Below are positions 1 to 64,000 of a DNA stretch of 64,000 nt, one piece after another. The notes below the pieces were generated by a model. It was not told where the DNA came from, did no database searches, and was given only the letters and a program-made list of their open reading frames with translations. Source of the DNA: Puniceicoccales bacterium Verruco_02 (lineage in GTDB: Bacteria > Verrucomicrobiota > Verrucomicrobiia > Opitutales > Oceanipulchritudinaceae); the NCBI GenBank assembly GCA_001604585.1, contig LVBW01000024.1, positions 1 to 64,000 of the forward strand, in the 5' to 3' direction. Numbering within the stretch: the first letter of the stretch is position 1; each line of letters opens with the position of its first letter. Position numbers and translations under genes: made by a program.

Positions 1-259
1 ATGTCAGGGTAACGTAATCTTCATAAATCATCAAAGCCGCCTACGCGAGCGGAAAAGTGCCGAACTTGAGCAGATTAGACGATAAGTGATTGGAATGCAG
101 CGCTATGCAGCTATGTTACATGTGGGAAGGAGCGCGGAGTGCTGACGGCCCGGGAGGGGCGTCGGAATGGGGTGCTTTCCTTATCGGCTCAATGCCATGT
201 TATTGCAAGGCCGGTATGTGATTAAATGCGGCATATTCGTGCCGGGATTTACATCTTTT

Positions 260-302
260 GTACACGAAGAAACCCCGAACTAGCCGAGGTTTCTTCGTGT
301 AC
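260..302. terminator. Strong hairpin downstream of pntB
   Basis: Perfect 15-bp inverted repeat GTACACGAAGAAACC ... GGTTTCTTCGTGTAC with 13-nt loop; no clear T-tract. Confidence 0.5.
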
Positions 303-345
303 GGGGGAAGACTTTTCGTCCGCTCCCGGAATCGCCAACCGTTTC

Positions 346-1812
346 TTATTTCTCCTTGAACATGGCGGCCAGCTCGCTGACGGTCGCCTTGGCGTCTCCG
401 TATAGCATACGGGTCTTTTCGAGGAAGTAGAGCTTGTTTACTAGGCCCGAAAAGCCCGCGCCCTTGCCGCGCTTGAGTGCGAACACTGTGCGGGCCAGGT
501 GGGCGTTGATGATGGGCATTCCGTAGATTGGGCAGCCGGGGTCTTCGATGGCGGCGGGGTTCACAACGTCGTTGGCACCGATGACCAGGGCCACGTCCAC
601 CATTTCCATCGTCGGGTTGACAGCGTCCATCTCGGCGAGCTGCTCGTAGGGCACGTCTGCCTCGGCAAGGAGCACGTTCATGTGGCCGGGCATACGGCCT
701 GCCACAGGGTGGATGGCGTAGCGCACTTCGGCACCGTTGGCCTCCAGCAATGCACCAAGCTCCTTTACGGCGTGCTGGGCTTGTGCCACGGCCATGCCGT
801 AGCCGGGGATGATGACCACGCTGCGGGCCGCTTCGAGCACGTAGTATGCGTCCTCGGTGCTGACGCCCTTCATCTCGCCCTCGACCTTGGCGCTGCCCTC
901 TTCGCTGGCACCAAAGCCGCTAAAGAGCACGTTGGCGAGGTTGCGGTTCATGGCCTTGCACATGATGATTGTGAGAATGAAGCCGCTGGCGCCCACAAGG
1001 CAGCCCGAGACGATAAGCACGTTGTTGCCGATGACAAAGCCAGCCGCCGAGGCCGCAAGACCCGAGAAACTGTTAAGGAGCGAGATTACAACGGGCATGT
1101 CGCCGCCGCCGATTGGCAGCACGCCGAATACGCCAAGCATCATGGCCAAGACGATGATGGCAATCATAGCCGGGTAGGCCACCTCGAAGCAGGGCACCAC
1201 ACACATCACAACGAGGGCGGCCAGCATCAGGAGGGCGAGCAGGGCGTTGAACGCCTTCTGGCCCTTGAAGCAAATGGCGCTTCCAGAGATCTTTGCCGAG
1301 AGCTTAAGATAGGCCAGCATCGAACCGGTGAAGGTGATGCCGCCAATCCAGAGGGTGAGCCAGATGACGATGTTACTGAAGTAGAACTCGCCCTGAGTGT
1401 GGACAAGATACTCCTCCCAGCCGTAGCCGATGATGCGCTCGTATTCCGCCCAGCCGACAAGAAGCGATGCAAGACCGCCAAAGCCGTTGAAAAGGGCCAC
1501 CATCTCCGGCATGGCCGTCATCTGGACCTTCTTGGCAGCAACTAGGCCTATGGCGCTGCCAATAAGCATTGCGGCGATAATCCAAGTGTAGTCGAGGCCG
1601 GCGTAGAGCATCGTCGCCACAACGGCGATGAGCATACCGATGGAGGAGACCATGTTGCCACGGCGGGCCGTATCGGCCTTGCCGAGCATCTTGATGCCGA
1701 AGATGAAGAATATGGCCGACACGATGTATGCGAGGTCAATCAGCTTAACATCGAGGCCGAAGATGCCGCTCATGGCGGCCAGAGTGGAGCAAGAGGAAGT
1801 GAGGGCGCTCAT
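346..1812 (-). CDS. pntB: NAD(P) transhydrogenase subunit beta
   Basis: Polytopic N-terminus plus C-terminal NADP-binding domain (VVIIPGYGMAVAQAQHAVKEL, HPVAGRMPGHMNVLLAEADVPY, VIGANDVVNPAA); follows the alpha subunit genes. Confidence 0.95.
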   Translation of the reverse strand: MSALTSSCSTLAAMSGIFGLDVKLIDLAYIVSAIFFIFGIKMLGKADTARRGNMVSSIGMLIAVVATMLYAGLDYTWIIAAMLIGSAIGLVAAKKVQMTAMPEMVALFNGFGGLASLLVGWAEYERIIGYGWEEYLVHTQGEFYFSNIVIWLTLWIGGITFTGSMLAYLKLSAKISGSAICFKGQKAFNALLALLMLAALVVMCVVPCFEVAYPAMIAIIVLAMMLGVFGVLPIGGGDMPVVISLLNSFSGLAASAAGFVIGNNVLIVSGCLVGASGFILTIIMCKAMNRNLANVLFSGFGASEEGSAKVEGEMKGVSTEDAYYVLEAARSVVIIPGYGMAVAQAQHAVKELGALLEANGAEVRYAIHPVAGRMPGHMNVLLAEADVPYEQLAEMDAVNPTMEMVDVALVIGANDVVNPAAIEDPGCPIYGMPIINAHLARTVFALKRGKGAGFSGLVNKLYFLEKTRMLYGDAKATVSELAAMFKEK

Positions 1813-1813
1813 G

Positions 1814-2098
1814 TTACTTGCCCCCCTTCTTCTTGAACATGGCCAACATTCGGTCCGTAACTACGTAGCCGCCGACCACGTTGATCGTGGCCAGCACCAC
1901 GGCTATGAAGCCGATGATGTGGATTGCCTGCCCTTCGCCGGAGGTAACAGCCAGGAGCGCGCCCACGATTGTGATGCCGCTAATGGCGTTGGAACCCGAC
2001 ATGAGGGGGGTGTGCAACTGCGAAGGAACCTTCGCGATAAGCTCCAGCCCGAGGAAGGCCGCGAGCGTAAAGATGAATAGAAGCTGTACGATGTCCAT
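1814..2098 (-). CDS. pntAB: NAD(P) transhydrogenase alpha subunit, membrane part
   Basis: 94 aa membrane protein between the alpha-1 and beta subunits; typical three-gene transhydrogenase arrangement. Confidence 0.9.
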   Translation of the reverse strand: MDIVQLLFIFTLAAFLGLELIAKVPSQLHTPLMSGSNAISGITIVGALLAVTSGEGQAIHIIGFIAVVLATINVVGGYVVTDRMLAMFKKKGGK

Positions 2099-2128
2099 TG
2101 TATTGGAAAGTTGGTGGTGGCCCTTGTA

Positions 2129-3262
2129 TTAGGCGGACTTGAAACGCTCGTGAACGACCGCGCCGCCGTGGGTGATGAGACAGCCCTTGATGATTTCGTC
2201 CTCCAGCTTCAGGTTGAAGCTCTTGGCCTTCTTGTCCCAGAAGTGTTCGAGGAAGTTGTGCAGATTGGCCGAATACATCTGGCTGGCGTGCTGGGGGACA
2301 CTGTTGCCCTCAAGGCAGGTGTCGCCGATTATGAGCACTCCGTTGGGCGTAAGCACTTCCTTGCCCGCCTGTGTCAGCTCGCAGTTGCCGCCGCTTTCGG
2401 AGGCCGCGAGGTCAACTACGATCGAGCCGTTCTTCATCCCCTCCACCATTGCCTTGGTGATGAGCGTCGGGGCCTTGCGCCCGAAAAGCTTGGCCGTTGT
2501 GATGACGATGTCCGAGGAGGCGCAGACTTTGGCCATTCCGGCCTGCTGCTTGGCAATCTGCTCCGGGGTGAGGGCGGTGGCGTAGCCCTGGGCGGTCTGC
2601 CCGGTCTCGCCGATGTCGATTTTGACGAACTTGGCTCCGAGGCTCTTCACCTGTTCCTCCACTACGGGGCGGGTGTCGAAGGCTTCCACGCGCGCCCCGA
2701 GGCGCTTTGCCGTGGCAATGGCCTGAAGGCCCGCCACGCCGACGCCGATGATGAACACCTTGGCGGGGCTTAGCGTGCCTGCCGGGGTCATCATCATGGG
2801 CAGAATGCGGTTGAGCCGCTCGGCCGCACGCAGCACAGCCGCGTAACCGGCAAGGTTCGCCTGCGAGGAGATGGCGTCCATCTTCTGGGCAAGGGTCGAG
2901 CGGGGCATCATCTCCATCGAGAAGGCACTAGTTTCAGCCTTTGCAAATGCCTCGATGAGGCCCTTTTCGTTGAAGGGATCGAGGAAGGAGACGTGCATCG
3001 CGCCCTTTTTCATTTGCGCAATTTCCGCCGTCGGGGGCTTGCGAAGACGCATGACAAGGTCTGCATCGGCAATCGCCCTGCCTCGAAGCCCCACAAGTGT
3101 GGCTCCGGCATCCGTATAATCAGTGTCGGAAAACCCGCTGCGTTCGCCAAGCCCCTGTTCGACGCTGATTTCTGCGCCAAGAGCACAGAGACGCTTCACG
3201 TCGGAGGGTATCAGAGCACAACGGTTCTCGTTTTCCGGTTCCTTCGGTACGAAGATCTTCAT
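2129..3262 (-). CDS. pntAA: NAD(P) transhydrogenase alpha subunit, NAD-binding part
   Basis: MKIFVPKEPENENRCALIPSDVKRL..., GVGVAGLQAIATAKRLGARVEAFDTRP; AlaDH/PNT fold. Confidence 0.93.
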   Translation of the reverse strand: MKIFVPKEPENENRCALIPSDVKRLCALGAEISVEQGLGERSGFSDTDYTDAGATLVGLRGRAIADADLVMRLRKPPTAEIAQMKKGAMHVSFLDPFNEKGLIEAFAKAETSAFSMEMMPRSTLAQKMDAISSQANLAGYAAVLRAAERLNRILPMMMTPAGTLSPAKVFIIGVGVAGLQAIATAKRLGARVEAFDTRPVVEEQVKSLGAKFVKIDIGETGQTAQGYATALTPEQIAKQQAGMAKVCASSDIVITTAKLFGRKAPTLITKAMVEGMKNGSIVVDLAASESGGNCELTQAGKEVLTPNGVLIIGDTCLEGNSVPQHASQMYSANLHNFLEHFWDKKAKSFNLKLEDEIIKGCLITHGGAVVHERFKSA

Positions 3263-3550
3263 CGTGAAAAGTGATATGTGGCGGCCGGGAAACGGAACGC
3301 CATTTGCCTAGTTACAGTATGCAAGCGCAAGACCGCAAGGGCAAAGCGTTCATTGGCCAAACCCGTATGAATTCTAACAATTAACAGGCCCCAAAGACAT
3401 CATTCTGCACATGCCAAGACCATGCGCCAAGTGGCAGCAAAGCGGAAACCCGGACCTTTGCCACCTCAACAACACGATGAAGCGAGCAAAAGCCTTGCAC
3501 AAGCCCCGGCTTTTGTGTCTAAGTTAACAGTTTACGCCAGACAAGCAAAG

Positions 3551-3627
3551 GGGCGCATAGCTCAGTCGGTTAGAGCGCCTGCCTTACAAGCAGGAAGTCA
3601 CAGGTTCGAGCCCTGTTGTGCCCACCA
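3551..3627 (+). tRNA. tRNA-Val (anticodon TAC)
   Basis: Cloverleaf: acceptor GGGCGCA/TGTGCCC, anticodon loop CTTACAA, T-arm GGTTCGAGCCC, encoded CCA end. Confidence 0.95.
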
Positions 3628-3709
3628 TTTTTCCCTCAACAACGCCCTGCGCGTGGAAGCGGCATCCGGCAGCTCCCCCACCGAGGCAGGCAGCGAAAAG
3701 CCAACCAAG

Positions 3710-4222
3710 ATGCGCCACACCATATCGGTACTCGTAGAAAACAAGTTCGGGGTGCTCACGCGCGTGACCGGAATGTTCTCCGGCCGCGGCTTCAACATCG
3801 ACACTCTCAACGTAGGGCCTACCAACGACCCGAAGTTTTCCCGCATTACCGCCACCGTACGCGGCGACGACCAGCAGCTTGACCAGTGCATCAAACAGCT
3901 TGGCAAGCTCGTCGAAGTCATACAGGTGCAGGATCTGGCCAGCGGGCAGTTCGTTTCGCGCGAGCTGGCGCTTGTGAAAGTGGCCGCCGATGCAGCAAAG
4001 CGCGGGGAAATAGTGCAGCTTTGCGACATTTTCCGCGCCAAGATAGTGGACGTAAGCCACGAAGCACTCATTATCGAAATGACTGGCAATGACGAGAAGG
4101 TCGAAGCCTTCCTAGCCATGATGAGCCAGTACGGCATTCTTTCTCTGGCCCGCACCGGAGCACTCGCAATGGAGCGCAGCGGCATACAGGGGCAGCAAAA
4201 CAACAATTCCATACAGAAGTAA
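3710..4222 (+). CDS. ilvN: Acetolactate synthase small subunit
   Basis: MRHTISVLVENKFGVLTRVTGMFSGRGFNIDTLNVGPT, ACT domain. The listed ORF start at 3422 runs through the tRNA, so the internal ATG at 3710 is preferred. Confidence 0.93.
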   Translation: MRHTISVLVENKFGVLTRVTGMFSGRGFNIDTLNVGPTNDPKFSRITATVRGDDQQLDQCIKQLGKLVEVIQVQDLASGQFVSRELALVKVAADAAKRGEIVQLCDIFRAKIVDVSHEALIIEMTGNDEKVEAFLAMMSQYGILSLARTGALAMERSGIQGQQNNNSIQK

Positions 4223-4228
4223 GCAATC

Positions 4229-5266
4229 ATGTCCGCAACAGTCTATACTGACAAAGACGCCGATCTTGGCGTTCTCTCCGGCAAAACTATCGCAGTTCTC
4301 GGCTTTGGCAGCCAGGGCCACGCCCACGCGCTGAACCTGAAGGAAAGCGGCTGCAAGGTCATCATCGGCCTATACGAGGGCAGCAAGTCCATCCCCGTGG
4401 CCAAGGATCTCGGCTTCGAGGTGCTCCCTACGGCGGAAGCCGTTAAGAAGGCGGACATCATCATGGTGTCCCTGCCCGACATGAAGCAGAAGGCCGTTTA
4501 TGAAAGGGACATAGCCCCCAACCTCAAAAGCGGCGACACACTCGTGTTCCTGCACGGGCTGAACATCCACTTCAATCTCATCGTCCCCCAGGCCGACATC
4601 GACGTAATCATGGTCGCCCCCAAGGGACCGGGCCACACCGTGCGCAGCCAGTTCAAGGAAGGCAAGGGAGTCCCCGCCCTCATAGCCATCCATCAGGGCG
4701 GCGACAAGGCCCGCGCAATCGCGCTTGCCTGGGCAAAGGGCATCGGCGGCACCCGCGGCGGCGTCATCGAGACCTCCTTCAAGGAAGAGACCGAGACCGA
4801 CCTTTTCGGCGAACAGGCCGTGCTCTGCGGCGGCGTCTCCGCCCTTATCAAGGCTGGCTTCGAGACCCTCGTCGAGGCTGGTTACCAGCCCGAAATGGCG
4901 TACTTTGAATGCTGCCACGAGATGAAGCTCATCGTTGACCTCATCAACCAGAGCGGCCTTTCGGGAATGCGCTTCTCGATCTCCGACACAGCCGAATGGG
5001 GCGACTATGTGTCCGGCCCCCGCGTGGTGACCGCCGAGAGCAAGAAGGCCATGAAGCAGGTTCTTACCGAGATTCAGGACGGCACCTTCGTCAAGCGCTG
5101 GGTGGCCGAGCACGAAGCCGGTTATCCCGAATTCTTCCGCTACCGCGAGGAGGAGAGCAAGACGCAGATCGAACAGGTCGGCGCCGAGCTTCGCAGCCTC
5201 ATGCCATGGATCCAGAAGCGCAAGGTGGACAAGAACAGCAGCGCACAGGCCTCCTACATAGCGTAA
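4229..5266 (+). CDS. ilvC: Ketol-acid reductoisomerase
   Basis: [52 protein letters not shown]. Confidence 0.97.
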
Positions 5267-5300
5267 ACGAGTCGCCCGCTCGGGCAACGTTCAACTCTCC

Positions 5301-5337
5301 CAAGGCGCGGAATCGCACAAAGCGGCTCCGCGCCTTG
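5301..5337. terminator. Hairpin between convergent ilvC and znuB
   Basis: 11-bp stem CAAGGCGCGGA/TCCGCGCCTTG, 15-nt loop, no T-run. Confidence 0.45.
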
Positions 5338-5409
5338 TGCGTACATACTCTGAACGCATACCCTACGCGACGGATCACTTGCACGCCATCCGGCTAATGG
5401 CCGATTGTT

Positions 5410-6270
5410 CTAGCTCTTCTTCTCCCCACCCACGCGCGAAGCACCCTTGAGCACCCAGCTCGCCAGATACACAAACGCAACGATCATGACAACGAGCGGC
5501 CCGGCGGGCAGGTTCCATTCGTAGCTAAGGAACAAACCCGTCGGCACGGTAAAAAAACCAACTAGCGTCGCCCCCAGCATCATGCCCTTGAGCGAGGCCG
5601 ACATGCGCCCCGCCGCAGCTGCGGGCAGGGTAAGTAGCGCGACGACAAGCACTATGCCCGCCACCGAGACGAGCACCACCACCGTCACCGCCACAAGGCA
5701 AAGCAAGAGCAAAGAGTAGGCCCTGACAGGCAGCCCGCGCACTGCGGCAAACTCCTCATCGAAGGCCAGAGCGTGGAAGCGGCGGTACAAGCCAAGGCCA
5801 ATAAGCAGCACTGCCATATCCAAAAGGGCCACAAGCCCTAGCTGCCAGTTGCCAACAAGGAGCACATCGCCAAACAGATACGACATCGCATCCACATAGC
5901 CCGGCGTAAGCGCAAGAAAGAGCAGCCCTCCGGCCATGCCCACCGACCATATGGCCCCGATGACGGCATCCTCCCTCTCTCTGGCGTAAACACTCACCCA
6001 CCATACGGCCAGTGCCGACAGCAGCGCCGCCACAAGGGCACCGAGTAGCGGGTCCGCCGCCGTACAACCGTAGCGCCCTTTAAGAAACAGCGCCGCACCT
6101 ATGCCCAGCAGCGCGCTGTGCGATATGGCCCCGGCCATATAGCTGATGCGCCGCACGACCACGTAGCTGCCCACTATGCCAAAGGCAACACTGGATAGCA
6201 GCCCGACAAGGAGCGCATTGCGCATGAATGGGATGTGTTGGTCTAGCAGTAGCTGGACAAAGCCGCTCAT
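5410..6270 (-). CDS. znuB: Metal (zinc/manganese) ABC transporter permease
   Basis: ABC-3 family membrane protein; ATGA overlap with the ATPase gene. Confidence 0.88.
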   Translation of the reverse strand: MSGFVQLLLDQHIPFMRNALLVGLLSSVAFGIVGSYVVVRRISYMAGAISHSALLGIGAALFLKGRYGCTAADPLLGALVAALLSALAVWWVSVYAREREDAVIGAIWSVGMAGGLLFLALTPGYVDAMSYLFGDVLLVGNWQLGLVALLDMAVLLIGLGLYRRFHALAFDEEFAAVRGLPVRAYSLLLLCLVAVTVVVLVSVAGIVLVVALLTLPAAAAGRMSASLKGMMLGATLVGFFTVPTGLFLSYEWNLPAGPLVVMIVAFVYLASWVLKGASRVGGEKKS

Positions 6271-7019
6271 GCGCCCCTCCCCCCGCCTTGCAGCCTGTCG
6301 CTGCCAAGCAAGTGCAAGTGCTCGCCATACAAGGCCTCGAAGCTGTGCACATCCAGGCTCTCCACCGGGCGGCTGCTCACGCTGCGGTTAACGAACACGG
6401 CATGGTCCACAATCCCCGACACAAAGCCCAAATCGTGCGACACGATGACAACTGTGCTATCCCCGCGCACGCTCTCCAAAGTCTGGGCAAAGGCCCCCTG
6501 GGTAGCTGCGTCGATCATCGACGTAGGCTCGTCAAAAAGTAAAAGCTCAGGCATGGATACGAGGGCACGGGCCATGAGCACGCGCTGACGCTGCCCGCCG
6601 GACAGGGTGGGGTACTGCCTCCGCGCCATGTCCGCCATGCCCACCCTTTCCAGTGCCCTCATAGCCATTCTGCGGTCCTCTGCGTGGTATGAGTAGCGCC
6701 CCGGCCCCAGAAGCCCCATCAGGACCACCTCCTGCACGCTGACTGGGAATAGACGGTCGTGCCCGGCGTGCTGGGGCATGTAGCCGATGCGCGAACGAGC
6801 AGCGGCGGGACTGCCGCCAAAGACCTCCACGTAGCCATTCTGCGGCTCTTCAAGGCCCAGAATCAGACGCAAAAGCGTGGTTTTCCCCCCACCGTTCGGC
6901 CCGACGAATATGACTGTGCTGCCCTTGTGTATGTCCAAGTCGGCATTCTCTATGACGGGCACGCCCGTGTACGAGAAGCTGAGGTTTCGCAGGGAAATGA
7001 CTGGCGCGGCATCGCTCAT
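6267..7019 (-). CDS. znuC: Metal ABC transporter ATP-binding protein
   Basis: Walker A GPNGGGKTTLLRLILG, signature LSGGQRQRVLMARAL, Walker B LLLFDEPT. Confidence 0.9.
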   Translation of the reverse strand: MSDAAPVISLRNLSFSYTGVPVIENADLDIHKGSTVIFVGPNGGGKTTLLRLILGLEEPQNGYVEVFGGSPAAARSRIGYMPQHAGHDRLFPVSVQEVVLMGLLGPGRYSYHAEDRRMAMRALERVGMADMARRQYPTLSGGQRQRVLMARALVSMPELLLFDEPTSMIDAATQGAFAQTLESVRGDSTVVIVSHDLGFVSGIVDHAVFVNRSVSSRPVESLDVHSFEALYGEHLHLLGSDRLQGGGRGA

Positions 7020-7915
7020 TGTTGGTCTTCGAGGGCGTACCCCAACGCCAGAGTCTCGGCAATAGTGCGCAGACTTGCAAGAGCGTCCCTGCCCAGAGGC
7101 TCCAGATACTCTACTCTTGCCCCGAGGGGGGCTGCGAGGGTGTGAAGAGGCGCTGGATTGTGCCCACTTTGCGCGTAGAGCATCCTCACCTTGTCCTTGC
7201 GAGCCTGCCTGCTTAGTGCTTCAAGGCGCGCCGCGCTAGGGCTTTTGTCGTGCTCCTCGACAGAGACCTGTTCAAGGCCGTAGTGAGCGGCAAAGCGGGT
7301 GAATGCGTCGTGCTGGACGTAGAAGCGCCGTCCTTTGTATGGGGCCAGCAAGCTACGTATTTCCGCATCCAAAGAGGCAAGCTCCTCTTCCAGAGCGGCG
7401 TATGCCGCAGTGTAATCGACAGCATTGGCAGGATCAAGGCGGCTGTAACTGTCGCGCAGAGTTTCCGCAATATGCAGGATGCCTTCGGGGTCCAGCCATA
7501 GATGCGGGTTCATCGCCCCGTGGCCGTGCCCGTGTACTTCGTGCGTATGCCCCTCCTCCTTATAGGCAACCCCGGCCTCTTCCTCAGAAAGCAGGTCCAC
7601 AAACACAAGGCCATTCTGCGGACGGTTCCGCACGACATTGTCCATCTCCATGCCGCAGAACACGTAGAGACTCGCAGCGGAGAGATCTGCCGCCATGCGG
7701 GGGCGAAGCGAGAATGTGTGCGGGTCCTTGCCCTGCTCCACTAGTGCATTGGCCTGCCAGTGCCCGGCACCGACGCGCTCCATCAGTCCCGCCACGGGCG
7801 GGACTGCGGTAAAGGCTATGTGCTCCTTCGCGGGCTGCCGCTCCTGCGGGCCGCAAGCAGAGACAAGCACGAGTGCAAACAACATCGACAATGACACGAT
7901 GTGACGGATTAGCAT
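7016..7915 (-). CDS. znuA: Zinc ABC transporter substrate-binding lipoprotein
   Basis: Lipobox LVSAC; His-rich loop EGHTHEVHGHGHGAMNPHLWLDPEG; periplasmic metal-binding fold. Confidence 0.88.
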   Translation of the reverse strand: MLIRHIVSLSMLFALVLVSACGPQERQPAKEHIAFTAVPPVAGLMERVGAGHWQANALVEQGKDPHTFSLRPRMAADLSAASLYVFCGMEMDNVVRNRPQNGLVFVDLLSEEEAGVAYKEEGHTHEVHGHGHGAMNPHLWLDPEGILHIAETLRDSYSRLDPANAVDYTAAYAALEEELASLDAEIRSLLAPYKGRRFYVQHDAFTRFAAHYGLEQVSVEEHDKSPSAARLEALSRQARKDKVRMLYAQSGHNPAPLHTLAAPLGARVEYLEPLGRDALASLRTIAETLALGYALEDQQ

Positions 7916-7919
7916 AGTC

Positions 7920-7936
7920 GTATTACTATGTAATAC
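7920..7936. promoter_or_regulatory. Perfect palindrome upstream of znuA, candidate Zur/Fur-type operator
   Basis: GTATTAC-TAT-GTAATAC (7-3-7 inverted repeat) 4 nt upstream of the likely znuA ATG. Confidence 0.55.
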
Positions 7937-8092
7937 CAACATAAAACACAAGAGTTAAGTATGGCTGTGTAGTGCAAAGAGGCCACCAAGACCTGACAGC
8001 ATGTATTCAGAGGGACTGACAAGGCCCGCAAATCCCGGTTATTGCTGACTTTCTGACATATCCCTGTATTGTCTCACACCATCCCCTGACAA

Positions 8093-9028
8093 ATGCAGAC
8101 CCTACGCGACCCGAACTACTTCCCGGCACGGCGCGCCATTCACATGGCTGTCGGCATGTTCGATGCCGTCCACATCGGGCATCAGGCCGTGGTGCTATCC
8201 GCGATAAGGGCCGCACGCAGCCGTGGAGACATGGCCGCTGTACTGACATTTTCCCCGCACCCAAGCGTCATACTCAGGCCGCAGGAACCTACCCTTCTCA
8301 TTCAGGGCGAGGAGCAGAAACAAGAGCGTCTGGCGCTTCTCGGGCTGGATCTGCTCGTATGGCGCAGCTTCACGCAGGAACTGGCGGCAATCCCCGCCTC
8401 GGAGTTCATTGCGCGGTTGAAGGGCGTCTTCCCCACCCTGCACACCCTGTACGTGGGCGAGAACTTCCGCTTCGGACGCGGGCGCAGCGGCGACATCGGC
8501 ACCCTGCTGCACAGCGCACAGGCGCAGGGCATCCACGTGGTGAGCATAGAAAGGGTGCGCTACGACGGCGAAGCCGTCAGCAGCACGCGCATCCGAGGCC
8601 TGCTCTCGGAAGGGCGCATGGCAGAGGCCAACGAACTTCTCGGCTACCGCTACTACTGCGTTGCGAACGCTGAGCCGGGCAGACGCATCGGGCGCAGCAT
8701 CGGCTTTCCCACGCTTAACCTGCGCTGGGAGCCACCTTGCAGGCCGAGGATGGGCGTTTACGCCGTCAGAGTCTGCCGCGACGGGACCAGCGAATGTCTT
8801 CCCGCCGTGGCCAACTACGGACTCAGGCCCACAGTACAGGCCGACGCCTCCTTCCCCCTGCTGGAAACTCACATAATCGGCGACTGTCCCTTTGGCGAGG
8901 GCGACAGGCTCCGCGTCGAATGGCTGCACTTTCTGCGGGGCGAGCGCCGCTTCGCCGGACTTGACGAACTGAAGACCCAGATAGCTCAGGACAGGACCAA
9001 GGCCGCCGCCATACTCGGACTGGTCTAG
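8093..9028 (+). CDS. ribF: Bifunctional riboflavin kinase/FAD synthetase
   Basis: VGMFDAVHIGHQAVV, VGENFRFGRGRSGDI, SSTRIRGLLSEG, GRRIGRSIGFPTLNL. Confidence 0.93.
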   Translation: MQTLRDPNYFPARRAIHMAVGMFDAVHIGHQAVVLSAIRAARSRGDMAAVLTFSPHPSVILRPQEPTLLIQGEEQKQERLALLGLDLLVWRSFTQELAAIPASEFIARLKGVFPTLHTLYVGENFRFGRGRSGDIGTLLHSAQAQGIHVVSIERVRYDGEAVSSTRIRGLLSEGRMAEANELLGYRYYCVANAEPGRRIGRSIGFPTLNLRWEPPCRPRMGVYAVRVCRDGTSECLPAVANYGLRPTVQADASFPLLETHIIGDCPFGEGDRLRVEWLHFLRGERRFAGLDELKTQIAQDRTKAAAILGLV

Positions 9029-9121
9029 CCTTCCTGTGTCCTTTCTTACAAGGCTGCAAATTCGCTGTTTCCTGCACTTTTTCGCGGGACATGCGCTCGG
9101 GCGCGTATCAGGATTGCCCAC

Positions 9122-9961
9122 ATGCGCGACTATTCGGACTACGTTCAGGCCATTCTATCCGCATACCGGGCCGCTGCGGACCTGTCCCCCCCGCCAGTTC
9201 CTCATAATCGCCCCGCGACCGAGGAGCGGAGCGTCCTAATCTGCTCCCCGCATCCGGACGACGAGATAATCGTGGGCGCCCTGCCACTGCGCCTTCAGCG
9301 CGAAGGGCTGCGTGTAATCAACCTTTGCGTGACTCTTGGAAGCAACAAGGAACGGCAGCTCGAACGCCTTTCCGAGGCCAAAGACGCCTGCTCTTTCGCT
9401 GGCTTTGAGCTTATGGAACTGGCCGAGCGGGGCCTTGAAGGCATTACCCCAGACTGCGCCGAGCTATTCCCCGCCCAGTGGAACGCCGCGGTCGAGGCCG
9501 TTGCCGAGGCCATATGCGAAACGCGGCCCGTGGCGGTACTATACCCGCACGCCGCCGACGCCAACCGCACGCATATTGGAGTGCATCGCCTGTTGCTCGA
9601 CGCACTGCCCCTGGCCGGGCTGGAATGCCACTGCTTCCAGACCGAGTTCTGGGCACCCATGCAAAAGCCCAACCTAATGGTGGAAATTACGCCCGAAGAG
9701 GTTGCAACGCTAGTGGCGGCGCTTTCCCTACACCGGGGCGAGGTGGCGCGCAACCCCTACCATCTGCGCCTGCCCATGTGGATGATGGACAATGTGCGCC
9801 GCGGTGCGGAGCTGGTCGGCGGACAGGGAGCGGCGGCACCGTCCTTTAGCTTCGCCACCCTTTACAGGCACAGCATCTTCAGCGGCAGCCGCATGGAATA
9901 CAACTGCGCCGAGGGATGCTTCCTCGCCAGCGGAGAGAATGCGAAGGCTTTGCTGTTTTAA
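9122..9961 (+). CDS. PIG-L/LmbE family deacetylase
   Basis: LICSPHPDDEIIVGALPLRLQ metal-binding motif. Confidence 0.85.
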   Translation: MRDYSDYVQAILSAYRAAADLSPPPVPHNRPATEERSVLICSPHPDDEIIVGALPLRLQREGLRVINLCVTLGSNKERQLERLSEAKDACSFAGFELMELAERGLEGITPDCAELFPAQWNAAVEAVAEAICETRPVAVLYPHAADANRTHIGVHRLLLDALPLAGLECHCFQTEFWAPMQKPNLMVEITPEEVATLVAALSLHRGEVARNPYHLRLPMWMMDNVRRGAELVGGQGAAAPSFSFATLYRHSIFSGSRMEYNCAEGCFLASGENAKALLF

Positions 9962-10036
9962 AAAACGGGGTAAAAATTCGCTTCGGCAAGGGGCTTAACC
10001 CGAGTGGTCTTGACCCGACTTAAGTAAAGCGCACAA

Positions 10037-10882
10037 ATGCAACGGATGACAGGCATCCTCAGCGGCTTTGAACAAGTACCCCCGAAATTCGAGGTACTCT
10101 CGCGCCTGTGTTCCCTGCTTCGCAGTCCCTATGCGGAGATTGCAGAGATTGTGGAGCTGGTGGCGATAGACCCCGGCCTTGCCTCTTCGGTTGTACGTCT
10201 TGCCAACAGTCCTTACTACGGCTGTCGGGAGCCAATTGACCGCATAGAGAACGCCGTGGAGCGCATTGGCTTTACCGAGGTGATGAAGCTCGTCGGCATA
10301 CTTGGGCGCAAGGCCTTCCCGCCCTGTCCTCTACGCTGCTACGGCCTAGGCGAGGAAAAGGCCTGGCAGGAAGCTCTCGGAGCCGCCGTGATGATGGAGT
10401 ATCTGGCCTATCATGCCGATGCCGAGCCGGGCACTGCCTACCTTGTCGGCCTTATGCACGGGATTGGCCGCTATCCCATTGCCATGAAAATGCACAGGCT
10501 TAAGCCCGCCAGCCGCTTGCCAGAGGGCTGCCGCCTCGTGGATGAGGCAACTTGGGAGCGACAGATGATAGGGACCGACTACGCGGCGACGGCCAAAGAT
10601 TTGCTCAAGCTCTGGAACTTCGGCCCAGAGGTGTACGAACCCATTGGTGCGCACCTGCAACCCTTCCTGCGTTCCGGGCGGCCCGTGATGGCCTGCCTCC
10701 TAAACATCTGCCTGACGGTACTGCCCGCACTGATGGATGGCAGCCCCCTGCCCCAGGTGCCCGAATCCTGGCTTGCAAGCGTGGGGCTTGGAGAAGAGGT
10801 TCTAAATTCCTGCATCGGACCGTCCAGAGCGTGGCTGCATTCCACCGACAGCCTGCTGGCAGAGGCCATGCCACTGGTCTGA
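10037..10882 (+). CDS. HDOD domain protein
   Basis: IAEIVELVAIDPGLASSVVRLANSPYYG, IENAVERIGF; HDOD-type helical domain. Confidence 0.85.
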   Translation: MQRMTGILSGFEQVPPKFEVLSRLCSLLRSPYAEIAEIVELVAIDPGLASSVVRLANSPYYGCREPIDRIENAVERIGFTEVMKLVGILGRKAFPPCPLRCYGLGEEKAWQEALGAAVMMEYLAYHADAEPGTAYLVGLMHGIGRYPIAMKMHRLKPASRLPEGCRLVDEATWERQMIGTDYAATAKDLLKLWNFGPEVYEPIGAHLQPFLRSGRPVMACLLNICLTVLPALMDGSPLPQVPESWLASVGLGEEVLNSCIGPSRAWLHSTDSLLAEAMPLV

Positions 10883-10942
10883 TGAACGCGATGCAGGGCT
10901 AGGCTAGTTACGCCATGTGCTATCAATCCTGTCTCGGCGGCT

Positions 10943-11653
10943 CTACTCCCCCTTTGTGCCCCTTACCTGCATCAGTCCCGGCTCGTCTTCGCGCAGGCTC
11001 ACATCCTTCTGGCCGCCCGTGTCCTGGCCGGCGTGGCTTGCGGCAAGATACGCCATCTGTGGCAGCACCGAGCGCAGATCCCCATTGGTATCGCGCGCCA
11101 GAACCACCACCGACCAGAGCTGGGGCAGATCTCCGCCTTCGTCAGCGGCGCGGTTGTCAAATGCGGTAATGGACAGGCGCTTGTCGTAAATAGTCTCCGT
11201 GTAGGGGCTGTCCACTGTACCGATGAGCCGGGTGCTGTATGGAACCCAAACCCTTGTGCGCATGTAGGACTGACGCCCGTCCTTGTCGTTTACGAGCACC
11301 CTCTCCACGCGGTAGTAGCCGCCATCCTCGGCGTAAACAGGCGTCATGCGCGTGCGCGTGACATTCTCGGGCCTGCCGATGCTGGCATCCAAGGTTACCA
11401 GCATGTCGGCCTGCGATGAATTAGCCACAAGGCGAAAACCCCTTGCGGAAAGGGCGCTCTGCACATAGCGGGCCGCCTCCATGAAGCGCAGGTCCGTGGC
11501 CTTGACCTGCGGGTCGGCAGGCACGACGATGCAGCTGAGGCCAGCATCAAGCGAGGGGGCCGAAATGGCGTCCACCTTGAAGCTGCTGCTTGTCACACAG
11601 GCGGAGAGGAGCAAGGCGACAATAAGACCGTACAGGCGCGCGGTAGTATTCAT
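10943..11653 (-). CDS. Putative lipoprotein of unknown function (DUF4136-like)
   Basis: Lipobox LLSAC after MNTTARLYGLIVALL; domain resembles DUF4136. Confidence 0.55.
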   Translation of the reverse strand: MNTTARLYGLIVALLLSACVTSSSFKVDAISAPSLDAGLSCIVVPADPQVKATDLRFMEAARYVQSALSARGFRLVANSSQADMLVTLDASIGRPENVTRTRMTPVYAEDGGYYRVERVLVNDKDGRQSYMRTRVWVPYSTRLIGTVDSPYTETIYDKRLSITAFDNRAADEGGDLPQLWSVVVLARDTNGDLRSVLPQMAYLAASHAGQDTGGQKDVSLREDEPGLMQVRGTKGE

Positions 11654-11790
11654 GGCAGCGTAATATGACAGTCGTGCATGGTAGCGGTTCCTGCGGTACA
11701 AGTCGAGCCACACCCAGATGAACGCGCACATTTGTCAATGTGGATGCGCGAATATGCTCAAAACACTCGCAACTCCCCCATACGGCAAAA

Positions 11791-12117
11791 CTAGAACACC
11801 CTGCGGGTATCCGATAGGCCAACTCCGGGTATGTATGCCGGGCTGGCTTCCAACTGCCCCCTCAGGCAGGCAGGCCCCACGAGCTGTCTGGACAAGAGGT
11901 AATCCTCAACTTCCTGCCCAGTCGTGTCAGCCAACATCACTCCTTCAATCTCCACACAGGGCACATGACTCTGCCGAGAACGAGCCTGCATCTGGGACAT
12001 GGCCACAGGATCTAGGGCTACGTTATGGCTTTCGTAGCCAAGGCCGTACTTGTCCAGCGTCATCGTCACGCCGCTGCTCCAAGGACAGGCGGGATCAATG
12101 TAAGCCGTTATTTTCAT
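11791..12117 (-). CDS. Glutaredoxin-like protein
   Basis: MKITAYIDPACPWSSGVTMTLDKYGL...HVPCVEIEG; CPWS active site, cis-Pro loop. Confidence 0.75.
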   Translation of the reverse strand: MKITAYIDPACPWSSGVTMTLDKYGLGYESHNVALDPVAMSQMQARSRQSHVPCVEIEGVMLADTTGQEVEDYLLSRQLVGPACLRGQLEASPAYIPGVGLSDTRRVF

Positions 12118-12211
12118 CTAGTTAACAATTCCGCAAGTTGGGAAAAAGTCAACGAACCGACGCAGCTTTAACCAGTTCGTAGCAAATATTCGCAAGCACA
12201 ATCAAGAGCCA

Positions 12212-12442
12212 CTACTCCCCATCGTTGCCGATGGCCTGCACGGGGCAGTCGTTAAGCGCCTCTTCGCAGAGCTTGATATCCTCGGCGCTCGTAGGCTGCT
12301 TGTGTACGAAGGAATAGCCATCGTCGGAACGAGCAAAAAAGTCCGGCGCCATTTCGCGGCAAAGATCGCAGTCAATGCATTGGTCATCGACGTAGAAGCG
12401 GCCATTGACGTTGATTTTCCACTTGTTTGATTTCTCGGCCAT
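12212..12442 (-). CDS. 4Fe-4S ferredoxin
   Basis: CIDCDLCREMAPDFF ... CPVQAI cluster motif; internal start MAEKSNKWKINVNG. Confidence 0.85.
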   Translation of the reverse strand: MAEKSNKWKINVNGRFYVDDQCIDCDLCREMAPDFFARSDDGYSFVHKQPTSAEDIKLCEEALNDCPVQAIGNDGE

Positions 12443-12970
12443 GAGCTTGTCTATGATTTGACTTGAACGATTCGACACTCCGTTGGGTTGAAGACCGGAG
12501 GCGTCTGCCCCAAAGAACATGCGCCACGCGTCAATTCTGTCAAGAGGGCAAAAAGAGGCGGCTTCTTCCATGTGAAACCGGGTGCCGACAAGGCAATTTC
12601 CGCCAAGTTCCCTGTACCCTTCTCCTGCCTGACTGCACCATCACGTGGGAATTCGCCCTTTTAGTTACAAATGGACTGAACGTGAAACACATTACGCATA
12701 TCTGTTTCAATATGCCACTGGAGGCTGATGAACAGGACTCTGTGAAATCCACCCGGATAATACAGATGCAAATCCATATTGCCTCGGAACTTACCCATAT
12801 TTTCATCAAGCCATTGGCATCGCGCAAGTGTTACCAATAATAGGCGTTAGCGTGAACAAGGGTTAAGATTTGCCGCAGATTGACTGTTCACCGGGCCTTA
12901 ACGAAAAGGCGATGTTGTTATGCGACAATGGGGACGGAGACCAATTCTCCTTCCAACCCGCATTACAACA

Positions 12971-15900
12971 ATGAAGAAATCCACCGTGTTTCTAGCGGCG
13001 TTTCTCGCAGCAGGCGCCAGCGCCGATGCCGCCAAGAACGTCATTCTGATGATTAGCGACGGAGCCGGATACAATGTCTGGACTGCCACCAGCATGTATC
13101 AAGGCAAAGTCGATCCCAGCAACCCCCTCAAGGGTACGCAAATCTACGACGGAGCCGGCTGGGTGCGCTACCCGTGCAGCACCTACTCGGCCTCCATGTC
13201 CTCCACCCCCGACGGGAAGATAGACTCTTCGCTAATTTACAACCCGACCAAGGCTTGGGATGCGAGCGCACAGAGCGCCGTCAACGGCTCGGGCGACTTT
13301 GCCGGTTACAACTGGGTGAAAAACACCTACACCGACTCCGCCGCAGCGGCCACAGCCCTTTCCACCGGCCAGAAGGTGTACAACAACTCGATGAACTGGT
13401 CCAGCTTCCCCGCCGGACGCGGCACACCGCTTGATGGGCGCACCATTGCCGAGATTGCAAAGGCCGAGGGCAAGGCTGTCGGTTCGATAAGCACCGTGGA
13501 GTTTTCCCACGCAACGCCCGCCGGTCTTGGCGCAGCGCACAACGCCAGCCGCAACAACTACGCCGCCATCGCCAACGAGATGCTCTCCAGCGGCGTTCTA
13601 GACGTTATCATGGGTGCAAACCACCCCGACTACGACGACAACGGCCAGCCCCGCGCAAACAAGAACTACAGCTACGTGGGCGGAGTCGATACATGGAACG
13701 CCCTTGTCGATGGCACACACGCTGGCGGCTGGACCCTCGTAGAGAGCAAGGCCGACTTTGAAGCCCTTGCCAACCCATCCCGCTTCACCGTGCTGCCCCA
13801 GAAGCTTCTGGGCGTGCCGCAGGTGGCCACAACCCTCCAACAGGGCCGCTCCGGTGGAGCCGTGGAGCAGGAACCCTATGCCGTGGCGCTCAACGCCAAC
13901 GTGCCGGACCTTGCCACGATGTCCCTTGCCGCGCTGAACGTCCTCAATCAGGACGCCGACGGCTTCTTCCTGCACATCGAAGGCGGCGCCCCGGACTGGG
14001 CAGCCCACGCCAACCAGAAGGGCCGCACCATCGAGGAGCATCTCGACTTCAACAAGGCTGTCGAAGCGGTTGTCGCATGGGTGGAGGCAAACTCCAACTG
14101 GAACGACACCCTGCTCATCCTCACCGCCGACCACGACTGCGGTATGCTAATGGGGCCGAACGGTGCCACAGCAGCCTACGACAACCTAGTCTATAACGGC
14201 GCAGGACAGCTTCCCGGCATGGCCTTCATGAGCGGCAACCATACAAACCAGCTCGTGCCCATGTTCGCCAAGGGTGCCAACGCCAGCGATTTCGCCTACT
14301 ATGTGGACGGCATCGACCCTGTGCGCGGCCAGTATGTGGACAACACCGACATATTCCGCGTGATGAAGGAAGCTGTCTCGCCCACGACCACCGTCTCGGG
14401 CAACGAGGACGCGCTGAACGTCATTGTCATGATTTCCGACGGTTGCGGATACAACACCTGGGACGCCGCCAGCTACTACGAGTACGGCGCTCAGGGCAAG
14501 CAGCCCTACGAAGCCGAAGGCTGGCTCAAGCTTGCCTGCTCCACCTACATGGCCGTCCCCTACCACGAGGGCAACAACAGCATCCCCAGCGGCTCCATAC
14601 TTGAACGCAACATTTACAACTCGCTCAAGGCTTGGGATAGCACAGCGGCTGGCTACGTTTACAACAACGACACAACGGGAGCCTTCGTGGGCTACAACTG
14701 GCTCAAGCAGACCCCGACCGACTCCGCCTCTGCCGCATCGGCCATCTCCACCGGTTACAAGACCTACAACGGCGCCATCAACTGGGCCAACTGGCCCGCA
14801 GTGAGCGGCCGCGCCTTCTACGACCAGACCCTTGCCGAGTACGCCCACCAGTGGGGCCGCAAGGTCGGCACCATATCCTCTGTTCAGTGGACCCACGCCA
14901 CGCCCGCCGGCCTTGGCGGCGCGCACAACTTCAGCCGCAACAACTATGCCGCCATTGGCGACGAGATGCTCAACGGCGGCTGGCTGGACGTCATCATGGG
15001 CGCCGGGCACCCTGAATATGACGACAACGGCGTGAAGCTCGCCAGCGCCAGCTCCACCAAGTACGTTGGCGGCGACAGCAACTGGGCCGCCCTAAAGGCA
15101 GGCACCCACCCTGGCCGCTGGACCCTCGTGCAGGGCAAGTCCGAGTTCGAAGCCATTGCCCACAGCGCCAACCCGCCCGCCAAGGTAGTTGGCACAGCGC
15201 AGGTGGCCACCACGCTCCACCAGGCCCGCTCTGGCGGCAACGTGATGCACGACGCCTTCGACCCGAGCTATCCGCTCAACAGCAACGTGCCCACCCTTGC
15301 CACGATGTCCCTTGGCGCGCTGAACGTGCTCAACAACGACAACCCGCGCGGCTTCTTCCTGCACATCGAGGGCGGCGCAATCGACTGGGCCGGCCACGCC
15401 AACCAGCCCGGCCGCATCATCGAGGAGCAGATCGAGTTCAACGACGCCGTTGCAGCCGTCATCAACTGGATCGAAACCAACTCAAGCTGGGAAAAGACAC
15501 TGCTCATCGTGACCACCGACCACGAAACCGGTCTGCTCCTCGGGCCCAAGAGCGACACCGTGGCCTATGACGCAATCGTCAACAACGGACAGGGACAGAT
15601 GCCCTCGATGAAGTTCAACTCCAACTCGCACACCAACCAGCTCGTTCCCATATTCGTGCGCGGCCCCGGAGCGAACATCATGGAAAATCTCGTGCGCGGC
15701 GATGACCCAGTGTACGGCGAATACGTGGACAACACCGACATCTTCACGCTGGCCTACAACGTGATGCGCCCCAAGTACAACGCCAACTTTCTCGCCGCAG
15801 GCGCGGTGGAGTTCCCCGGTGGCTGGAAGGTCAGCAGCTGGTTTGGCGCCTTCTGGGACGGCTTCTATCCCTGGGTATTCACCCTCGACAGCGGCTGGGT

Positions 15901-16033
15901 CTGGGTGTGGGAAGGCAGCAGCTCGGACAATATGTGGATGTGCAGCAAGTCCGGCAACTGGTACTGGACAGCCGAGAACTTCTACCCCTGGAGCTGGGAT
16001 TCCACCAACAGCAAGTGGGTGTTCATCGACTAA
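12971..16033 (+). CDS. Secreted tandem-domain alkaline phosphatase with Trp-rich C-terminal tail
   Basis: Signal peptide MKKSTVFLAAFLAAGASADA; two alkaline phosphatase repeats, each with SDG, DSAxAAxAxSTG, EGGxxDWxxHAN, T(A/T)DH and SHTNQLVP/NHTNQLVP motifs. Confidence 0.92.
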   Translation: MKKSTVFLAAFLAAGASADAAKNVILMISDGAGYNVWTATSMYQGKVDPSNPLKGTQIYDGAGWVRYPCSTYSASMSSTPDGKIDSSLIYNPTKAWDASAQSAVNGSGDFAGYNWVKNTYTDSAAAATALSTGQKVYNNSMNWSSFPAGRGTPLDGRTIAEIAKAEGKAVGSISTVEFSHATPAGLGAAHNASRNNYAAIANEMLSSGVLDVIMGANHPDYDDNGQPRANKNYSYVGGVDTWNALVDGTHAGGWTLVESKADFEALANPSRFTVLPQKLLGVPQVATTLQQGRSGGAVEQEPYAVALNANVPDLATMSLAALNVLNQDADGFFLHIEGGAPDWAAHANQKGRTIEEHLDFNKAVEAVVAWVEANSNWNDTLLILTADHDCGMLMGPNGATAAYDNLVYNGAGQLPGMAFMSGNHTNQLVPMFAKGANASDFAYYVDGIDPVRGQYVDNTDIFRVMKEAVSPTTTVSGNEDALNVIVMISDGCGYNTWDAASYYEYGAQGKQPYEAEGWLKLACSTYMAVPYHEGNNSIPSGSILERNIYNSLKAWDSTAAGYVYNNDTTGAFVGYNWLKQTPTDSASAASAISTGYKTYNGAINWANWPAVSGRAFYDQTLAEYAHQWGRKVGTISSVQWTHATPAGLGGAHNFSRNNYAAIGDEMLNGGWLDVIMGAGHPEYDDNGVKLASASSTKYVGGDSNWAALKAGTHPGRWTLVQGKSEFEAIAHSANPPAKVVGTAQVATTLHQARSGGNVMHDAFDPSYPLNSNVPTLATMSLGALNVLNNDNPRGFFLHIEGGAIDWAGHANQPGRIIEEQIEFNDAVAAVINWIETNSSWEKTLLIVTTDHETGLLLGPKSDTVAYDAIVNNGQGQMPSMKFNSNSHTNQLVPIFVRGPGANIMENLVRGDDPVYGEYVDNTDIFTLAYNVMRPKYNANFLAAGAVEFPGGWKVSSWFGAFWDGFYPWVFTLDSGWVWVWEGSSSDNMWMCSKSGNWYWTAENFYPWSWDSTNSKWVFID

Positions 16034-16086
16034 ACTCTACACCTGACAAATACGCACTGACGAGCAATTGCCGCCGGTGATACGGA

Positions 16087-16116
16087 GAGGGGCCGGTCGC
16101 TTGCGACCGGCCCCTC
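16087..16116. terminator. Hairpin between convergent alkaline phosphatase and arsC genes
   Basis: 14-bp stem GAGGGGCCGGTCGC-TT-GCGACCGGCCCCTC. Confidence 0.6.
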
Positions 16117-16188
16117 ACCGTCTGCCAAGATCATGGCTTTGGAAAATGAACGCTATTTGTTCAACAAGCGGTAGATATGGACTACCCC

Positions 16189-16635
16189 CTATTCGGACAA
16201 ACGTCCCAGTTCCCCGCCCTGCCTGCCTGCGAATAAATAGGCTTCGGTAACGACCTGTATCTGGTCACGCACCTTGCGGAACAGGTCCAGGGCGTCCTCC
16301 TCGCTGCCCTCAAAGGCCGCCGGATCGGTATAGCGCCAGTGATAGCGACGCACATGCGGGGGAAATACAGGACAGTTTTCCAGAGCCTCCTCGCATACCG
16401 TTGCCACGACATCCACAGGCTCGTTCAAATACTCGCTTACGTGGTGACAGCCCTGCCCCGATATATCGATACCTATCTCGGCCATTACCTTGATGGCCAG
16501 CGGGTGGATGTAGCCTAGGGGCGAAGTCCCCGCACTGAGCACCCGAAGCCTGTCCCCAGCCAGTTGACTTAGAAAGCCCTGTGCCATCTGGCTGCGGGAA
16601 GAATTGGCCCTGCACAGGATGAGGATGGTGGTCAT
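16189..16635 (-). CDS. arsC: Arsenate reductase, LMW-PTP/thioredoxin-type (copy 2)
   Basis: ILCRANSSRSQMAQGFL P-loop plus TVCEEALENCP redox cysteines. Confidence 0.85.
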   Translation of the reverse strand: MTTILILCRANSSRSQMAQGFLSQLAGDRLRVLSAGTSPLGYIHPLAIKVMAEIGIDISGQGCHHVSEYLNEPVDVVATVCEEALENCPVFPPHVRRYHWRYTDPAAFEGSEEDALDLFRKVRDQIQVVTEAYLFAGRQGGELGRLSE

Positions 16636-16763
16636 GATGTATGGCGTCTAGTCAACGACTGCCTTGATTGGCGGATTTAGACAGAAACAGAAGCGAAGAT
16701 ACCCTTGGCTTGAAGCAAGCCTTTGTTAGTCATCCCTAAACCATACCCTTTCCCAGAAACTTA

Positions 16764-17840
16764 TCAACCTGCGAAAAGTCTCTTTCTGAAATAGAAGGCC
16801 AGGTGAACGAGCGCCAGCATCACGGGCACCTCCACGAGCGGCCCGATGACGGCGGTGAAGGCCACGGCGGAATTGACCCCGAAAACGGCCACGGCCACGG
16901 CGATTGCCAGCTCAAAGTTGTTGCTCGCTGCGGTAAAGGCCAGCGTCGTTGTCTGCGGGTAGTTTGCCCCACCCCTCTTGCCCATCAGGAAGCTGACTGC
17001 GAACATGATGACGAAGTACAAAGCCAGCGGCACGGCAATTAGCAGCACGTCCTGCGGGGTATCCAAAATGCGCTCTCCCTGAAGGCTGAACATGGCCACG
17101 ATCGTGAAAAGAAGCGCGATGAGCGTAATCGGGCTGATGCGCGGGATGAACACCTTCTCGTACCAGTCCCGCCCCTTGATGGCAACCCCCGCAAAGCGCG
17201 ACAGCATTCCTGCAATAAAAGGTATGCCAAGGTAGATGAACACGCTCTTGGCCACCTCGCCCATGCTGACCTCTACAACGCTGCCCTCCAACCCGAAGAG
17301 CGGCGGCAGCACGCTGATGAACAGCCATGCGTAGAGGCTGAAAAAGAGTATCTGGAAAACGCTGTTGAAGGCGACAAGGGCCGCCGCGTATTCGCCATCG
17401 CCCTCCGCAAGGCTGTTCCACACGATCACCATTGCTATGCAGCGGGCCAGACCTATGAGGATGAGTCCGGTCATGTACTCCGGGTGTCCGCTTAGGAACA
17501 AGATTGCCAGAGCGAACATGAGCAGCGGCCCGATGAGCCAGTTTTGAACAAGCGACAGGCCCAGCACCTTTAGGTTGGTAAAGACGCGGGGCAGTTTGAC
17601 GTAGTCCACCTTGGCCAGCGGCGGATACATCATGAGGATTAGGCCGATGGCGATCGGGACGTTCGTCGTGCCGTACTGGAAGCGGCCCACAAAGTCCGAT
17701 GCCCCTTCCCATATTGCGCCAAGCCCCACGCCAAGCCCCATTGCAAGGAGTATCCAGAGGGTGAGAAAGCGGTCCATAAGGCCCAGCCTCTTGACGCAGG
17801 GCAGGCAGGCTGCGTTTTGCGCTTCGCTTGCGGCGCTCAT
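16764..17840 (-). CDS. acr3: ACR3-family arsenite efflux permease
   Basis: [61 protein letters not shown]. Confidence 0.93.
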
Positions 17841-18283
17841 ATGCAGGCGTCCTCCCGGCCCTGACGGTAGCCGTCTGCAAAGGCTCCGAACACCGTGCGT
17901 ATTTCGTCGCGCACGCGGCGGAACTCGCCTAGCACCTCATCTTCGCTGCCCGCAGCCTTGGCTGGATCGTCAAAGCCAATGTGCAAACGCCGGACCTTGC
18001 CGGGGAACACGGGACAGTCCTCGTTCGCGCCGCCGCACACGGTGATGACCGTCCTTGCGCCGCTATGGAGGTATTCGGAAAGGTTGCGCGACTGGTGATC
18101 GGATATGTCGATGCCGACTTCGCGCATAACCTCGATTGCCTTCGGGTGTACGTATCCGGCCGGGCGGGTGCCCGCGCTGCGGATTTGAGCGATGTCGCCA
18201 AGGGCGTTTTCGAGCACCCCGTGCGCCATGTGGCTGCGGCAGGAGTTACCTGTACAGAGAATGAGTATCAGGGGCTTATCCAT
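17837..18283 (-). CDS. arsC: Arsenate reductase, LMW-PTP/thioredoxin-type (copy 1)
   Basis: [44 protein letters not shown] overlap with acr3. Confidence 0.88.
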
Positions 18284-18347
18284 ATTTAGCGTAATATACA
18301 CATGAGACCGAATCCCGCTAACAACATTCCACTCCGTCACCCGATTG

Positions 18348-20204
18348 TCATATCGATTTCTTCTCGCCCTCGGGCTTGTCCATGCGCTTCTGCACGCCGA
18401 GCACGATGCTGATGTGGGCGTCGCGAGTGTGGAGCAGCTCCCTTGCACGCTTCAGGGCGCGAGCCGTGGGCAGGGTGCTGTTCTTCACGTCATCGGCAAA
18501 GATGTTCTCCCGCCCGACAACATCAATAAGGCCGCTACGCTCGAATATGCGCAAAGTCTGCTCCCTGGCTTCGGAAACGAGCAGTGTGCGGTCATTCTCC
18601 TTCATGTAGCGGACTAGCTCCTCAAGGGCCAGAATGCTCGTGGCGTCGAGGTGATGGGCGTTGCGCAGCTTCAGGATGATGATCTTCAGGCCCTTGTCTT
18701 CGCAGATTCGGCGCATCTGGTCGCGGAATAGTTCGGCAGCGCCAAAGAACAAGTCTCCCTCCACATGCATCACGGCGATGGTCTGACGCCCGGCGGGCTG
18801 CACCTCGGGCTTGTCCAGCGGCGCAAGGACACCCTCTTCGTTGGCCCCGTATTCGACAAGCTGGGGCACGGCGGCTTTGCGCAAAAAGAGCATGATGCTT
18901 GTTGCCGTGCCAAGGATTATGGCAAGGTCGAGCCTTACAATAAGGGCGGCGCAGAAGGTGACGGCAAAGGTAAGCGCGTCGCTTCGAGTGCTCTTCATAA
19001 CGACGCGGATGACGCGCCTGTTGATGAGCGATACGCCTATGAACACGATAAGCGTGCCCAGCGCACCGCTAGGAATGTAGCGGGTCATGGGGCCGATGAC
19101 AAACACCGCAGCAAGTACGATAAGGCTGCTGAATATGGGGGCCATCGGGGTTGCCGCACCGCTCGACCAGTTGAGCTGGCTGCGCACGGGCGAACCGGAA
19201 ACAGGCATCCCACCCCATAGGGAACTGGCCATGTTTGCCGCACCTACACCCATAAGCTCTCGCCCCACGTCCAGCTTCTCGCCCGCCCTTGCGGCCACGC
19301 TCTTGCCCACCGATGTGGCCTCCAAAGTGCAGAGAAAGGCGATGACCAGCGCGGGCTGGAGCAGCATGTTGACCGCATCCAAGCTGAAATGCGGCAGGTG
19401 GATAACGAGCGAAGCGGCACTAATACCGTCAAGTCGAGACACAGGGCCTAGGCCCTGCAAGGGGGCGAAAGAGGCAATGGCCATGTTTATCAGCTCCCCA
19501 CATACCGACATGAGAACCAGTATGAGCGCCACGTTCGGGAGCTTGGGCAACTTTCGCTGCATCAATACGTAACACGCTGCCGTGATTACGCTTAGAAATA
19601 TTGTCGGCAAATGCGCATGAGGCACCGCCATGAGCGTTTTCCACGCAAGGCCAAACAGCGTGAAGCCCCGCTCCACATCCACATGCACGCCGAGCACTTT
19701 GGAGCTTTGGTTTACGATGATGAAAAGAGAGGCCGCCGTGATGTATCCTGTTATCACGCTTCGCGATACAAATTGCAGCAGGTTTGCCGCGCCCAGCATC
19801 GAACCTATTATGATGAACAGGCTGACCATGAACAGGAGCAGCGGTATGATGCTGAGTATCTGGTCCTGTGGCAGCCCAAGGGCAAGCATCGTGCCGAAAA
19901 AGAGCACCGCAGTGGCGTTGGTGGCCCCGGCTATTATGAAGCGCGAGCCGCTGAAAAGGGGGCCGAATATGCCTGCGAATATTTCCGTAAAAAGGCCGTA
20001 GAATATCGGCAGCCCGGCGATGACCGCATAGGCCATTGATTGCGGAAATGCCAGTAGGGCAACATTCAGGCCAGCTTTGAGGTCCGCGAGGGCCTTCTGC
20101 CTGTCATAGCTGCGGAGGGTGCGGACAAGGGGGACAAAGTCCAGACGGCAAAGTTTGCATGTGAATGCGGATGCGGCACTTATATCTGAACGGTGTATGG
20201 CCAT
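18348..20204 (-). CDS. SulP-family anion permease with C-terminal STAS domain
   Basis: DLKAGLNVALLAFPQSMAYAVIAGLPIFYGLF; C-terminal STAS (HLDATSILALEELVRYMKE). Confidence 0.92.
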   Translation of the reverse strand: MAIHRSDISAASAFTCKLCRLDFVPLVRTLRSYDRQKALADLKAGLNVALLAFPQSMAYAVIAGLPIFYGLFTEIFAGIFGPLFSGSRFIIAGATNATAVLFFGTMLALGLPQDQILSIIPLLLFMVSLFIIIGSMLGAANLLQFVSRSVITGYITAASLFIIVNQSSKVLGVHVDVERGFTLFGLAWKTLMAVPHAHLPTIFLSVITAACYVLMQRKLPKLPNVALILVLMSVCGELINMAIASFAPLQGLGPVSRLDGISAASLVIHLPHFSLDAVNMLLQPALVIAFLCTLEATSVGKSVAARAGEKLDVGRELMGVGAANMASSLWGGMPVSGSPVRSQLNWSSGAATPMAPIFSSLIVLAAVFVIGPMTRYIPSGALGTLIVFIGVSLINRRVIRVVMKSTRSDALTFAVTFCAALIVRLDLAIILGTATSIMLFLRKAAVPQLVEYGANEEGVLAPLDKPEVQPAGRQTIAVMHVEGDLFFGAAELFRDQMRRICEDKGLKIIILKLRNAHHLDATSILALEELVRYMKENDRTLLVSEAREQTLRIFERSGLIDVVGRENIFADDVKNSTLPTARALKRARELLHTRDAHISIVLGVQKRMDKPEGEKKSI

Positions 20205-20414
20205 CAGGGAATATCAATCCGAATTATCCCCGAGGGCACAGGCATGGCAAGGTCAAACAGGACCGAGCAGAGCAAGCGGAGGCGGCGAAAGCACTTTATC
20301 AAAGGGAAAATCCCTGCTCGCCATCAATGACTTATCCCGTCATGATAATGTGCGTAAAAGCGCCTCTGCTGGCCTTGGAAAATTGCCGCTGGCGCTCGAC
20401 TCGTACTGCGCACA

Positions 20415-21677
20415 ATGCACGAAACCGACAACGAAAGCCTAAAGCCCGCCGCGGCATATCTGGTGGGCGTTTGTGAATACGGGATGGAAGACGATCCCGA
20501 TGCCTTGCTCGACGAGCTTGGCGAACTGGTGGCCACTATCGGCATACCGACGGGAGGGCGGGAAATAGTGCGCATTCGCGAGGCACATCCGCGCTTTCTT
20601 GTGGGCAGCGGCAAGGCGGAGCAGATTCGCGACCGCGCCCTAGCCCTTGGCTGCGAGATTATCGTTTTCGACGTATCTCTTGCCCCGGCCCAGCAGCGCA
20701 ACTGGGAAGAGCTGTGCGGGATGAGTGTCATTGACCGCCAGGAGGTGATTCTGGACATATTCGCCTCGCGGGCGCGAACGAAAGAGGCCGTGCTACAAGT
20801 GGAGCTGGCGCGGGCCGAATATATGCTCCCGCGGCTGCGCGGCGCATGGGGACACCTCAACAGGCAGCGCGGCGGCGGCGGCGTCACCCAGCGCGGCGAG
20901 GGCGAGGCGCAGAGCGAGCTGGACGCCCGCATGACGCGCGAGCGCATAGCAAAGCTGAAGCTGGAGCTGGAGGCCGTGAAGAGGCACCGCCAGGTGCAGC
21001 GCAAGCGGCGAGAAAGGGTGCCCCTGCCAACGGCTGCCATAGTGGGCTACACCAACGCCGGCAAGAGCAGCCTGCTGAACGTGCTTACCGGGGCCTCGGT
21101 CCATGCCGAGGACGCGCTGTTCGCCACGCTGGACCCGACAACGCGTCAGCTTCTTCTGCCGGGCGGGGGCAAGTTACTACTTACAGACACGGTGGGCTTT
21201 GTGCGCCGCCTGCCACACCGCCTTGTCGAGGCGTTCAAGGCGACACTGGAGGAGGCCGTGGTCGCGGATTTTCTCATCCATGTGCTCGACTGCTCAAGTC
21301 CCGACATGGAGCGGCACCGCGAGACTACTCTGGAGGTGCTGCGCGAGCTTGGCGCCGAGGACAAGACCATCATCACCGTCTTCAACAAGGCGGACCTGCT
21401 GGAGGGACATGGCCTTATCGAACGTTCCGACGGGGCCATATACGCGAGCACTCGCACGGGCCAAGGCATGTATGTGTTGCGCGAAAAGCTTGCCGAACTG
21501 GCCGAGGCTGCCCTGTCCGCCAGCGAGCTGCTTATTCCGCACAATCGCTACGATGTGATCAGCGCCCTGCACAGCGCGGGGTGCGTAAAGACGAGCGAGG
21601 TGCGCGATGAGGGCGTAATGCTATCCTGCAACCTGCCGCAAAGGCTGAGGCATCTGGAAATGCAGTTCAGGGCGTAG
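20415..21677 (+). CDS. hflX: GTPase HflX
   Basis: GSGKAEQIRD, QRNWEELCGMSVIDRQEVILDIFASRARTKEAVLQVELA, GYTNAGKSSLLNVLTG. Confidence 0.95.
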   Translation: MHETDNESLKPAAAYLVGVCEYGMEDDPDALLDELGELVATIGIPTGGREIVRIREAHPRFLVGSGKAEQIRDRALALGCEIIVFDVSLAPAQQRNWEELCGMSVIDRQEVILDIFASRARTKEAVLQVELARAEYMLPRLRGAWGHLNRQRGGGGVTQRGEGEAQSELDARMTRERIAKLKLELEAVKRHRQVQRKRRERVPLPTAAIVGYTNAGKSSLLNVLTGASVHAEDALFATLDPTTRQLLLPGGGKLLLTDTVGFVRRLPHRLVEAFKATLEEAVVADFLIHVLDCSSPDMERHRETTLEVLRELGAEDKTIITVFNKADLLEGHGLIERSDGAIYASTRTGQGMYVLREKLAELAEAALSASELLIPHNRYDVISALHSAGCVKTSEVRDEGVMLSCNLPQRLRHLEMQFRA

Positions 21678-21753
21678 TGAGGGGGAGACCGCCTGTCCAG
21701 ATTCCGCTGAACGGTCTATGCCGGACCTGAAGACTTCCGCTATCAGGTCTGCC

Positions 21754-22665
21754 CTATTCCAGTTCCATCTGGCTTGCTTGAGAGAGCTGATTGACGATAC
21801 GGCGGAAAAGGGATGCTTCCATCGGCAGGCTATCGGGACGAAAGACCTGTGTTCGGACAAGCTTTGGGTTGATAACCTTTACTGCTCCCCGCCCCGTTGT
21901 TTTCACAAACCAGCCCGGCAATGCCAACATTGGGACCACATCCACCTTGTCGCCAACCTGTTTTGTCAGCCAGTTTGCGAGGAATGTGGCATTGCGCTGC
22001 GCCTGCGCCAAGGCTCCCATGCCTCCCATGCCATTTGGAAGTAATAACGAACTGCCGTTGTATTCAATCTGATGCATTACCTTTCCGCTATGGCGTTCCA
22101 CTGGTTTGCGCCATGTCTTGGTTTCGACTGCAAATACAGCGCAGGAACTCACGATGACATGGTCGATATTAAAGCCGTCGAACTGGAGGTCGTGAAACAC
22201 ACGACAGCCCTCGGGCATAAGTTCATCAGTCAGTATCTGGCCTACGAAACGCTCTCCCGCAAACCCAAGTTTGTAACAGCGGTAACGCCAGCTCAGGCGG
22301 AACAACTTCACGCCGGCATACGACTGACAAACAGCGGAAAATGGGAATATCAACAAGAGCAACAAATCTCTGAGGTATGTGTTGCCTATTGTCAGAAGTC
22401 CCTGCCCGGCGAAAAGAACGAGAAACACGGACGGAATCATAATGAGCATGGTGTCCGTTATCTTGTCCCATATTCGGTCCATTTCCTTGCGGGTGGATTC
22501 CCCACTTGGCCGCAGGCACTTTTCCCTTATTGGATGAACCTTTTGCAACTTCTGGCGCCGGAAATAGGCACCAGTGATGAGCACAGGTGCCGCGAATATC
22601 CCGATGCCAACAGCGATGCTTGTCCAGTAGGTCAAGTCCATGCCTACATTGTATGCAAGCAACAA
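21754..22665 (-). CDS. NERD (nuclease-related) domain membrane protein
   Basis: GERFVGQILTDELMPEGCRVFHDLQFDGFNIDHVIVSSCAVFAVETKTW; two N-terminal TM segments. Confidence 0.8.
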   Translation of the reverse strand: MLLAYNVGMDLTYWTSIAVGIGIFAAPVLITGAYFRRQKLQKVHPIREKCLRPSGESTRKEMDRIWDKITDTMLIMIPSVFLVLFAGQGLLTIGNTYLRDLLLLLIFPFSAVCQSYAGVKLFRLSWRYRCYKLGFAGERFVGQILTDELMPEGCRVFHDLQFDGFNIDHVIVSSCAVFAVETKTWRKPVERHSGKVMHQIEYNGSSLLLPNGMGGMGALAQAQRNATFLANWLTKQVGDKVDVVPMLALPGWFVKTTGRGAVKVINPKLVRTQVFRPDSLPMEASLFRRIVNQLSQASQMELE

Positions 22666-22733
22666 AAGGAAGCATCAAGCTGTCAAACGCAACCGCATAA
22701 GATTGGCATTCTGTTTACTATTAGCCCCCTCCC

Positions 22734-23534
22734 CTACACCGCCACCTTGGCCTTGATAGACGGGTGGGGGTTGTAGTTGTCCAGTTTGAAGTCCTCGTAT
22801 TGGAAGCCGAAAATGTCCCTTACCTCCTGGTTTATGCGCATCGTCGGCAAGGCTCTTGGCTCCCTTGTCAGTTGCAGCTTTGCCTGCTCGACGTGGTTTG
22901 TGTACAGGTGCAGGTCGCCGAAAGTGTGGACAAAGTCGCCTGGCTTCAGCCCCGTAACCTGCGCCACCATCATCGTCAGCAGCGCATAGCTGGCGATGTT
23001 GAAAGGAACGCCAAGGAAAATGTCCGCGCTGCGCTGGTAGAGCTGGCAGGACAGCTCCCCGGCCTCCACATCCACGTAAAACTGGAAAAAGGCATGGCAG
23101 GGCGGCAGCTTCATGCTCGGCACCTCTGCCGGGTTCCACGCGCTGACAATCATTCGGCGGCTTGTCGGGTTATGGAGAATTTGATCAATGACTTCCGCAA
23201 TCTGGTTGATACGCGTGCCGTCGCCCCTTGGCCAACCCGTCCACTGCGCCCCGTACACCGGACCAAGCTCGCCCTCGGCGTCCGCCCACTCGTCCCAGAT
23301 CGTCACCCCGTGTTCCTGTAGCCAGCGCACGTTCGTCTCCCCGCGCAGAAACCAGAGCAGTTCGTAAATGATGCTCTTCAGGTGCACCTTTTTCGTTGTA
23401 AGTAGCGGAAAGCCTTCGCGAAGGTCAAAGCGCGACTGTGCGCCAAACACCGAATAGGTGCCCGTGCCAGTGCGGTCTCCGCGCAGCCTGCCGCTGTCCA
23501 TTACGTACTTAAGAAGGTCGAGATACTGCTTCAT
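22734..23534 (-). CDS. thyA: Thymidylate synthase
   Basis: [60 protein letters not shown]. Confidence 0.98.
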
Positions 23535-23567
23535 TAAAAAATAAGGTAAGGCTGTTCTAGTTGGCCT

Positions 23568-24386
23568 CTACTGCATGGCGGCCTTTTCCGCTCTTAGCTC
23601 TATCTTTCTTGTGTAGGCCGTGTTGCCGGGGGGCGGGCTAAGCTTGCCCAGCGCGCGCACGGCGGCCAGCGCGGCATTGTCGAAGGCGGCGTCGCCGGAG
23701 TTGGTAACAAGGCGCACTGCGGACACCGTGCCATCGGCCCCGATGCGAAACTCCACCCATGCGCTGCGCCCGTCCGCAGCCCCGGCCGGCACACGGAAGT
23801 TCTTGTCTATCAATGCGCGCACCCACTGGAAATAGTCAAAGAGCTGCCCCTGCTGGTCGATGGACATCGAAGAGACCTTGTCGCTGTCCTCTTTGGAAAG
23901 ATTAGCGCGCAGGTCGCGGAGGACGGAAGCGGAATCGAGCTTGGGCGTTGCAACGGGCTTGGCTGGCGTCGGCTTTGCCGGGGCCTGCTGCACCTTTGGC
24001 GGCAGCTTGTTCTGCTTTGCAAAGGTCTTGTAATCAATAAGCTCCGGCTTCTTTTCCGGCGTAGGCTTCGCTTCCTTCGCAGGCTCGGGCTTTGGCTGGG
24101 GTTTTGCCACGGGCTGCGGCTCGGGCTTGGGCGGAGTTATTTCCCGCTTGTCCAGAGCGGGCAGGCTGGGCATTTGCGGAGCCGGGGCCTCCTGCTTTGG
24201 GGCGGCGTTGCGCGGCTCAGGATTTTCCACCGGCGGCCCGCCGACAAGCTCCATGACATGCGGCGGCTTCTCAACGCGGTGGAATGCCATGTTGAGCAGC
24301 ATCCAGACAAGCACCGCCCCGACCGCTCCGCCGTGAAGCAGGAGCGACCAGCGAAAGGCCCGCCCGGTATTTGTGTCGCCGCTCAT
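23568..24386 (-). CDS. tonB: TonB-family energy transducer
   Basis: Single N-terminal TM, Pro/Lys/Glu-rich linker, TonB C-terminal domain (RIGADGTVSAVRLVTNSGDAAFDNAALAAVRALGKLSPPP). Confidence 0.85.
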   Translation of the reverse strand: MSGDTNTGRAFRWSLLLHGGAVGAVLVWMLLNMAFHRVEKPPHVMELVGGPPVENPEPRNAAPKQEAPAPQMPSLPALDKREITPPKPEPQPVAKPQPKPEPAKEAKPTPEKKPELIDYKTFAKQNKLPPKVQQAPAKPTPAKPVATPKLDSASVLRDLRANLSKEDSDKVSSMSIDQQGQLFDYFQWVRALIDKNFRVPAGAADGRSAWVEFRIGADGTVSAVRLVTNSGDAAFDNAALAAVRALGKLSPPPGNTAYTRKIELRAEKAAMQ

Positions 24387-24413
24387 TAGAGAAATTGTGC
24401 CCCTTTCCCGGCC

Positions 24414-24839
24414 TTACCTCTTTCCTCCCGCCTGTGTGTTTATGTTGAGTTTATGCAGACCCGCCTTCTGTATGAGATCTATGACGTCTATCACCGCCTG
24501 ATATTGCAGGCTGCGGTCCGCACTTAGCGAAATTACCGGAGCCTCCGGCAGAGACGCTGCATCGGCAAGCAGCCTGCGCAGCTCCTCGCGTTCGACTGGA
24601 ATATCGCCCCATAGTATACCGCCGTCGGCGCGGATACTGATGTATTCCATCTTCAGCTCCTCCTTGGCCGCCTGCCGCTTGGGACTTTCCACGGGCAGAT
24701 CCACCTTGATAGTCTGCTCAAGAAGCGGGGTGCTGATCATGAACACGATGAGCAGCGAAAAGGCCAGGTCGATGAGCGGCGACATGTCTATGGCCGATAG
24801 CGCGGAGAGCCGTTCGCGCCTGTGGAAGGAGCGGGCCAT
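24414..24839 (-). CDS. exbD: Biopolymer transport protein ExbD/TolR
   Basis: IDMSPLIDLAFSLLIVFMISTPLLEQTIKVDLP. Confidence 0.92.
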   Translation of the reverse strand: MARSFHRRERLSALSAIDMSPLIDLAFSLLIVFMISTPLLEQTIKVDLPVESPKRQAAKEELKMEYISIRADGGILWGDIPVEREELRRLLADAASLPEAPVISLSADRSLQYQAVIDVIDLIQKAGLHKLNINTQAGGKR

Positions 24840-25508
24840 CTAGCGCGCCCTCCCTTCTCCGGCGCGCTCCTCCAGCTCGAAGCGGTCTGCAAGAATGCTG
24901 GCAAAGTTCTCCAGCTCGGTGACCATTATCTTGGTCTGCGATAGCAGATAGTTGTAACCGAACACCGACGGAATGGCCACCAGAAGCCCGGCGACCGTGG
25001 TCAGCAGCGCGCCCGACACGCCCGGAGCCAGCATCTGGATTGTGGCCGTCTGCTCGGTGGCTATCGCGCCAAAAGCATCCATGACGCCCCACACCGTGCC
25101 CAAGAGTCCGAAAAATGGCGCGCCGGTCACTATCGAGGCAAGCCACACCATCTTGCCCTCGTAACCCATCACGCATTCGCCCACGCTGCGCTGTATGGCG
25201 TTCTCCACCATGCCAATGCGCAGCTCGCTCGAGCCTCCCTCCGTGCGCCCCCAGGCCTCGATGGCCTCCCTCGTAAGCGAGGCATAGGCTCCGGGGTAGT
25301 CCTTCTGCGCGGCACGTATCGTGCCTAGCTGGGCAAGATAGCGTTCGTAGCGCGTGTTGAGGTCGCGCATCTTCTTCAGCTCATGGTATTTGCCCAGCAT
25401 CACAGTCCATGCAAGGACGCTGAACGCGATAAGGAGTATGACGATGAGCTGTCCGGCCAGATTGGAATCGCCAAAGGCCGTGAAAACGCTGCCAAATACG
25501 GGTGTCAT
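24840..25508 (-). CDS. exbB: MotA/TolQ/ExbB proton channel
   Basis: WLASIVTGAPFFGLLGTVWGVMDAFGAIATEQTATIQMLAPGVSGALLTTVAGLLVAIPSVFGYN; internal start MTPVFGSVF. Confidence 0.92.
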   Translation of the reverse strand: MTPVFGSVFTAFGDSNLAGQLIVILLIAFSVLAWTVMLGKYHELKKMRDLNTRYERYLAQLGTIRAAQKDYPGAYASLTREAIEAWGRTEGGSSELRIGMVENAIQRSVGECVMGYEGKMVWLASIVTGAPFFGLLGTVWGVMDAFGAIATEQTATIQMLAPGVSGALLTTVAGLLVAIPSVFGYNYLLSQTKIMVTELENFASILADRFELEERAGEGRAR

Positions 25509-25714
25509 CTGCTGCTCTTGGAGAGGGTAAAAGGAATTGGACGAAGCATATACCGGGCGGTTCCTGAGCAGCAAAAAAAATCGGGGCATTCTTTCATGAT
25601 TGCCCGATGGGCGGCATTTGCGTGCCTCCGGGGTCTTTTGCAGGCTCGCCAAGCGGGCTGCGTCTTCTCAAGCTTGTATTTTTGCAGTCGATTTGGGGTA
25701 AAGGGGGAGTACAC

Positions 25715-26386
25715 ATGTTCGAGAGAGGAATTCGCCTGTTCTTTCAGGCATTGAAGACAAACTGGCTGCCCGCGATCGGCATCTGGGCAATGGGGAGCCT
25801 CATTGTTTATGGATATTACAAAGGCGGCATCGTACTCGACGCCTCGGAGCACGTTCTTGCGCTACGCGAGGACCTCGGACTACTTTACCCTGTCCTATCC
25901 ATGATGCTTTTCGGGGCCTTTCTGCCCTCGCTGACTCAGATTCTTCTCCTGCCCTCCTCGCGGGCCTCGGTGCTGCGCCGCCTGCCCTATCTACTTCCCT
26001 TCTGGGCGGAAAAGGGGCTGGAAGTGGAGCTGTTCTATTACAGCCAGTCCCTGCTGTTCGGCAGCGAGCCGACATTGCCCGTCATCATAGGTAAGGTCTT
26101 TGTTGACCAGTTCATATACACGACCACCTGGGGAGCGATAAGCACGGTAATCTACCTTCGCTGGATGGCTAGGCGCATCGGCGACATCCCGGCGGACACC
26201 GCCATTGCCCCGAACAACTGGTACAGCCGGGTGGTCTTCCCCGTGATAGTGGCCAACTGGGCGCTGTGGATACCGGCCGTGACCTTGGTGTATCTCTTGC
26301 CCACCCCTCTGCAACTGCCCTTGGCCAACATGATACTGTGGCTATGGTCGCTGATGCTCATATTCATAAGTAAGCACGACGGCTAG
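25715..26386 (+). CDS. Mpv17/PMP22-like integral membrane protein (tentative)
   Basis: KVFVDQFIYTTTWG ... WYSRVVFPVIVANWALWIPAVTLVYLLPTPLQLPLANMILWLWSLMLIF resembles the Mpv17 C-terminal motif. Confidence 0.5.
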   Translation: MFERGIRLFFQALKTNWLPAIGIWAMGSLIVYGYYKGGIVLDASEHVLALREDLGLLYPVLSMMLFGAFLPSLTQILLLPSSRASVLRRLPYLLPFWAEKGLEVELFYYSQSLLFGSEPTLPVIIGKVFVDQFIYTTTWGAISTVIYLRWMARRIGDIPADTAIAPNNWYSRVVFPVIVANWALWIPAVTLVYLLPTPLQLPLANMILWLWSLMLIFISKHDG

Positions 26387-26416
26387 GGCGCCGGGCCGAA
26401 AGCAGCAAAGGCGCCG

Positions 26417-26875
26417 CTATCGCGCTATGTCGTTCTGGCACAGCACCCTGAAGCCGTGCGCAAAGAGTACCTGCGAGGCTAGGTCCATGTCGTCCACGCT
26501 CATTACAAGGCCACACTTGCCCCGCGGACGCATCAGGAAGGGATACATGTAGAAGATGTTAAGCTCCGCCTCGGTCATGGCCGCGCAGAGGTGCGAGATT
26601 TGCAACTCGCTGTCGATCTCCACGGCGAACACGCGGTGCTCGCAGAAGGGGAAGCCGCAGTCTTCGAGAACGCGGCGGACCTGCTCGGGGTAGTTCACGA
26701 TTATGCGGAAAAGACCCGCCTCGTGCGTATCCACCGTGCAGATGGCCGCCACGTGCACCCCGTTGGACCCCAGAACCTGCATCAGCTCGTTGAGCTTGCC
26801 TATCTTGTTGGTCATGAACACGGAGAACTGGATAACCGGCTCGAATCGCTGTGAGGGGGCTATGTCCATGTTCAC
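26417..26875 (-). CDS. ACT domain-containing protein
   Basis: QFSVFMTNKIGKLNELMQVLGSNGVHVAAICTVDTHEAGLFRIIVN tandem ACT-like fold. Confidence 0.75.
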   Translation of the reverse strand: MNMDIAPSQRFEPVIQFSVFMTNKIGKLNELMQVLGSNGVHVAAICTVDTHEAGLFRIIVNYPEQVRRVLEDCGFPFCEHRVFAVEIDSELQISHLCAAMTEAELNIFYMYPFLMRPRGKCGLVMSVDDMDLASQVLFAHGFRVLCQNDIAR

Positions 26876-26937
26876 GAAAAGTTAAGCGTTCATACTGCCC
26901 TGCTGGATGCCGCCGGGAAGTTGGCAGCCATTGGGGC

Positions 26938-27318
26938 CTACACAATGGCCGAATATGCCTCGCCGCCGAGGAGGGAAGCGACCTGTTCGGGCGCGGAAAG
27001 GCGCACCTTCACAAGCCAGCCCTGCCCATAAGGATCGCTGTTGACCAGATCCGGGCTGTCGGCAAGGGCCTCGTTGACGGCAACAACCTCGCCGGACACA
27101 GGCATGTATACGTCGCTGGCCGCCTTGACCGACTCCACTACGCCGAGCGAGTCCCCCGCGGCAAGGCTTGCGCCTACCTGGGGCAGCTCGACAAATGTGA
27201 CATCGCCCAGCGAATTCTGCGCGTAGTCGGTGATACCGATGGTGGCGGTGCCTTCATCGCTAGCGCGCAGCCATTCGTGATCCTTGGTGTACTTCAGCTC
27301 GGAAGGTACCTGACTCAT
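26938..27318 (-). CDS. gcvH: Glycine cleavage system H protein
   Basis: [49 protein letters not shown] (lipoyl Lys). Confidence 0.95.
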
Positions 27319-27507
27319 ATGGGCTATCAGCAAACCCCAATTGAGCCGCGGAAGAAAGGAAAAAGTGTCCGGCGTGGAAATATGAATTAAGGAAGCTGTA
27401 CAGTGAACGCGCGAAGGCGGCACGGCGGAGCCTAGCTAGAGAATCAGCTACTGGCAAGCTGGCGAACCAAGCGATGACAAGCACGCCGAATCCCATGGAA
27501 AAAATAA

Positions 27508-27592
27508 TGGTGCCCGGAACAGGGGTCGAACCTGCACTCCTTGCGGAACTGGATCCTAAGTCCAGCGCGTCTGCCAATTCCGCCATCCGGGC
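27508..27592 (-). tRNA. tRNA-Leu (anticodon TAG)
   Basis: Reverse strand GCCCGGA...CTTAGGA anticodon loop...GGTTCGACCCC...TCCGGGCACCA with a long variable arm. Confidence 0.93.
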
Positions 27593-27881
27593 AGATGTTG
27601 AATATCCGCCGCCACTTGCCAAGCAAGGCGGCTCTACCAAGCATCGGGCACCTACTATGCGATGGCTTGGCGCGGCGGCAAGCAAATCAATCGACCATTG
27701 CATGAGCCGGGCAAATATACCTCGCCTTTTCCACATACCTGCGCCCCCTGCTCATTCGGGAGAATACTGCCGCTTTGCGGTTGCGAAAGTCCCCTCTTGC
27801 TGTATGCTCCTGCCCTTTGTCCGGTGCCCTTCAACTGCGGACCGGACCCATTAGAGCGTACTAATCAAGACAGGCAACGAC

Positions 27882-29432
27882 GTGGCACTCACTCCTTTCA
27901 ACGGCAGGATCATCGCCGACTGCGGCATCAGCTTCGGAGACGAAGGCAAGGGCCGCCTCATACCCGAAATCATCGCCGAGCTGAAGGAATGCACCGGCGT
28001 TGGCTGCCCCGTGGAGATGGTGCTGAAGGTTAACGGCGGGGCAAATTCCGGCCACACCTGCGGCGGGCTGAAGCTGAACCTTTTCCCGGCCGGTGTTGTA
28101 AGCGAAGAGGTGCCCTGCCTTGGCATTGGCGCAGGCGTTGTGGCGGACCCGCGCAAGTTCATCTGGGAGGCCGCGTATATCGAGGCCAACGGCTTCAGCG
28201 TCATGCCCCGCCTGCTCATCGACGAAAAGACGATGCTCTCGGACGTTTCGCACCGTATGCTGGATCTAGCCTGGGAGCATTACAGGGTAAACGTCATGGG
28301 CGAGGTGTCTCGCGGCAGCACGGGCAGAGGCATATCGCCAGCCTATTGCGACGAGACGGCCCATCTTCAGATTTTCTACTACGAGCTGCTTGGCGAGAGG
28401 GCCGTCTTTGCACGGCGCATGAAGTCCCGCCTCGAAAGAGCCGCCGCCACCATTCGCTGCGTCTGCGAGGTGGACGAAGAGAAGTGGAACAGCTTCTTCG
28501 ATGTCCTTACAGCCGCAGAGCTTCGTGCCAACGCCGGGCTAGTGGAGTCGGGCCGCTTCCCGCGCGAGGAGTTCGACTTTGGCCGCTTCCGCGGGGCGGA
28601 GCCTTTCAGCTTCGACGTGGAGGCAGTGGTAGAGGCTTACTGGAGCGCCGGGCAACAGCTGCGCGCCAACATTGGCGACCTGCGCGAGCGGGTCCTCTCC
28701 GTCTTGGACAGGGGCCGCTTCATAGTTGCGGAATTCGGCCAGAGCTTCTGGCTGGACAAGCGCTTCGGCTTCACGCGCAGCCTTACTGCGTCGCACACCT
28801 GCGCGCAGGAGTTTTTCAACAGCGCCTGTGTGCCGCTCTGCCCCCTGCACGTGGTGGGCGTTGCCAAGGCCTACGACACCAAGGTGGGTAACCACGCCTT
28901 CATAACCCAGATGGCCGACGAGCACCCGCTAACGCGCAAGCTCAAGGAGCTGGAATACGGCACCTCCACTGGCCGCCAGCGCATGGTGGGCTGGTACGAC
29001 GCGGTGGAAAAGGGCGACGCACTGCGCTACGCCGGTTACGACGACATGATGATAAACAAGCTCGACGCGCTGAGCTATTCCGGCGACTGGAACGGAGGCG
29101 AGCTACTAATCTGCACCCACTATATCGACACCGACGGCAAGCCCGTGTACCACGTCCCGCGCAACGGGGCTGTGCAGGAACGCCTGCGCCCTAGCTACAT
29201 CCAACTTCCCGGCTGGAGCGAGGACATCAGCGGGGTGCGCAGCTTTGCAGAGCTGCCCGCCAATGCCCGCCGCTACATCGCGGCCATGGTCAAGACGACC
29301 CTCGAAGCCGCATACCGCGGCCGCCAGCTTCCCGGCTGCCTGCCCAACCTGCGCTACGTGGGCGTTGGCCCCCTGCCAAGCCAGATTATCCGCGACATAC
29401 CCGAGACGCCAGAGCTACTGAAGCTGGCCTAG
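27882..29432 (+). CDS. Divergent adenylosuccinate synthetase-like protein
   Basis: GISFGDEGKGRL, VNGGANSGHT, GSTGRGISPAY, STGRQRMVGWYD, NKLDALSYSG; longer than typical PurA. Confidence 0.8.
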   Translation: MALTPFNGRIIADCGISFGDEGKGRLIPEIIAELKECTGVGCPVEMVLKVNGGANSGHTCGGLKLNLFPAGVVSEEVPCLGIGAGVVADPRKFIWEAAYIEANGFSVMPRLLIDEKTMLSDVSHRMLDLAWEHYRVNVMGEVSRGSTGRGISPAYCDETAHLQIFYYELLGERAVFARRMKSRLERAAATIRCVCEVDEEKWNSFFDVLTAAELRANAGLVESGRFPREEFDFGRFRGAEPFSFDVEAVVEAYWSAGQQLRANIGDLRERVLSVLDRGRFIVAEFGQSFWLDKRFGFTRSLTASHTCAQEFFNSACVPLCPLHVVGVAKAYDTKVGNHAFITQMADEHPLTRKLKELEYGTSTGRQRMVGWYDAVEKGDALRYAGYDDMMINKLDALSYSGDWNGGELLICTHYIDTDGKPVYHVPRNGAVQERLRPSYIQLPGWSEDISGVRSFAELPANARRYIAAMVKTTLEAAYRGRQLPGCLPNLRYVGVGPLPSQIIRDIPETPELLKLA

Positions 29433-29843
29433 GCTTTCGCCGCTCAGTCCGCATGGCATACCCCTGTGGACAAGACGTGACGTCGCTGTTCTGTCAAATT
29501 GTCATCATTCTGTAAAAAGTGACTGACAAGCTGCGCCCAAGACACTTAACAGTGTAATTGCAGAATGCCGACCAGAGATTCCGCCTTGTTGCCGCTTGCG
29601 CAATACGAGGCTGACGATCTTGCCATGCTCTGCCAATATGTCACAGGTCCGGCGCAGCCCCTCCCGCTCCGGCCTTTCCGCAGTCCTGCTCCTTTCCCAA
29701 GCTCTTGCGACACATGCACTCTTGGTAAAGAAGCGCCCTTCAGTGCCTGTTCGCCGTTCCGATTCAAGAATGATTGAAATGCCGCCCTGCCTATTCAGCA
29801 CAATACCGGTGCTAGCAGGAATGCCACACATACTCATTCCCTG

Positions 29844-31673
29844 ATGTCTTTCATTTTTCATGGTCTTTCCGGCGAGGGCGGAACCTCTCGCGCCAGCAGC
29901 CAGCTCGCCAGCGAGCTGGCCGGAGAGTACTTCTCCCAACAAAGGACCAGCGTATTTTCCGGGATGATGAGCGTGCTTGCGATGGGACTGCTCAGCGCGG
30001 GCTACGGGCACGGCTATGGTCTTGCAGCCTGCGCCGGACTGCTCACCGCTCTATACACGTGCAGGCTGTATGTTAACAGACTGGCACTGCGCAAGGGGCA
30101 AAGTCGCTCTTTGCTCACCCTTACCCACGCCTTGTATCTATTCAGCAGCCTTGTCTGGGCAGTGTCCGCGAATAAATTCCTGCTTCTGCCCGACGGGCCG
30201 ATAAACCTGCCCTTCCTCATGCTGGTACTGGGCGTGATGACTCTTGGCCCCTCGATAATCTGTGCAAAGCCTCTGACAGGCCTCTTCCACATGTTGATAA
30301 TCGGCGTGGGAATAAATGCCGGGTTATCGCCGGACGAGCAGGACTATTCCACGCAGGGCATTTTGATGCTTACACTGCTCACGTCCCTGTCGGCCGGACT
30401 CTGTTACCATCATTACCGTGGGCTGAAAAAGAACATACTCCTATCGCTGGAAAAGGATTCACTCTTCGCCCGCCTAGTCGAAGCCAAGGAAAGGGCCGAG
30501 AGCACGGCCAACGCCAAAACGGCCTTTCTCGCCACGATGAGTCACGAGATACGCACCCCTGTCAACGGCCTAATGGGGATGCTGGAGATACTGCGCGAGA
30601 CAGAGCTTAGCGGCAGCCAGCGCAATTACCTAAACACCGCATCGCGCAGCGCCGAAAGCCTGCTCCAGCTTCTCAACGACATACTCGACTTTTCCAAGAT
30701 CGAGGTTGGAAGGCTGGAACTGGAGAAAGTGCCCTTCGACTGGATAGCAATGGTGGGCGAGATAGCCTTGATGAACAGGGTGCTGGCCGCAGACAAGGGC
30801 ATAGGCTTCCATCTGGACATCCCCCCGGAGGGCACCTCGATAGTGCTTGGCGACCCAATGCGCCTACGCCAGATAATGAACAACCTGCTATCCAACGCGC
30901 TAAAGTTCACCCACGAGGGCAGCGTCACGCTACGCGCCGCCATTCAAAGCGAGAGCGCGGGCAAGATAATGCTCTCCATAAGCGTGAAGGATACAGGCAT
31001 AGGCATAGAGCAGGAGGCGCAGGAAAGACTCTTTCAGCACTATCAGCAGGCAAGCGCGGCGACGACGCGCAACTACGGAGGCACGGGCCTTGGCTTGGCC
31101 ATTTCCCAGCAGCTTGCCCACCTGATGGGCGGGAATATCCGATGTAACAGCGAGCCTGGCAAGGGCAGCGAGTTCATCCTAAGCGTTCCCTTTCAGAAGG
31201 CATCGGCAGATGCAATGGCAGGGCTTGCGAACAGTCGCGGAGCACGACAGGACCGCTTCCGCGCAAAGATTCTAGTCGTGGAGGACGACCCGGTAAGCCA
31301 AAGGGTGGCGGTGTTGATGCTCAAGAGCTTCGGCATCATCCCAACCGTGGTCAACACGGGCAAGGCAGCAATGGAAGTGGAGGCGGGCGAGAGCTTCGAC
31401 CTCATATTCATGGACGCGCGCCTGCCGGACATGAACGGCTTTGAGGCCGCGCGCATGATAAGCGCACGCCGCAAAAAACGTCCAAGCCCGGAAGACGGAG
31501 TCCAAAGGCCGGCCATAGTGGCCATGACCGGAGCCGACACACCCGAAGATCGCCGCGTGGCCGCAGAATGCGGAGTTGTGGACTTTCTCTCCAAGCCCGT
31601 GCGCAAGCGCGACATGCGCCTTTGCCTGGAAAAATGGGCAGGCTCTGGCAGGGCGCTTTCCCCAGATGCCTGA
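29844..31673 (+). CDS. Membrane hybrid histidine kinase with receiver domain
   Basis: MSHEIRTPVNGLMGMLE H-box, GGTGLGLAISQQLAHLMGG, REC domain LVVEDDPVSQRV...FMDARLPDMNG. Confidence 0.93.
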   Translation: MSFIFHGLSGEGGTSRASSQLASELAGEYFSQQRTSVFSGMMSVLAMGLLSAGYGHGYGLAACAGLLTALYTCRLYVNRLALRKGQSRSLLTLTHALYLFSSLVWAVSANKFLLLPDGPINLPFLMLVLGVMTLGPSIICAKPLTGLFHMLIIGVGINAGLSPDEQDYSTQGILMLTLLTSLSAGLCYHHYRGLKKNILLSLEKDSLFARLVEAKERAESTANAKTAFLATMSHEIRTPVNGLMGMLEILRETELSGSQRNYLNTASRSAESLLQLLNDILDFSKIEVGRLELEKVPFDWIAMVGEIALMNRVLAADKGIGFHLDIPPEGTSIVLGDPMRLRQIMNNLLSNALKFTHEGSVTLRAAIQSESAGKIMLSISVKDTGIGIEQEAQERLFQHYQQASAATTRNYGGTGLGLAISQQLAHLMGGNIRCNSEPGKGSEFILSVPFQKASADAMAGLANSRGARQDRFRAKILVVEDDPVSQRVAVLMLKSFGIIPTVVNTGKAAMEVEAGESFDLIFMDARLPDMNGFEAARMISARRKKRPSPEDGVQRPAIVAMTGADTPEDRRVAAECGVVDFLSKPVRKRDMRLCLEKWAGSGRALSPDA

Positions 31674-31761
31674 GGCATAAGCTGCTGCAAGGGCGCCAGG
31701 CTTCATTACGGGTTTGAAAAGCGTTGGCATTCTGTCATTTTCGCAGCAATTCCACAGCCTG

Positions 31762-33543
31762 ATGCCCCTGCCAAAGAGCAAAATCCTCGTCCTTGCCCTC
31801 TGTGCCGTAGCGGCACCGCTCATCGCGTGGCTTCCCACATACGAAGGGGCGCTTCGCATGGCCAGCGCGGGCAACTACTGGCTGGCCGCAGCCAGCTTTG
31901 CAGCTTTTGCCTTCTTTGCGTGGAGGGAGCTTCGGAGTGCAGGCATTTCGGCTCTGCGCGCACACTTGCTGGCGAGGCGCACGGGCATACTCCTATCCGC
32001 AGCCTGCGCCCTGTTCCTAATCGCGCACGAGCCTATGCGCCCCAAGGTGCTCTACGACGAGGACGCCATATGCGGCGTTGCGCGGCAGATGCACTACGAT
32101 CGGGTTGCAGCCTTCCCCGTCCGCGCCCACATGCTGGAGGGCAGGTTGGAAGTGCTCAACAGCACCGTGGACAAGCGCCCCGTGGGCTTTCCCTTTCTGC
32201 TGAGTATTGTCCACGACCTCACGGGCTACCGCACGGAGAATGTTTACGCGCTAAACGCACTTCTCACATTTGCCCTGCTGCTTCTTCTATACAACTGGGC
32301 TTGCAAGGCAGGCGGGCCGCGCGCAGCCCTCTGCTCCGTGCTGCTCTTGACAGGGCTGCCACTGCTGGCGCAGAACGCCACGGCGGCAGGCTTCGAGGTT
32401 ATGAACCTGTGCATGATTGCCGCCCTCGCGCTGACGGCCCGCCGCTATCTGGAAAGCGAGGGGGCAAAGGGGCTCGACCTAATGATAGCAACAGGGCTTA
32501 TCCTCGCCATCACGCGCTACGAATCGGCCCTGTACCTGCTTGTCCTCGCAGCCGTGGCACTTGTCAAGTGGGGGCGCGAGCGGCGGATTACGATGACCTG
32601 GTTCAGTGCGCTAAGTCCCCTCTTTGTCCTTCCAGCGTTCCTTTCCAACCGTGTGTTCATGGGCAATGACGGCTTCTTTCAGGCCGGTGGCGAGGCTTTC
32701 ATTTCCCCCGCCTACCTTGTAGAGAACCTGCCAAGAGCCGTGTATTTCCTCTTTTCCTCCCCCTTCGGCTGGCAGAGCAACAGCCTGCTCCTAAGCTGCC
32801 TTGGGCTGGCCGCGCTCCTGCTCTTTGCGGTGTCCCTGCCCTCGCTCTTTCGCATGGGAAGGGCGGACTCTTCCACGCTGGCCCTCTTGCCTGTCCTCTC
32901 TGTGGCGCTGGTCAACACTCTGCTCGGCCTCATGGAGAACTGGGGCCAGTGGGACGATCCAATGGCGGCCCGCTTCAGTCTGCCCTTTCATCTGGCCCTC
33001 GTCCTTACCGCAGCAAAGGCGATGGCGCTGTTCAAGGCCGCGCGTCCTCCCCTTGCCCTGCCCATAGCTGCCGGAGCATGGACTCTTTTGTTCGCCGCTC
33101 CGCAAATGGCGCGGCACCGCATGAGCGACCTTATCCCCGTGAGTCTGGACGCCGCCTTTTTCCGCGACTTTGCCGCCGCCAATGCCGGGCCGCGCGTCCT
33201 GTTCGTGGACGAGTCCGCCGTGGGGCTGATTCTGGACGGGCACGCGGCCGTGTCCTTTCTGTCCGTGGACATGGCACCGTGGAAGCTGGAGGCCGCGCTA
33301 CAGGCGGGCATCTACGAGCGCATTTACGTATGCGAACGCTTCCGCCACGACGAGGCACTGAACGCATGGGTGCCCTATGGCGAACAAGCGGCGCATCCGG
33401 CCCTGAAGTTACGCAAAGTCGCAGAGTTCCGCAGCCGCAGCAACACCCTTGCCCACATCAGCCTCTTGGAAGGCGTGGACCAAGCCCCGCCAGCAGAGAT
33501 GCCCCATGCGCCGGGCAAGGCCGCATACGGGCTACTTCCTTAG
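31762..33543 (+). CDS. Polytopic membrane protein, possible GT-C/GT39-like glycosyltransferase
   Basis: Multiple TM segments, DEDAICGVARQM acidic motif in the first external loop. Confidence 0.5.
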   Translation: MPLPKSKILVLALCAVAAPLIAWLPTYEGALRMASAGNYWLAAASFAAFAFFAWRELRSAGISALRAHLLARRTGILLSAACALFLIAHEPMRPKVLYDEDAICGVARQMHYDRVAAFPVRAHMLEGRLEVLNSTVDKRPVGFPFLLSIVHDLTGYRTENVYALNALLTFALLLLLYNWACKAGGPRAALCSVLLLTGLPLLAQNATAAGFEVMNLCMIAALALTARRYLESEGAKGLDLMIATGLILAITRYESALYLLVLAAVALVKWGRERRITMTWFSALSPLFVLPAFLSNRVFMGNDGFFQAGGEAFISPAYLVENLPRAVYFLFSSPFGWQSNSLLLSCLGLAALLLFAVSLPSLFRMGRADSSTLALLPVLSVALVNTLLGLMENWGQWDDPMAARFSLPFHLALVLTAAKAMALFKAARPPLALPIAAGAWTLLFAAPQMARHRMSDLIPVSLDAAFFRDFAAANAGPRVLFVDESAVGLILDGHAAVSFLSVDMAPWKLEAALQAGIYERIYVCERFRHDEALNAWVPYGEQAAHPALKLRKVAEFRSRSNTLAHISLLEGVDQAPPAEMPHAPGKAAYGLLP

Positions 33544-33562
33544 CTACATATCCCCCACCCTC

Positions 33563-34333
33563 ATGGCCGTATTCTGCATAGACATTGGCAACACCTCCGC
33601 ACACATGGGCCTTGTGGACCAAGGCAAGTTACGTTTAAGGCGGGACATACCCACCGCGCTACTCTGCGAGGCCGATCCGATGGTGGCGGAGCAAATATCC
33701 GATTCCCTGAAAGAGGCCGAAGGGCTTGCCTTCGCATCGGTCGTGCCAAAGGCAGCGGAGGGCCTGCAACGCATCATGCGCAACAGCTTCCCCGCGCTGC
33801 CGCTCTACCACCTGCGAAGCGACACTGCCGCATTCATAGGCTTCGACTACCCCAAACCTTCCGAAGTGGGACAGGACCGCATCGCCAACGTCATAGCGGC
33901 GCGGGAACTCTGCGGCGCCCCGGCTGTTGTGATAGACATGGGGACTGCCACGACCTTTGACGTACTTACAAGCAAGGGTTACGCAGGGGGCATAATAGCG
34001 CCCGGCCTCTCGCTAATGACCGAATACCTGCACGAAAAGACGGCCCTCCTGCCAAGACTGGACAGACTGGAGCTAGGCTCGGCAAGTGCCATAGGAAAGA
34101 GCACCGAGGAAGCCATGAAGATTGGCGCGCACGTAGGCTTTCGCGGCATGATACGCGAGATGCTCCGCTGTGTGCTCTTGGACCTGGAAGCCCTTGGCGA
34201 AGGCCGGGCCAGCGTGCTTACCACCGGGGGCAACGCCATAGTGTTGCCCGAAGGCTGGTGGCCGGATGCAAAGCACATGCCCGATCTGGCCCTTCTGGGG
34301 CTGGACTACGCCTTCCGCCGCTGCATTGCTTGA
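33563..34333 (+). CDS. coaX: Type III pantothenate kinase
   Basis: MAVFCIDIGNTSAHMGLVDQG, VGQDRIANVIAAREL, VIDMGTATTFDVL, GGIIAPGLSLM. Confidence 0.95.
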   Translation: MAVFCIDIGNTSAHMGLVDQGKLRLRRDIPTALLCEADPMVAEQISDSLKEAEGLAFASVVPKAAEGLQRIMRNSFPALPLYHLRSDTAAFIGFDYPKPSEVGQDRIANVIAARELCGAPAVVIDMGTATTFDVLTSKGYAGGIIAPGLSLMTEYLHEKTALLPRLDRLELGSASAIGKSTEEAMKIGAHVGFRGMIREMLRCVLLDLEALGEGRASVLTTGGNAIVLPEGWWPDAKHMPDLALLGLDYAFRRCIA

Positions 34334-34507
34334 GGCTGCACAAGAGGCGGTTTACACATTTATCGCAATATACAGGGGCAAAGACCCTGTTTGCGCATTT
34401 TCGCAAATGTAAACTGCTCATGTGCCTGTGGTAACTTTGTCACTGTATGCTTGCTTACTCAGGTCATGCCCTCTGATGCAGAGGCAGCGCCTAAACAAGG
34501 AGTAACA

Positions 34508-36445
34508 ATGGCAAAGCTCTCTCTGAAGCTGCGTATGCAGCTACTCATCGTGCCCGTGGTCGCAGCCGCACTGACCCTATGCGTGGGGCTAGTCGTGGAA
34601 GGTGCCCGCGAACATGCCTCGCAGTCCGCCGATGCTCTGGCAAAGGAAATGGCCGCCCGGTACAGCAACAAGGTGTCGGCAGACCTGAACGTGCTGATGA
34701 CAGAGGCGCGCGGGCTGTCCTTAAGCGCCAGCGTTCAAGGTGAATACGTAGAGCTGGCCCGTTTTGAAGAGCTGGCCCGCGGCCTCCTTGAACGCCAGCC
34801 GCTTGCCAGCAGCGTGTGGCTACTCCTACAAAAGCCCGATGGCGACCATATGGAGTTGCGCCTTGGGCGACAGGCGGGCGGCAGCTTTTCCTTCAGCCTT
34901 CCAAAGGGCGTGGAACAGCCCTCGAACGACGCCTTTGTAAGCGGAGTATCCGCGACCGGAAGGGAAGCCATAAGCGAGCCTCGGCGCGCGGGCGAAGGCA
35001 AGGAGGCCATACTGTATGCCCGTCTTGCCGTGCCACTGGACGGGATGAAAGGGGCTGCCGGGGTGGACCTTTCGCTCAACAGCTACGTTGAACTTGTAAG
35101 CGGCGTCACCCTGCTTCGCACGGGCTACATGAGCCTCGTATCCAACGCCTGCAACTATGCTGCGCACCCAAAGAGCGAACGCGTGGCCGCAAGCGTCCTC
35201 AAGACCGACCCTTGGGCCGAGCCTTTCCTGAAAGACATACGCGCCGGGACAGCATTTTTCACCAAGAGCATGTCCAAGACCACGGGTTTATTCTCGCGCC
35301 GAATCTGCACCCCCATCCCGATAGGCTCCACAGGCACCTCTTGGGCCGTGTGGGTCACTCTGCCCGAAGAACAGGTGCTGGCAGATCTAAACCGCCTCAC
35401 CCGCAACAGCGTCATCGCGGGCGTTCTCTGCATCCTGCTCCTGGGCGGCATTATCGACATGATTTCGCGCGGCCTTGTTGCTCCGCTGCGCCGCATAAGC
35501 GGGGGGCTCGAAGAGAGCGCGGACATCGTAGGGACCGCGTCCAGCTTGGTCAAGGAGGGCAGCGGCCACGTAGCCAGCCGCGCCAGCGAGCAGGCAACGG
35601 GCATGGAGCAAGCAAGCGCGTCGATAGAACAGCTATACGGAATCACGGCCCGCAACGCAGAAAACGCTGGCAAGGCAGATGAATTGATGAGCAGCACCTT
35701 GCAGGTGGTGAAGGATGCCAACGCAAACATGGAGGAGCTTGTCCGTGCAATGCGCGAGATAAGCGACTCCAGCCGCCAGACAAGCAAGATTATCTCCAGC
35801 ATCGACGAGATTGCCTTCCAAACGAACATCTTGGCCCTGAACGCTGCGGTGGAGGCCGCGAGGGCAGGTGTCGCCGGAGCGGGTTTTGCCGTGGTGGCCG
35901 ACGAGGTGCGCAACCTTGCCCGCCGCGCGGCAGAGGCCTCGCGCAGCACGGAGACTCTCATTGCCGGATCGCTTTCGAGCGTGAGCCGCGGCGAAGCGCT
36001 AGTAGCCAAAGCAGCCAACAGTTTTGGCGAGATAGCAAAGGCCACCGGATATACCGGAACCCTCGTTGGCGAGATTCGACGCGCCTCCCACGAGGGCGAC
36101 ATGGGCCTTTCAGAACTCAAGGAAGCTGTGCATCAGATAGATGCCCGCACTCAGGAAAGCGTGAGCGATGCGCACGATTCTGCCGAGGCGGCGGCCAAGA
36201 TGCACGAGAGGGCTGGCGAGTTGAAGCTGTTCGTTTACGAGCTGCAAAACATCCTGCACGGGCAGCGCAGGGCCGCACGCATGAGGGAGGCTGCGGCAAT
36301 GCAGGTTCAGGACGAAATGCCCGTCCAGCATAAAGAGGAACGCCTTTCGCAGCAGGCATTGCGCCCGAACCTGTTGAGCGAGGCTGGCAGGAGGATTCTG
36401 CCAACAAACGAAGCGCCCGCCCGCTACCAGTTTCGCAAGGCATAG
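34508..36445 (+). CDS. Methyl-accepting chemotaxis protein
   Basis: Two TM segments, MCP hairpin [50 protein letters not shown]. Confidence 0.95.
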
Positions 36446-36514
36446 CAAGGCGCAGGGTGCGGAATTAGCGCTCTGGAGGCAGCCACCAACCGGGGATGCA
36501 CATAGAACGCCACC

Positions 36515-37573
36515 CTAGACAATAAGCATGGCGTCGCCGTAGCTGAAGAAGCGGTATTCCATCGCGATAGCTTCCCTGTAATACTCCAAGAGCAGACGGA
36601 TGCCCTCGCTGGAGCCGGGACATAGAAACGCCGACACTAGGCAGAGCAGAGTCGAGCGCGGCAGGTGGAAATTGGTAAGCATGTGCTCCACGTGGAACAG
36701 GGCCGGAGGATAGACAAAGAGGCTGGCCTCCGATGCGAAGGAACCATCCGGGCCGGGCAATGCCCCTTTGCGGAAGCAGTCCTCGATGGAGCGCAGGCTG
36801 GTAGTGCCAACGGCAAGGCGAGGGCGCGAGGCATCGCGCAGGGCAGCCAGAGTGGGCGCTGGAATTCGGTAAGCCTCCGAATGCATGGTGTGGTCCTCCA
36901 CACGCTCCGCCTGTATGGGCTTGAAAGTGCCCATGCCCACGTTGAGCGTCAGGGGCAGTAGTTCGTGCCCGCGCTCGCGCAGCCGGGCGTCCAGCTCAGG
37001 GGTGAAGTGCAGCCCGGCCGTCGGGGCAGCAACAGCGCCCTTATGTGCAGGGTCCGCATAGCTAGTCTGGTAACGCTCCTCGTCGTCTTTCCCCGCGTGC
37101 TCGCGGACTATGTATGGGGGGAGTGGAATCTCGCCCTGTGCGCTGGCATATGCCTGTACATCCAGCCCCTCGGGCAAGATGAACTGAACCAGCGCCCGGC
37201 CTTCATCACCCTTTTCGAGCACCCTTGCCCTTGCCCCGCCCGGAAGCAGGAACACGGAGTCCGGCTTCAGCTTCTTGCCCGGCTTCAACATGCACCACCA
37301 GCAGTTGGCGTCCCCGCCGGGGTTTAGCAAGAGGCATTCCACTGCCCCACCGCTAAATCTCTGCCCATGCAGGCGGGCCTTGAGAACGCTCACGTCGTTG
37401 CGAAAGAGCCGGGTATTGGCAGGCAACGCATCCGGGAGATCGCGAAAAAGCAGGTGCTCGGCCTTGGCGCAGCCCCGCCTTATCAGCATAAGCCGCGAAT
37501 GGTCGCGCTTATGCGCCGGGCACTGCGCGATGCGTTCGGGCGGTAGGATGTAGTCAAATAGCGAGCTGTCCAT
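36515..37573 (-). CDS. queA: S-adenosylmethionine:tRNA ribosyltransferase-isomerase
   Basis: FDYILPPERIAQCPAHKRDHSRLM, AAPTAGLHFTPELDARL, TLNVGMGTFKPI, EAYRIP. Confidence 0.96.
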   Translation of the reverse strand: MDSSLFDYILPPERIAQCPAHKRDHSRLMLIRRGCAKAEHLLFRDLPDALPANTRLFRNDVSVLKARLHGQRFSGGAVECLLLNPGGDANCWWCMLKPGKKLKPDSVFLLPGGARARVLEKGDEGRALVQFILPEGLDVQAYASAQGEIPLPPYIVREHAGKDDEERYQTSYADPAHKGAVAAPTAGLHFTPELDARLRERGHELLPLTLNVGMGTFKPIQAERVEDHTMHSEAYRIPAPTLAALRDASRPRLAVGTTSLRSIEDCFRKGALPGPDGSFASEASLFVYPPALFHVEHMLTNFHLPRSTLLCLVSAFLCPGSSEGIRLLLEYYREAIAMEYRFFSYGDAMLIV

Positions 37574-37807
37574 CGTGTCTGGCAAAGGGGCTATCCGCAA
37601 CGGCGCTCCCGTGCCAGACAAAAACATGCCCCGAGGGGAAACCGGCCCAAAACTGCGCTACCACAGCATCCTCCCGTCAGAGCGCAGCGCCCATTCGTCA
37701 TGCCGGGAGACCGTTCGCTCCATACCTTGTTGGAAACGATGCGATGATGAGTGATATTGCTCTCAGCGCAGGACGAAATGTACCTCATCGCTACGGAAAC
37801 ACCCCTC

Positions 37808-38020
37808 ATGAACAGCAAAGAAGAGACAAAAGAAACGGGAATCTCCCGCAAGTTCCTACTCATCGCCGCTGGTCTGACGCTCTTGGCTATTTCGGCAGTG
37901 GGCACATACCTTGCCGGGCCATATGCATCCGAATCGGGCGTGGATGCGAAGGTTCCGATGATTGTCGGCGCGATGTTCCTCGCATGGGGTGCATGGTCGG
38001 CAATGAGCAGGAAGAAGTAA
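37808..38020 (+). CDS. Small two-TM membrane protein
   Basis: 70 aa, two hydrophobic segments, strong terminator immediately downstream. Confidence 0.5.
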   Translation: MNSKEETKETGISRKFLLIAAGLTLLAISAVGTYLAGPYASESGVDAKVPMIVGAMFLAWGAWSAMSRKK

Positions 38021-38107
38021 ATTTTTCAATGCAGTGGACGTGACGAGTAGCCTTCCAAGGTCTCGTGCTACGTTCGATTGATATATGGGAGAGAGATAGA
38101 TAGAGTG

Positions 38108-38142
38108 GGAGGCGCATCTGGGAGAGGTGCGCCTCCTTTTTT
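38108..38142 (+). terminator. Rho-independent terminator
   Basis: 12-bp stem GGAGGCGCATCT/AGGTGCGCCTCC (one G-T pair) followed by TTTTTT. Confidence 0.85.
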
Positions 38143-38195
38143 GTGAGAAACTCCGCTGTCGCAGATGCGGCCACAGCCCCTAGGAGAGTGGCCAC

Positions 38196-39038
38196 CTACA
38201 GAATGATGTTGTCAATAAGGCGGATCTCGTCGCACCAGACAGCGGTTGCAATCAGGGTTCGTCCCTTTTCGACGTATCGCAGCGGCTTCATTGTCTCCAT
38301 GTCCACGGCCTGTACGTATATTACGCGCAGGCGGCGCACCTCGGAAATGTGGTGCGTAATCTCGGCCAGTATGCGGTCGGTGCTGTCTATACCCATCTCG
38401 TAGATGGCTGCGCCCTTGCGCAGGGCCTGATATATACGCACAGCGTCCTGCCTCTGGAAGGGCTTAAGATACGAATTGCGCGAACTCATGGCCAGTCCGT
38501 CGGCCTCGCGCACAGTGGCCCCGATGAGGATTTCTATCTCGAAGTTGAGATCCTGCACCATGTGCTTCACGACGGCTGCCTGCTGGGCGTCCTTCTGACC
38601 GAACACAGCCACATGCGGATGCACTATGTTGAACAGCTTGGTGACTACCGTGCAGACTCCCCTGAAAAAGGCCGGACGGGACTTTCCGCATAGCGGCGCG
38701 CCAAGGCTCTCCTCGTTGACGTATGTCGAATAGCCCTGCGGATACATTTCCTCGACCGGCGGGGCAAAGACTATGTCCACGCCCTCGACCTCGCAGGCTT
38801 TGAGGTCTTTCTCCATGTCGCGCGGGTACTTTTCGAGGTCTTCGGAGGGGCCGAACTGCGTCGGGTTCACGAATATCGACACCACGACGACATCGCCATG
38901 TGCCTTAGCCTTGTCGATAAGGCTCAGGTGCCCGGCGTGCAGGTAGCCCATCGTTGGGACGAAGGCTATCTTGCAACCCTTGTCTCGCAAAGCCTTTGAA
39001 GTGCTCTGCATTTCCCTTACGGTCTTGATTACTTGCAT
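38196..39038 (-). CDS. panC: Pantoate--beta-alanine ligase
   Basis: FVPTMGYLHAGHLSLIDKAK, VVVSIFVNPTQFGPSEDLEKYPR, FGQKDAQQAAVVKHM. Confidence 0.97.
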   Translation of the reverse strand: MQVIKTVREMQSTSKALRDKGCKIAFVPTMGYLHAGHLSLIDKAKAHGDVVVVSIFVNPTQFGPSEDLEKYPRDMEKDLKACEVEGVDIVFAPPVEEMYPQGYSTYVNEESLGAPLCGKSRPAFFRGVCTVVTKLFNIVHPHVAVFGQKDAQQAAVVKHMVQDLNFEIEILIGATVREADGLAMSSRNSYLKPFQRQDAVRIYQALRKGAAIYEMGIDSTDRILAEITHHISEVRRLRVIYVQAVDMETMKPLRYVEKGRTLIATAVWCDEIRLIDNIIL

Positions 39039-39203
39039 GGCAGGAGGGTAAATCGTTGACGCAGGCATGTATTATATCCGGCTTATTGGGATATTCACAA
39101 GGTAAAGCTCCATCATTGGGCTGAATAATGCTCCCGCCCGGCCTTGCGCTAAGGCTAGCCTTTGCCCTACAATCGCCCCTTCCACCAGCAAGCATTCCCT
39201 CTC

Positions 39204-40433
39204 ATGTTCCAGATAAACGACAATTTCACCAAGATTGCAGGCAACTACCTCTTTGCCGAGGTGGCGCGCCGTGTCAGCGCCTTTCAGGACCGTAACCCGC
39301 AGCGCCGCGTCATCAAGATGGGCATAGGCGATGTGACCGAACCTCTGCCAGAGGCCAGCATAAAGGCATTCCACGAGGGCGTGGACGACATGGGCCGCCG
39401 CGAGAGCTTCATGGGCTACGGCCCGTACGAGGGCTACGCCTTCCTGCGCGAGGCTATTGCCAAGAACGACTTCCAGTCCCGCGGGGCGGACATTGGCGCG
39501 GACGAGATATTCCTTTCCGACGGGGCCAAGTGCGACACGGGCAGCATACAGGAGCTTTTCGGTGCGAATGTGCGCATCGCCGTGCCAGACCCCGTGTACC
39601 CCGTATATGTTGATAGCAACGTGATGGCAGGCCACTCCGGCCTCTGGAAGGACGGGCGCTACGAGGGCTTCGTGTATCTGGACTCCACCCCGGAAAATGG
39701 CTACGTGCCCGCCCCGCCTGCCGAGGCAGTGGACGTAATCTACCTCTGCTTCCCCAACAACCCCACGGGAGCCGTGGCCACGCGCGAGCAGCTCAAGACA
39801 TGGGTTGACTACGCAAGGGCGAACAAGGCGCTGATACTCTTCGACGCCGCTTACGAAGCCTTTGTGCGCGACCCGGCCATCCCCCGCTCAATCTACGAGA
39901 TAGAGGGCGCAAGGGAATGCGCGCTGGAATTTCGCAGCTTCTCCAAGACGGCGGGCTTCACGGGCGTTCGCGTGGCCTTCACCGTAATACCACGAGACCT
40001 CAAAGTGCCTGACTCCACGGGGAAAATGCACAGCCTGCACAGCCTCTGGATGCGCCGCCAGGCCACTCGCTACAACGGCCTTTCCTACCCGGTGCAGAAG
40101 GCATCGGCCGCCATTTACAGCCCCGAGGGCAAGGCGCAGGTGAAGACGCTTCTCGACTTTTACCTAGAAAATGCCCGCCTCGTGCGCGAGGCAATCCTGA
40201 GCGTTGGCGTGCCCTGCGTTGGCGGCGAGAACAGCCCCTACCTCTGGGTTCGCCCCGGTGGAGACTCCTGGGCATTCTTCGACCGCCTGCTCAACGAAGC
40301 GGGCGTAGTCTGCACTCCCGGCTCCGGCTTTGGCCGCTGCGGAGAGGGCCATGTGCGCTTCTCAGCCTTCAACAGCCGCCAGAACGTGCAAGACGCCATC
40401 GCCCTGATCAAGCAGGCACTGACAAAGGGATAG
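39204..40433 (+). CDS. dapL: LL-diaminopimelate aminotransferase
   Basis: NYLFAEVARRV, IKMGIGDVTEPLPEA, FLSDGAKCDTGSIQELFG, EFRSFSKTAGFTGVR. Confidence 0.95.
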   Translation: MFQINDNFTKIAGNYLFAEVARRVSAFQDRNPQRRVIKMGIGDVTEPLPEASIKAFHEGVDDMGRRESFMGYGPYEGYAFLREAIAKNDFQSRGADIGADEIFLSDGAKCDTGSIQELFGANVRIAVPDPVYPVYVDSNVMAGHSGLWKDGRYEGFVYLDSTPENGYVPAPPAEAVDVIYLCFPNNPTGAVATREQLKTWVDYARANKALILFDAAYEAFVRDPAIPRSIYEIEGARECALEFRSFSKTAGFTGVRVAFTVIPRDLKVPDSTGKMHSLHSLWMRRQATRYNGLSYPVQKASAAIYSPEGKAQVKTLLDFYLENARLVREAILSVGVPCVGGENSPYLWVRPGGDSWAFFDRLLNEAGVVCTPGSGFGRCGEGHVRFSAFNSRQNVQDAIALIKQALTKG

Positions 40434-40457
40434 GCAGGCAAGGCAGGCCATATTTCA

Positions 40458-40499
40458 GGCGCCCGGCTGACGGAACCACCACCGGCAGCGGGCGCCTTG
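40458..40499 (+). terminator. Hairpin downstream of dapL
   Basis: AGGCGCCCGGCTG ... CAGCGGGCGCCT with a 1-nt bulge. Confidence 0.45.
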
Positions 40500-40645
40500 T
40501 CGTGTACGTCGTTATTATGCCCGCTCGATGCGAATTCATAAACGCTGCTGATTGCATTCCATGTGCCTACCTGCTAGGAAACTATGCAAGCCGACTCGCG
40601 CACTTTTGCAGCAGCGGCCCAAAGATACCGTAGATTCAACGGAAT

Positions 40646-42868
40646 ATGGATATTGCAATAGTTACTGGAGCGGGTTCCGGCCTCGGGCTGGCCATCACGC
40701 GCAAACTCATAGAACTAGGCCTGCGCGTTTACGGCCTCGGGGGACAGTACGGAGATGTCCGCTTCGATCACGAATATTTCGTCCCCGTGCCCTGCAACAT
40801 GGCAGACATGGACGAGGTTCGCGCCAAAGTGGACGAGATTACCCGGCGCGAGGGGCACAACATCTACGTGCTTGTCAACAACGCCAAGCTCTACCACAAC
40901 AAGGGCCTCGACGAGACAAGCACCGAGGAGATGGAGGCCGTCCTGAAGGTAAACCTTCTCTGCCCCATCCTCATTACGAAGATGGCGCTGCCCTCGCTGA
41001 CAAGGCTGGGCGGCTTTGTCATCAACATCGTGGCCAACAGCGCCGAGAATGCACGCGGCGGAGCCATCGGTGCCGCCACGGCAGGCGGGCTGCGCTGGAT
41101 GGGCGAGGCACTCTTCGAACAACTGCGCGAGGACGGGGTGAAGGTGTCCAACCTCTTCCCTCAGACCAACCGCTGGAGGCCGGACGGCAGCGTGCCCGCA
41201 CAGGTGCGCCCGCAAAGCACGATAGACCTCGACGCCGTGGCCGAGGCCGTGGGCGCGATAGTGCTCAACCGCTTCAACAACGTCATAACCGACCTAGTCA
41301 TACGCCCGCAGAGACTGGCGGAAAAGCCCGTCCCTGCCCCCTTCAACGTCCCCTATCCCAAGCCCCAGCCCCTGCCCCGCACCACTCCGCGCGAGGAGGA
41401 AAAGCACATCAGCGTGGCCGAGACCCGCGCTGAAATCCGCCGCCACGAGAGCGATCTACTCAAGCAGCTCCGCGAGCGCGACGATGCCGGAATCGACGAC
41501 GAGGACGAAGAGGAGAGCTGGGAAGAGGAGGCCGATGACCGCATGGAGCGCGTGGAACGCTTTGACCGCGAAGAGGACGACAGCCGCTTCGACCGTGCCC
41601 GCAATGAAGAGGCCGACGACGAAGAAGACGACGAGGACGATTCCGAAGACCAAGAAGATGGCGAAAAGACAGCAGTGAGCGAGGAGGCCGGTGCCGCACG
41701 TCCGCAGCAGCCCAATAACGGCGCTCTGGGCGAGACTGGCCCCAATGGCGAACGCCGTGGTCGCCGCCGTCGCCGCCGTGGAAGGCGGGGCGGGCGCAAC
41801 CGCGACCGCGATGGCCAGCCGCAGCAGGAGGGCGAGCGTCCCGAAGGCCAGCCCCGTGGCGCAGAGCCTGCCGCAGATGCGGAAGCTTCCGCCGAGCGTG
41901 TGGATGCACCCTCAGAGCAGCGTCGCGAAGCAGCACCGCGCCCGGATGCACAACGTAACGGCGAGATTCGCCAGCAGAACGGTGGTCAGAACGGCGGGCG
42001 CAACGGCACTCGCAATGGCGAACAGCGCCACGAGACCCGCGCCGAACGCGATGCAAGATTTGAACGCGACACCCGTCCGGCGCGCAATGGCGAGCGTCGT
42101 GATGAGGGCCGCAGGGACGAGAGCCGCCGCGATGAACCGCGTGGCGAGCGCCGGGACGAGCGGCGCAGAGATGGTCGCCGTGACGAGCCTCGCGGCGAGC
42201 GCCGCGATGACAGGCGTGACGAACGCCGCGATGGCAACCGTGACAATCGTCGCGATGAACGTCGCGATGAACGCCGCGATCAGCAGCCCCGCACTCAGCC
42301 CCAGCCGCAGCAGCAACAGCCTGCCCCGGCACCTACACCGCTGGCCGAGGCTCCGGCAAGTGTCCAGCCGCAGGAACAAGCCCCCAAGCCGGAAACGGCA
42401 GAGAGCGCACAGCAGCGCGAGAGCCGCAGGCGCAACAGGCGTAACCGTGGCCACGGTCGCAATGGCGACTCCACCGCCCCGGAAGCCGCCAAGCCGACAG
42501 GCTCCGCTCCCGCTCCAGAACCTGCCGCCAAACCTGAAAGAGGCGAACAGCCCGCCAAGCAGGCCGCCGTCCGCGACGAGGAAGGCCCTGTCCGCGAAAC
42601 TGCTGCTAAGCCCGTGGAGAAGCCAGCCGCCAAGGCAAGTGGCAAGCCCGCGTCAGAGCCGGCGAAAGCCCCCGAAGAGGGCGCAGCCAAGCCCAAGCGC
42701 AAGGCGGCGCCGCGCAAGAAGGCTGTAAAGAAGGACGACACCGCTTCCTCGGAAGCCCCAGCTGCAATAGAGGAGGCAAAGCCCGAAAAGCCTAAGCGCA
42801 AGGCTACACCACGCAAGAAGGCCGTCAAAAAGGACGAAACGGCCGCCCCCGAAGCAGCAACGGAATAG
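40646..42868 (+). CDS. SDR-fold protein fused to a long charged low-complexity C-terminal tail
   Basis: VTGAGSGLGLAITRKLIELG Rossmann motif; tail with acidic block, GRRRRRRGRRGGRNRDRDG, RRDE repeats and duplicated KPKRKAxPRKKAVKKD. Confidence 0.85.
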   Translation: MDIAIVTGAGSGLGLAITRKLIELGLRVYGLGGQYGDVRFDHEYFVPVPCNMADMDEVRAKVDEITRREGHNIYVLVNNAKLYHNKGLDETSTEEMEAVLKVNLLCPILITKMALPSLTRLGGFVINIVANSAENARGGAIGAATAGGLRWMGEALFEQLREDGVKVSNLFPQTNRWRPDGSVPAQVRPQSTIDLDAVAEAVGAIVLNRFNNVITDLVIRPQRLAEKPVPAPFNVPYPKPQPLPRTTPREEEKHISVAETRAEIRRHESDLLKQLRERDDAGIDDEDEEESWEEEADDRMERVERFDREEDDSRFDRARNEEADDEEDDEDDSEDQEDGEKTAVSEEAGAARPQQPNNGALGETGPNGERRGRRRRRRGRRGGRNRDRDGQPQQEGERPEGQPRGAEPAADAEASAERVDAPSEQRREAAPRPDAQRNGEIRQQNGGQNGGRNGTRNGEQRHETRAERDARFERDTRPARNGERRDEGRRDESRRDEPRGERRDERRRDGRRDEPRGERRDDRRDERRDGNRDNRRDERRDERRDQQPRTQPQPQQQQPAPAPTPLAEAPASVQPQEQAPKPETAESAQQRESRRRNRRNRGHGRNGDSTAPEAAKPTGSAPAPEPAAKPERGEQPAKQAAVRDEEGPVRETAAKPVEKPAAKASGKPASEPAKAPEEGAAKPKRKAAPRKKAVKKDDTASSEAPAAIEEAKPEKPKRKATPRKKAVKKDETAAPEAATE
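42689..42843 (+). repeat. Two direct repeats encoding KPKRKA(A/T)PRKKAVKKD(D/E)TA
   Basis: Diverged copies at 42689-42744 and 42788-42843 (offset 99 bp, 33 codons). Confidence 0.8.
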
Positions 42869-42901
42869 AGGCACGTAAGGCAAGTCCCGCTTTATCGCAA
42901 C

Positions 42902-42950
42902 AATGGCTCTTTGTCAGGATGGCATGACACCCATCCGGCAAAGAGCCATT
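42902..42950 (+). terminator. Long two-part hairpin terminator
   Basis: AATGGCTCTTTG/CAAAGAGCCATT 12-bp stem with internal GGATGG/CCATCC stem, then TTGTTG. Confidence 0.75.
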
Positions 42951-43093
42951 TTGTTGTACAATGGGCAGAGCAAGGTTCGGTTGTTATCGAGCCAGCACAA
43001 ACATTTTGATTTCAGCTGCAAACTGGCTTTGCGGCTGCCATGAATCGACTGCTTTGGAATAGGCCCGGCCCGGCACAACTCCGAATTGATATC

Positions 43094-43627
43094 ATGAGTA
43101 ATTACGATTATCAGAAAGATCTTGAACTGGTCTGGACCCATGCCGTCAACATGTACAAGGCCGGAGTCGGAGACCCTGCCGAGATGTTTACTCGCGAGCA
43201 ATTCGAGTATCTGGCCAGCATTGGTCAGGGCGCACAGGAGTTTTTCGACTACGCCGAGGACTACGTCAACGGTGGCGACCCCACATTGGGCGACGTGGCC
43301 GCAGTGGCCGAGATACGCCGTGCATATTTCATCGAAGTGCAAAAGGGAAAGCCCAGCGGAAAGATAGTCAGCCCCGACGATCTTCCCTCGCGCAGTGCCG
43401 AATCCGGCGGCCTTGTATGGCTTCCCCGCATCATTGCCAAGGCGCGCTGCAAGCTGCGCGGAGAGCTGCACAGAAGCGTGATGTACGGCTGTGGCGGAGA
43501 CAGGGCCTTCCTGAAGATGTGCGACGTACACCCGGCGGAACTGCTGCGCCAAGCATGGATTCACGACAACGACGACCGGGCCGTGGTGGACTGGGTGCTG
43601 AAGCGTTTCGCCCAGCGCAAGGGCTAA
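43094..43627 (+). CDS. DUF5069 family protein
   Basis: GGLVWLPRIIAKARCKLRGEL ... GCGGDRAFLK ... DNDDRAVVDWVLKRF. Confidence 0.7.
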   Translation: MSNYDYQKDLELVWTHAVNMYKAGVGDPAEMFTREQFEYLASIGQGAQEFFDYAEDYVNGGDPTLGDVAAVAEIRRAYFIEVQKGKPSGKIVSPDDLPSRSAESGGLVWLPRIIAKARCKLRGELHRSVMYGCGGDRAFLKMCDVHPAELLRQAWIHDNDDRAVVDWVLKRFAQRKG

Positions 43628-43643
43628 AAGTCCATAGGCCGCC

Positions 43644-45923
43644 CTACTCTGCCGGGGCAATATCGCCGTAGATAAGGCCACGCCCGTGCGTACCCACATA
43701 CACGCGGCCATAGGTCTGCATGTCGCCTGCTATCATCAGCAAGAGGCCCCACTGGTGGGCATCGTCGTTGATGCGCAGGTAGCTCTGCCCCACATCGTCG
43801 CTGCGGAATATGCCTCTCTGCCCGTCCACGGTGCCGATTATGTAAATAGACTCGTAGTCCGAGTCGGGAGCAGCCTTGCCAAAGCCGAAGCCGTGGATGT
43901 GCTCCACATGCGGCAGGCGGGTGAATGTCGCCCCGTCCGGGGCATGATACAGACCATCGGCAGAGGCTATCCAAAGGTCGCCCTCGCGTCCGGGCACCGC
44001 GTATATGCGGTCCTGCCCACCTCTGGCGTCACCCCTTACAACATCTCGCACGGGGAGAGCACCGGGCAGGGTGACATGCTCTGCAACGAAGCTGCGCCCG
44101 CCGTCCCGACTGCGGTACAGTTTGCGCGCAAATATGTCCAGAGCGTAGAATTTCTGCGGATGTACAGGGTCGGCCACAGCGCGCATCCCTTCTGGAAGCC
44201 CCTGCACGGGGCTCCAGCTCTGCCCAAAATCCGCACTCAGGTATGCGCCGCTGCGCTCTGGGGTCCAGACTATCGTGGAGCCGTCGGCGGCCATTGCCAC
44301 CGTGCCCCCGTGCGCCTTCTCAAAAGGGTTTGCGCCCGGCTGCCAGCTGGCCCCGCCGTCGCGGGACAGCCCTATGGCCGCCTTCTCGCCTTTGCTGGGG
44401 TGGCCAACGCGCGCGAGCAGCGCCTGGCTCTGCCATGCCATCGCTAGGCCCGAGGTGTTGTTGAAGCGCGGGTTGGAAAAGATGCCCTCCGGTTCGAAGC
44501 GGTCCAGATCGTCGTGGACAAAGCCCCCATAGTCGCCAATCGCGCTTATGACCGGCGCCCCTTCCGCGGGGCAGAGTATGTCCAGCGGCACCGATTCCTC
44601 CACGCCCACCGCGGCTGGGGTCCATAGGGTGCGTCCTCCGGGCAGGTCGGCCTCTGTGAGGTTAAATGTTTCCAGCCCGCCAAAGCCCGTTGTGTATATG
44701 CAGTGGTCGCTGTCGTGCGGGTCTATCTCCACGTCAAAGAGCCAGTGTATGTTCACCATCCCGTAGTAGGGAATCTTCGTGTAATCATAGTCCGCCGTGC
44801 GGTGTATGAGAGACTCCCAGCGTTTGCCCCCGTCCTTGGAGCGGAAGATCTCTTCCCCGCCGGGGAACCAGAAGGGCGTTGCCATCACTGTGCCGGGGCG
44901 CTGAGGGTCCACTGCAACGGATATGTAGCCGAAGTAGGTATGCTCGGGGTCGGGGATGCTGCCGCTGCGAACGGGGGTAATGTCCTCCCAATGGCCGCTG
45001 GCTGTGTCGTAGCGCCACACCTCGCCGTCGGTGGAATGGTGGGGGCCGGGGCTTGTGCCGTAGCTTAGGTAGAGCACCCCGTCGGCACCAAGATCTGCAT
45101 CGGTCGGGCGAAGGCGCGTGGGCTGACCGGGCACAGCGGCCCAGCTCCCGCCCCCGTCATGGGATACAAAGAGGTTCTCCTGTCCCATGAGCGACACAAG
45201 GGCATACACCGTGGAAGAGCGCCCCGATTCGTCCTCATTGGGAGCGTAGATAACGCGAATGATGCCCGAACCGGCCTGCCAGCGCAGCCACCCTTCCCTG
45301 TCCTTGGGCGCGAGGCCCTCGGGACTGCGCTCCATAAGGTCGGGGAATGTGGTCACGCGCTTCCATGTCGCACCGTAATCGTCACTGCGCAGAAGGCCGT
45401 CGTAACGGGTGCCCAAGAGGATCGTAGCGCCATTTAGCGGGTCCACGGCCATGCGCTCGCCATTGCCCCTGCCCGACTCGTTGCCGCCGAACTTCACGGG
45501 GATGCGCACCACGTCAAATGTTTTGCCACGGTCCGCCGAGCGCAGTATGGCCCCGTCGGGCACAACTGGCAGTGTGTAAGTGCCGCAGGCCATGTAGAGG
45601 CGGTCCGGATCGGATGGGTCAAGGGCTATGCTCTCCACCCCCATCAGGTTCAGGTCTGCATAAGAGAGCCAGTCAGTCAGAGGCTGCCATTCGCCATCGG
45701 CACTGTCGCGGCGGTAAGCGCCGCCCATGTCCGTGCGGGCATAGGCAAGGCCGGGCTGGCCGGGGTGAAAGATGAAGCCACAGATGAAACCGGCCCCGCC
45801 CATGCGGACGTTCTTCCAAGTGTAGGGAACGGCCGGGCTGCTCGGCTCTGCCCCGAGGGCGCAAATTGGCATTAGTACAGCGCCAGCCAGAGCCAGCGAA
45901 CGGGAAAAGTTCGTCAAATTCAT
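43644..45923 (-). CDS. Secreted GH74-like endo-xyloglucanase
   Basis: Signal peptide; RTDMGGAYRRD (candidate base Asp) and IGDYGGFVHDDLD (candidate acid Asp); repeated SxDGGxxW propeller motifs. Confidence 0.85.
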   Translation of the reverse strand: MNLTNFSRSLALAGAVLMPICALGAEPSSPAVPYTWKNVRMGGAGFICGFIFHPGQPGLAYARTDMGGAYRRDSADGEWQPLTDWLSYADLNLMGVESIALDPSDPDRLYMACGTYTLPVVPDGAILRSADRGKTFDVVRIPVKFGGNESGRGNGERMAVDPLNGATILLGTRYDGLLRSDDYGATWKRVTTFPDLMERSPEGLAPKDREGWLRWQAGSGIIRVIYAPNEDESGRSSTVYALVSLMGQENLFVSHDGGGSWAAVPGQPTRLRPTDADLGADGVLYLSYGTSPGPHHSTDGEVWRYDTASGHWEDITPVRSGSIPDPEHTYFGYISVAVDPQRPGTVMATPFWFPGGEEIFRSKDGGKRWESLIHRTADYDYTKIPYYGMVNIHWLFDVEIDPHDSDHCIYTTGFGGLETFNLTEADLPGGRTLWTPAAVGVEESVPLDILCPAEGAPVISAIGDYGGFVHDDLDRFEPEGIFSNPRFNNTSGLAMAWQSQALLARVGHPSKGEKAAIGLSRDGGASWQPGANPFEKAHGGTVAMAADGSTIVWTPERSGAYLSADFGQSWSPVQGLPEGMRAVADPVHPQKFYALDIFARKLYRSRDGGRSFVAEHVTLPGALPVRDVVRGDARGGQDRIYAVPGREGDLWIASADGLYHAPDGATFTRLPHVEHIHGFGFGKAAPDSDYESIYIIGTVDGQRGIFRSDDVGQSYLRINDDAHQWGLLLMIAGDMQTYGRVYVGTHGRGLIYGDIAPAE

Positions 45924-46067
45924 CGCTTTCCAATGGAGGGGTTATCGTGAAGCGTCGGGGGTTTGAAGACCAACACATTGTAACGTAATAGCGGGATGCG
46001 CAATTAACAAATGGCCGTGTCGAACAACTAAGGTGACCCAGAGGGCCTTCACCCAATGGGATAATAA

Positions 46068-46101
46068 AAGGGGCATGTCGAACTTGGCCGACATGCCCCT
46101 T
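46068..46101 (-). terminator. Rho-independent terminator of the TonB-dependent receptor gene
   Basis: Perfect 13-bp inverted repeat AAGGGGCATGTCG/CGACATGCCCCTT, 8-nt loop, T-rich on the minus strand. Confidence 0.85.
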
Positions 46102-46129
46102 GAAGCTAATCCTGACTTATGAGTCCAGA

Positions 46130-49100
46130 CTAGAAGTCGATGCTGGCGCTGAAGCGGTAGCTTATGCCGGGGGCATAGACGTAGCCGTAGGCCTTGGTGT
46201 CATCGGTCATGTTGTCCACGTTGAGGGCAACGCGCAGGGAATACTTGTCCTGAATCCTCGTCTCGTAGGAGACCATGCCGTTGAGGGTAATGCGCTCGTT
46301 GGTCCAGTATTCGACCAGCTCGCCGGAGCCGTCTGCCTTGAGGGCGATATTACCGCCAGCAAAGCCGGTGTACCAGCAACGGTTGTCCTCCCACTGACCG
46401 CCCAGACCCACGCTCCAGCCTTCAAGGCTGCTGCTAAGGTGCTTGAGCTGGTAGTTGGCCCAGATGGAGAGCGAGTTCTCCGGGCTGTCGTCCGCGCTCT
46501 TGCCGTAGTCGGGGATCGTGGCGTTGTAGGTGGAGGAGTCGGTCACGTCCGTGTACACATCCTTGGCCAGAAGCTGGGCATTGTAGGTGCCAAAGTTCGG
46601 GTCCGAAGCATACCACCAGCCTGCGGGCCAGTAGGGCGTCTTCACGAAGTTGTAGGTGCGGGACGTAATCTTGCGCGTGAGGTGCGAGAAGTTGAAGCGG
46701 AGCTGGAACTCGGGGATGGGGGTCCAGACAAACTGGCAGTCCCAACCCTTTGCCTCGTCGTCCATGGCCACCGATGCGCCGTTGCCGTCGGGGGCATTGC
46801 CGGTGCCGGTGGAACCGTCACCATAGCGGTAGGTTGCGCCCGATGTGTAGTAGTAGTTACCCTTCCAACCCGGGGCGGCATGAACACTGGCCATGAAGGC
46901 CGCCACGTCCGGCACGCTGTAGTTGACGAGCGGGAAGTAGGTGCTGCCCGTGTAGGCGGAGTTGTACACGTCCGTATTGGCCTGGGCCACGCCAAGGTCC
47001 GGCGGATAAACAGTCGGGTCCGCGCCTGCCTCCGGGTTGTTGCCCCAGTTCCAGAAGTTGTTGGCAAGCGTGCTGTTGTAACCGGTGAACGAGCTGCTGG
47101 ACGGGGCGATGTTCGACCCCGTGGCAACGTAGTTGTACACGTCGTTTATGAGCGGCCACCAGACAGGACCCCAGATGTTCTTGGCAACGGACAGGGCGTA
47201 GGCGGCATTGGCAGCCTTGGAACCCTTGCCATAGTCGGTATTCAGACCGTAGTACATCGCGTCCGGCGTGGCGTAGTAGAGCACCGTTGTGCTCGGCAGA
47301 GAGTCGTCGTAGCCCTTCACGCTGTTCTGGTAGTTGGACGGTGCCCACCAGAGGTAACGCGGCACGCCCTTGCGCTCGATCTTGAAGGCGCTTATCGTGC
47401 CGGAGAACTTGCCATCGGCCAGGTCGAACTTGATGCCCACCTCGTAGTTCTTGGCCTTGGAGGGAGCGAGCAGGTTGCCGTTGCCGTCGCGGTCGTTGTA
47501 GTAAGGCACAACACCGGTCGAATACACGCCAAACACCGAGAGCTGGTCTGTAAGCGCATAGCTAATGCCCACCTGCGGGCTGTATGCACTGGGCGCAGTT
47601 TCAGAGATGCGGCCCTGATACTCGGTATCGTGTGTGGTCTCGTATATGTATTTGCGAACGTTGCTCGCGTCCGAACGGTCCCAACGAACGCCGCCGATAA
47701 TGGTCAGCTTGTCCTTGAAGAACTGGCCCTGATACACGCCGTAGTAGCCAAGGTTCCACTGCTTGTCCACGGTGTTGTAGAGATGCTCGCGCGGGTTGTC
47801 CAAGGCCCCGTCGCCCTGCACGCCGTAAACGATGGGCGTAAAGTCGTAGGGGTTCTTGTAGCTGTAACGCTGATAGGCGTTGACGGGGTTTCCGCCGTAG
47901 GAATAACCGGGGCCGTACTGGTCGGACTCGGTCCTCTTCTGAGAGTACTGGGTGCCTGCCACGAAGGTATGGTTACCCCAAGTGCCGAGGTCCAGACGAT
48001 ACATCAGTTCGGCGCGGATCTGATCGTTCTTCTCGTTCTTGTCCACATCAACCCACTCGTAGCCAATGACGCCATTGGGATAGGAGGCGGGCGGAGGAGA
48101 ACCGACGGAGGACTCCTGCTGCTTGAAGTCGAAAACTTCGGCGAAAAGGACCGCTTTGCGGTTGGTCAGAACGTTGCCGTAGGCATCGGTATAGCTGTCG
48201 GGCAACACACCGTCGCGCAGCAGACCTGCCTGCACCTGACGAGTGTCGAAGGTAGCGTCCGAGTGCGAGTAGCCAACCTTGAAGATCATGTTTTCGATGA
48301 TCTTCTGCTCAAGGTCGGCAGAGAAGTTCATGTACGGACCCTTTTGGTAGGTGTCCTTGCCCGACCAGCGGAAGGTGCGGTTGTCCACGTTGTGGCCAAT
48401 GACCGTGCTTGTTTCGGGATCGTAGATGTCCGTCTGCCAGAGAGCGTCGCGACCGGCGGCGGGGGTGCCGTCGTTGGCGTTTGCACGCAGGTTCTGGAAG
48501 CCCACACCGACTTCCTTCTTATCTCCGTATTCAAAGCTCAGGTTGACCGTGCTGGTCTCGAAGGGCTTGAACTTGAGGGCCGTGTTGACCACCCAGTAGT
48601 CGTTCTTATAGAAGTCTGTGTAGTCCTCGTTGTGCTGCCAAGCGGCCGTTACGCGGATGGCTGGCTTGAACTTGGCAAGCCAGGAGCCTTCAGCGGCCAA
48701 GGGCATGTTTATGTCCATGTCGCCGCGCATCATGTTGTGGCTGCCCACCATCGTGCCGAAGTGGTACATCTCCCTCTCGAACACGGGCTTCTTGGTGATG
48801 TAGTTGACCACACCGCCGAAGTTGCCAATGCCGTAGAGAAGGGCCGAAGGGCCACGCAGAATTTCGACACGCTCGATATTGACAGAGTCCGCCGTGTAGT
48901 TGCGGCGGAAGCCGTCCTGCAAGTTGCTGTCGCTTGTAAAGCCGCGCATCTTGGAGGTGGACTCACCAGCCCTGCGGGTGACGCCGCGGGGGTCGTTGGC
49001 GCCAGCGCTCGATGGGTCTGTGTCCAGATCCGCAAAAGCGTCGGACTGGGACTGAAGCACGATGCCCGCAGAGTAGCGGAGCGATTCGCGAAGGCTGACA

Positions 49101-49366
49101 GAGCCGGTGTCCTGAATGAGCTTGCCGGTTATTACGTCAAGGTTCAGCGGGACATCCTTGATTGCCATGTTCAGGCGCGTGCCCGAAATGGAGTTCGCGG
49201 CCATATAGCCGACGTCCCTGGAGGTTTCTACGACGAAGGGAGACAGCTCGACGACGTTGTCGTCGCTGAGGCTTGCCTCTCTTGTTTGAGCGAACGCCGG
49301 GCTGGCTCCGAGGGCGAGTGCAGAGATGAGCACCAGCCCGCGTTTGCCGGGTATCCAGTTATTCAT
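46130..49366 (-). CDS. TonB-dependent receptor
   Basis: Signal peptide, DDNVVELSPFVVETSRDVGYMAANSISGTRLN plug start, VEILRGPSALLYGIGNFGGVVNYITKKP, C-terminal YRFSASIDF. Confidence 0.95.
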   Translation of the reverse strand: MNNWIPGKRGLVLISALALGASPAFAQTREASLSDDNVVELSPFVVETSRDVGYMAANSISGTRLNMAIKDVPLNLDVITGKLIQDTGSVSLRESLRYSAGIVLQSQSDAFADLDTDPSSAGANDPRGVTRRAGESTSKMRGFTSDSNLQDGFRRNYTADSVNIERVEILRGPSALLYGIGNFGGVVNYITKKPVFEREMYHFGTMVGSHNMMRGDMDINMPLAAEGSWLAKFKPAIRVTAAWQHNEDYTDFYKNDYWVVNTALKFKPFETSTVNLSFEYGDKKEVGVGFQNLRANANDGTPAAGRDALWQTDIYDPETSTVIGHNVDNRTFRWSGKDTYQKGPYMNFSADLEQKIIENMIFKVGYSHSDATFDTRQVQAGLLRDGVLPDSYTDAYGNVLTNRKAVLFAEVFDFKQQESSVGSPPPASYPNGVIGYEWVDVDKNEKNDQIRAELMYRLDLGTWGNHTFVAGTQYSQKRTESDQYGPGYSYGGNPVNAYQRYSYKNPYDFTPIVYGVQGDGALDNPREHLYNTVDKQWNLGYYGVYQGQFFKDKLTIIGGVRWDRSDASNVRKYIYETTHDTEYQGRISETAPSAYSPQVGISYALTDQLSVFGVYSTGVVPYYNDRDGNGNLLAPSKAKNYEVGIKFDLADGKFSGTISAFKIERKGVPRYLWWAPSNYQNSVKGYDDSLPSTTVLYYATPDAMYYGLNTDYGKGSKAANAAYALSVAKNIWGPVWWPLINDVYNYVATGSNIAPSSSSFTGYNSTLANNFWNWGNNPEAGADPTVYPPDLGVAQANTDVYNSAYTGSTYFPLVNYSVPDVAAFMASVHAAPGWKGNYYYTSGATYRYGDGSTGTGNAPDGNGASVAMDDEAKGWDCQFVWTPIPEFQLRFNFSHLTRKITSRTYNFVKTPYWPAGWWYASDPNFGTYNAQLLAKDVYTDVTDSSTYNATIPDYGKSADDSPENSLSIWANYQLKHLSSSLEGWSVGLGGQWEDNRCWYTGFAGGNIALKADGSGELVEYWTNERITLNGMVSYETRIQDKYSLRVALNVDNMTDDTKAYGYVYAPGISYRFSASIDF

Positions 49367-49535
49367 AGTTGGGATATTTGGTTAGCAACCCCAACCTCCC
49401 GAAAATTCGGACACAACGACACTGCGACATGGAACAATTGTCGCAGAAGCAATACAGAGAACGTGGACGCCTTGCATCCTTACTTGGGAGATTGGGGCAG
49501 AGTGAGTAGTTGAAGCCGGACAATCGCTAAAAACA

Positions 49536-49551
49536 GATTTAACGATAAATC
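49536..49551. promoter_or_regulatory. LacI-type operator-like palindrome, copy 1
   Basis: GATTTAACGATAAATC. Confidence 0.7.
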
Positions 49552-49567
49552 CCGGCGACGTTCGCAA

Positions 49568-49583
49568 CATTTAACGCTAAATC
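49568..49583. promoter_or_regulatory. LacI-type operator-like palindrome, copy 2
   Basis: CATTTAACGCTAAATC; on the minus strand preceded by TTGACC-N5. Confidence 0.72.
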
Positions 49584-49764
49584 AGGCCGGTCAAGATTAT
49601 TTGATTTGCTGAGACATTTTTGTCGTCTTTTTCCTTGACACATCCCGCAAATGTAAAGCAAACGCCGCGCGGCTGCTAAACATTACCCCCTAGCCGTCGA
49701 GCGAAAATATCCGCACAAACAGGGACCTGGCCCCAATATGCAACCTTGCATATACTAGCCACGC

Positions 49765-50853
49765 TCAGGGGACGAGGCGCGGCTCTGCCGGAGGCTTGGA
49801 TAGCGAGCCTCGCAAAACAACTGTGGTGTCGAACACTACGGAGTTCACCAGCTCATCGCCGCCCTTGCCACGCATTGCGTCGATACGCCTCATCATGACC
49901 TCCACGGCCCTCGCCCCCATAGCCCGCAGAGGCTGACGCACAGTGCATAGCTGGGGCACCGTGGTGCGGGCGGCAATAGTGTCGTCAAACCCGGCTATGG
50001 ACACATCGTCGGGGATGCGGATACCCGCTGACGCGAGGGCCTCCATGCAACCTATGGCAATGGCATCGTTTGCGCAGAAAATGGCATCCGGCAGGGGCTT
50101 CCCCTTGTTGGCGGACAGCCACGCATTCATCGCGCGGCAACCCTCGGCAGCGGCAAAGTTTGTAACAACAAGCAAATCGGGGTCGGGCACGATGCCAGCC
50201 TCGCGCAGGGCGGAGAGGTAGCCGCTTATGCGGCGCTCCGGGCCGACAAGGCCGCGAGGGCCGGACACATGCATGATGCGCCTGTGCCCCATCGCAATCA
50301 TGGCCTTGACCATCTCCTTTGCCCCCCGCTCCTCGTTGCTTTCGATGTTGACGAATGCCTCGGACTCGGTGTTGGCGTGCAGGGCCACGAAGGGAGTGTG
50401 ATGCGGAAGCATGGCGGCCAGCTCCTGATTGAAAAGCGGCGCAACGAGTATCATCCCGTCGATGCGCCCGTCGCACATGCCGCAGACCTTGGCCATGTCC
50501 TCGCTCCAACTGCGGAAGGTGAACACGGTGGCGTTCTGGGCGTGGCGGCTCGTGGCCTCGATTATGCCGTTGAATATCTCCACAAAGTAGTTGTTCAACT
50601 CCTCGTCGGCCCACACAACGGACACGCCGATAGTGTTCATGCGCCGCTTGACCAGGGCGCGGGCCGCAACATTTGGCCGATAACCCAAAGCCTCGGCCGC
50701 CTCGATTATCTTGGCACGGGTCTGCTCCGATATGCGCGCAGAAGTGCGCGTCTCGTTGAGCGCGGCCGACACCGCCATCGCCGAGACACCGGCAGCACGC
50801 CCGACATCGGCCAAAGTGGCCGCACGGACGTTCTTCTTCTTCCTCACGTTCAT
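49765..50853 (-). CDS. LacI-family transcriptional regulator
   Basis: ATLADVGRAAGVSAMAVSAALN HTH, YRPNVAARALVKRRMNTIGV, periplasmic-binding-like sensor domain. Confidence 0.95.
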   Translation of the reverse strand: MNVRKKKNVRAATLADVGRAAGVSAMAVSAALNETRTSARISEQTRAKIIEAAEALGYRPNVAARALVKRRMNTIGVSVVWADEELNNYFVEIFNGIIEATSRHAQNATVFTFRSWSEDMAKVCGMCDGRIDGMILVAPLFNQELAAMLPHHTPFVALHANTESEAFVNIESNEERGAKEMVKAMIAMGHRRIMHVSGPRGLVGPERRISGYLSALREAGIVPDPDLLVVTNFAAAEGCRAMNAWLSANKGKPLPDAIFCANDAIAIGCMEALASAGIRIPDDVSIAGFDDTIAARTTVPQLCTVRQPLRAMGARAVEVMMRRIDAMRGKGGDELVNSVVFDTTVVLRGSLSKPPAEPRLVP

Positions 50854-51149
50854 AGGGACATACACAAGGGTGGGGACAGGCCCAAGGACAGGCAGGTTCC
50901 AAGAGCGCATTTGAAAACGCTTTTCAGCCACTTGCAAGCAAGCTCAGGAACAAGAAAGACATATACCTCAACAAGAATGACACCGATAATCACACCATAT
51001 CAAGCCTTCATCAGTCCAATCAACGCAAAGAACAGCGGAACAAGAATGCAGGAGCGAACACGAAACTCACATCCGCAGGAATACGCGCAAAGAATTTCAG
51101 GCGATTCCTGAAAAGGAAAATATGATAGACAAATCTGCTTGACTAGAGC

Positions 51150-51165
51150 GATTTAACGTTAAATC
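51150..51165. promoter_or_regulatory. LacI-type operator-like palindrome, copy 3 (perfect)
   Basis: GATTTAACGTTAAATC, a perfect 16-bp palindrome, preceded by TTGACT-N5. Confidence 0.78.
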
Positions 51166-51306
51166 AGTAAATGTAACTACTCTACCCCTCGGTACGCCTG
51201 CAACACCCACTTGTAACGAACAAGCATCAGTGTTTTCGCTTTTTCTGGCCCGACACGTAAAAATCGGCCAGCGTCACAATACCTTACACAATCAACATCA
51301 CACTAC

Positions 51307-54090
51307 GTGCAATCCTCCAGCATTCCATCCCTTAAGAAGCACGACTGCGGCATCCTCGTCCGCACCGGCTCCGGTGAACTCATCAGTCTGGACATCTTTT
51401 CAGACAGCATAATCGGCGTCCGCGCAACGAGCCTCCCGGAGCTGCCAAGTAACGACAGCTTCATGGTCGTGGAAGAAAACCGCGAAGCCTGCGCCTTCGA
51501 GTGCGGCGAGGAAAACGGCTCCTTCTGGCTCTCGACAGCCAAGGTGAAGGCAAGCGTCTGCGCCGACTGCGGCCAGGTCAGCTTCTTCGACAAGGACGGC
51601 AAGGCCATCCTGCGCGAAGTTGAGGGCGGGCGCAAGATGACGCCTGTCAACGAAATGGGCGAAGACACCTTCCGCGTGGAGCAGAAGTTCCACTACGACA
51701 ACGTGAACGTGCTCATGGGGCTTGGCGGCCATCAGGACGGCATAGCCAACTACAAGGGCCACGACTGCAACCTTACCCAGTACAACTGCATCGACATTGT
51801 CACCTACTTCTCGACCGACGCCAACTACGGCCTTCTCTGGGACAACGACTCTATCACCAAGTTCGGCGATCCGCGCGAGCACGGCAAACTCGGCAGCGTC
51901 TTCAAGCTCTACAACGAAGACGGCGTCGAAGGCGGCCTGACGGCCCGCTACTACGGCGACAGCGCCTTTGCCTACACACAGGTGAAGCGCGACGAGGACC
52001 AGATCGAATACTCCTTCTTCGAGGAACGCCCCTACGCGCCCAAGGAGTTCAACTTCGACAAAGGCTCCATCAAGTGGACCGGCTTCATCGAAGCACCCGA
52101 GGACGGCGTTTACAAGCTGCGCAGCTACGGCTCGCACTACATCAAGGTGACAATCGACGGGGTGGAATACGTCAACAAGTGGCGCCAGAACTGGATGCCT
52201 TGGCAGAACCTCTTCGAGATCCCCATGAAGGCGGGCCAGAAGCTTCCTGTCACTGTCGAGTGGAACTCGAACGGCGGCTTTTGCGCTCTTCAGGCCCTGT
52301 CCCCCTCCTGCCCCTGCTACAAGGAAGAGATCGCCCTTGAAAGCGAAGTGGGCGAACAGATCCGCTACTACTTTATTTACGGCGAAAGCGTGGACGAGCA
52401 GATCGCCGGTTACCGCAAGCTGACGGGCAAGGCCACGATGCTGCCGCGCTGGACGATGGGCCTCTGGCAGAGCCGCGAGCGTTACGAAACGCAAAAAGAC
52501 CTGCTGGATGTCTGCGCAGAGTTCCGCAAGCGCGAGATACCGCTGGACTGCATAGTGCAGGACTGGCAGTTCTGGGGGCCGGACGGCTGGGGCACGCAGG
52601 ATTTCGACCCCAAGCGCTTCCCCGATCCCGACGGCATGATACGGGACATCCACGAGAAGTACAACGCCAAGCTGCTCATCACGGTGTGGGCCAAGTTCAA
52701 CAAGCACACCGAGCAGTTCAAGCACATGTATGAAAAGGGCTGGATATACAAAAAACAGCCCGACACGGACATCCCCGACTGGCTGGGCTACCCCTACGGC
52801 TTCTACGACGCCTTCAACGAGGACGCGGGCCGCTACTTCTGGGATCTTGCCAACGAAAAACTCTTCAAGAACGGTGCCAGCAACGGCGCCGACGCATGGT
52901 GGCTTGACGCGACAGAGCCGGACATCGTCTCGAACGTGGCGGTAAAGCTCCGCAAGGAGGACATGAACCCCACGGCCAAGGGCAGCGGAGCACGCGTTTA
53001 CAACGCCTTCTCCATCAACCAGTGCCGCTGGGTGTATGAAGGCCAGCGCAAGGCCGACCCGACAAAGCGCGTGACGATCCTCACCCGCTCTTCCTACGCA
53101 GGCCACCAGCGCTACGGCGCGGCCACTTGGAGCGGCGACGTGGCCAGCCGTTGGGAAGACCTCAAAAAGCAGATCCCCTGCGGGCTTAACTTCTGCGCAT
53201 CGGGCATTCCCTACTGGACGACGGACATCGGCGGCTTCGCTGTCGAGGCCCGCTACGAAAAGCCCATCGGCGAGGACGTGGAGGAGTTCCGCGAGCTTCA
53301 GATGCGCTGGTACCAGTTCGGTGTCTTCAACCCCTTCTTCCGCGTTCACGGCCAGTTCCCCTTCCGCGAGGTGTTCCGCCTCGTGCCCGAGGAGCACCCC
53401 GTTTACAAGGCGATGGTCGCCTACAACAAGCTGCGCTACCGCCTGCTGCCCTACCTCTACTCGATGGTGGGTGCTGTCACCTTGGACGACTACACGATGC
53501 TGCGCGCCCTGTTCATGGACTTCCCCGGCGACGCCAATGTGCGCGACATCGAGGACGAGTTCATGTTCGGCCCCGCCTTCCTCGTCGCCCCGGTTACGGA
53601 CTACAAGGCCCGCAGCCGCAAGGTTTACCTGCCCGCAGGTGCCACATGGTATGACTTCCACACGAACAAGCAGTACCTGGGCGGTCAGACCATCACGGTC
53701 GAGGCCCCGCTCGAAGAGGTGCCGCTCTTTGTGCGCGCCGGAAGCATCATCCCCTTCGGCCCCGAGGTGCAGTACGCCAACGAGAACCCGGACGGCCCGG
53801 TGCAGCTTCGCGTCTATCCCGGTGCAGATGGCCAGTTCGGCATCTATCAGGACGAGGGCGACGGCTACGGCTACGAAAAGGGCGACTATTCACGCAGCCT
53901 GCTACAGTGGAACGACGCCGCCTCGACGCTGACAATCGGCGCTCGCATCGGCTCCTTCCCCGGCATGAACCCCAAGAGGCAGGTGTCCGTGGTCCTTGCC
54001 GCAGAGGGCAAGGCCGCTGGCAAGGAACTGTCCACCACGGTGGATCAGTCCCTGACCTACTCGGGCGAAGCTGTCACTGTTAAGCTTTAG
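51307..54090 (+). CDS. GH31 alpha-glycosidase (alpha-xylosidase-like) with PA14-like insert
   Basis: WWLDATEPD nucleophile motif, [26 protein letters not shown] acid/base motif; PA14-like block [10 protein letters not shown]...[29 protein letters not shown] start; no signal peptide. Confidence 0.9.
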
Positions 54091-54104
54091 TCGATTACTT
54101 TCAC

Positions 54105-54140
54105 GCATCCGGGGTCGCCTTCTGGCGCGGCCCCGGATGC
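54105..54140 (+). terminator. Hairpin downstream of GH31
   Basis: 14-bp stem GCATCCGGGGTCGC/GCGGCCCCGGATGC with one wobble pair. Confidence 0.6.
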
Positions 54141-54239
54141 CGTGAGCCGGACATGTTAACGGCCTGTCCGCACTACCTGTCTGCAACATACCCTGTTGCG
54201 GCTGACTGCTTGTGTTTGTACGCTCCAGCTCTCCAGACG

Positions 54240-56747
54240 ATGAAGCACTTACTCCGCCCCGCCCTGCTCCTTTCACTGGCCTTTGTCGGCATTCTGACTG
54301 CCTGCGAAAAGAAAGCTGATAATGCGCCCCGTTCCCAGCTGCCTGATTCTCCCTTGAGCGAAATAAACGGCATGATCGAAATGCCCGCCCCGGCAGCGGA
54401 CCTCATTTCCGAAGGGCTGCCGATAGGCAACGGGCGCATGGGAATGCTGCTCTCGGGCGGCATCGACAGGCAAAGTAACGCCATTTGCGAGGACAGCGTA
54501 TGGTCGGGCTGGCAAAACGACTTTGCCGACAAGGCCGAGGCGGCGGAATATGTAGAGCCAATTCGCGAACTGTTCAGGCAGGGCAAAATCAGCGAGGCGC
54601 AGGATCTGATCAACAAGACCCAGATCAGCCGCATGGACGACGGGCAGGGCCACGGCACCTACGAGGCCTACGGCACTTACGAAATGCTCGCGCGGCTGGA
54701 AATCGAGACAAACCTCGATGCGTCCAAAGCCACAGATTACCGACGCTCTCTGGCAATGAATGTGGGGCTTGTACGAACACGTTTTTCCATCGACGGAGTG
54801 GCTTACTGGCGCGATGCCTTCGCCAGCCGACCGGACGAAGTTCAGGTCATGCACTTCGAGGCCAGCAAAACCGGCCATATCACGTTCTCCGCCACCCTAT
54901 CCCGCCCGGACACAAACGCCACAGTCACGGCGGACGGGAAGGACGCGCTGCTTCTCTCTGGCTGGAACCTCGACAAGGACGGCAGGCCCGCACTCGAATA
55001 CGCCTGCCGCCTCGGTGCCACGGCCAAGGGCGGAAGCGTGGAAGTGAAGGACGGCAAACTCGTCTTTACCGGCTGCGACAAGGTGACGCTCTACATCACG
55101 GCGGGCACCAATTACAAGGGCATGAAAAGCTGGCCCGACTACCTAGACAAGAGCGGCGCCCACCTGTCCCGCACAAAGGAGCAGTTGGAAGCGGCTCGCG
55201 CCAAGGATTTGGCCATACTAGGTAAGGCACATGTGAAGGATTTTGAAAGCCTCTACAATAGATGCGGCATGTATCTGGATCTGGCGAAAGAAGAATACTC
55301 CTCATATGCCAAGGATGCGAACGATACCCCCGCCCGCCTCGACGCCTTCAAAAAGACCCTCGCGGACAACAGCCTCATCTGCACCTACTTCAACTTTGGC
55401 CGCTACCTGCTTATTTCCAGCTCCCGCGAGGGCGACCTGCCCGCGAACCTGCAAGGCATCTGGACGGTCAACTTCTATGAAAAGGACAAGGGCCGCTGGA
55501 ACTACTACACGCCCTGGAACGGCGACTATCACGCCAACGTCAACATCCAGATGAACTACTGGCCCGCGTTCAAGGCAAACCTCGCCGACTGCGCAGGCCC
55601 CGTTTACGACTTTATCGAAGCCTTGCCCGGACCGGGCGCTGTCACGGCCAAAGTCCAGCACGGCTGCGAAGGCTGGACCACGCACACTATGAACAACGTC
55701 TGGGGCTACACCTCGCCGGGCTGGGAGGCGAGCTGGGGCCACTTCCCAATGGCAGGCCCCTGGATGGCCACACATATCTGGGAAGCCTACGCCTACACGC
55801 TCGACAAGGACTTTCTCTCCCGCATGTGGCCTACGCTCAAAGGCTCCGCCGAGTTCATCCTAAGCTGGATGATCCCCGACGAGAACGGCCAGCTAGTCTC
55901 CGGCCCGTCGGAGTCCCCCGAAAACCGCTTCCGCCTGCCCGATGGCAAGATAGGCTACTTCTGCATGGGGCCGACGATGGACCAGCAGCTCGCCTCGCAG
56001 CTACTAAGCGAAACGCTGCGCAGCGCAAAGGTGCTGGGCATAGAGGACGCCTTCACAGCCCGCTGCGCCGAGGCGCTCGCCCTCATCCGGCCAACGCAGA
56101 TCGGCCCCGACGGGCGCATAATGGAATGGTCAGAACCCTTCGAAGAAGTCGAGCCGGGACACCGCCACACCTCCCACCTTTTCGCCGTATATCCCGGCTA
56201 CGACATCACACCCGAAACGACGCCAGAGCTGGCCGCCGCCGCCCGCAAGAGTCTGGAATACCGCATATTCCACGGCGGCGGCTACACCGGCTGGAGCCGC
56301 GCCATGATGATAGGCCAGTGGGCACGTCTGAACGACGGAGTGAAGGCCTACGAGAACCTTCAGGCCCTGCTGGCAGAGTCCACCCTGCCGAACCTCTTCG
56401 ACACCCACCCGCCCTTCCAGATCGACGGCAACTTTGGCGCAACGGCGGCCATTATCGAGATGCTCATGCAGAGCCAGCTATTGCCCGATGGGACAGTGCG
56501 CATCAAGCTGCTCCCCGCCCTGCCCGGCCAGTGGCCCACGGGGAAAATCGAGGGCATCCGCGCACAGGGCGCGGTCACTGTGGACATCGAATGGCGGGAA
56601 GGGGCGCTTAAATACGTAATCCTTTGTGCGGACAAGGACATCGAAGCCGAACTGAACCTTGGCCACCTGCGCGGCAAAGTCAGCCTAAGAGCGGGCCAGC
56701 CGCAGAAGCTCGACGCAGCCTTCAGCCCCCTGCAAGGCTGCAAATAG
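54240..56747 (+). CDS. GH95 alpha-L-fucosidase-like lipoprotein
   Basis: Lipobox [77 protein letters not shown]. Confidence 0.9.
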
Positions 56748-56818
56748 TAAGCATAAAACGACGCCCCGCAGAGGCGTCCCTACCCCTGCACAGACAACAA
56801 CCTGCACAACGTGACTTT

Positions 56819-59650
56819 ATGAAAGCAAGCCTACTTACGATACCCCTTATGCTTGCGGCCAGCGCCGCCAGCGCCGCACTATCCACACAAACCCTCAACG
56901 AAGGCTGGCGCTTCAGCCTCGGCGAACAGCCAGCCTTGGTCACCACCCCCGGCTACGACGACAGCACATGGCAGAGCGTGCGCGTACCGCACGACTGGGC
57001 CATATCCGGCCCCTTCGACCCCGATACACACGGATACTCCGGCAAGCTGCCCTGGCGCGGCGTTGGCTATTACAGAACGACGCTCGACCTCTCCGCGCTC
57101 GAAAGCGGGCAACGGGTGTATCTCGACTTCGACGGGGTGATGGCCAAGAGCAAGGTGTACGTAAATGGCCAGCTCGCGGGCGGCTGGGACTACGGCTACA
57201 ACAGCTTCCGCGTCGATGCCACACCCTACATAATCCCCGGCGAGGCCAACTCGCTGACCGTCGTGGCCGACACGCGCGAAGGAGTCTGGGACACGCGCTG
57301 GTACCCCGGCGCGGGCATATACCGCAAAGTGGTCCTGCAAATCGACTCCCCCCTGCACATCGCGCACTGGGGCCAGAAGATTACGCACAACGGCGACGAA
57401 CTCTCCGGGCGCAAGCCATCGGTCCTTCGCATCGGTACAAGGCTCGAAAACCACGATAGCGCCGATCGCGAAGTGGAGGTGGAGACCGTCCTCATAAGCC
57501 CCTGCGGCAAGGAAGCAGGCCGCAGCACAAGCCGCGTCAAAGCGCCAGCCAAAGGCGATGTGAGCGCCGCCAACGCCCTGCCTCTTTCCCAGCCCGTCCT
57601 CTGGGACATAGACAACCCCGCCCTTTACACGGTCCAGACCATCGTGCGCAGCGGCAGCGAGGTGCTCGACACGACGAGCATCCGCTACGGCATACGCACC
57701 TTTGCCTTCACAGCCGACGACGGCTTCCACCTCAACGGCCGCCGCGTGCAGCTCTACGGCGTGAACCTGCACCACGACCTTGGCCCCATCGGCGCCGCCT
57801 TCAACCGCCGCGCCGCACAAAGACAGCTTCAAATCATGCAGGAAGCAGGCGTCAACGCCCTGCGCACAAGCCACAACCCGCCAGCACCCGAGGTGCTCGA
57901 CCTTTGCGACGAGATGGGCATCCTCGTCTGGGACGAGGTGTTCGACAAGTGGAACAACACGGCGGGCCGCTTCGAGGGCGAGCCGGACTTGTACGAATTT
58001 GGCCGCAGGCAGGTGCGCAACATGGTCCTGCGCGACCGCAACCACCCAAGCATCGTTGTCTGGAGCGTGGGCAACGAAATCCTAGAAGGGGGCAGCGAGG
58101 ACATCACGCCCGAGCGCACCGCCTACATGGTATCTTTCGTCAAGGAGTTCGACCAGAGCCGCCCCGTGGGCATGGCCAACCACATCCCCGGCATGAGCGA
58201 GAAGCCCAACTTCGAGGCGCTCGACCTCACAGGCTGGAACTACGCGCGCCGCTACTGGCGGATGCACGAGCTGTACCCGGAAAAGCCCATCATTTACTCC
58301 GAGAGCGCGTCCGCAGTGTCCACCCGCGGCTACTACGAGCCTGAACTGCCAGAGCGGCGCACGGACCGCAACCTGAAGACCCTTCAGGTGTGCTCCTACG
58401 ACCTGAACAGCGCCGACTGGTCCGACATAGTTGACGTGGAATTCGCCCTCATGGAAAAGGACCGCTTCGTATCGGGCGAATTCGTGTGGACAGGCATCGA
58501 CTACCTTGGCGAACCAACGCCCTTCGACGCCGAGGCGCGCAGCTCCTACTTCGGCTTTGTTGACCTTTGCGGCCTGCCCAAGGACCGCTTCTACCTTTAC
58601 CGCAGCCACTGGAGGCCCGAAGTGCCCACCGTCCACATCCTGCCGCACTGGAACTGGCAGGGCCGCGAAGGAAAGAACGTGCCCGTCTTCGTTTACACAA
58701 ACGGACACAGCGCGGAGCTGTTCCTTAACGGCAAAAGCCTTGGCAAGCGCGTGAAGGGCGAGGTGCCCCCCCGCGCCGCAACAATCCCCATCGCCTCCGC
58801 CACTGCCACAAGCAGCGCAAAGGGCCACGCCCCCGCTCTGGCCGCCGATGGCGACGAGGACAGCCTCTGGCGGGCAGCAGAGGCCGGGGCCAGCCTCACG
58901 CTCGACCTTGGCAAGGCGGCCAAGCTAGGCTACATCGCCTTTTCCTTCGAGAACAAGGAGAACCTCTACGCATACACGCTGGAAGCTTCCAGCGATGGCC
59001 GTGCATGGAAAAAGCTGACCGACAAGCAGAGCAGCGAATTCCCCCTCTACAGCGGCCCGCGCGAGAAGTACCACACCGTGGACACCACAGCCCGCTACCT
59101 GCGCCTGCGCTTTGGCGAATGCCGCGATGGCAACCTGCCCGCGGTCCGCAGCGTGAAGCTCTACCCCGAGGTGGTGGAGCCGGAATACTACGATGTCAGC
59201 TACCAGTACCGCCTGCGCTGGAACCAAGTAGCCTACGAAGCGGGAGAACTCAAAGCCGTTGCCTACGACAAGAGCGGGGCCAAAATTGGCGAGGCAGTCG
59301 TGCGCACGGCGGGTAAGCCCGCAAAGCTGCGCCTTTCCCCGGACAAGAGCACTCTCGACGACAGCGGCGATGACATGTCCTTCATAGTCGTGGAGGCTCT
59401 GGACAAGGACGGCAACCTTTGCCCCCTTGCCGACCACATGGTGGAATTCTCCATCGAAGGAGCCGGAGAGTTGGCCGGAGCCGACAACGGCAACCCGATG
59501 TGCTTCGAGTCCTTTGCCGACAGCCGCCAGAGCCTGTCCTATGGCAAGGCAGTGCTTGTTATCCGCGCCACCAAGGCGGGGGAAATCAAGGTCAAAGCCA
59601 GCGCCGAAGGACTTGAAGATTCCTGTGTTACGCTTTACGTACGCCCCTAG
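56819..59650 (+). CDS. Secreted GH2 (beta-galactosidase-like) with internal F5/8C-like domain
   Basis: Signal peptide; GH2 sandwich VPHDWAISGPFD, WSVGNEILEGG acid/base, PIIYSESAS nucleophile; discoidin-like segment PIASATATSSAKGHAPALAADGDEDSLWRA...ARYLRLRFGE. Confidence 0.9.
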   Translation: MKASLLTIPLMLAASAASAALSTQTLNEGWRFSLGEQPALVTTPGYDDSTWQSVRVPHDWAISGPFDPDTHGYSGKLPWRGVGYYRTTLDLSALESGQRVYLDFDGVMAKSKVYVNGQLAGGWDYGYNSFRVDATPYIIPGEANSLTVVADTREGVWDTRWYPGAGIYRKVVLQIDSPLHIAHWGQKITHNGDELSGRKPSVLRIGTRLENHDSADREVEVETVLISPCGKEAGRSTSRVKAPAKGDVSAANALPLSQPVLWDIDNPALYTVQTIVRSGSEVLDTTSIRYGIRTFAFTADDGFHLNGRRVQLYGVNLHHDLGPIGAAFNRRAAQRQLQIMQEAGVNALRTSHNPPAPEVLDLCDEMGILVWDEVFDKWNNTAGRFEGEPDLYEFGRRQVRNMVLRDRNHPSIVVWSVGNEILEGGSEDITPERTAYMVSFVKEFDQSRPVGMANHIPGMSEKPNFEALDLTGWNYARRYWRMHELYPEKPIIYSESASAVSTRGYYEPELPERRTDRNLKTLQVCSYDLNSADWSDIVDVEFALMEKDRFVSGEFVWTGIDYLGEPTPFDAEARSSYFGFVDLCGLPKDRFYLYRSHWRPEVPTVHILPHWNWQGREGKNVPVFVYTNGHSAELFLNGKSLGKRVKGEVPPRAATIPIASATATSSAKGHAPALAADGDEDSLWRAAEAGASLTLDLGKAAKLGYIAFSFENKENLYAYTLEASSDGRAWKKLTDKQSSEFPLYSGPREKYHTVDTTARYLRLRFGECRDGNLPAVRSVKLYPEVVEPEYYDVSYQYRLRWNQVAYEAGELKAVAYDKSGAKIGEAVVRTAGKPAKLRLSPDKSTLDDSGDDMSFIVVEALDKDGNLCPLADHMVEFSIEGAGELAGADNGNPMCFESFADSRQSLSYGKAVLVIRATKAGEIKVKASAEGLEDSCVTLYVRP

Positions 59651-59698
59651 CCTGTGCATACTCTGTCCGTGGCCTGTCCAACCCCGCCCGGACCTTAA

Positions 59699-61111
59699 GT
59701 GAGACGCTCCTTACTCAACGCCATCAGCAGCCTGCTGTCCCTGCCGGTCAGCCTACTGGCCCTGCTTGCGCTTGCGCTTCTTTCCTCCGTGCTCGTGTTG
59801 ATGCGCGGGGGAAAGAAGCAGGAGGGTCTGCTTTTCTGGAGCTTTGCCAGAGAGCACCTGCGCGCCTACGTGTCGCAGACAGAGAAGTGGAACCGCGCCC
59901 ATCCCGACTATCAGGTGACTCTGGCCTACATATCCGAACAGGCTCTGACCGACCGCATGATGGGCAGCTTCTTTGCCGGGACGCCCAGCGCAGACATGAT
60001 CGAGATGAACCAGGGGCCGAACGTCAACGCATGGCGAGGGCCGGACGAGGCCACTGGCTACCGCGACCTCGCCCCCCTGCTGCGCCGCGACGGACTGCTC
60101 GACAAGATTAACCCGCCCTCAATCTCACCGTGGACCAGGCAAGGCCGCATCTACGGCCTACCGCACGATGTTCACCCCGTGCTGCTCTGCTACCGGGCGG
60201 ACATTCTGGAAGCGGCGGGCATCGACATGGAAAGCTTGGACACATGGGACGAGTTTTTCGACGCTCTGGCCCCGCTCTGCGTGGATCTGGACGGGGACGG
60301 CTACCGCGACCGCTACGCGCTGGAGCTGTCCGAAACGATGCACTACATGGTCGTAATGCTGGTGGATCAGGCTGGCGGCGTGCTCGTGGACGACGAGGAC
60401 AACGTGCTCATGGACAGCCCCGTCGTGGCCGATGTGCTGGCCCGGCTGGCCCGCCGGGCGGCGGCGCGCGACAAGCTGACGGCAGACATCCCTGTTTTTA
60501 CAGCCGCCGCGGCGCAGCCTCTGCTCAAAGGGCAGGTGCTGGCGTGGCTCTGCCCGGACTGGCGCGTGGCCAACATGTACGACACAGCCCCCGGTCTCGC
60601 TGGCAAGGTGAAGCTGATGCCCCTGCCCGCATGGGAAGAGGGCGGCAGGCGCACAAGCGTTCTAGGAGGCACAATGCTGGGCCTGCCCAAGGTGACGCGC
60701 GGGGGCAATGAAACGGCCGAAGCATCGTGGCAGTTCGCCAAAGATCTGTACTTTTCCAAGGAAACGGCGGAGCTTCTCTTTCGAGAGTCGGGAATAGTCA
60801 CCCCCATACGCGACTACTGGAAGCTGCCCGTGTTCGACGAACCAAGCGACTACTTCTGCGGGCAGCCCTTCGGGCGCATGTTCATCGAGCAGGCCCCTGA
60901 TGTGCCCATGCGAAGCAGCTCGCCCTACCTGCAACAGGCAAGCGAAGAGCTGCTCTCCAGCTTCACCCGCCTTGTCAGCTACGCAAACGCGAACGACCCC
61001 GACGAGCTGCCCGCCCTGCGCATGGAGGCCCAGCGCCTGCTGGCATTGGCAGCAAAGAAAGTGCGTCTGATGGTCGATCGGAGCGCATTCCGGGAAGGGA
61101 GCCTCCGATGA
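59699..61111 (+). CDS. Carbohydrate ABC transporter substrate-binding protein, N-terminally membrane-anchored
   Basis: GTG start; N-terminal TM LSLPVSLLALLALALLSSVLVLM; family 1 SBP features; ATGA overlap with permease. Confidence 0.85.
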   Translation: MRRSLLNAISSLLSLPVSLLALLALALLSSVLVLMRGGKKQEGLLFWSFAREHLRAYVSQTEKWNRAHPDYQVTLAYISEQALTDRMMGSFFAGTPSADMIEMNQGPNVNAWRGPDEATGYRDLAPLLRRDGLLDKINPPSISPWTRQGRIYGLPHDVHPVLLCYRADILEAAGIDMESLDTWDEFFDALAPLCVDLDGDGYRDRYALELSETMHYMVVMLVDQAGGVLVDDEDNVLMDSPVVADVLARLARRAAARDKLTADIPVFTAAAAQPLLKGQVLAWLCPDWRVANMYDTAPGLAGKVKLMPLPAWEEGGRRTSVLGGTMLGLPKVTRGGNETAEASWQFAKDLYFSKETAELLFRESGIVTPIRDYWKLPVFDEPSDYFCGQPFGRMFIEQAPDVPMRSSSPYLQQASEELLSSFTRLVSYANANDPDELPALRMEAQRLLALAAKKVRLMVDRSAFREGSLR

Positions 61112-61995
61112 GCCGCCGCCGCAGAGCCGTTGCCCCCTGGGTGCCATACTTTTTCATAGCGCCCTTCCTCTTGAGCTTTGCCCTGTTCACGCTCTACCCG
61201 CTAATCCAGTCGGTAATCCTGACTACGAGGCAGAGCTTCGGCCCCGGCTACGACCATTACGTGGGACTGGCCAACTTCAGCAACATACTCTCTGATGCCA
61301 AGTTCTGGGTCGCGCTCAAGAACACCCTCACTTTCGCCATAATCTCGGTAGGGATCCAGATGCCCCTTTCGCTGGGGCTAGCCCTGCTGATGAACCAGCC
61401 TTGGCTTAGGGGACGGTCCCTGTTCCGCCTTGCCATATTCTCACCCGCACTCGTCGGCTCGGTCTTCGTTGGCATAATGTCGGCCATAGTGTTCCAGAAA
61501 CGCACGGGGATGCTCAATCAGGTGCTGCACAGCCTGTTCAACTTTGACCCGGACTTCCCTTGGCTTTCAACGCACCTTATGCCTGCCATGATCATAGCCT
61601 CGCTCTGGATGTGGACGGGCTTCAACATGATCTACTTTCTTGCCGCCCTCCAGAACGTGGACCGAGAGCTTGTCGAGGCCGCGTCGATCGACGGGGCCGG
61701 GCCGGTGCAGAGATTCCTGCACATCACCCTGCCGACGATAAGGCCCGTGGCGGGCTTTGTGACGCTTATTTGCATGATCGCGAGCCTTCAGATTTTCGAA
61801 CTTCCCTATCTGATGCTGGCAAGGCTCAACTCCGGGCCGGAAGACAGGGGCCTGACCGTTGTCATGTACCTGTACCAGACTGGCTTCAACATCGGCGACC
61901 TTGGCTATGCAAGCGCCATTGGCTGGATACTGGCCATATTGCTCATTTCGCTCTCCATCCTGTACCGTCGCCTCAGCAGGGGGGAAGCCGTATGA
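61108..61995 (+). CDS. Carbohydrate ABC transporter permease (MalF-like)
   Basis: VPYFFIAPFLLSFALFTLYPLIQSV; EAA loop LVEAASIDGAGPVQRFLHITLPTIRP. Confidence 0.93.
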   Translation: MSRRRRAVAPWVPYFFIAPFLLSFALFTLYPLIQSVILTTRQSFGPGYDHYVGLANFSNILSDAKFWVALKNTLTFAIISVGIQMPLSLGLALLMNQPWLRGRSLFRLAIFSPALVGSVFVGIMSAIVFQKRTGMLNQVLHSLFNFDPDFPWLSTHLMPAMIIASLWMWTGFNMIYFLAALQNVDRELVEAASIDGAGPVQRFLHITLPTIRPVAGFVTLICMIASLQIFELPYLMLARLNSGPEDRGLTVVMYLYQTGFNIGDLGYASAIGWILAILLISLSILYRRLSRGEAV

Positions 61996-62861
61996 AGCCG
62001 CGCAGCAAATCCCTTACGTTAAACTTGGCCAAGGCGCTCAATTATGCGCTCCTGCTCCTCGCCTGCCTTGTCACCCTTACGCCCTTTTACTGGCTTCTTG
62101 TTGCGGCATTTAAGAAGAGCGAGGACTTCTTCGCGCACACCTTCCTGCCCAAGGGCGATGGCTTCCTCGGGGTGGCTTGGTACAAGCTCACACTGGATAA
62201 TTTCTCGCGAATTTTCACAGAGCTGGACTTTGCCAACAACATCCTTAACTCCGTGTTCCTTGCCAGCAGCACGGCCGTCATATCCACCATCACGGCGGCA
62301 ATGGGCGGCTACGCGCTGGCCAAGTACGAGTTCCGTGGGCGGGACTTTATCATGGGCATAGTCCTCGCCGCGCTCATCATTCCCGCTCCCCTCTTGCTCG
62401 CCCCCGGCTATCAGCTCCTTTACCACCTGCACTTACTGGATAGCTACGGGGGCCTGCTGCTCCCGGCTGTGGCCCCGGCCTTCGGCGTGTTCCTATTCCG
62501 GCAGGCCATGCTCAACAGCGTGCCCCAGAGCCTGCTCGACAGCGCCCGGATAGACGGCTGCGGAGAGCTTCACTGCTTCTGGGTCATAGTGCTGCCCCTT
62601 GTGCGGCCAATGGTGGGCGCGTATCTCTTAATCACCTTCCTTGGCAGTTGGAACAACTTCATCCAGCCGCAGATAATCCTTCAGGACGCGGACAAGTTCC
62701 CCCTCTCGGTGGCCCTAGCCAGTCTTCAGACTGCCTACCGTGCCGAGTACGGCATGATTACGGCGGGCACTCTTGTTTCGATAGCACCCCTTGCCGCGCT
62801 GTTCCTGCTCCTGCAAAAGGAATTTATTAGCGGTCTTACCTCCGGCGCAGTCAAGGGCTGA
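61992..62861 (+). CDS. Carbohydrate ABC transporter permease (MalG-like)
   Basis: Internal start MKPRSKSLTLNLAKAL with ATGA overlap; EAA loop LLDSARIDGCGELHCFWVIVLPLVRPM. Confidence 0.93.
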   Translation: MKPRSKSLTLNLAKALNYALLLLACLVTLTPFYWLLVAAFKKSEDFFAHTFLPKGDGFLGVAWYKLTLDNFSRIFTELDFANNILNSVFLASSTAVISTITAAMGGYALAKYEFRGRDFIMGIVLAALIIPAPLLLAPGYQLLYHLHLLDSYGGLLLPAVAPAFGVFLFRQAMLNSVPQSLLDSARIDGCGELHCFWVIVLPLVRPMVGAYLLITFLGSWNNFIQPQIILQDADKFPLSVALASLQTAYRAEYGMITAGTLVSIAPLAALFLLLQKEFISGLTSGAVKG

Positions 62862-62901
62862 CATGACACCCTATTCACACCCCATTCCAAACAATTGACC
62901 A

Positions 62902-64000
62902 ATGGCAAGCGTCACGCTCCAGAACCTTGTGAAGAACTACGGCGATGCGAAGCGGCCTCTTCTGGCCGTTAAGGGCATAAATCTGGAAATACGCGACCGC
63001 GAGTTCATGGTGTTCGTCGGCCCTTCGGGCTGCGGCAAGAGCACGACTCTGCGCATGATAGCGGGCCTTGAGGACATTAGCTCCGGCCATGTCCTCATCG
63101 AGGGGCGGAAAATGAACGACGTGCTGCCCAAGGATCGCGACATAGCGATGGTGTTCCAGAACTACGCCCTGTATCCGCACATGAGCGTGTACGACAACAT
63201 GGCCTTTGCGCTGAAGCTGCGGCACTTCCCGGCGGCGGACATTCGCCAGCGGGTACTCTCAACGGCGGCCACTCTGGGCATCGAAGAGGAACAACTTAAG
63301 CGCCTGCCGCGGACTCTTTCGGGCGGGCAACGCCAACGCGTGGCCCTTGGAAGAGCCATAGTGCGCAGCCCCAAGGTCTTCCTCTTTGATGAGCCTTTGT
63401 CCAACCTCGACGCCAAGGCCCGCGTCTCGATGCGTGCCGAGATCGCCAAGCTGCACGATCGACTACAGGCAACCATGATCTACGTCACCCACGATCAGGT
63501 CGAGGCGATGACGATGGGAGAGCGAATCTGCGTGATGAACGAGGGCGAGATCGTGCAGGTGGACGAACCGATGGCCATATACAACCACCCGGTCAACATG
63601 TTCGTGGCGGGCTTCATAGGCAGTCCGCCCATGAACTTCATCCACGGACACATAGCGACTGTCGAAGGCAGGGCGCGCTTTGTGGAGGACAACGAGGATA
63701 TGGACGCGCTGCGCTTCGACATAGGCGAGCGCCTTTCGCTGCGTACGGAGGCATGGCGGGACCGCCCCGTGGTGCTGGGCATCCGCCCGGAGGACATTTA
63801 CGACCACCGCCGCTGCACGGCCAGCCAACCTTCGAGCGGTCAATACGCGAGGGTGGAAATTTCCGAGCCGATGGGTTCGGAGACTTACCTGTATCTCAAC
63901 ACGGGCGCGCATCCGCTAGTGGCCCGCATGGCCAGCAACGACCGCTACCAGACAAACGAGCAGGTGCATCTGCGAATGGACCTGGCCAAGGCGCACTTTT
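62902..64000 (+). CDS. Sugar ABC transporter ATP-binding protein (MsmX/UgpC-like), truncated at window end
   Basis: MASVTLQNLVKNYGD, GPSGCGKSTTLRMIAGLE, LSGGQRQRVALGRAIV, FLFDEPLSNLDAKAR, GIRPEDI; open frame runs off the window and is missing from the ORF track. Confidence 0.93.
   Translation, partial: MASVTLQNLVKNYGDAKRPLLAVKGINLEIRDREFMVFVGPSGCGKSTTLRMIAGLEDISSGHVLIEGRKMNDVLPKDRDIAMVFQNYALYPHMSVYDNMAFALKLRHFPAADIRQRVLSTAATLGIEEEQLKRLPRTLSGGQRQRVALGRAIVRSPKVFLFDEPLSNLDAKARVSMRAEIAKLHDRLQATMIYVTHDQVEAMTMGERICVMNEGEIVQVDEPMAIYNHPVNMFVAGFIGSPPMNFIHGHIATVEGRARFVEDNEDMDALRFDIGERLSLRTEAWRDRPVVLGIRPEDIYDHRRCTASQPSSGQYARVEISEPMGSETYLYLNTGAHPLVARMASNDRYQTNEQVHLRMDLAKAHF

Follow-up and report, generated by a model that had tools for sequence, protein, structure and literature searches.

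The locus at the far end of the window (by which we mean the whole stretch of DNA analysed, the first 64,000 nucleotides of a contig that is 117,557 bases long, the genome totalling 2.7 Mb) raises the question of how a TonB-dependent receptor (TBDR) and a sugar ABC transporter could serve one pathway and, if they do, for which substrate, in which compartments, and under what control. The original prediction saw a contiguous run of GH74, TBDR, LacI, PA14-bearing GH31, GH95, and GH2 genes together with a solute-binding protein (SBP), two permeases, and an ATPase, and both the contiguity and the positions hold. The genes form two divergent wings, with LacI, TBDR, and GH74 on the minus strand and GH31, GH95, GH2, SBP, both permeases, and the ATPase on the plus strand. 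The predicted features are:

43644..45923, minus strand: GH74 endo-xyloglucanase with a signal peptide (phmmer to PDB, catalytic Asp motifs)
46068..46101, minus strand: terminator-like hairpin in the TBDR/GH74 gap, 14 bp stem and T-rich tail
46130..49366, minus strand: TonB-dependent receptor, plug and barrel (Pfam Plug and barrel over cut-off)
49536..49551: LacI-type operator GATTTAACGATAAATC, 1 mismatch, upstream of TBDR
49568..49583: second operator upstream of TBDR, 2 mismatches, minus-strand GATTTAGCGTTAAATG, preceded by TTGAC-N6
49765..50937, minus strand: LacI-family repressor (Pfam LacI and Peripla_BP_3)
51139..51143, plus strand: TTGAC, resembling a -35 element and lying six bases upstream of the operator
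51150..51165: 16-bp LacI-type operator between the divergent LacI and GH31 genes, the perfect palindrome GATTTAACGTTAAATC
51307..54090, plus strand: GH31 alpha-xylosidase that carries a PA14 insert, starts at GTG, and has no signal peptide (PDB matches, motifs, N-termini)
54240..56747, plus strand: GH95 alpha-L-fucosidase with a lipoprotein-type signal (Pfam GH95, PDB matches, motifs)
56819..59650, plus strand: GH2 beta-galactosidase (GalA/GalB-like) with an F5/8 type C domain and a signal peptide
59699..61111, plus strand: sugar ABC solute-binding protein (SBP_bac_1)
61108..61995, plus strand: ABC permease 1, MalF/UgpA-type (BPD_transp_1)
61992..62861, plus strand: ABC permease 2, MalG-type, start at 61992 by frame, kept in the same-genus genome G118
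62902 to 64029, plus strand, past the window end: ABC ATPase, MalK/UgpC-type by sequence

Behind the ATPase, the opposite strand carries two genes, identified by eye as encoding a HAD-type hydrolase and an ATP-grasp-like protein, and we therefore take the locus to end with the ATPase at 64,029. Judged by GH31, the closest named relatives are MAGs labelled Opitutales and Puniceicoccales, which places the organism in Verrucomicrobiota.

Xyloglucan had been proposed as the substrate, and the matches of three enzymes, GH74, GH31, and GH95, to solved xyloglucan enzymes, with retained catalytic motifs, make this very probable. Specifically, i) GH74 is matched over its full length by endo-xyloglucanases in phmmer searches of the PDB, 7kn8 being the best (E=3e-152), reducing-end-specific exo-enzymes score well below these, and the catalytic Asp is retained both in ARTD and in SAIGD; ii) GH31 matches 7kmp (E=1e-252) as well as BoGH31A 5jou and 2xvg, which are alpha-xylosidases carrying a PA14 insert, and its own PA14 insert (Pfam), its WWLD and TWSGD motifs, and its best match to the group place it in the CjXyl31A/BoGH31A type; iii) GH95 matches 2rdy and 7kmq and retains the catalytic Asn/Asn/Glu/Asp motifs, with moderate overall similarity to known fucosidases; and iv) GH2 is GalA/GalB-like, with a score under the curated cut-off for either name. 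The entries 7kn8, 7kmp, and 7kmq, which from their names, neighbouring entry codes, and PMC8245568 we take to be the Xanthomonas XyGUL enzymes, rank first, first, and second among the PDB matches of GH74, GH31, and GH95, respectively. GH95 also has His rather than Thr at a position that might have been taken as proof of fucose specificity; we do not use it as evidence because that position does not decide between fucose and L-galactose preference (PMC8245568).

Export signals were judged from hydropathy by eye and with a 12-residue window rather than with a trained signal predictor; read in this way, GH74 and GH2 each begin with a signal peptide, the GH95 signal is of the lipoprotein type, and GH31 has no signal. 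There is no in-frame GH31 start upstream after the preceding stop, and the GH31 proteins of the two other same-genus genomes (L002 and L003) likewise start at GTG and lack a signal peptide. Six GH31 relatives from other genera of the order (L044-L049) carry a hydrophobic export signal just before the homology region, the signal of G040 being weaker than the rest. Because GH95 and GH2 carry signals and GH31 does not, we predict that fucose and galactose are trimmed in the periplasm and xylose is removed in the cytoplasm, a compartment split for which the original prediction had argued and which these N-terminal readings support.

Both wings are preceded by the palindrome GATTTAACGTTAAATC or variants of it, and the arrangement is that expected of a LacI regulon: a palindromic operator with a central CG stands before the regulated genes and is kept between genomes. 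The window holds 3 matches with up to 3 mismatches (0.09 expected), and at a tolerance of 2 mismatches the 2.7-Mb genome holds 5, of which 3 are in the locus and 1 is before a GPH sugar symporter, against 0 for a reverse-pattern control. One site (C32:33037), in the gap between flavodoxin and sigma-54 regulator genes, has 1 mismatch but has lost the central CG and has an unrelated gene context, and it was set aside. When the LacI/GH31 gaps of the three same-genus genomes are aligned, the operator and TTGAC form an unbroken block in otherwise diverged sequence; the spacing of six bases from TTGAC to operator recurs in the TBDR promoters of two genomes, TTGAC at this fixed spacing being the sole element noted in a search near the operators that found no consensus sigma-70 promoter. 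In G118, GH74 and TBDR are on another contig and there are still two operators before TBDR, which argues that the link of TBDR-GH74 to the locus is regulatory and no accident of neighbourhood. The pattern was fixed from the window and the same-genus genomes before other genera were scanned. There, sites with 2-3 mismatches are found in 5 of 13 GH74/GH31 loci, before GH74, GH31, YicI, or LacI, whereas a first-order Markov model predicts 0.1 sites of up to 3 mismatches, and control loci with sugar-ABC genes, 264 kb in total, contain 0. The LacI homologues beside GH74 in three other genera have a nearly unchanged DNA-binding domain, and the window's LacI, which probably starts internally (MNVRKKK...), is the predicted regulator of both wings. 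These operator footprints, conserved across the locus, the same-genus genomes, and the order, suggest that the wings are co-regulated, as the original prediction required.

Taking gene content, family matches, the presence or absence of export signals, and the shared operator together, we propose a xyloglucan divergon repressed by its own LacI at GATTTAACGTTAAATC, with breakdown in two compartments and import by both an ABC and a GPH transporter, and give this explanation as a whole a probability of roughly 0.62; the substrate, the order of steps, the transporter ligands, and repression and its inducer are our reconstruction. GH74 would cut the xyloglucan backbone outside the cell, and the TonB receptor would carry the oligosaccharides into the periplasm, where the lipoprotein-type GH95 and the exported GH2 would take off fucose and galactose. 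The CUT1-type ABC system would then carry the remaining XXXG-type core across the inner membrane, and part of the import, perhaps that of smaller products, would fall to the co-regulated GPH symporter. In the cytoplasm PA14-GH31 would remove xylose in turns with a beta-glucosidase, a GH3 or GH1 enzyme that lacks a signal and is encoded away from the locus. The original prediction had allowed for a beta-glucosidase gene beyond 64 kb, but no GH3, GH5, or GH29 is found among the ORFs listed over the next 16 kb, to contig position 80,000. Elsewhere in the genome there are an unlinked GH3 lacking a signal, whose parts lie at separate contig ends (C34/C92) with 37 identical residues in common, an unlinked signal-less GH1 that scores above the curated cut-off for GH1 beta-glucosidases, and two further, exported GH3 genes. 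We considered the GH3 and GH1 genes as regulon members and rejected them, no operator within 4 mismatches being present in the fetched loci, where upstream DNA was short for some. The genome also encodes xylose isomerase and six ExbD genes.

That the ABC system imports the trimmed oligomer is something we infer. The SBP has an N-terminal membrane anchor and no lipobox; it weakly matches the arabino-oligosaccharide SBP 6rjy and has no close relative with a known ligand; its orthologue in G118 is 75% identical, and the relatives that other members of the order have, at 38-46% identity, are found in loci that contain neither GH74 nor GH31. A single-sequence structural model that might have given a ligand clue was discarded (pLDDT 38.4). 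Comparison within the genus, with relatives' gene contexts called by a codon-based ORF picker or tblastn, bears on the same point. In G118, LacI-GH31-GH95 is on one contig and GH95-GH2-SBP-permease-permease-ATPase on another, and since both contigs end inside GH95, continuity of the locus is likely though not proven. G105 keeps GH74-LacI-GH31-GH95, with the operator and a GH31 lacking a signal, but neither GH2 nor ABC genes at the locus, and no match for the window's SBP or TBDR at the cut-offs used. A cytoplasmic GH31 therefore would not need the ABC system. GH2 and the ABC genes, paired in G000 and G118 and both missing from the G105 locus, seem, from these three genomes, to have been either gained or lost as a single block.

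The GPH symporter is a second inner-membrane candidate that the original prediction did not contain, and it is more conserved than the ABC system. As the operator precedes it in all three same-genus genomes, G105 included, we predict two inner-membrane routes, of which GPH alone is genus-wide. In G105 the operator also precedes an alpha-xylosidase of the YicI type, a GH31 type that was not found in the genome of the window, and G139 has a GH74-YicI-GH3-GPH cluster with an operator-like site. The same data, together with the missing SBP match in G105 and the co-occurrence of GH2 with the ABC genes, would suit an explanation in which substrate and regulon are unchanged, the YicJ/XylP-like GPH symporter is the main route, and the ABC system imports galactosides or another glycan. 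We nevertheless regard this as rather unlikely: the ABC genes come immediately after GH31-GH95-GH2 and are retained in G118, a cytoplasmic PA14-GH31 suggests entry of larger oligosaccharides, and the GPH operator carries 2 mismatches in the window's genome. Characterised GPH carriers, moreover, move mostly di- or small saccharides.

Two other explanations depart further from the divergon proposed above. All trimming, that of xylose included, could be periplasmic as in Cellvibrio and Xanthomonas, leaving monosaccharides or small products for the ABC system, and the GH31 relatives found in Proteobacteria and in other parts of the order are indeed exported (PMC4285296, PMC8245568); given that all three same-genus GH31 proteins start at GTG without a hydrophobic signal, we think this improbable. 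The odds are longer still, and in our judgement very long, that a different glycan, such as a fucosylated galactan or host mucin, is the target of the locus and that GH74 and GH31 have a minor role: GH74 and PA14-GH31 are xyloglucan-specific among characterised enzymes and have a regulatory site in common across the order, against which can be set the moderate similarity of GH95 and the occurrence of GH95, GH2, and sugar ABC systems in many pathways.

How, then, does the two-compartment divergon relate to known systems? SusD_RagB (PF07980) has no match anywhere in the 2.7-Mb genome, and the SusD-free character claimed for the locus is to that extent correct; it is not, as had been implied, unusual, for among 273 genomes from the order only 4 have SusD. 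The Bacteroides ovatus XyGUL has GH31, a GH2-type galactosidase, TonB-dependent outer-membrane import, and a SusC/SusD pair. The locus described here shares the first three features but lacks SusD, and with it the SusD-like lipoprotein that defines a Bacteroidota SusC/SusD xyloglucan PUL. In E. coli, yicJI couples a GPH symporter to the alpha-xylosidase YicI, a logic that recurs behind the operator in G105.

SusD-free TBDR xyloglucan loci have been published for Xanthomonas (PMC8245568) and Cellvibrio (PMC4285296). Like the Xanthomonas XyGUL (X. citri XAC1768-1777 region; PMC8245568), ours has a TBDR without SusD, GH74, GH31, GH95, and trimming predicted after the outer membrane; the Xanthomonas locus, however, has two TBDRs, GH35, an acetylesterase, an MFS transporter, and periplasmic trimming, whereas ours has GH2, an ABC cassette, LacI, and a GH31 without a signal peptide. 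The Cellvibrio japonicus XyGUL likewise combines a TBDR, PA14-GH31, GH95, and a beta-galactosidase without SusD, and periplasmic galactosidase and fucosidase activities have been measured, but its galactosidase is a GH35, GH74 is not in the locus, and no ABC system is reported (PMC4285296). Thus, of the features of this Gram-negative type, we find a TBDR, GH31, GH95, and a beta-galactosidase without SusD, and find neither GH35 nor an exported GH31. Conversely, an oligosaccharide-type ABC importer with a cytoplasmic GH31 is known from Ruminiclostridium cellulolyticum (PMC4780118) and Anaerocellum bescii Athe_2052-2054 (PMC12710961), Gram-positive loci with a cytoplasmic galactosidase, no TBDR, and no ATPase in the locus; that of R. 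cellulolyticum has a GH42 galactosidase, GH3 in the cluster, and two-component control with no LacI (PMC4780118). Here an SBP and two permeases do lie near a signal-less GH31, but the beta-galactosidase, GH2, has a signal and is not cytoplasmic by that reading. As judged from its genes, the locus lacks defining features of each type compared and is a variant of them, with an outer half like that of Xanthomonas and Cellvibrio and an inner half like that of R. cellulolyticum and A. bescii.

We wish to stress that the points of interest are the compartment split and the regulon, rather than the absence of SusD. The locus is a predicted hybrid of two described xyloglucan strategies, an outer half of the type known from Gram-negative bacteria joined to an inner half of the type known from Gram-positive ones, and predicts a traceable evolutionary step from an exported to a cytoplasmic alpha-xylosidase. 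That a two-compartment split with a dedicated ABC system arose in this way, through loss of the GH31 signal in one genus and acquisition of GH2-ABC within an order-wide LacI regulon, is a tentative scenario to which we give slightly less than even odds. Among the papers that our searches of the open-licence literature brought up, we found neither a TBDR-plus-ABC xyloglucan locus nor a Verrucomicrobiota LacI xyloglucan regulon described, which is no proof of priority. The operator may also serve as a marker for recognising Opitutales xyloglucan genes, including the unlinked GPH symporter, YicI, and TBDR-GH74.

A last observation concerns expression within the minus-strand wing. GH74 has no operator of its own in the window, and if the hairpin between TBDR and GH74 ends the TBDR transcript, GH74 may be left with no known operator. 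The hairpin is kept in G118 with changes on both sides of the stem, and it may end the transcript in this way or, alternatively, may lower GH74 expression relative to TBDR.

Elsewhere in the order, genes of these families lie together in the following loci:

L052:4868-13688 (G139, same family), GH74, YicI alpha-xylosidase, PA14-GH3 and GPH symporter genes adjoining one another
L047:9188-14928 (G172, another genus), GH31 gene adjoining a TonB receptor gene
L048:6325-12337 (G013, another genus), GH31 gene adjoining a TonB receptor gene

The G139 stretch is a compact xyloglucan cluster; neither a TonB-dependent receptor nor an ABC transporter is encoded within L052:4868-13688, and an operator-like site lies at L052:7156. 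Another such site in G172 (L047) is immediately upstream of the GH31 gene, in the gap towards the receptor gene.

A copy of the operator with one mismatch is also present elsewhere in the window's own genome:

G000:C32:33037-33052 (= L127:9038), flanked by genes for a flavodoxin and a sigma-54 response regulator

Nothing seen at this site connects it with xyloglucan.

In the same-genus genome G118, the signal peptide of the GH95 (L002:12796-14949) is followed by EEEVTLSPFVPNKETETGYQAKPAIAGT, a sequence similar to VVELSPFVVETSRDVGYMAANSISGTR, with which the TonB receptor of the window begins; this GH95 looks like an enzyme to which the N-terminus of a receptor has been fused.

Near the locus the window also encodes:

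40646-42868, dehydrogenase-like protein, identified by eye from its N-terminus

This protein has a long, low-complexity tail rich in Arg, Glu and Asp; a relative in G105, also of the same genus, is shorter (L129:2128-4263; 711 aa).

The window's substrate-binding protein (59699-61111) and its relatives in L099-L111 have an N-terminal membrane anchor without a lipobox; most of these related SBP-permease-permease loci lack a neighboring ATPase gene, while the window locus has one.
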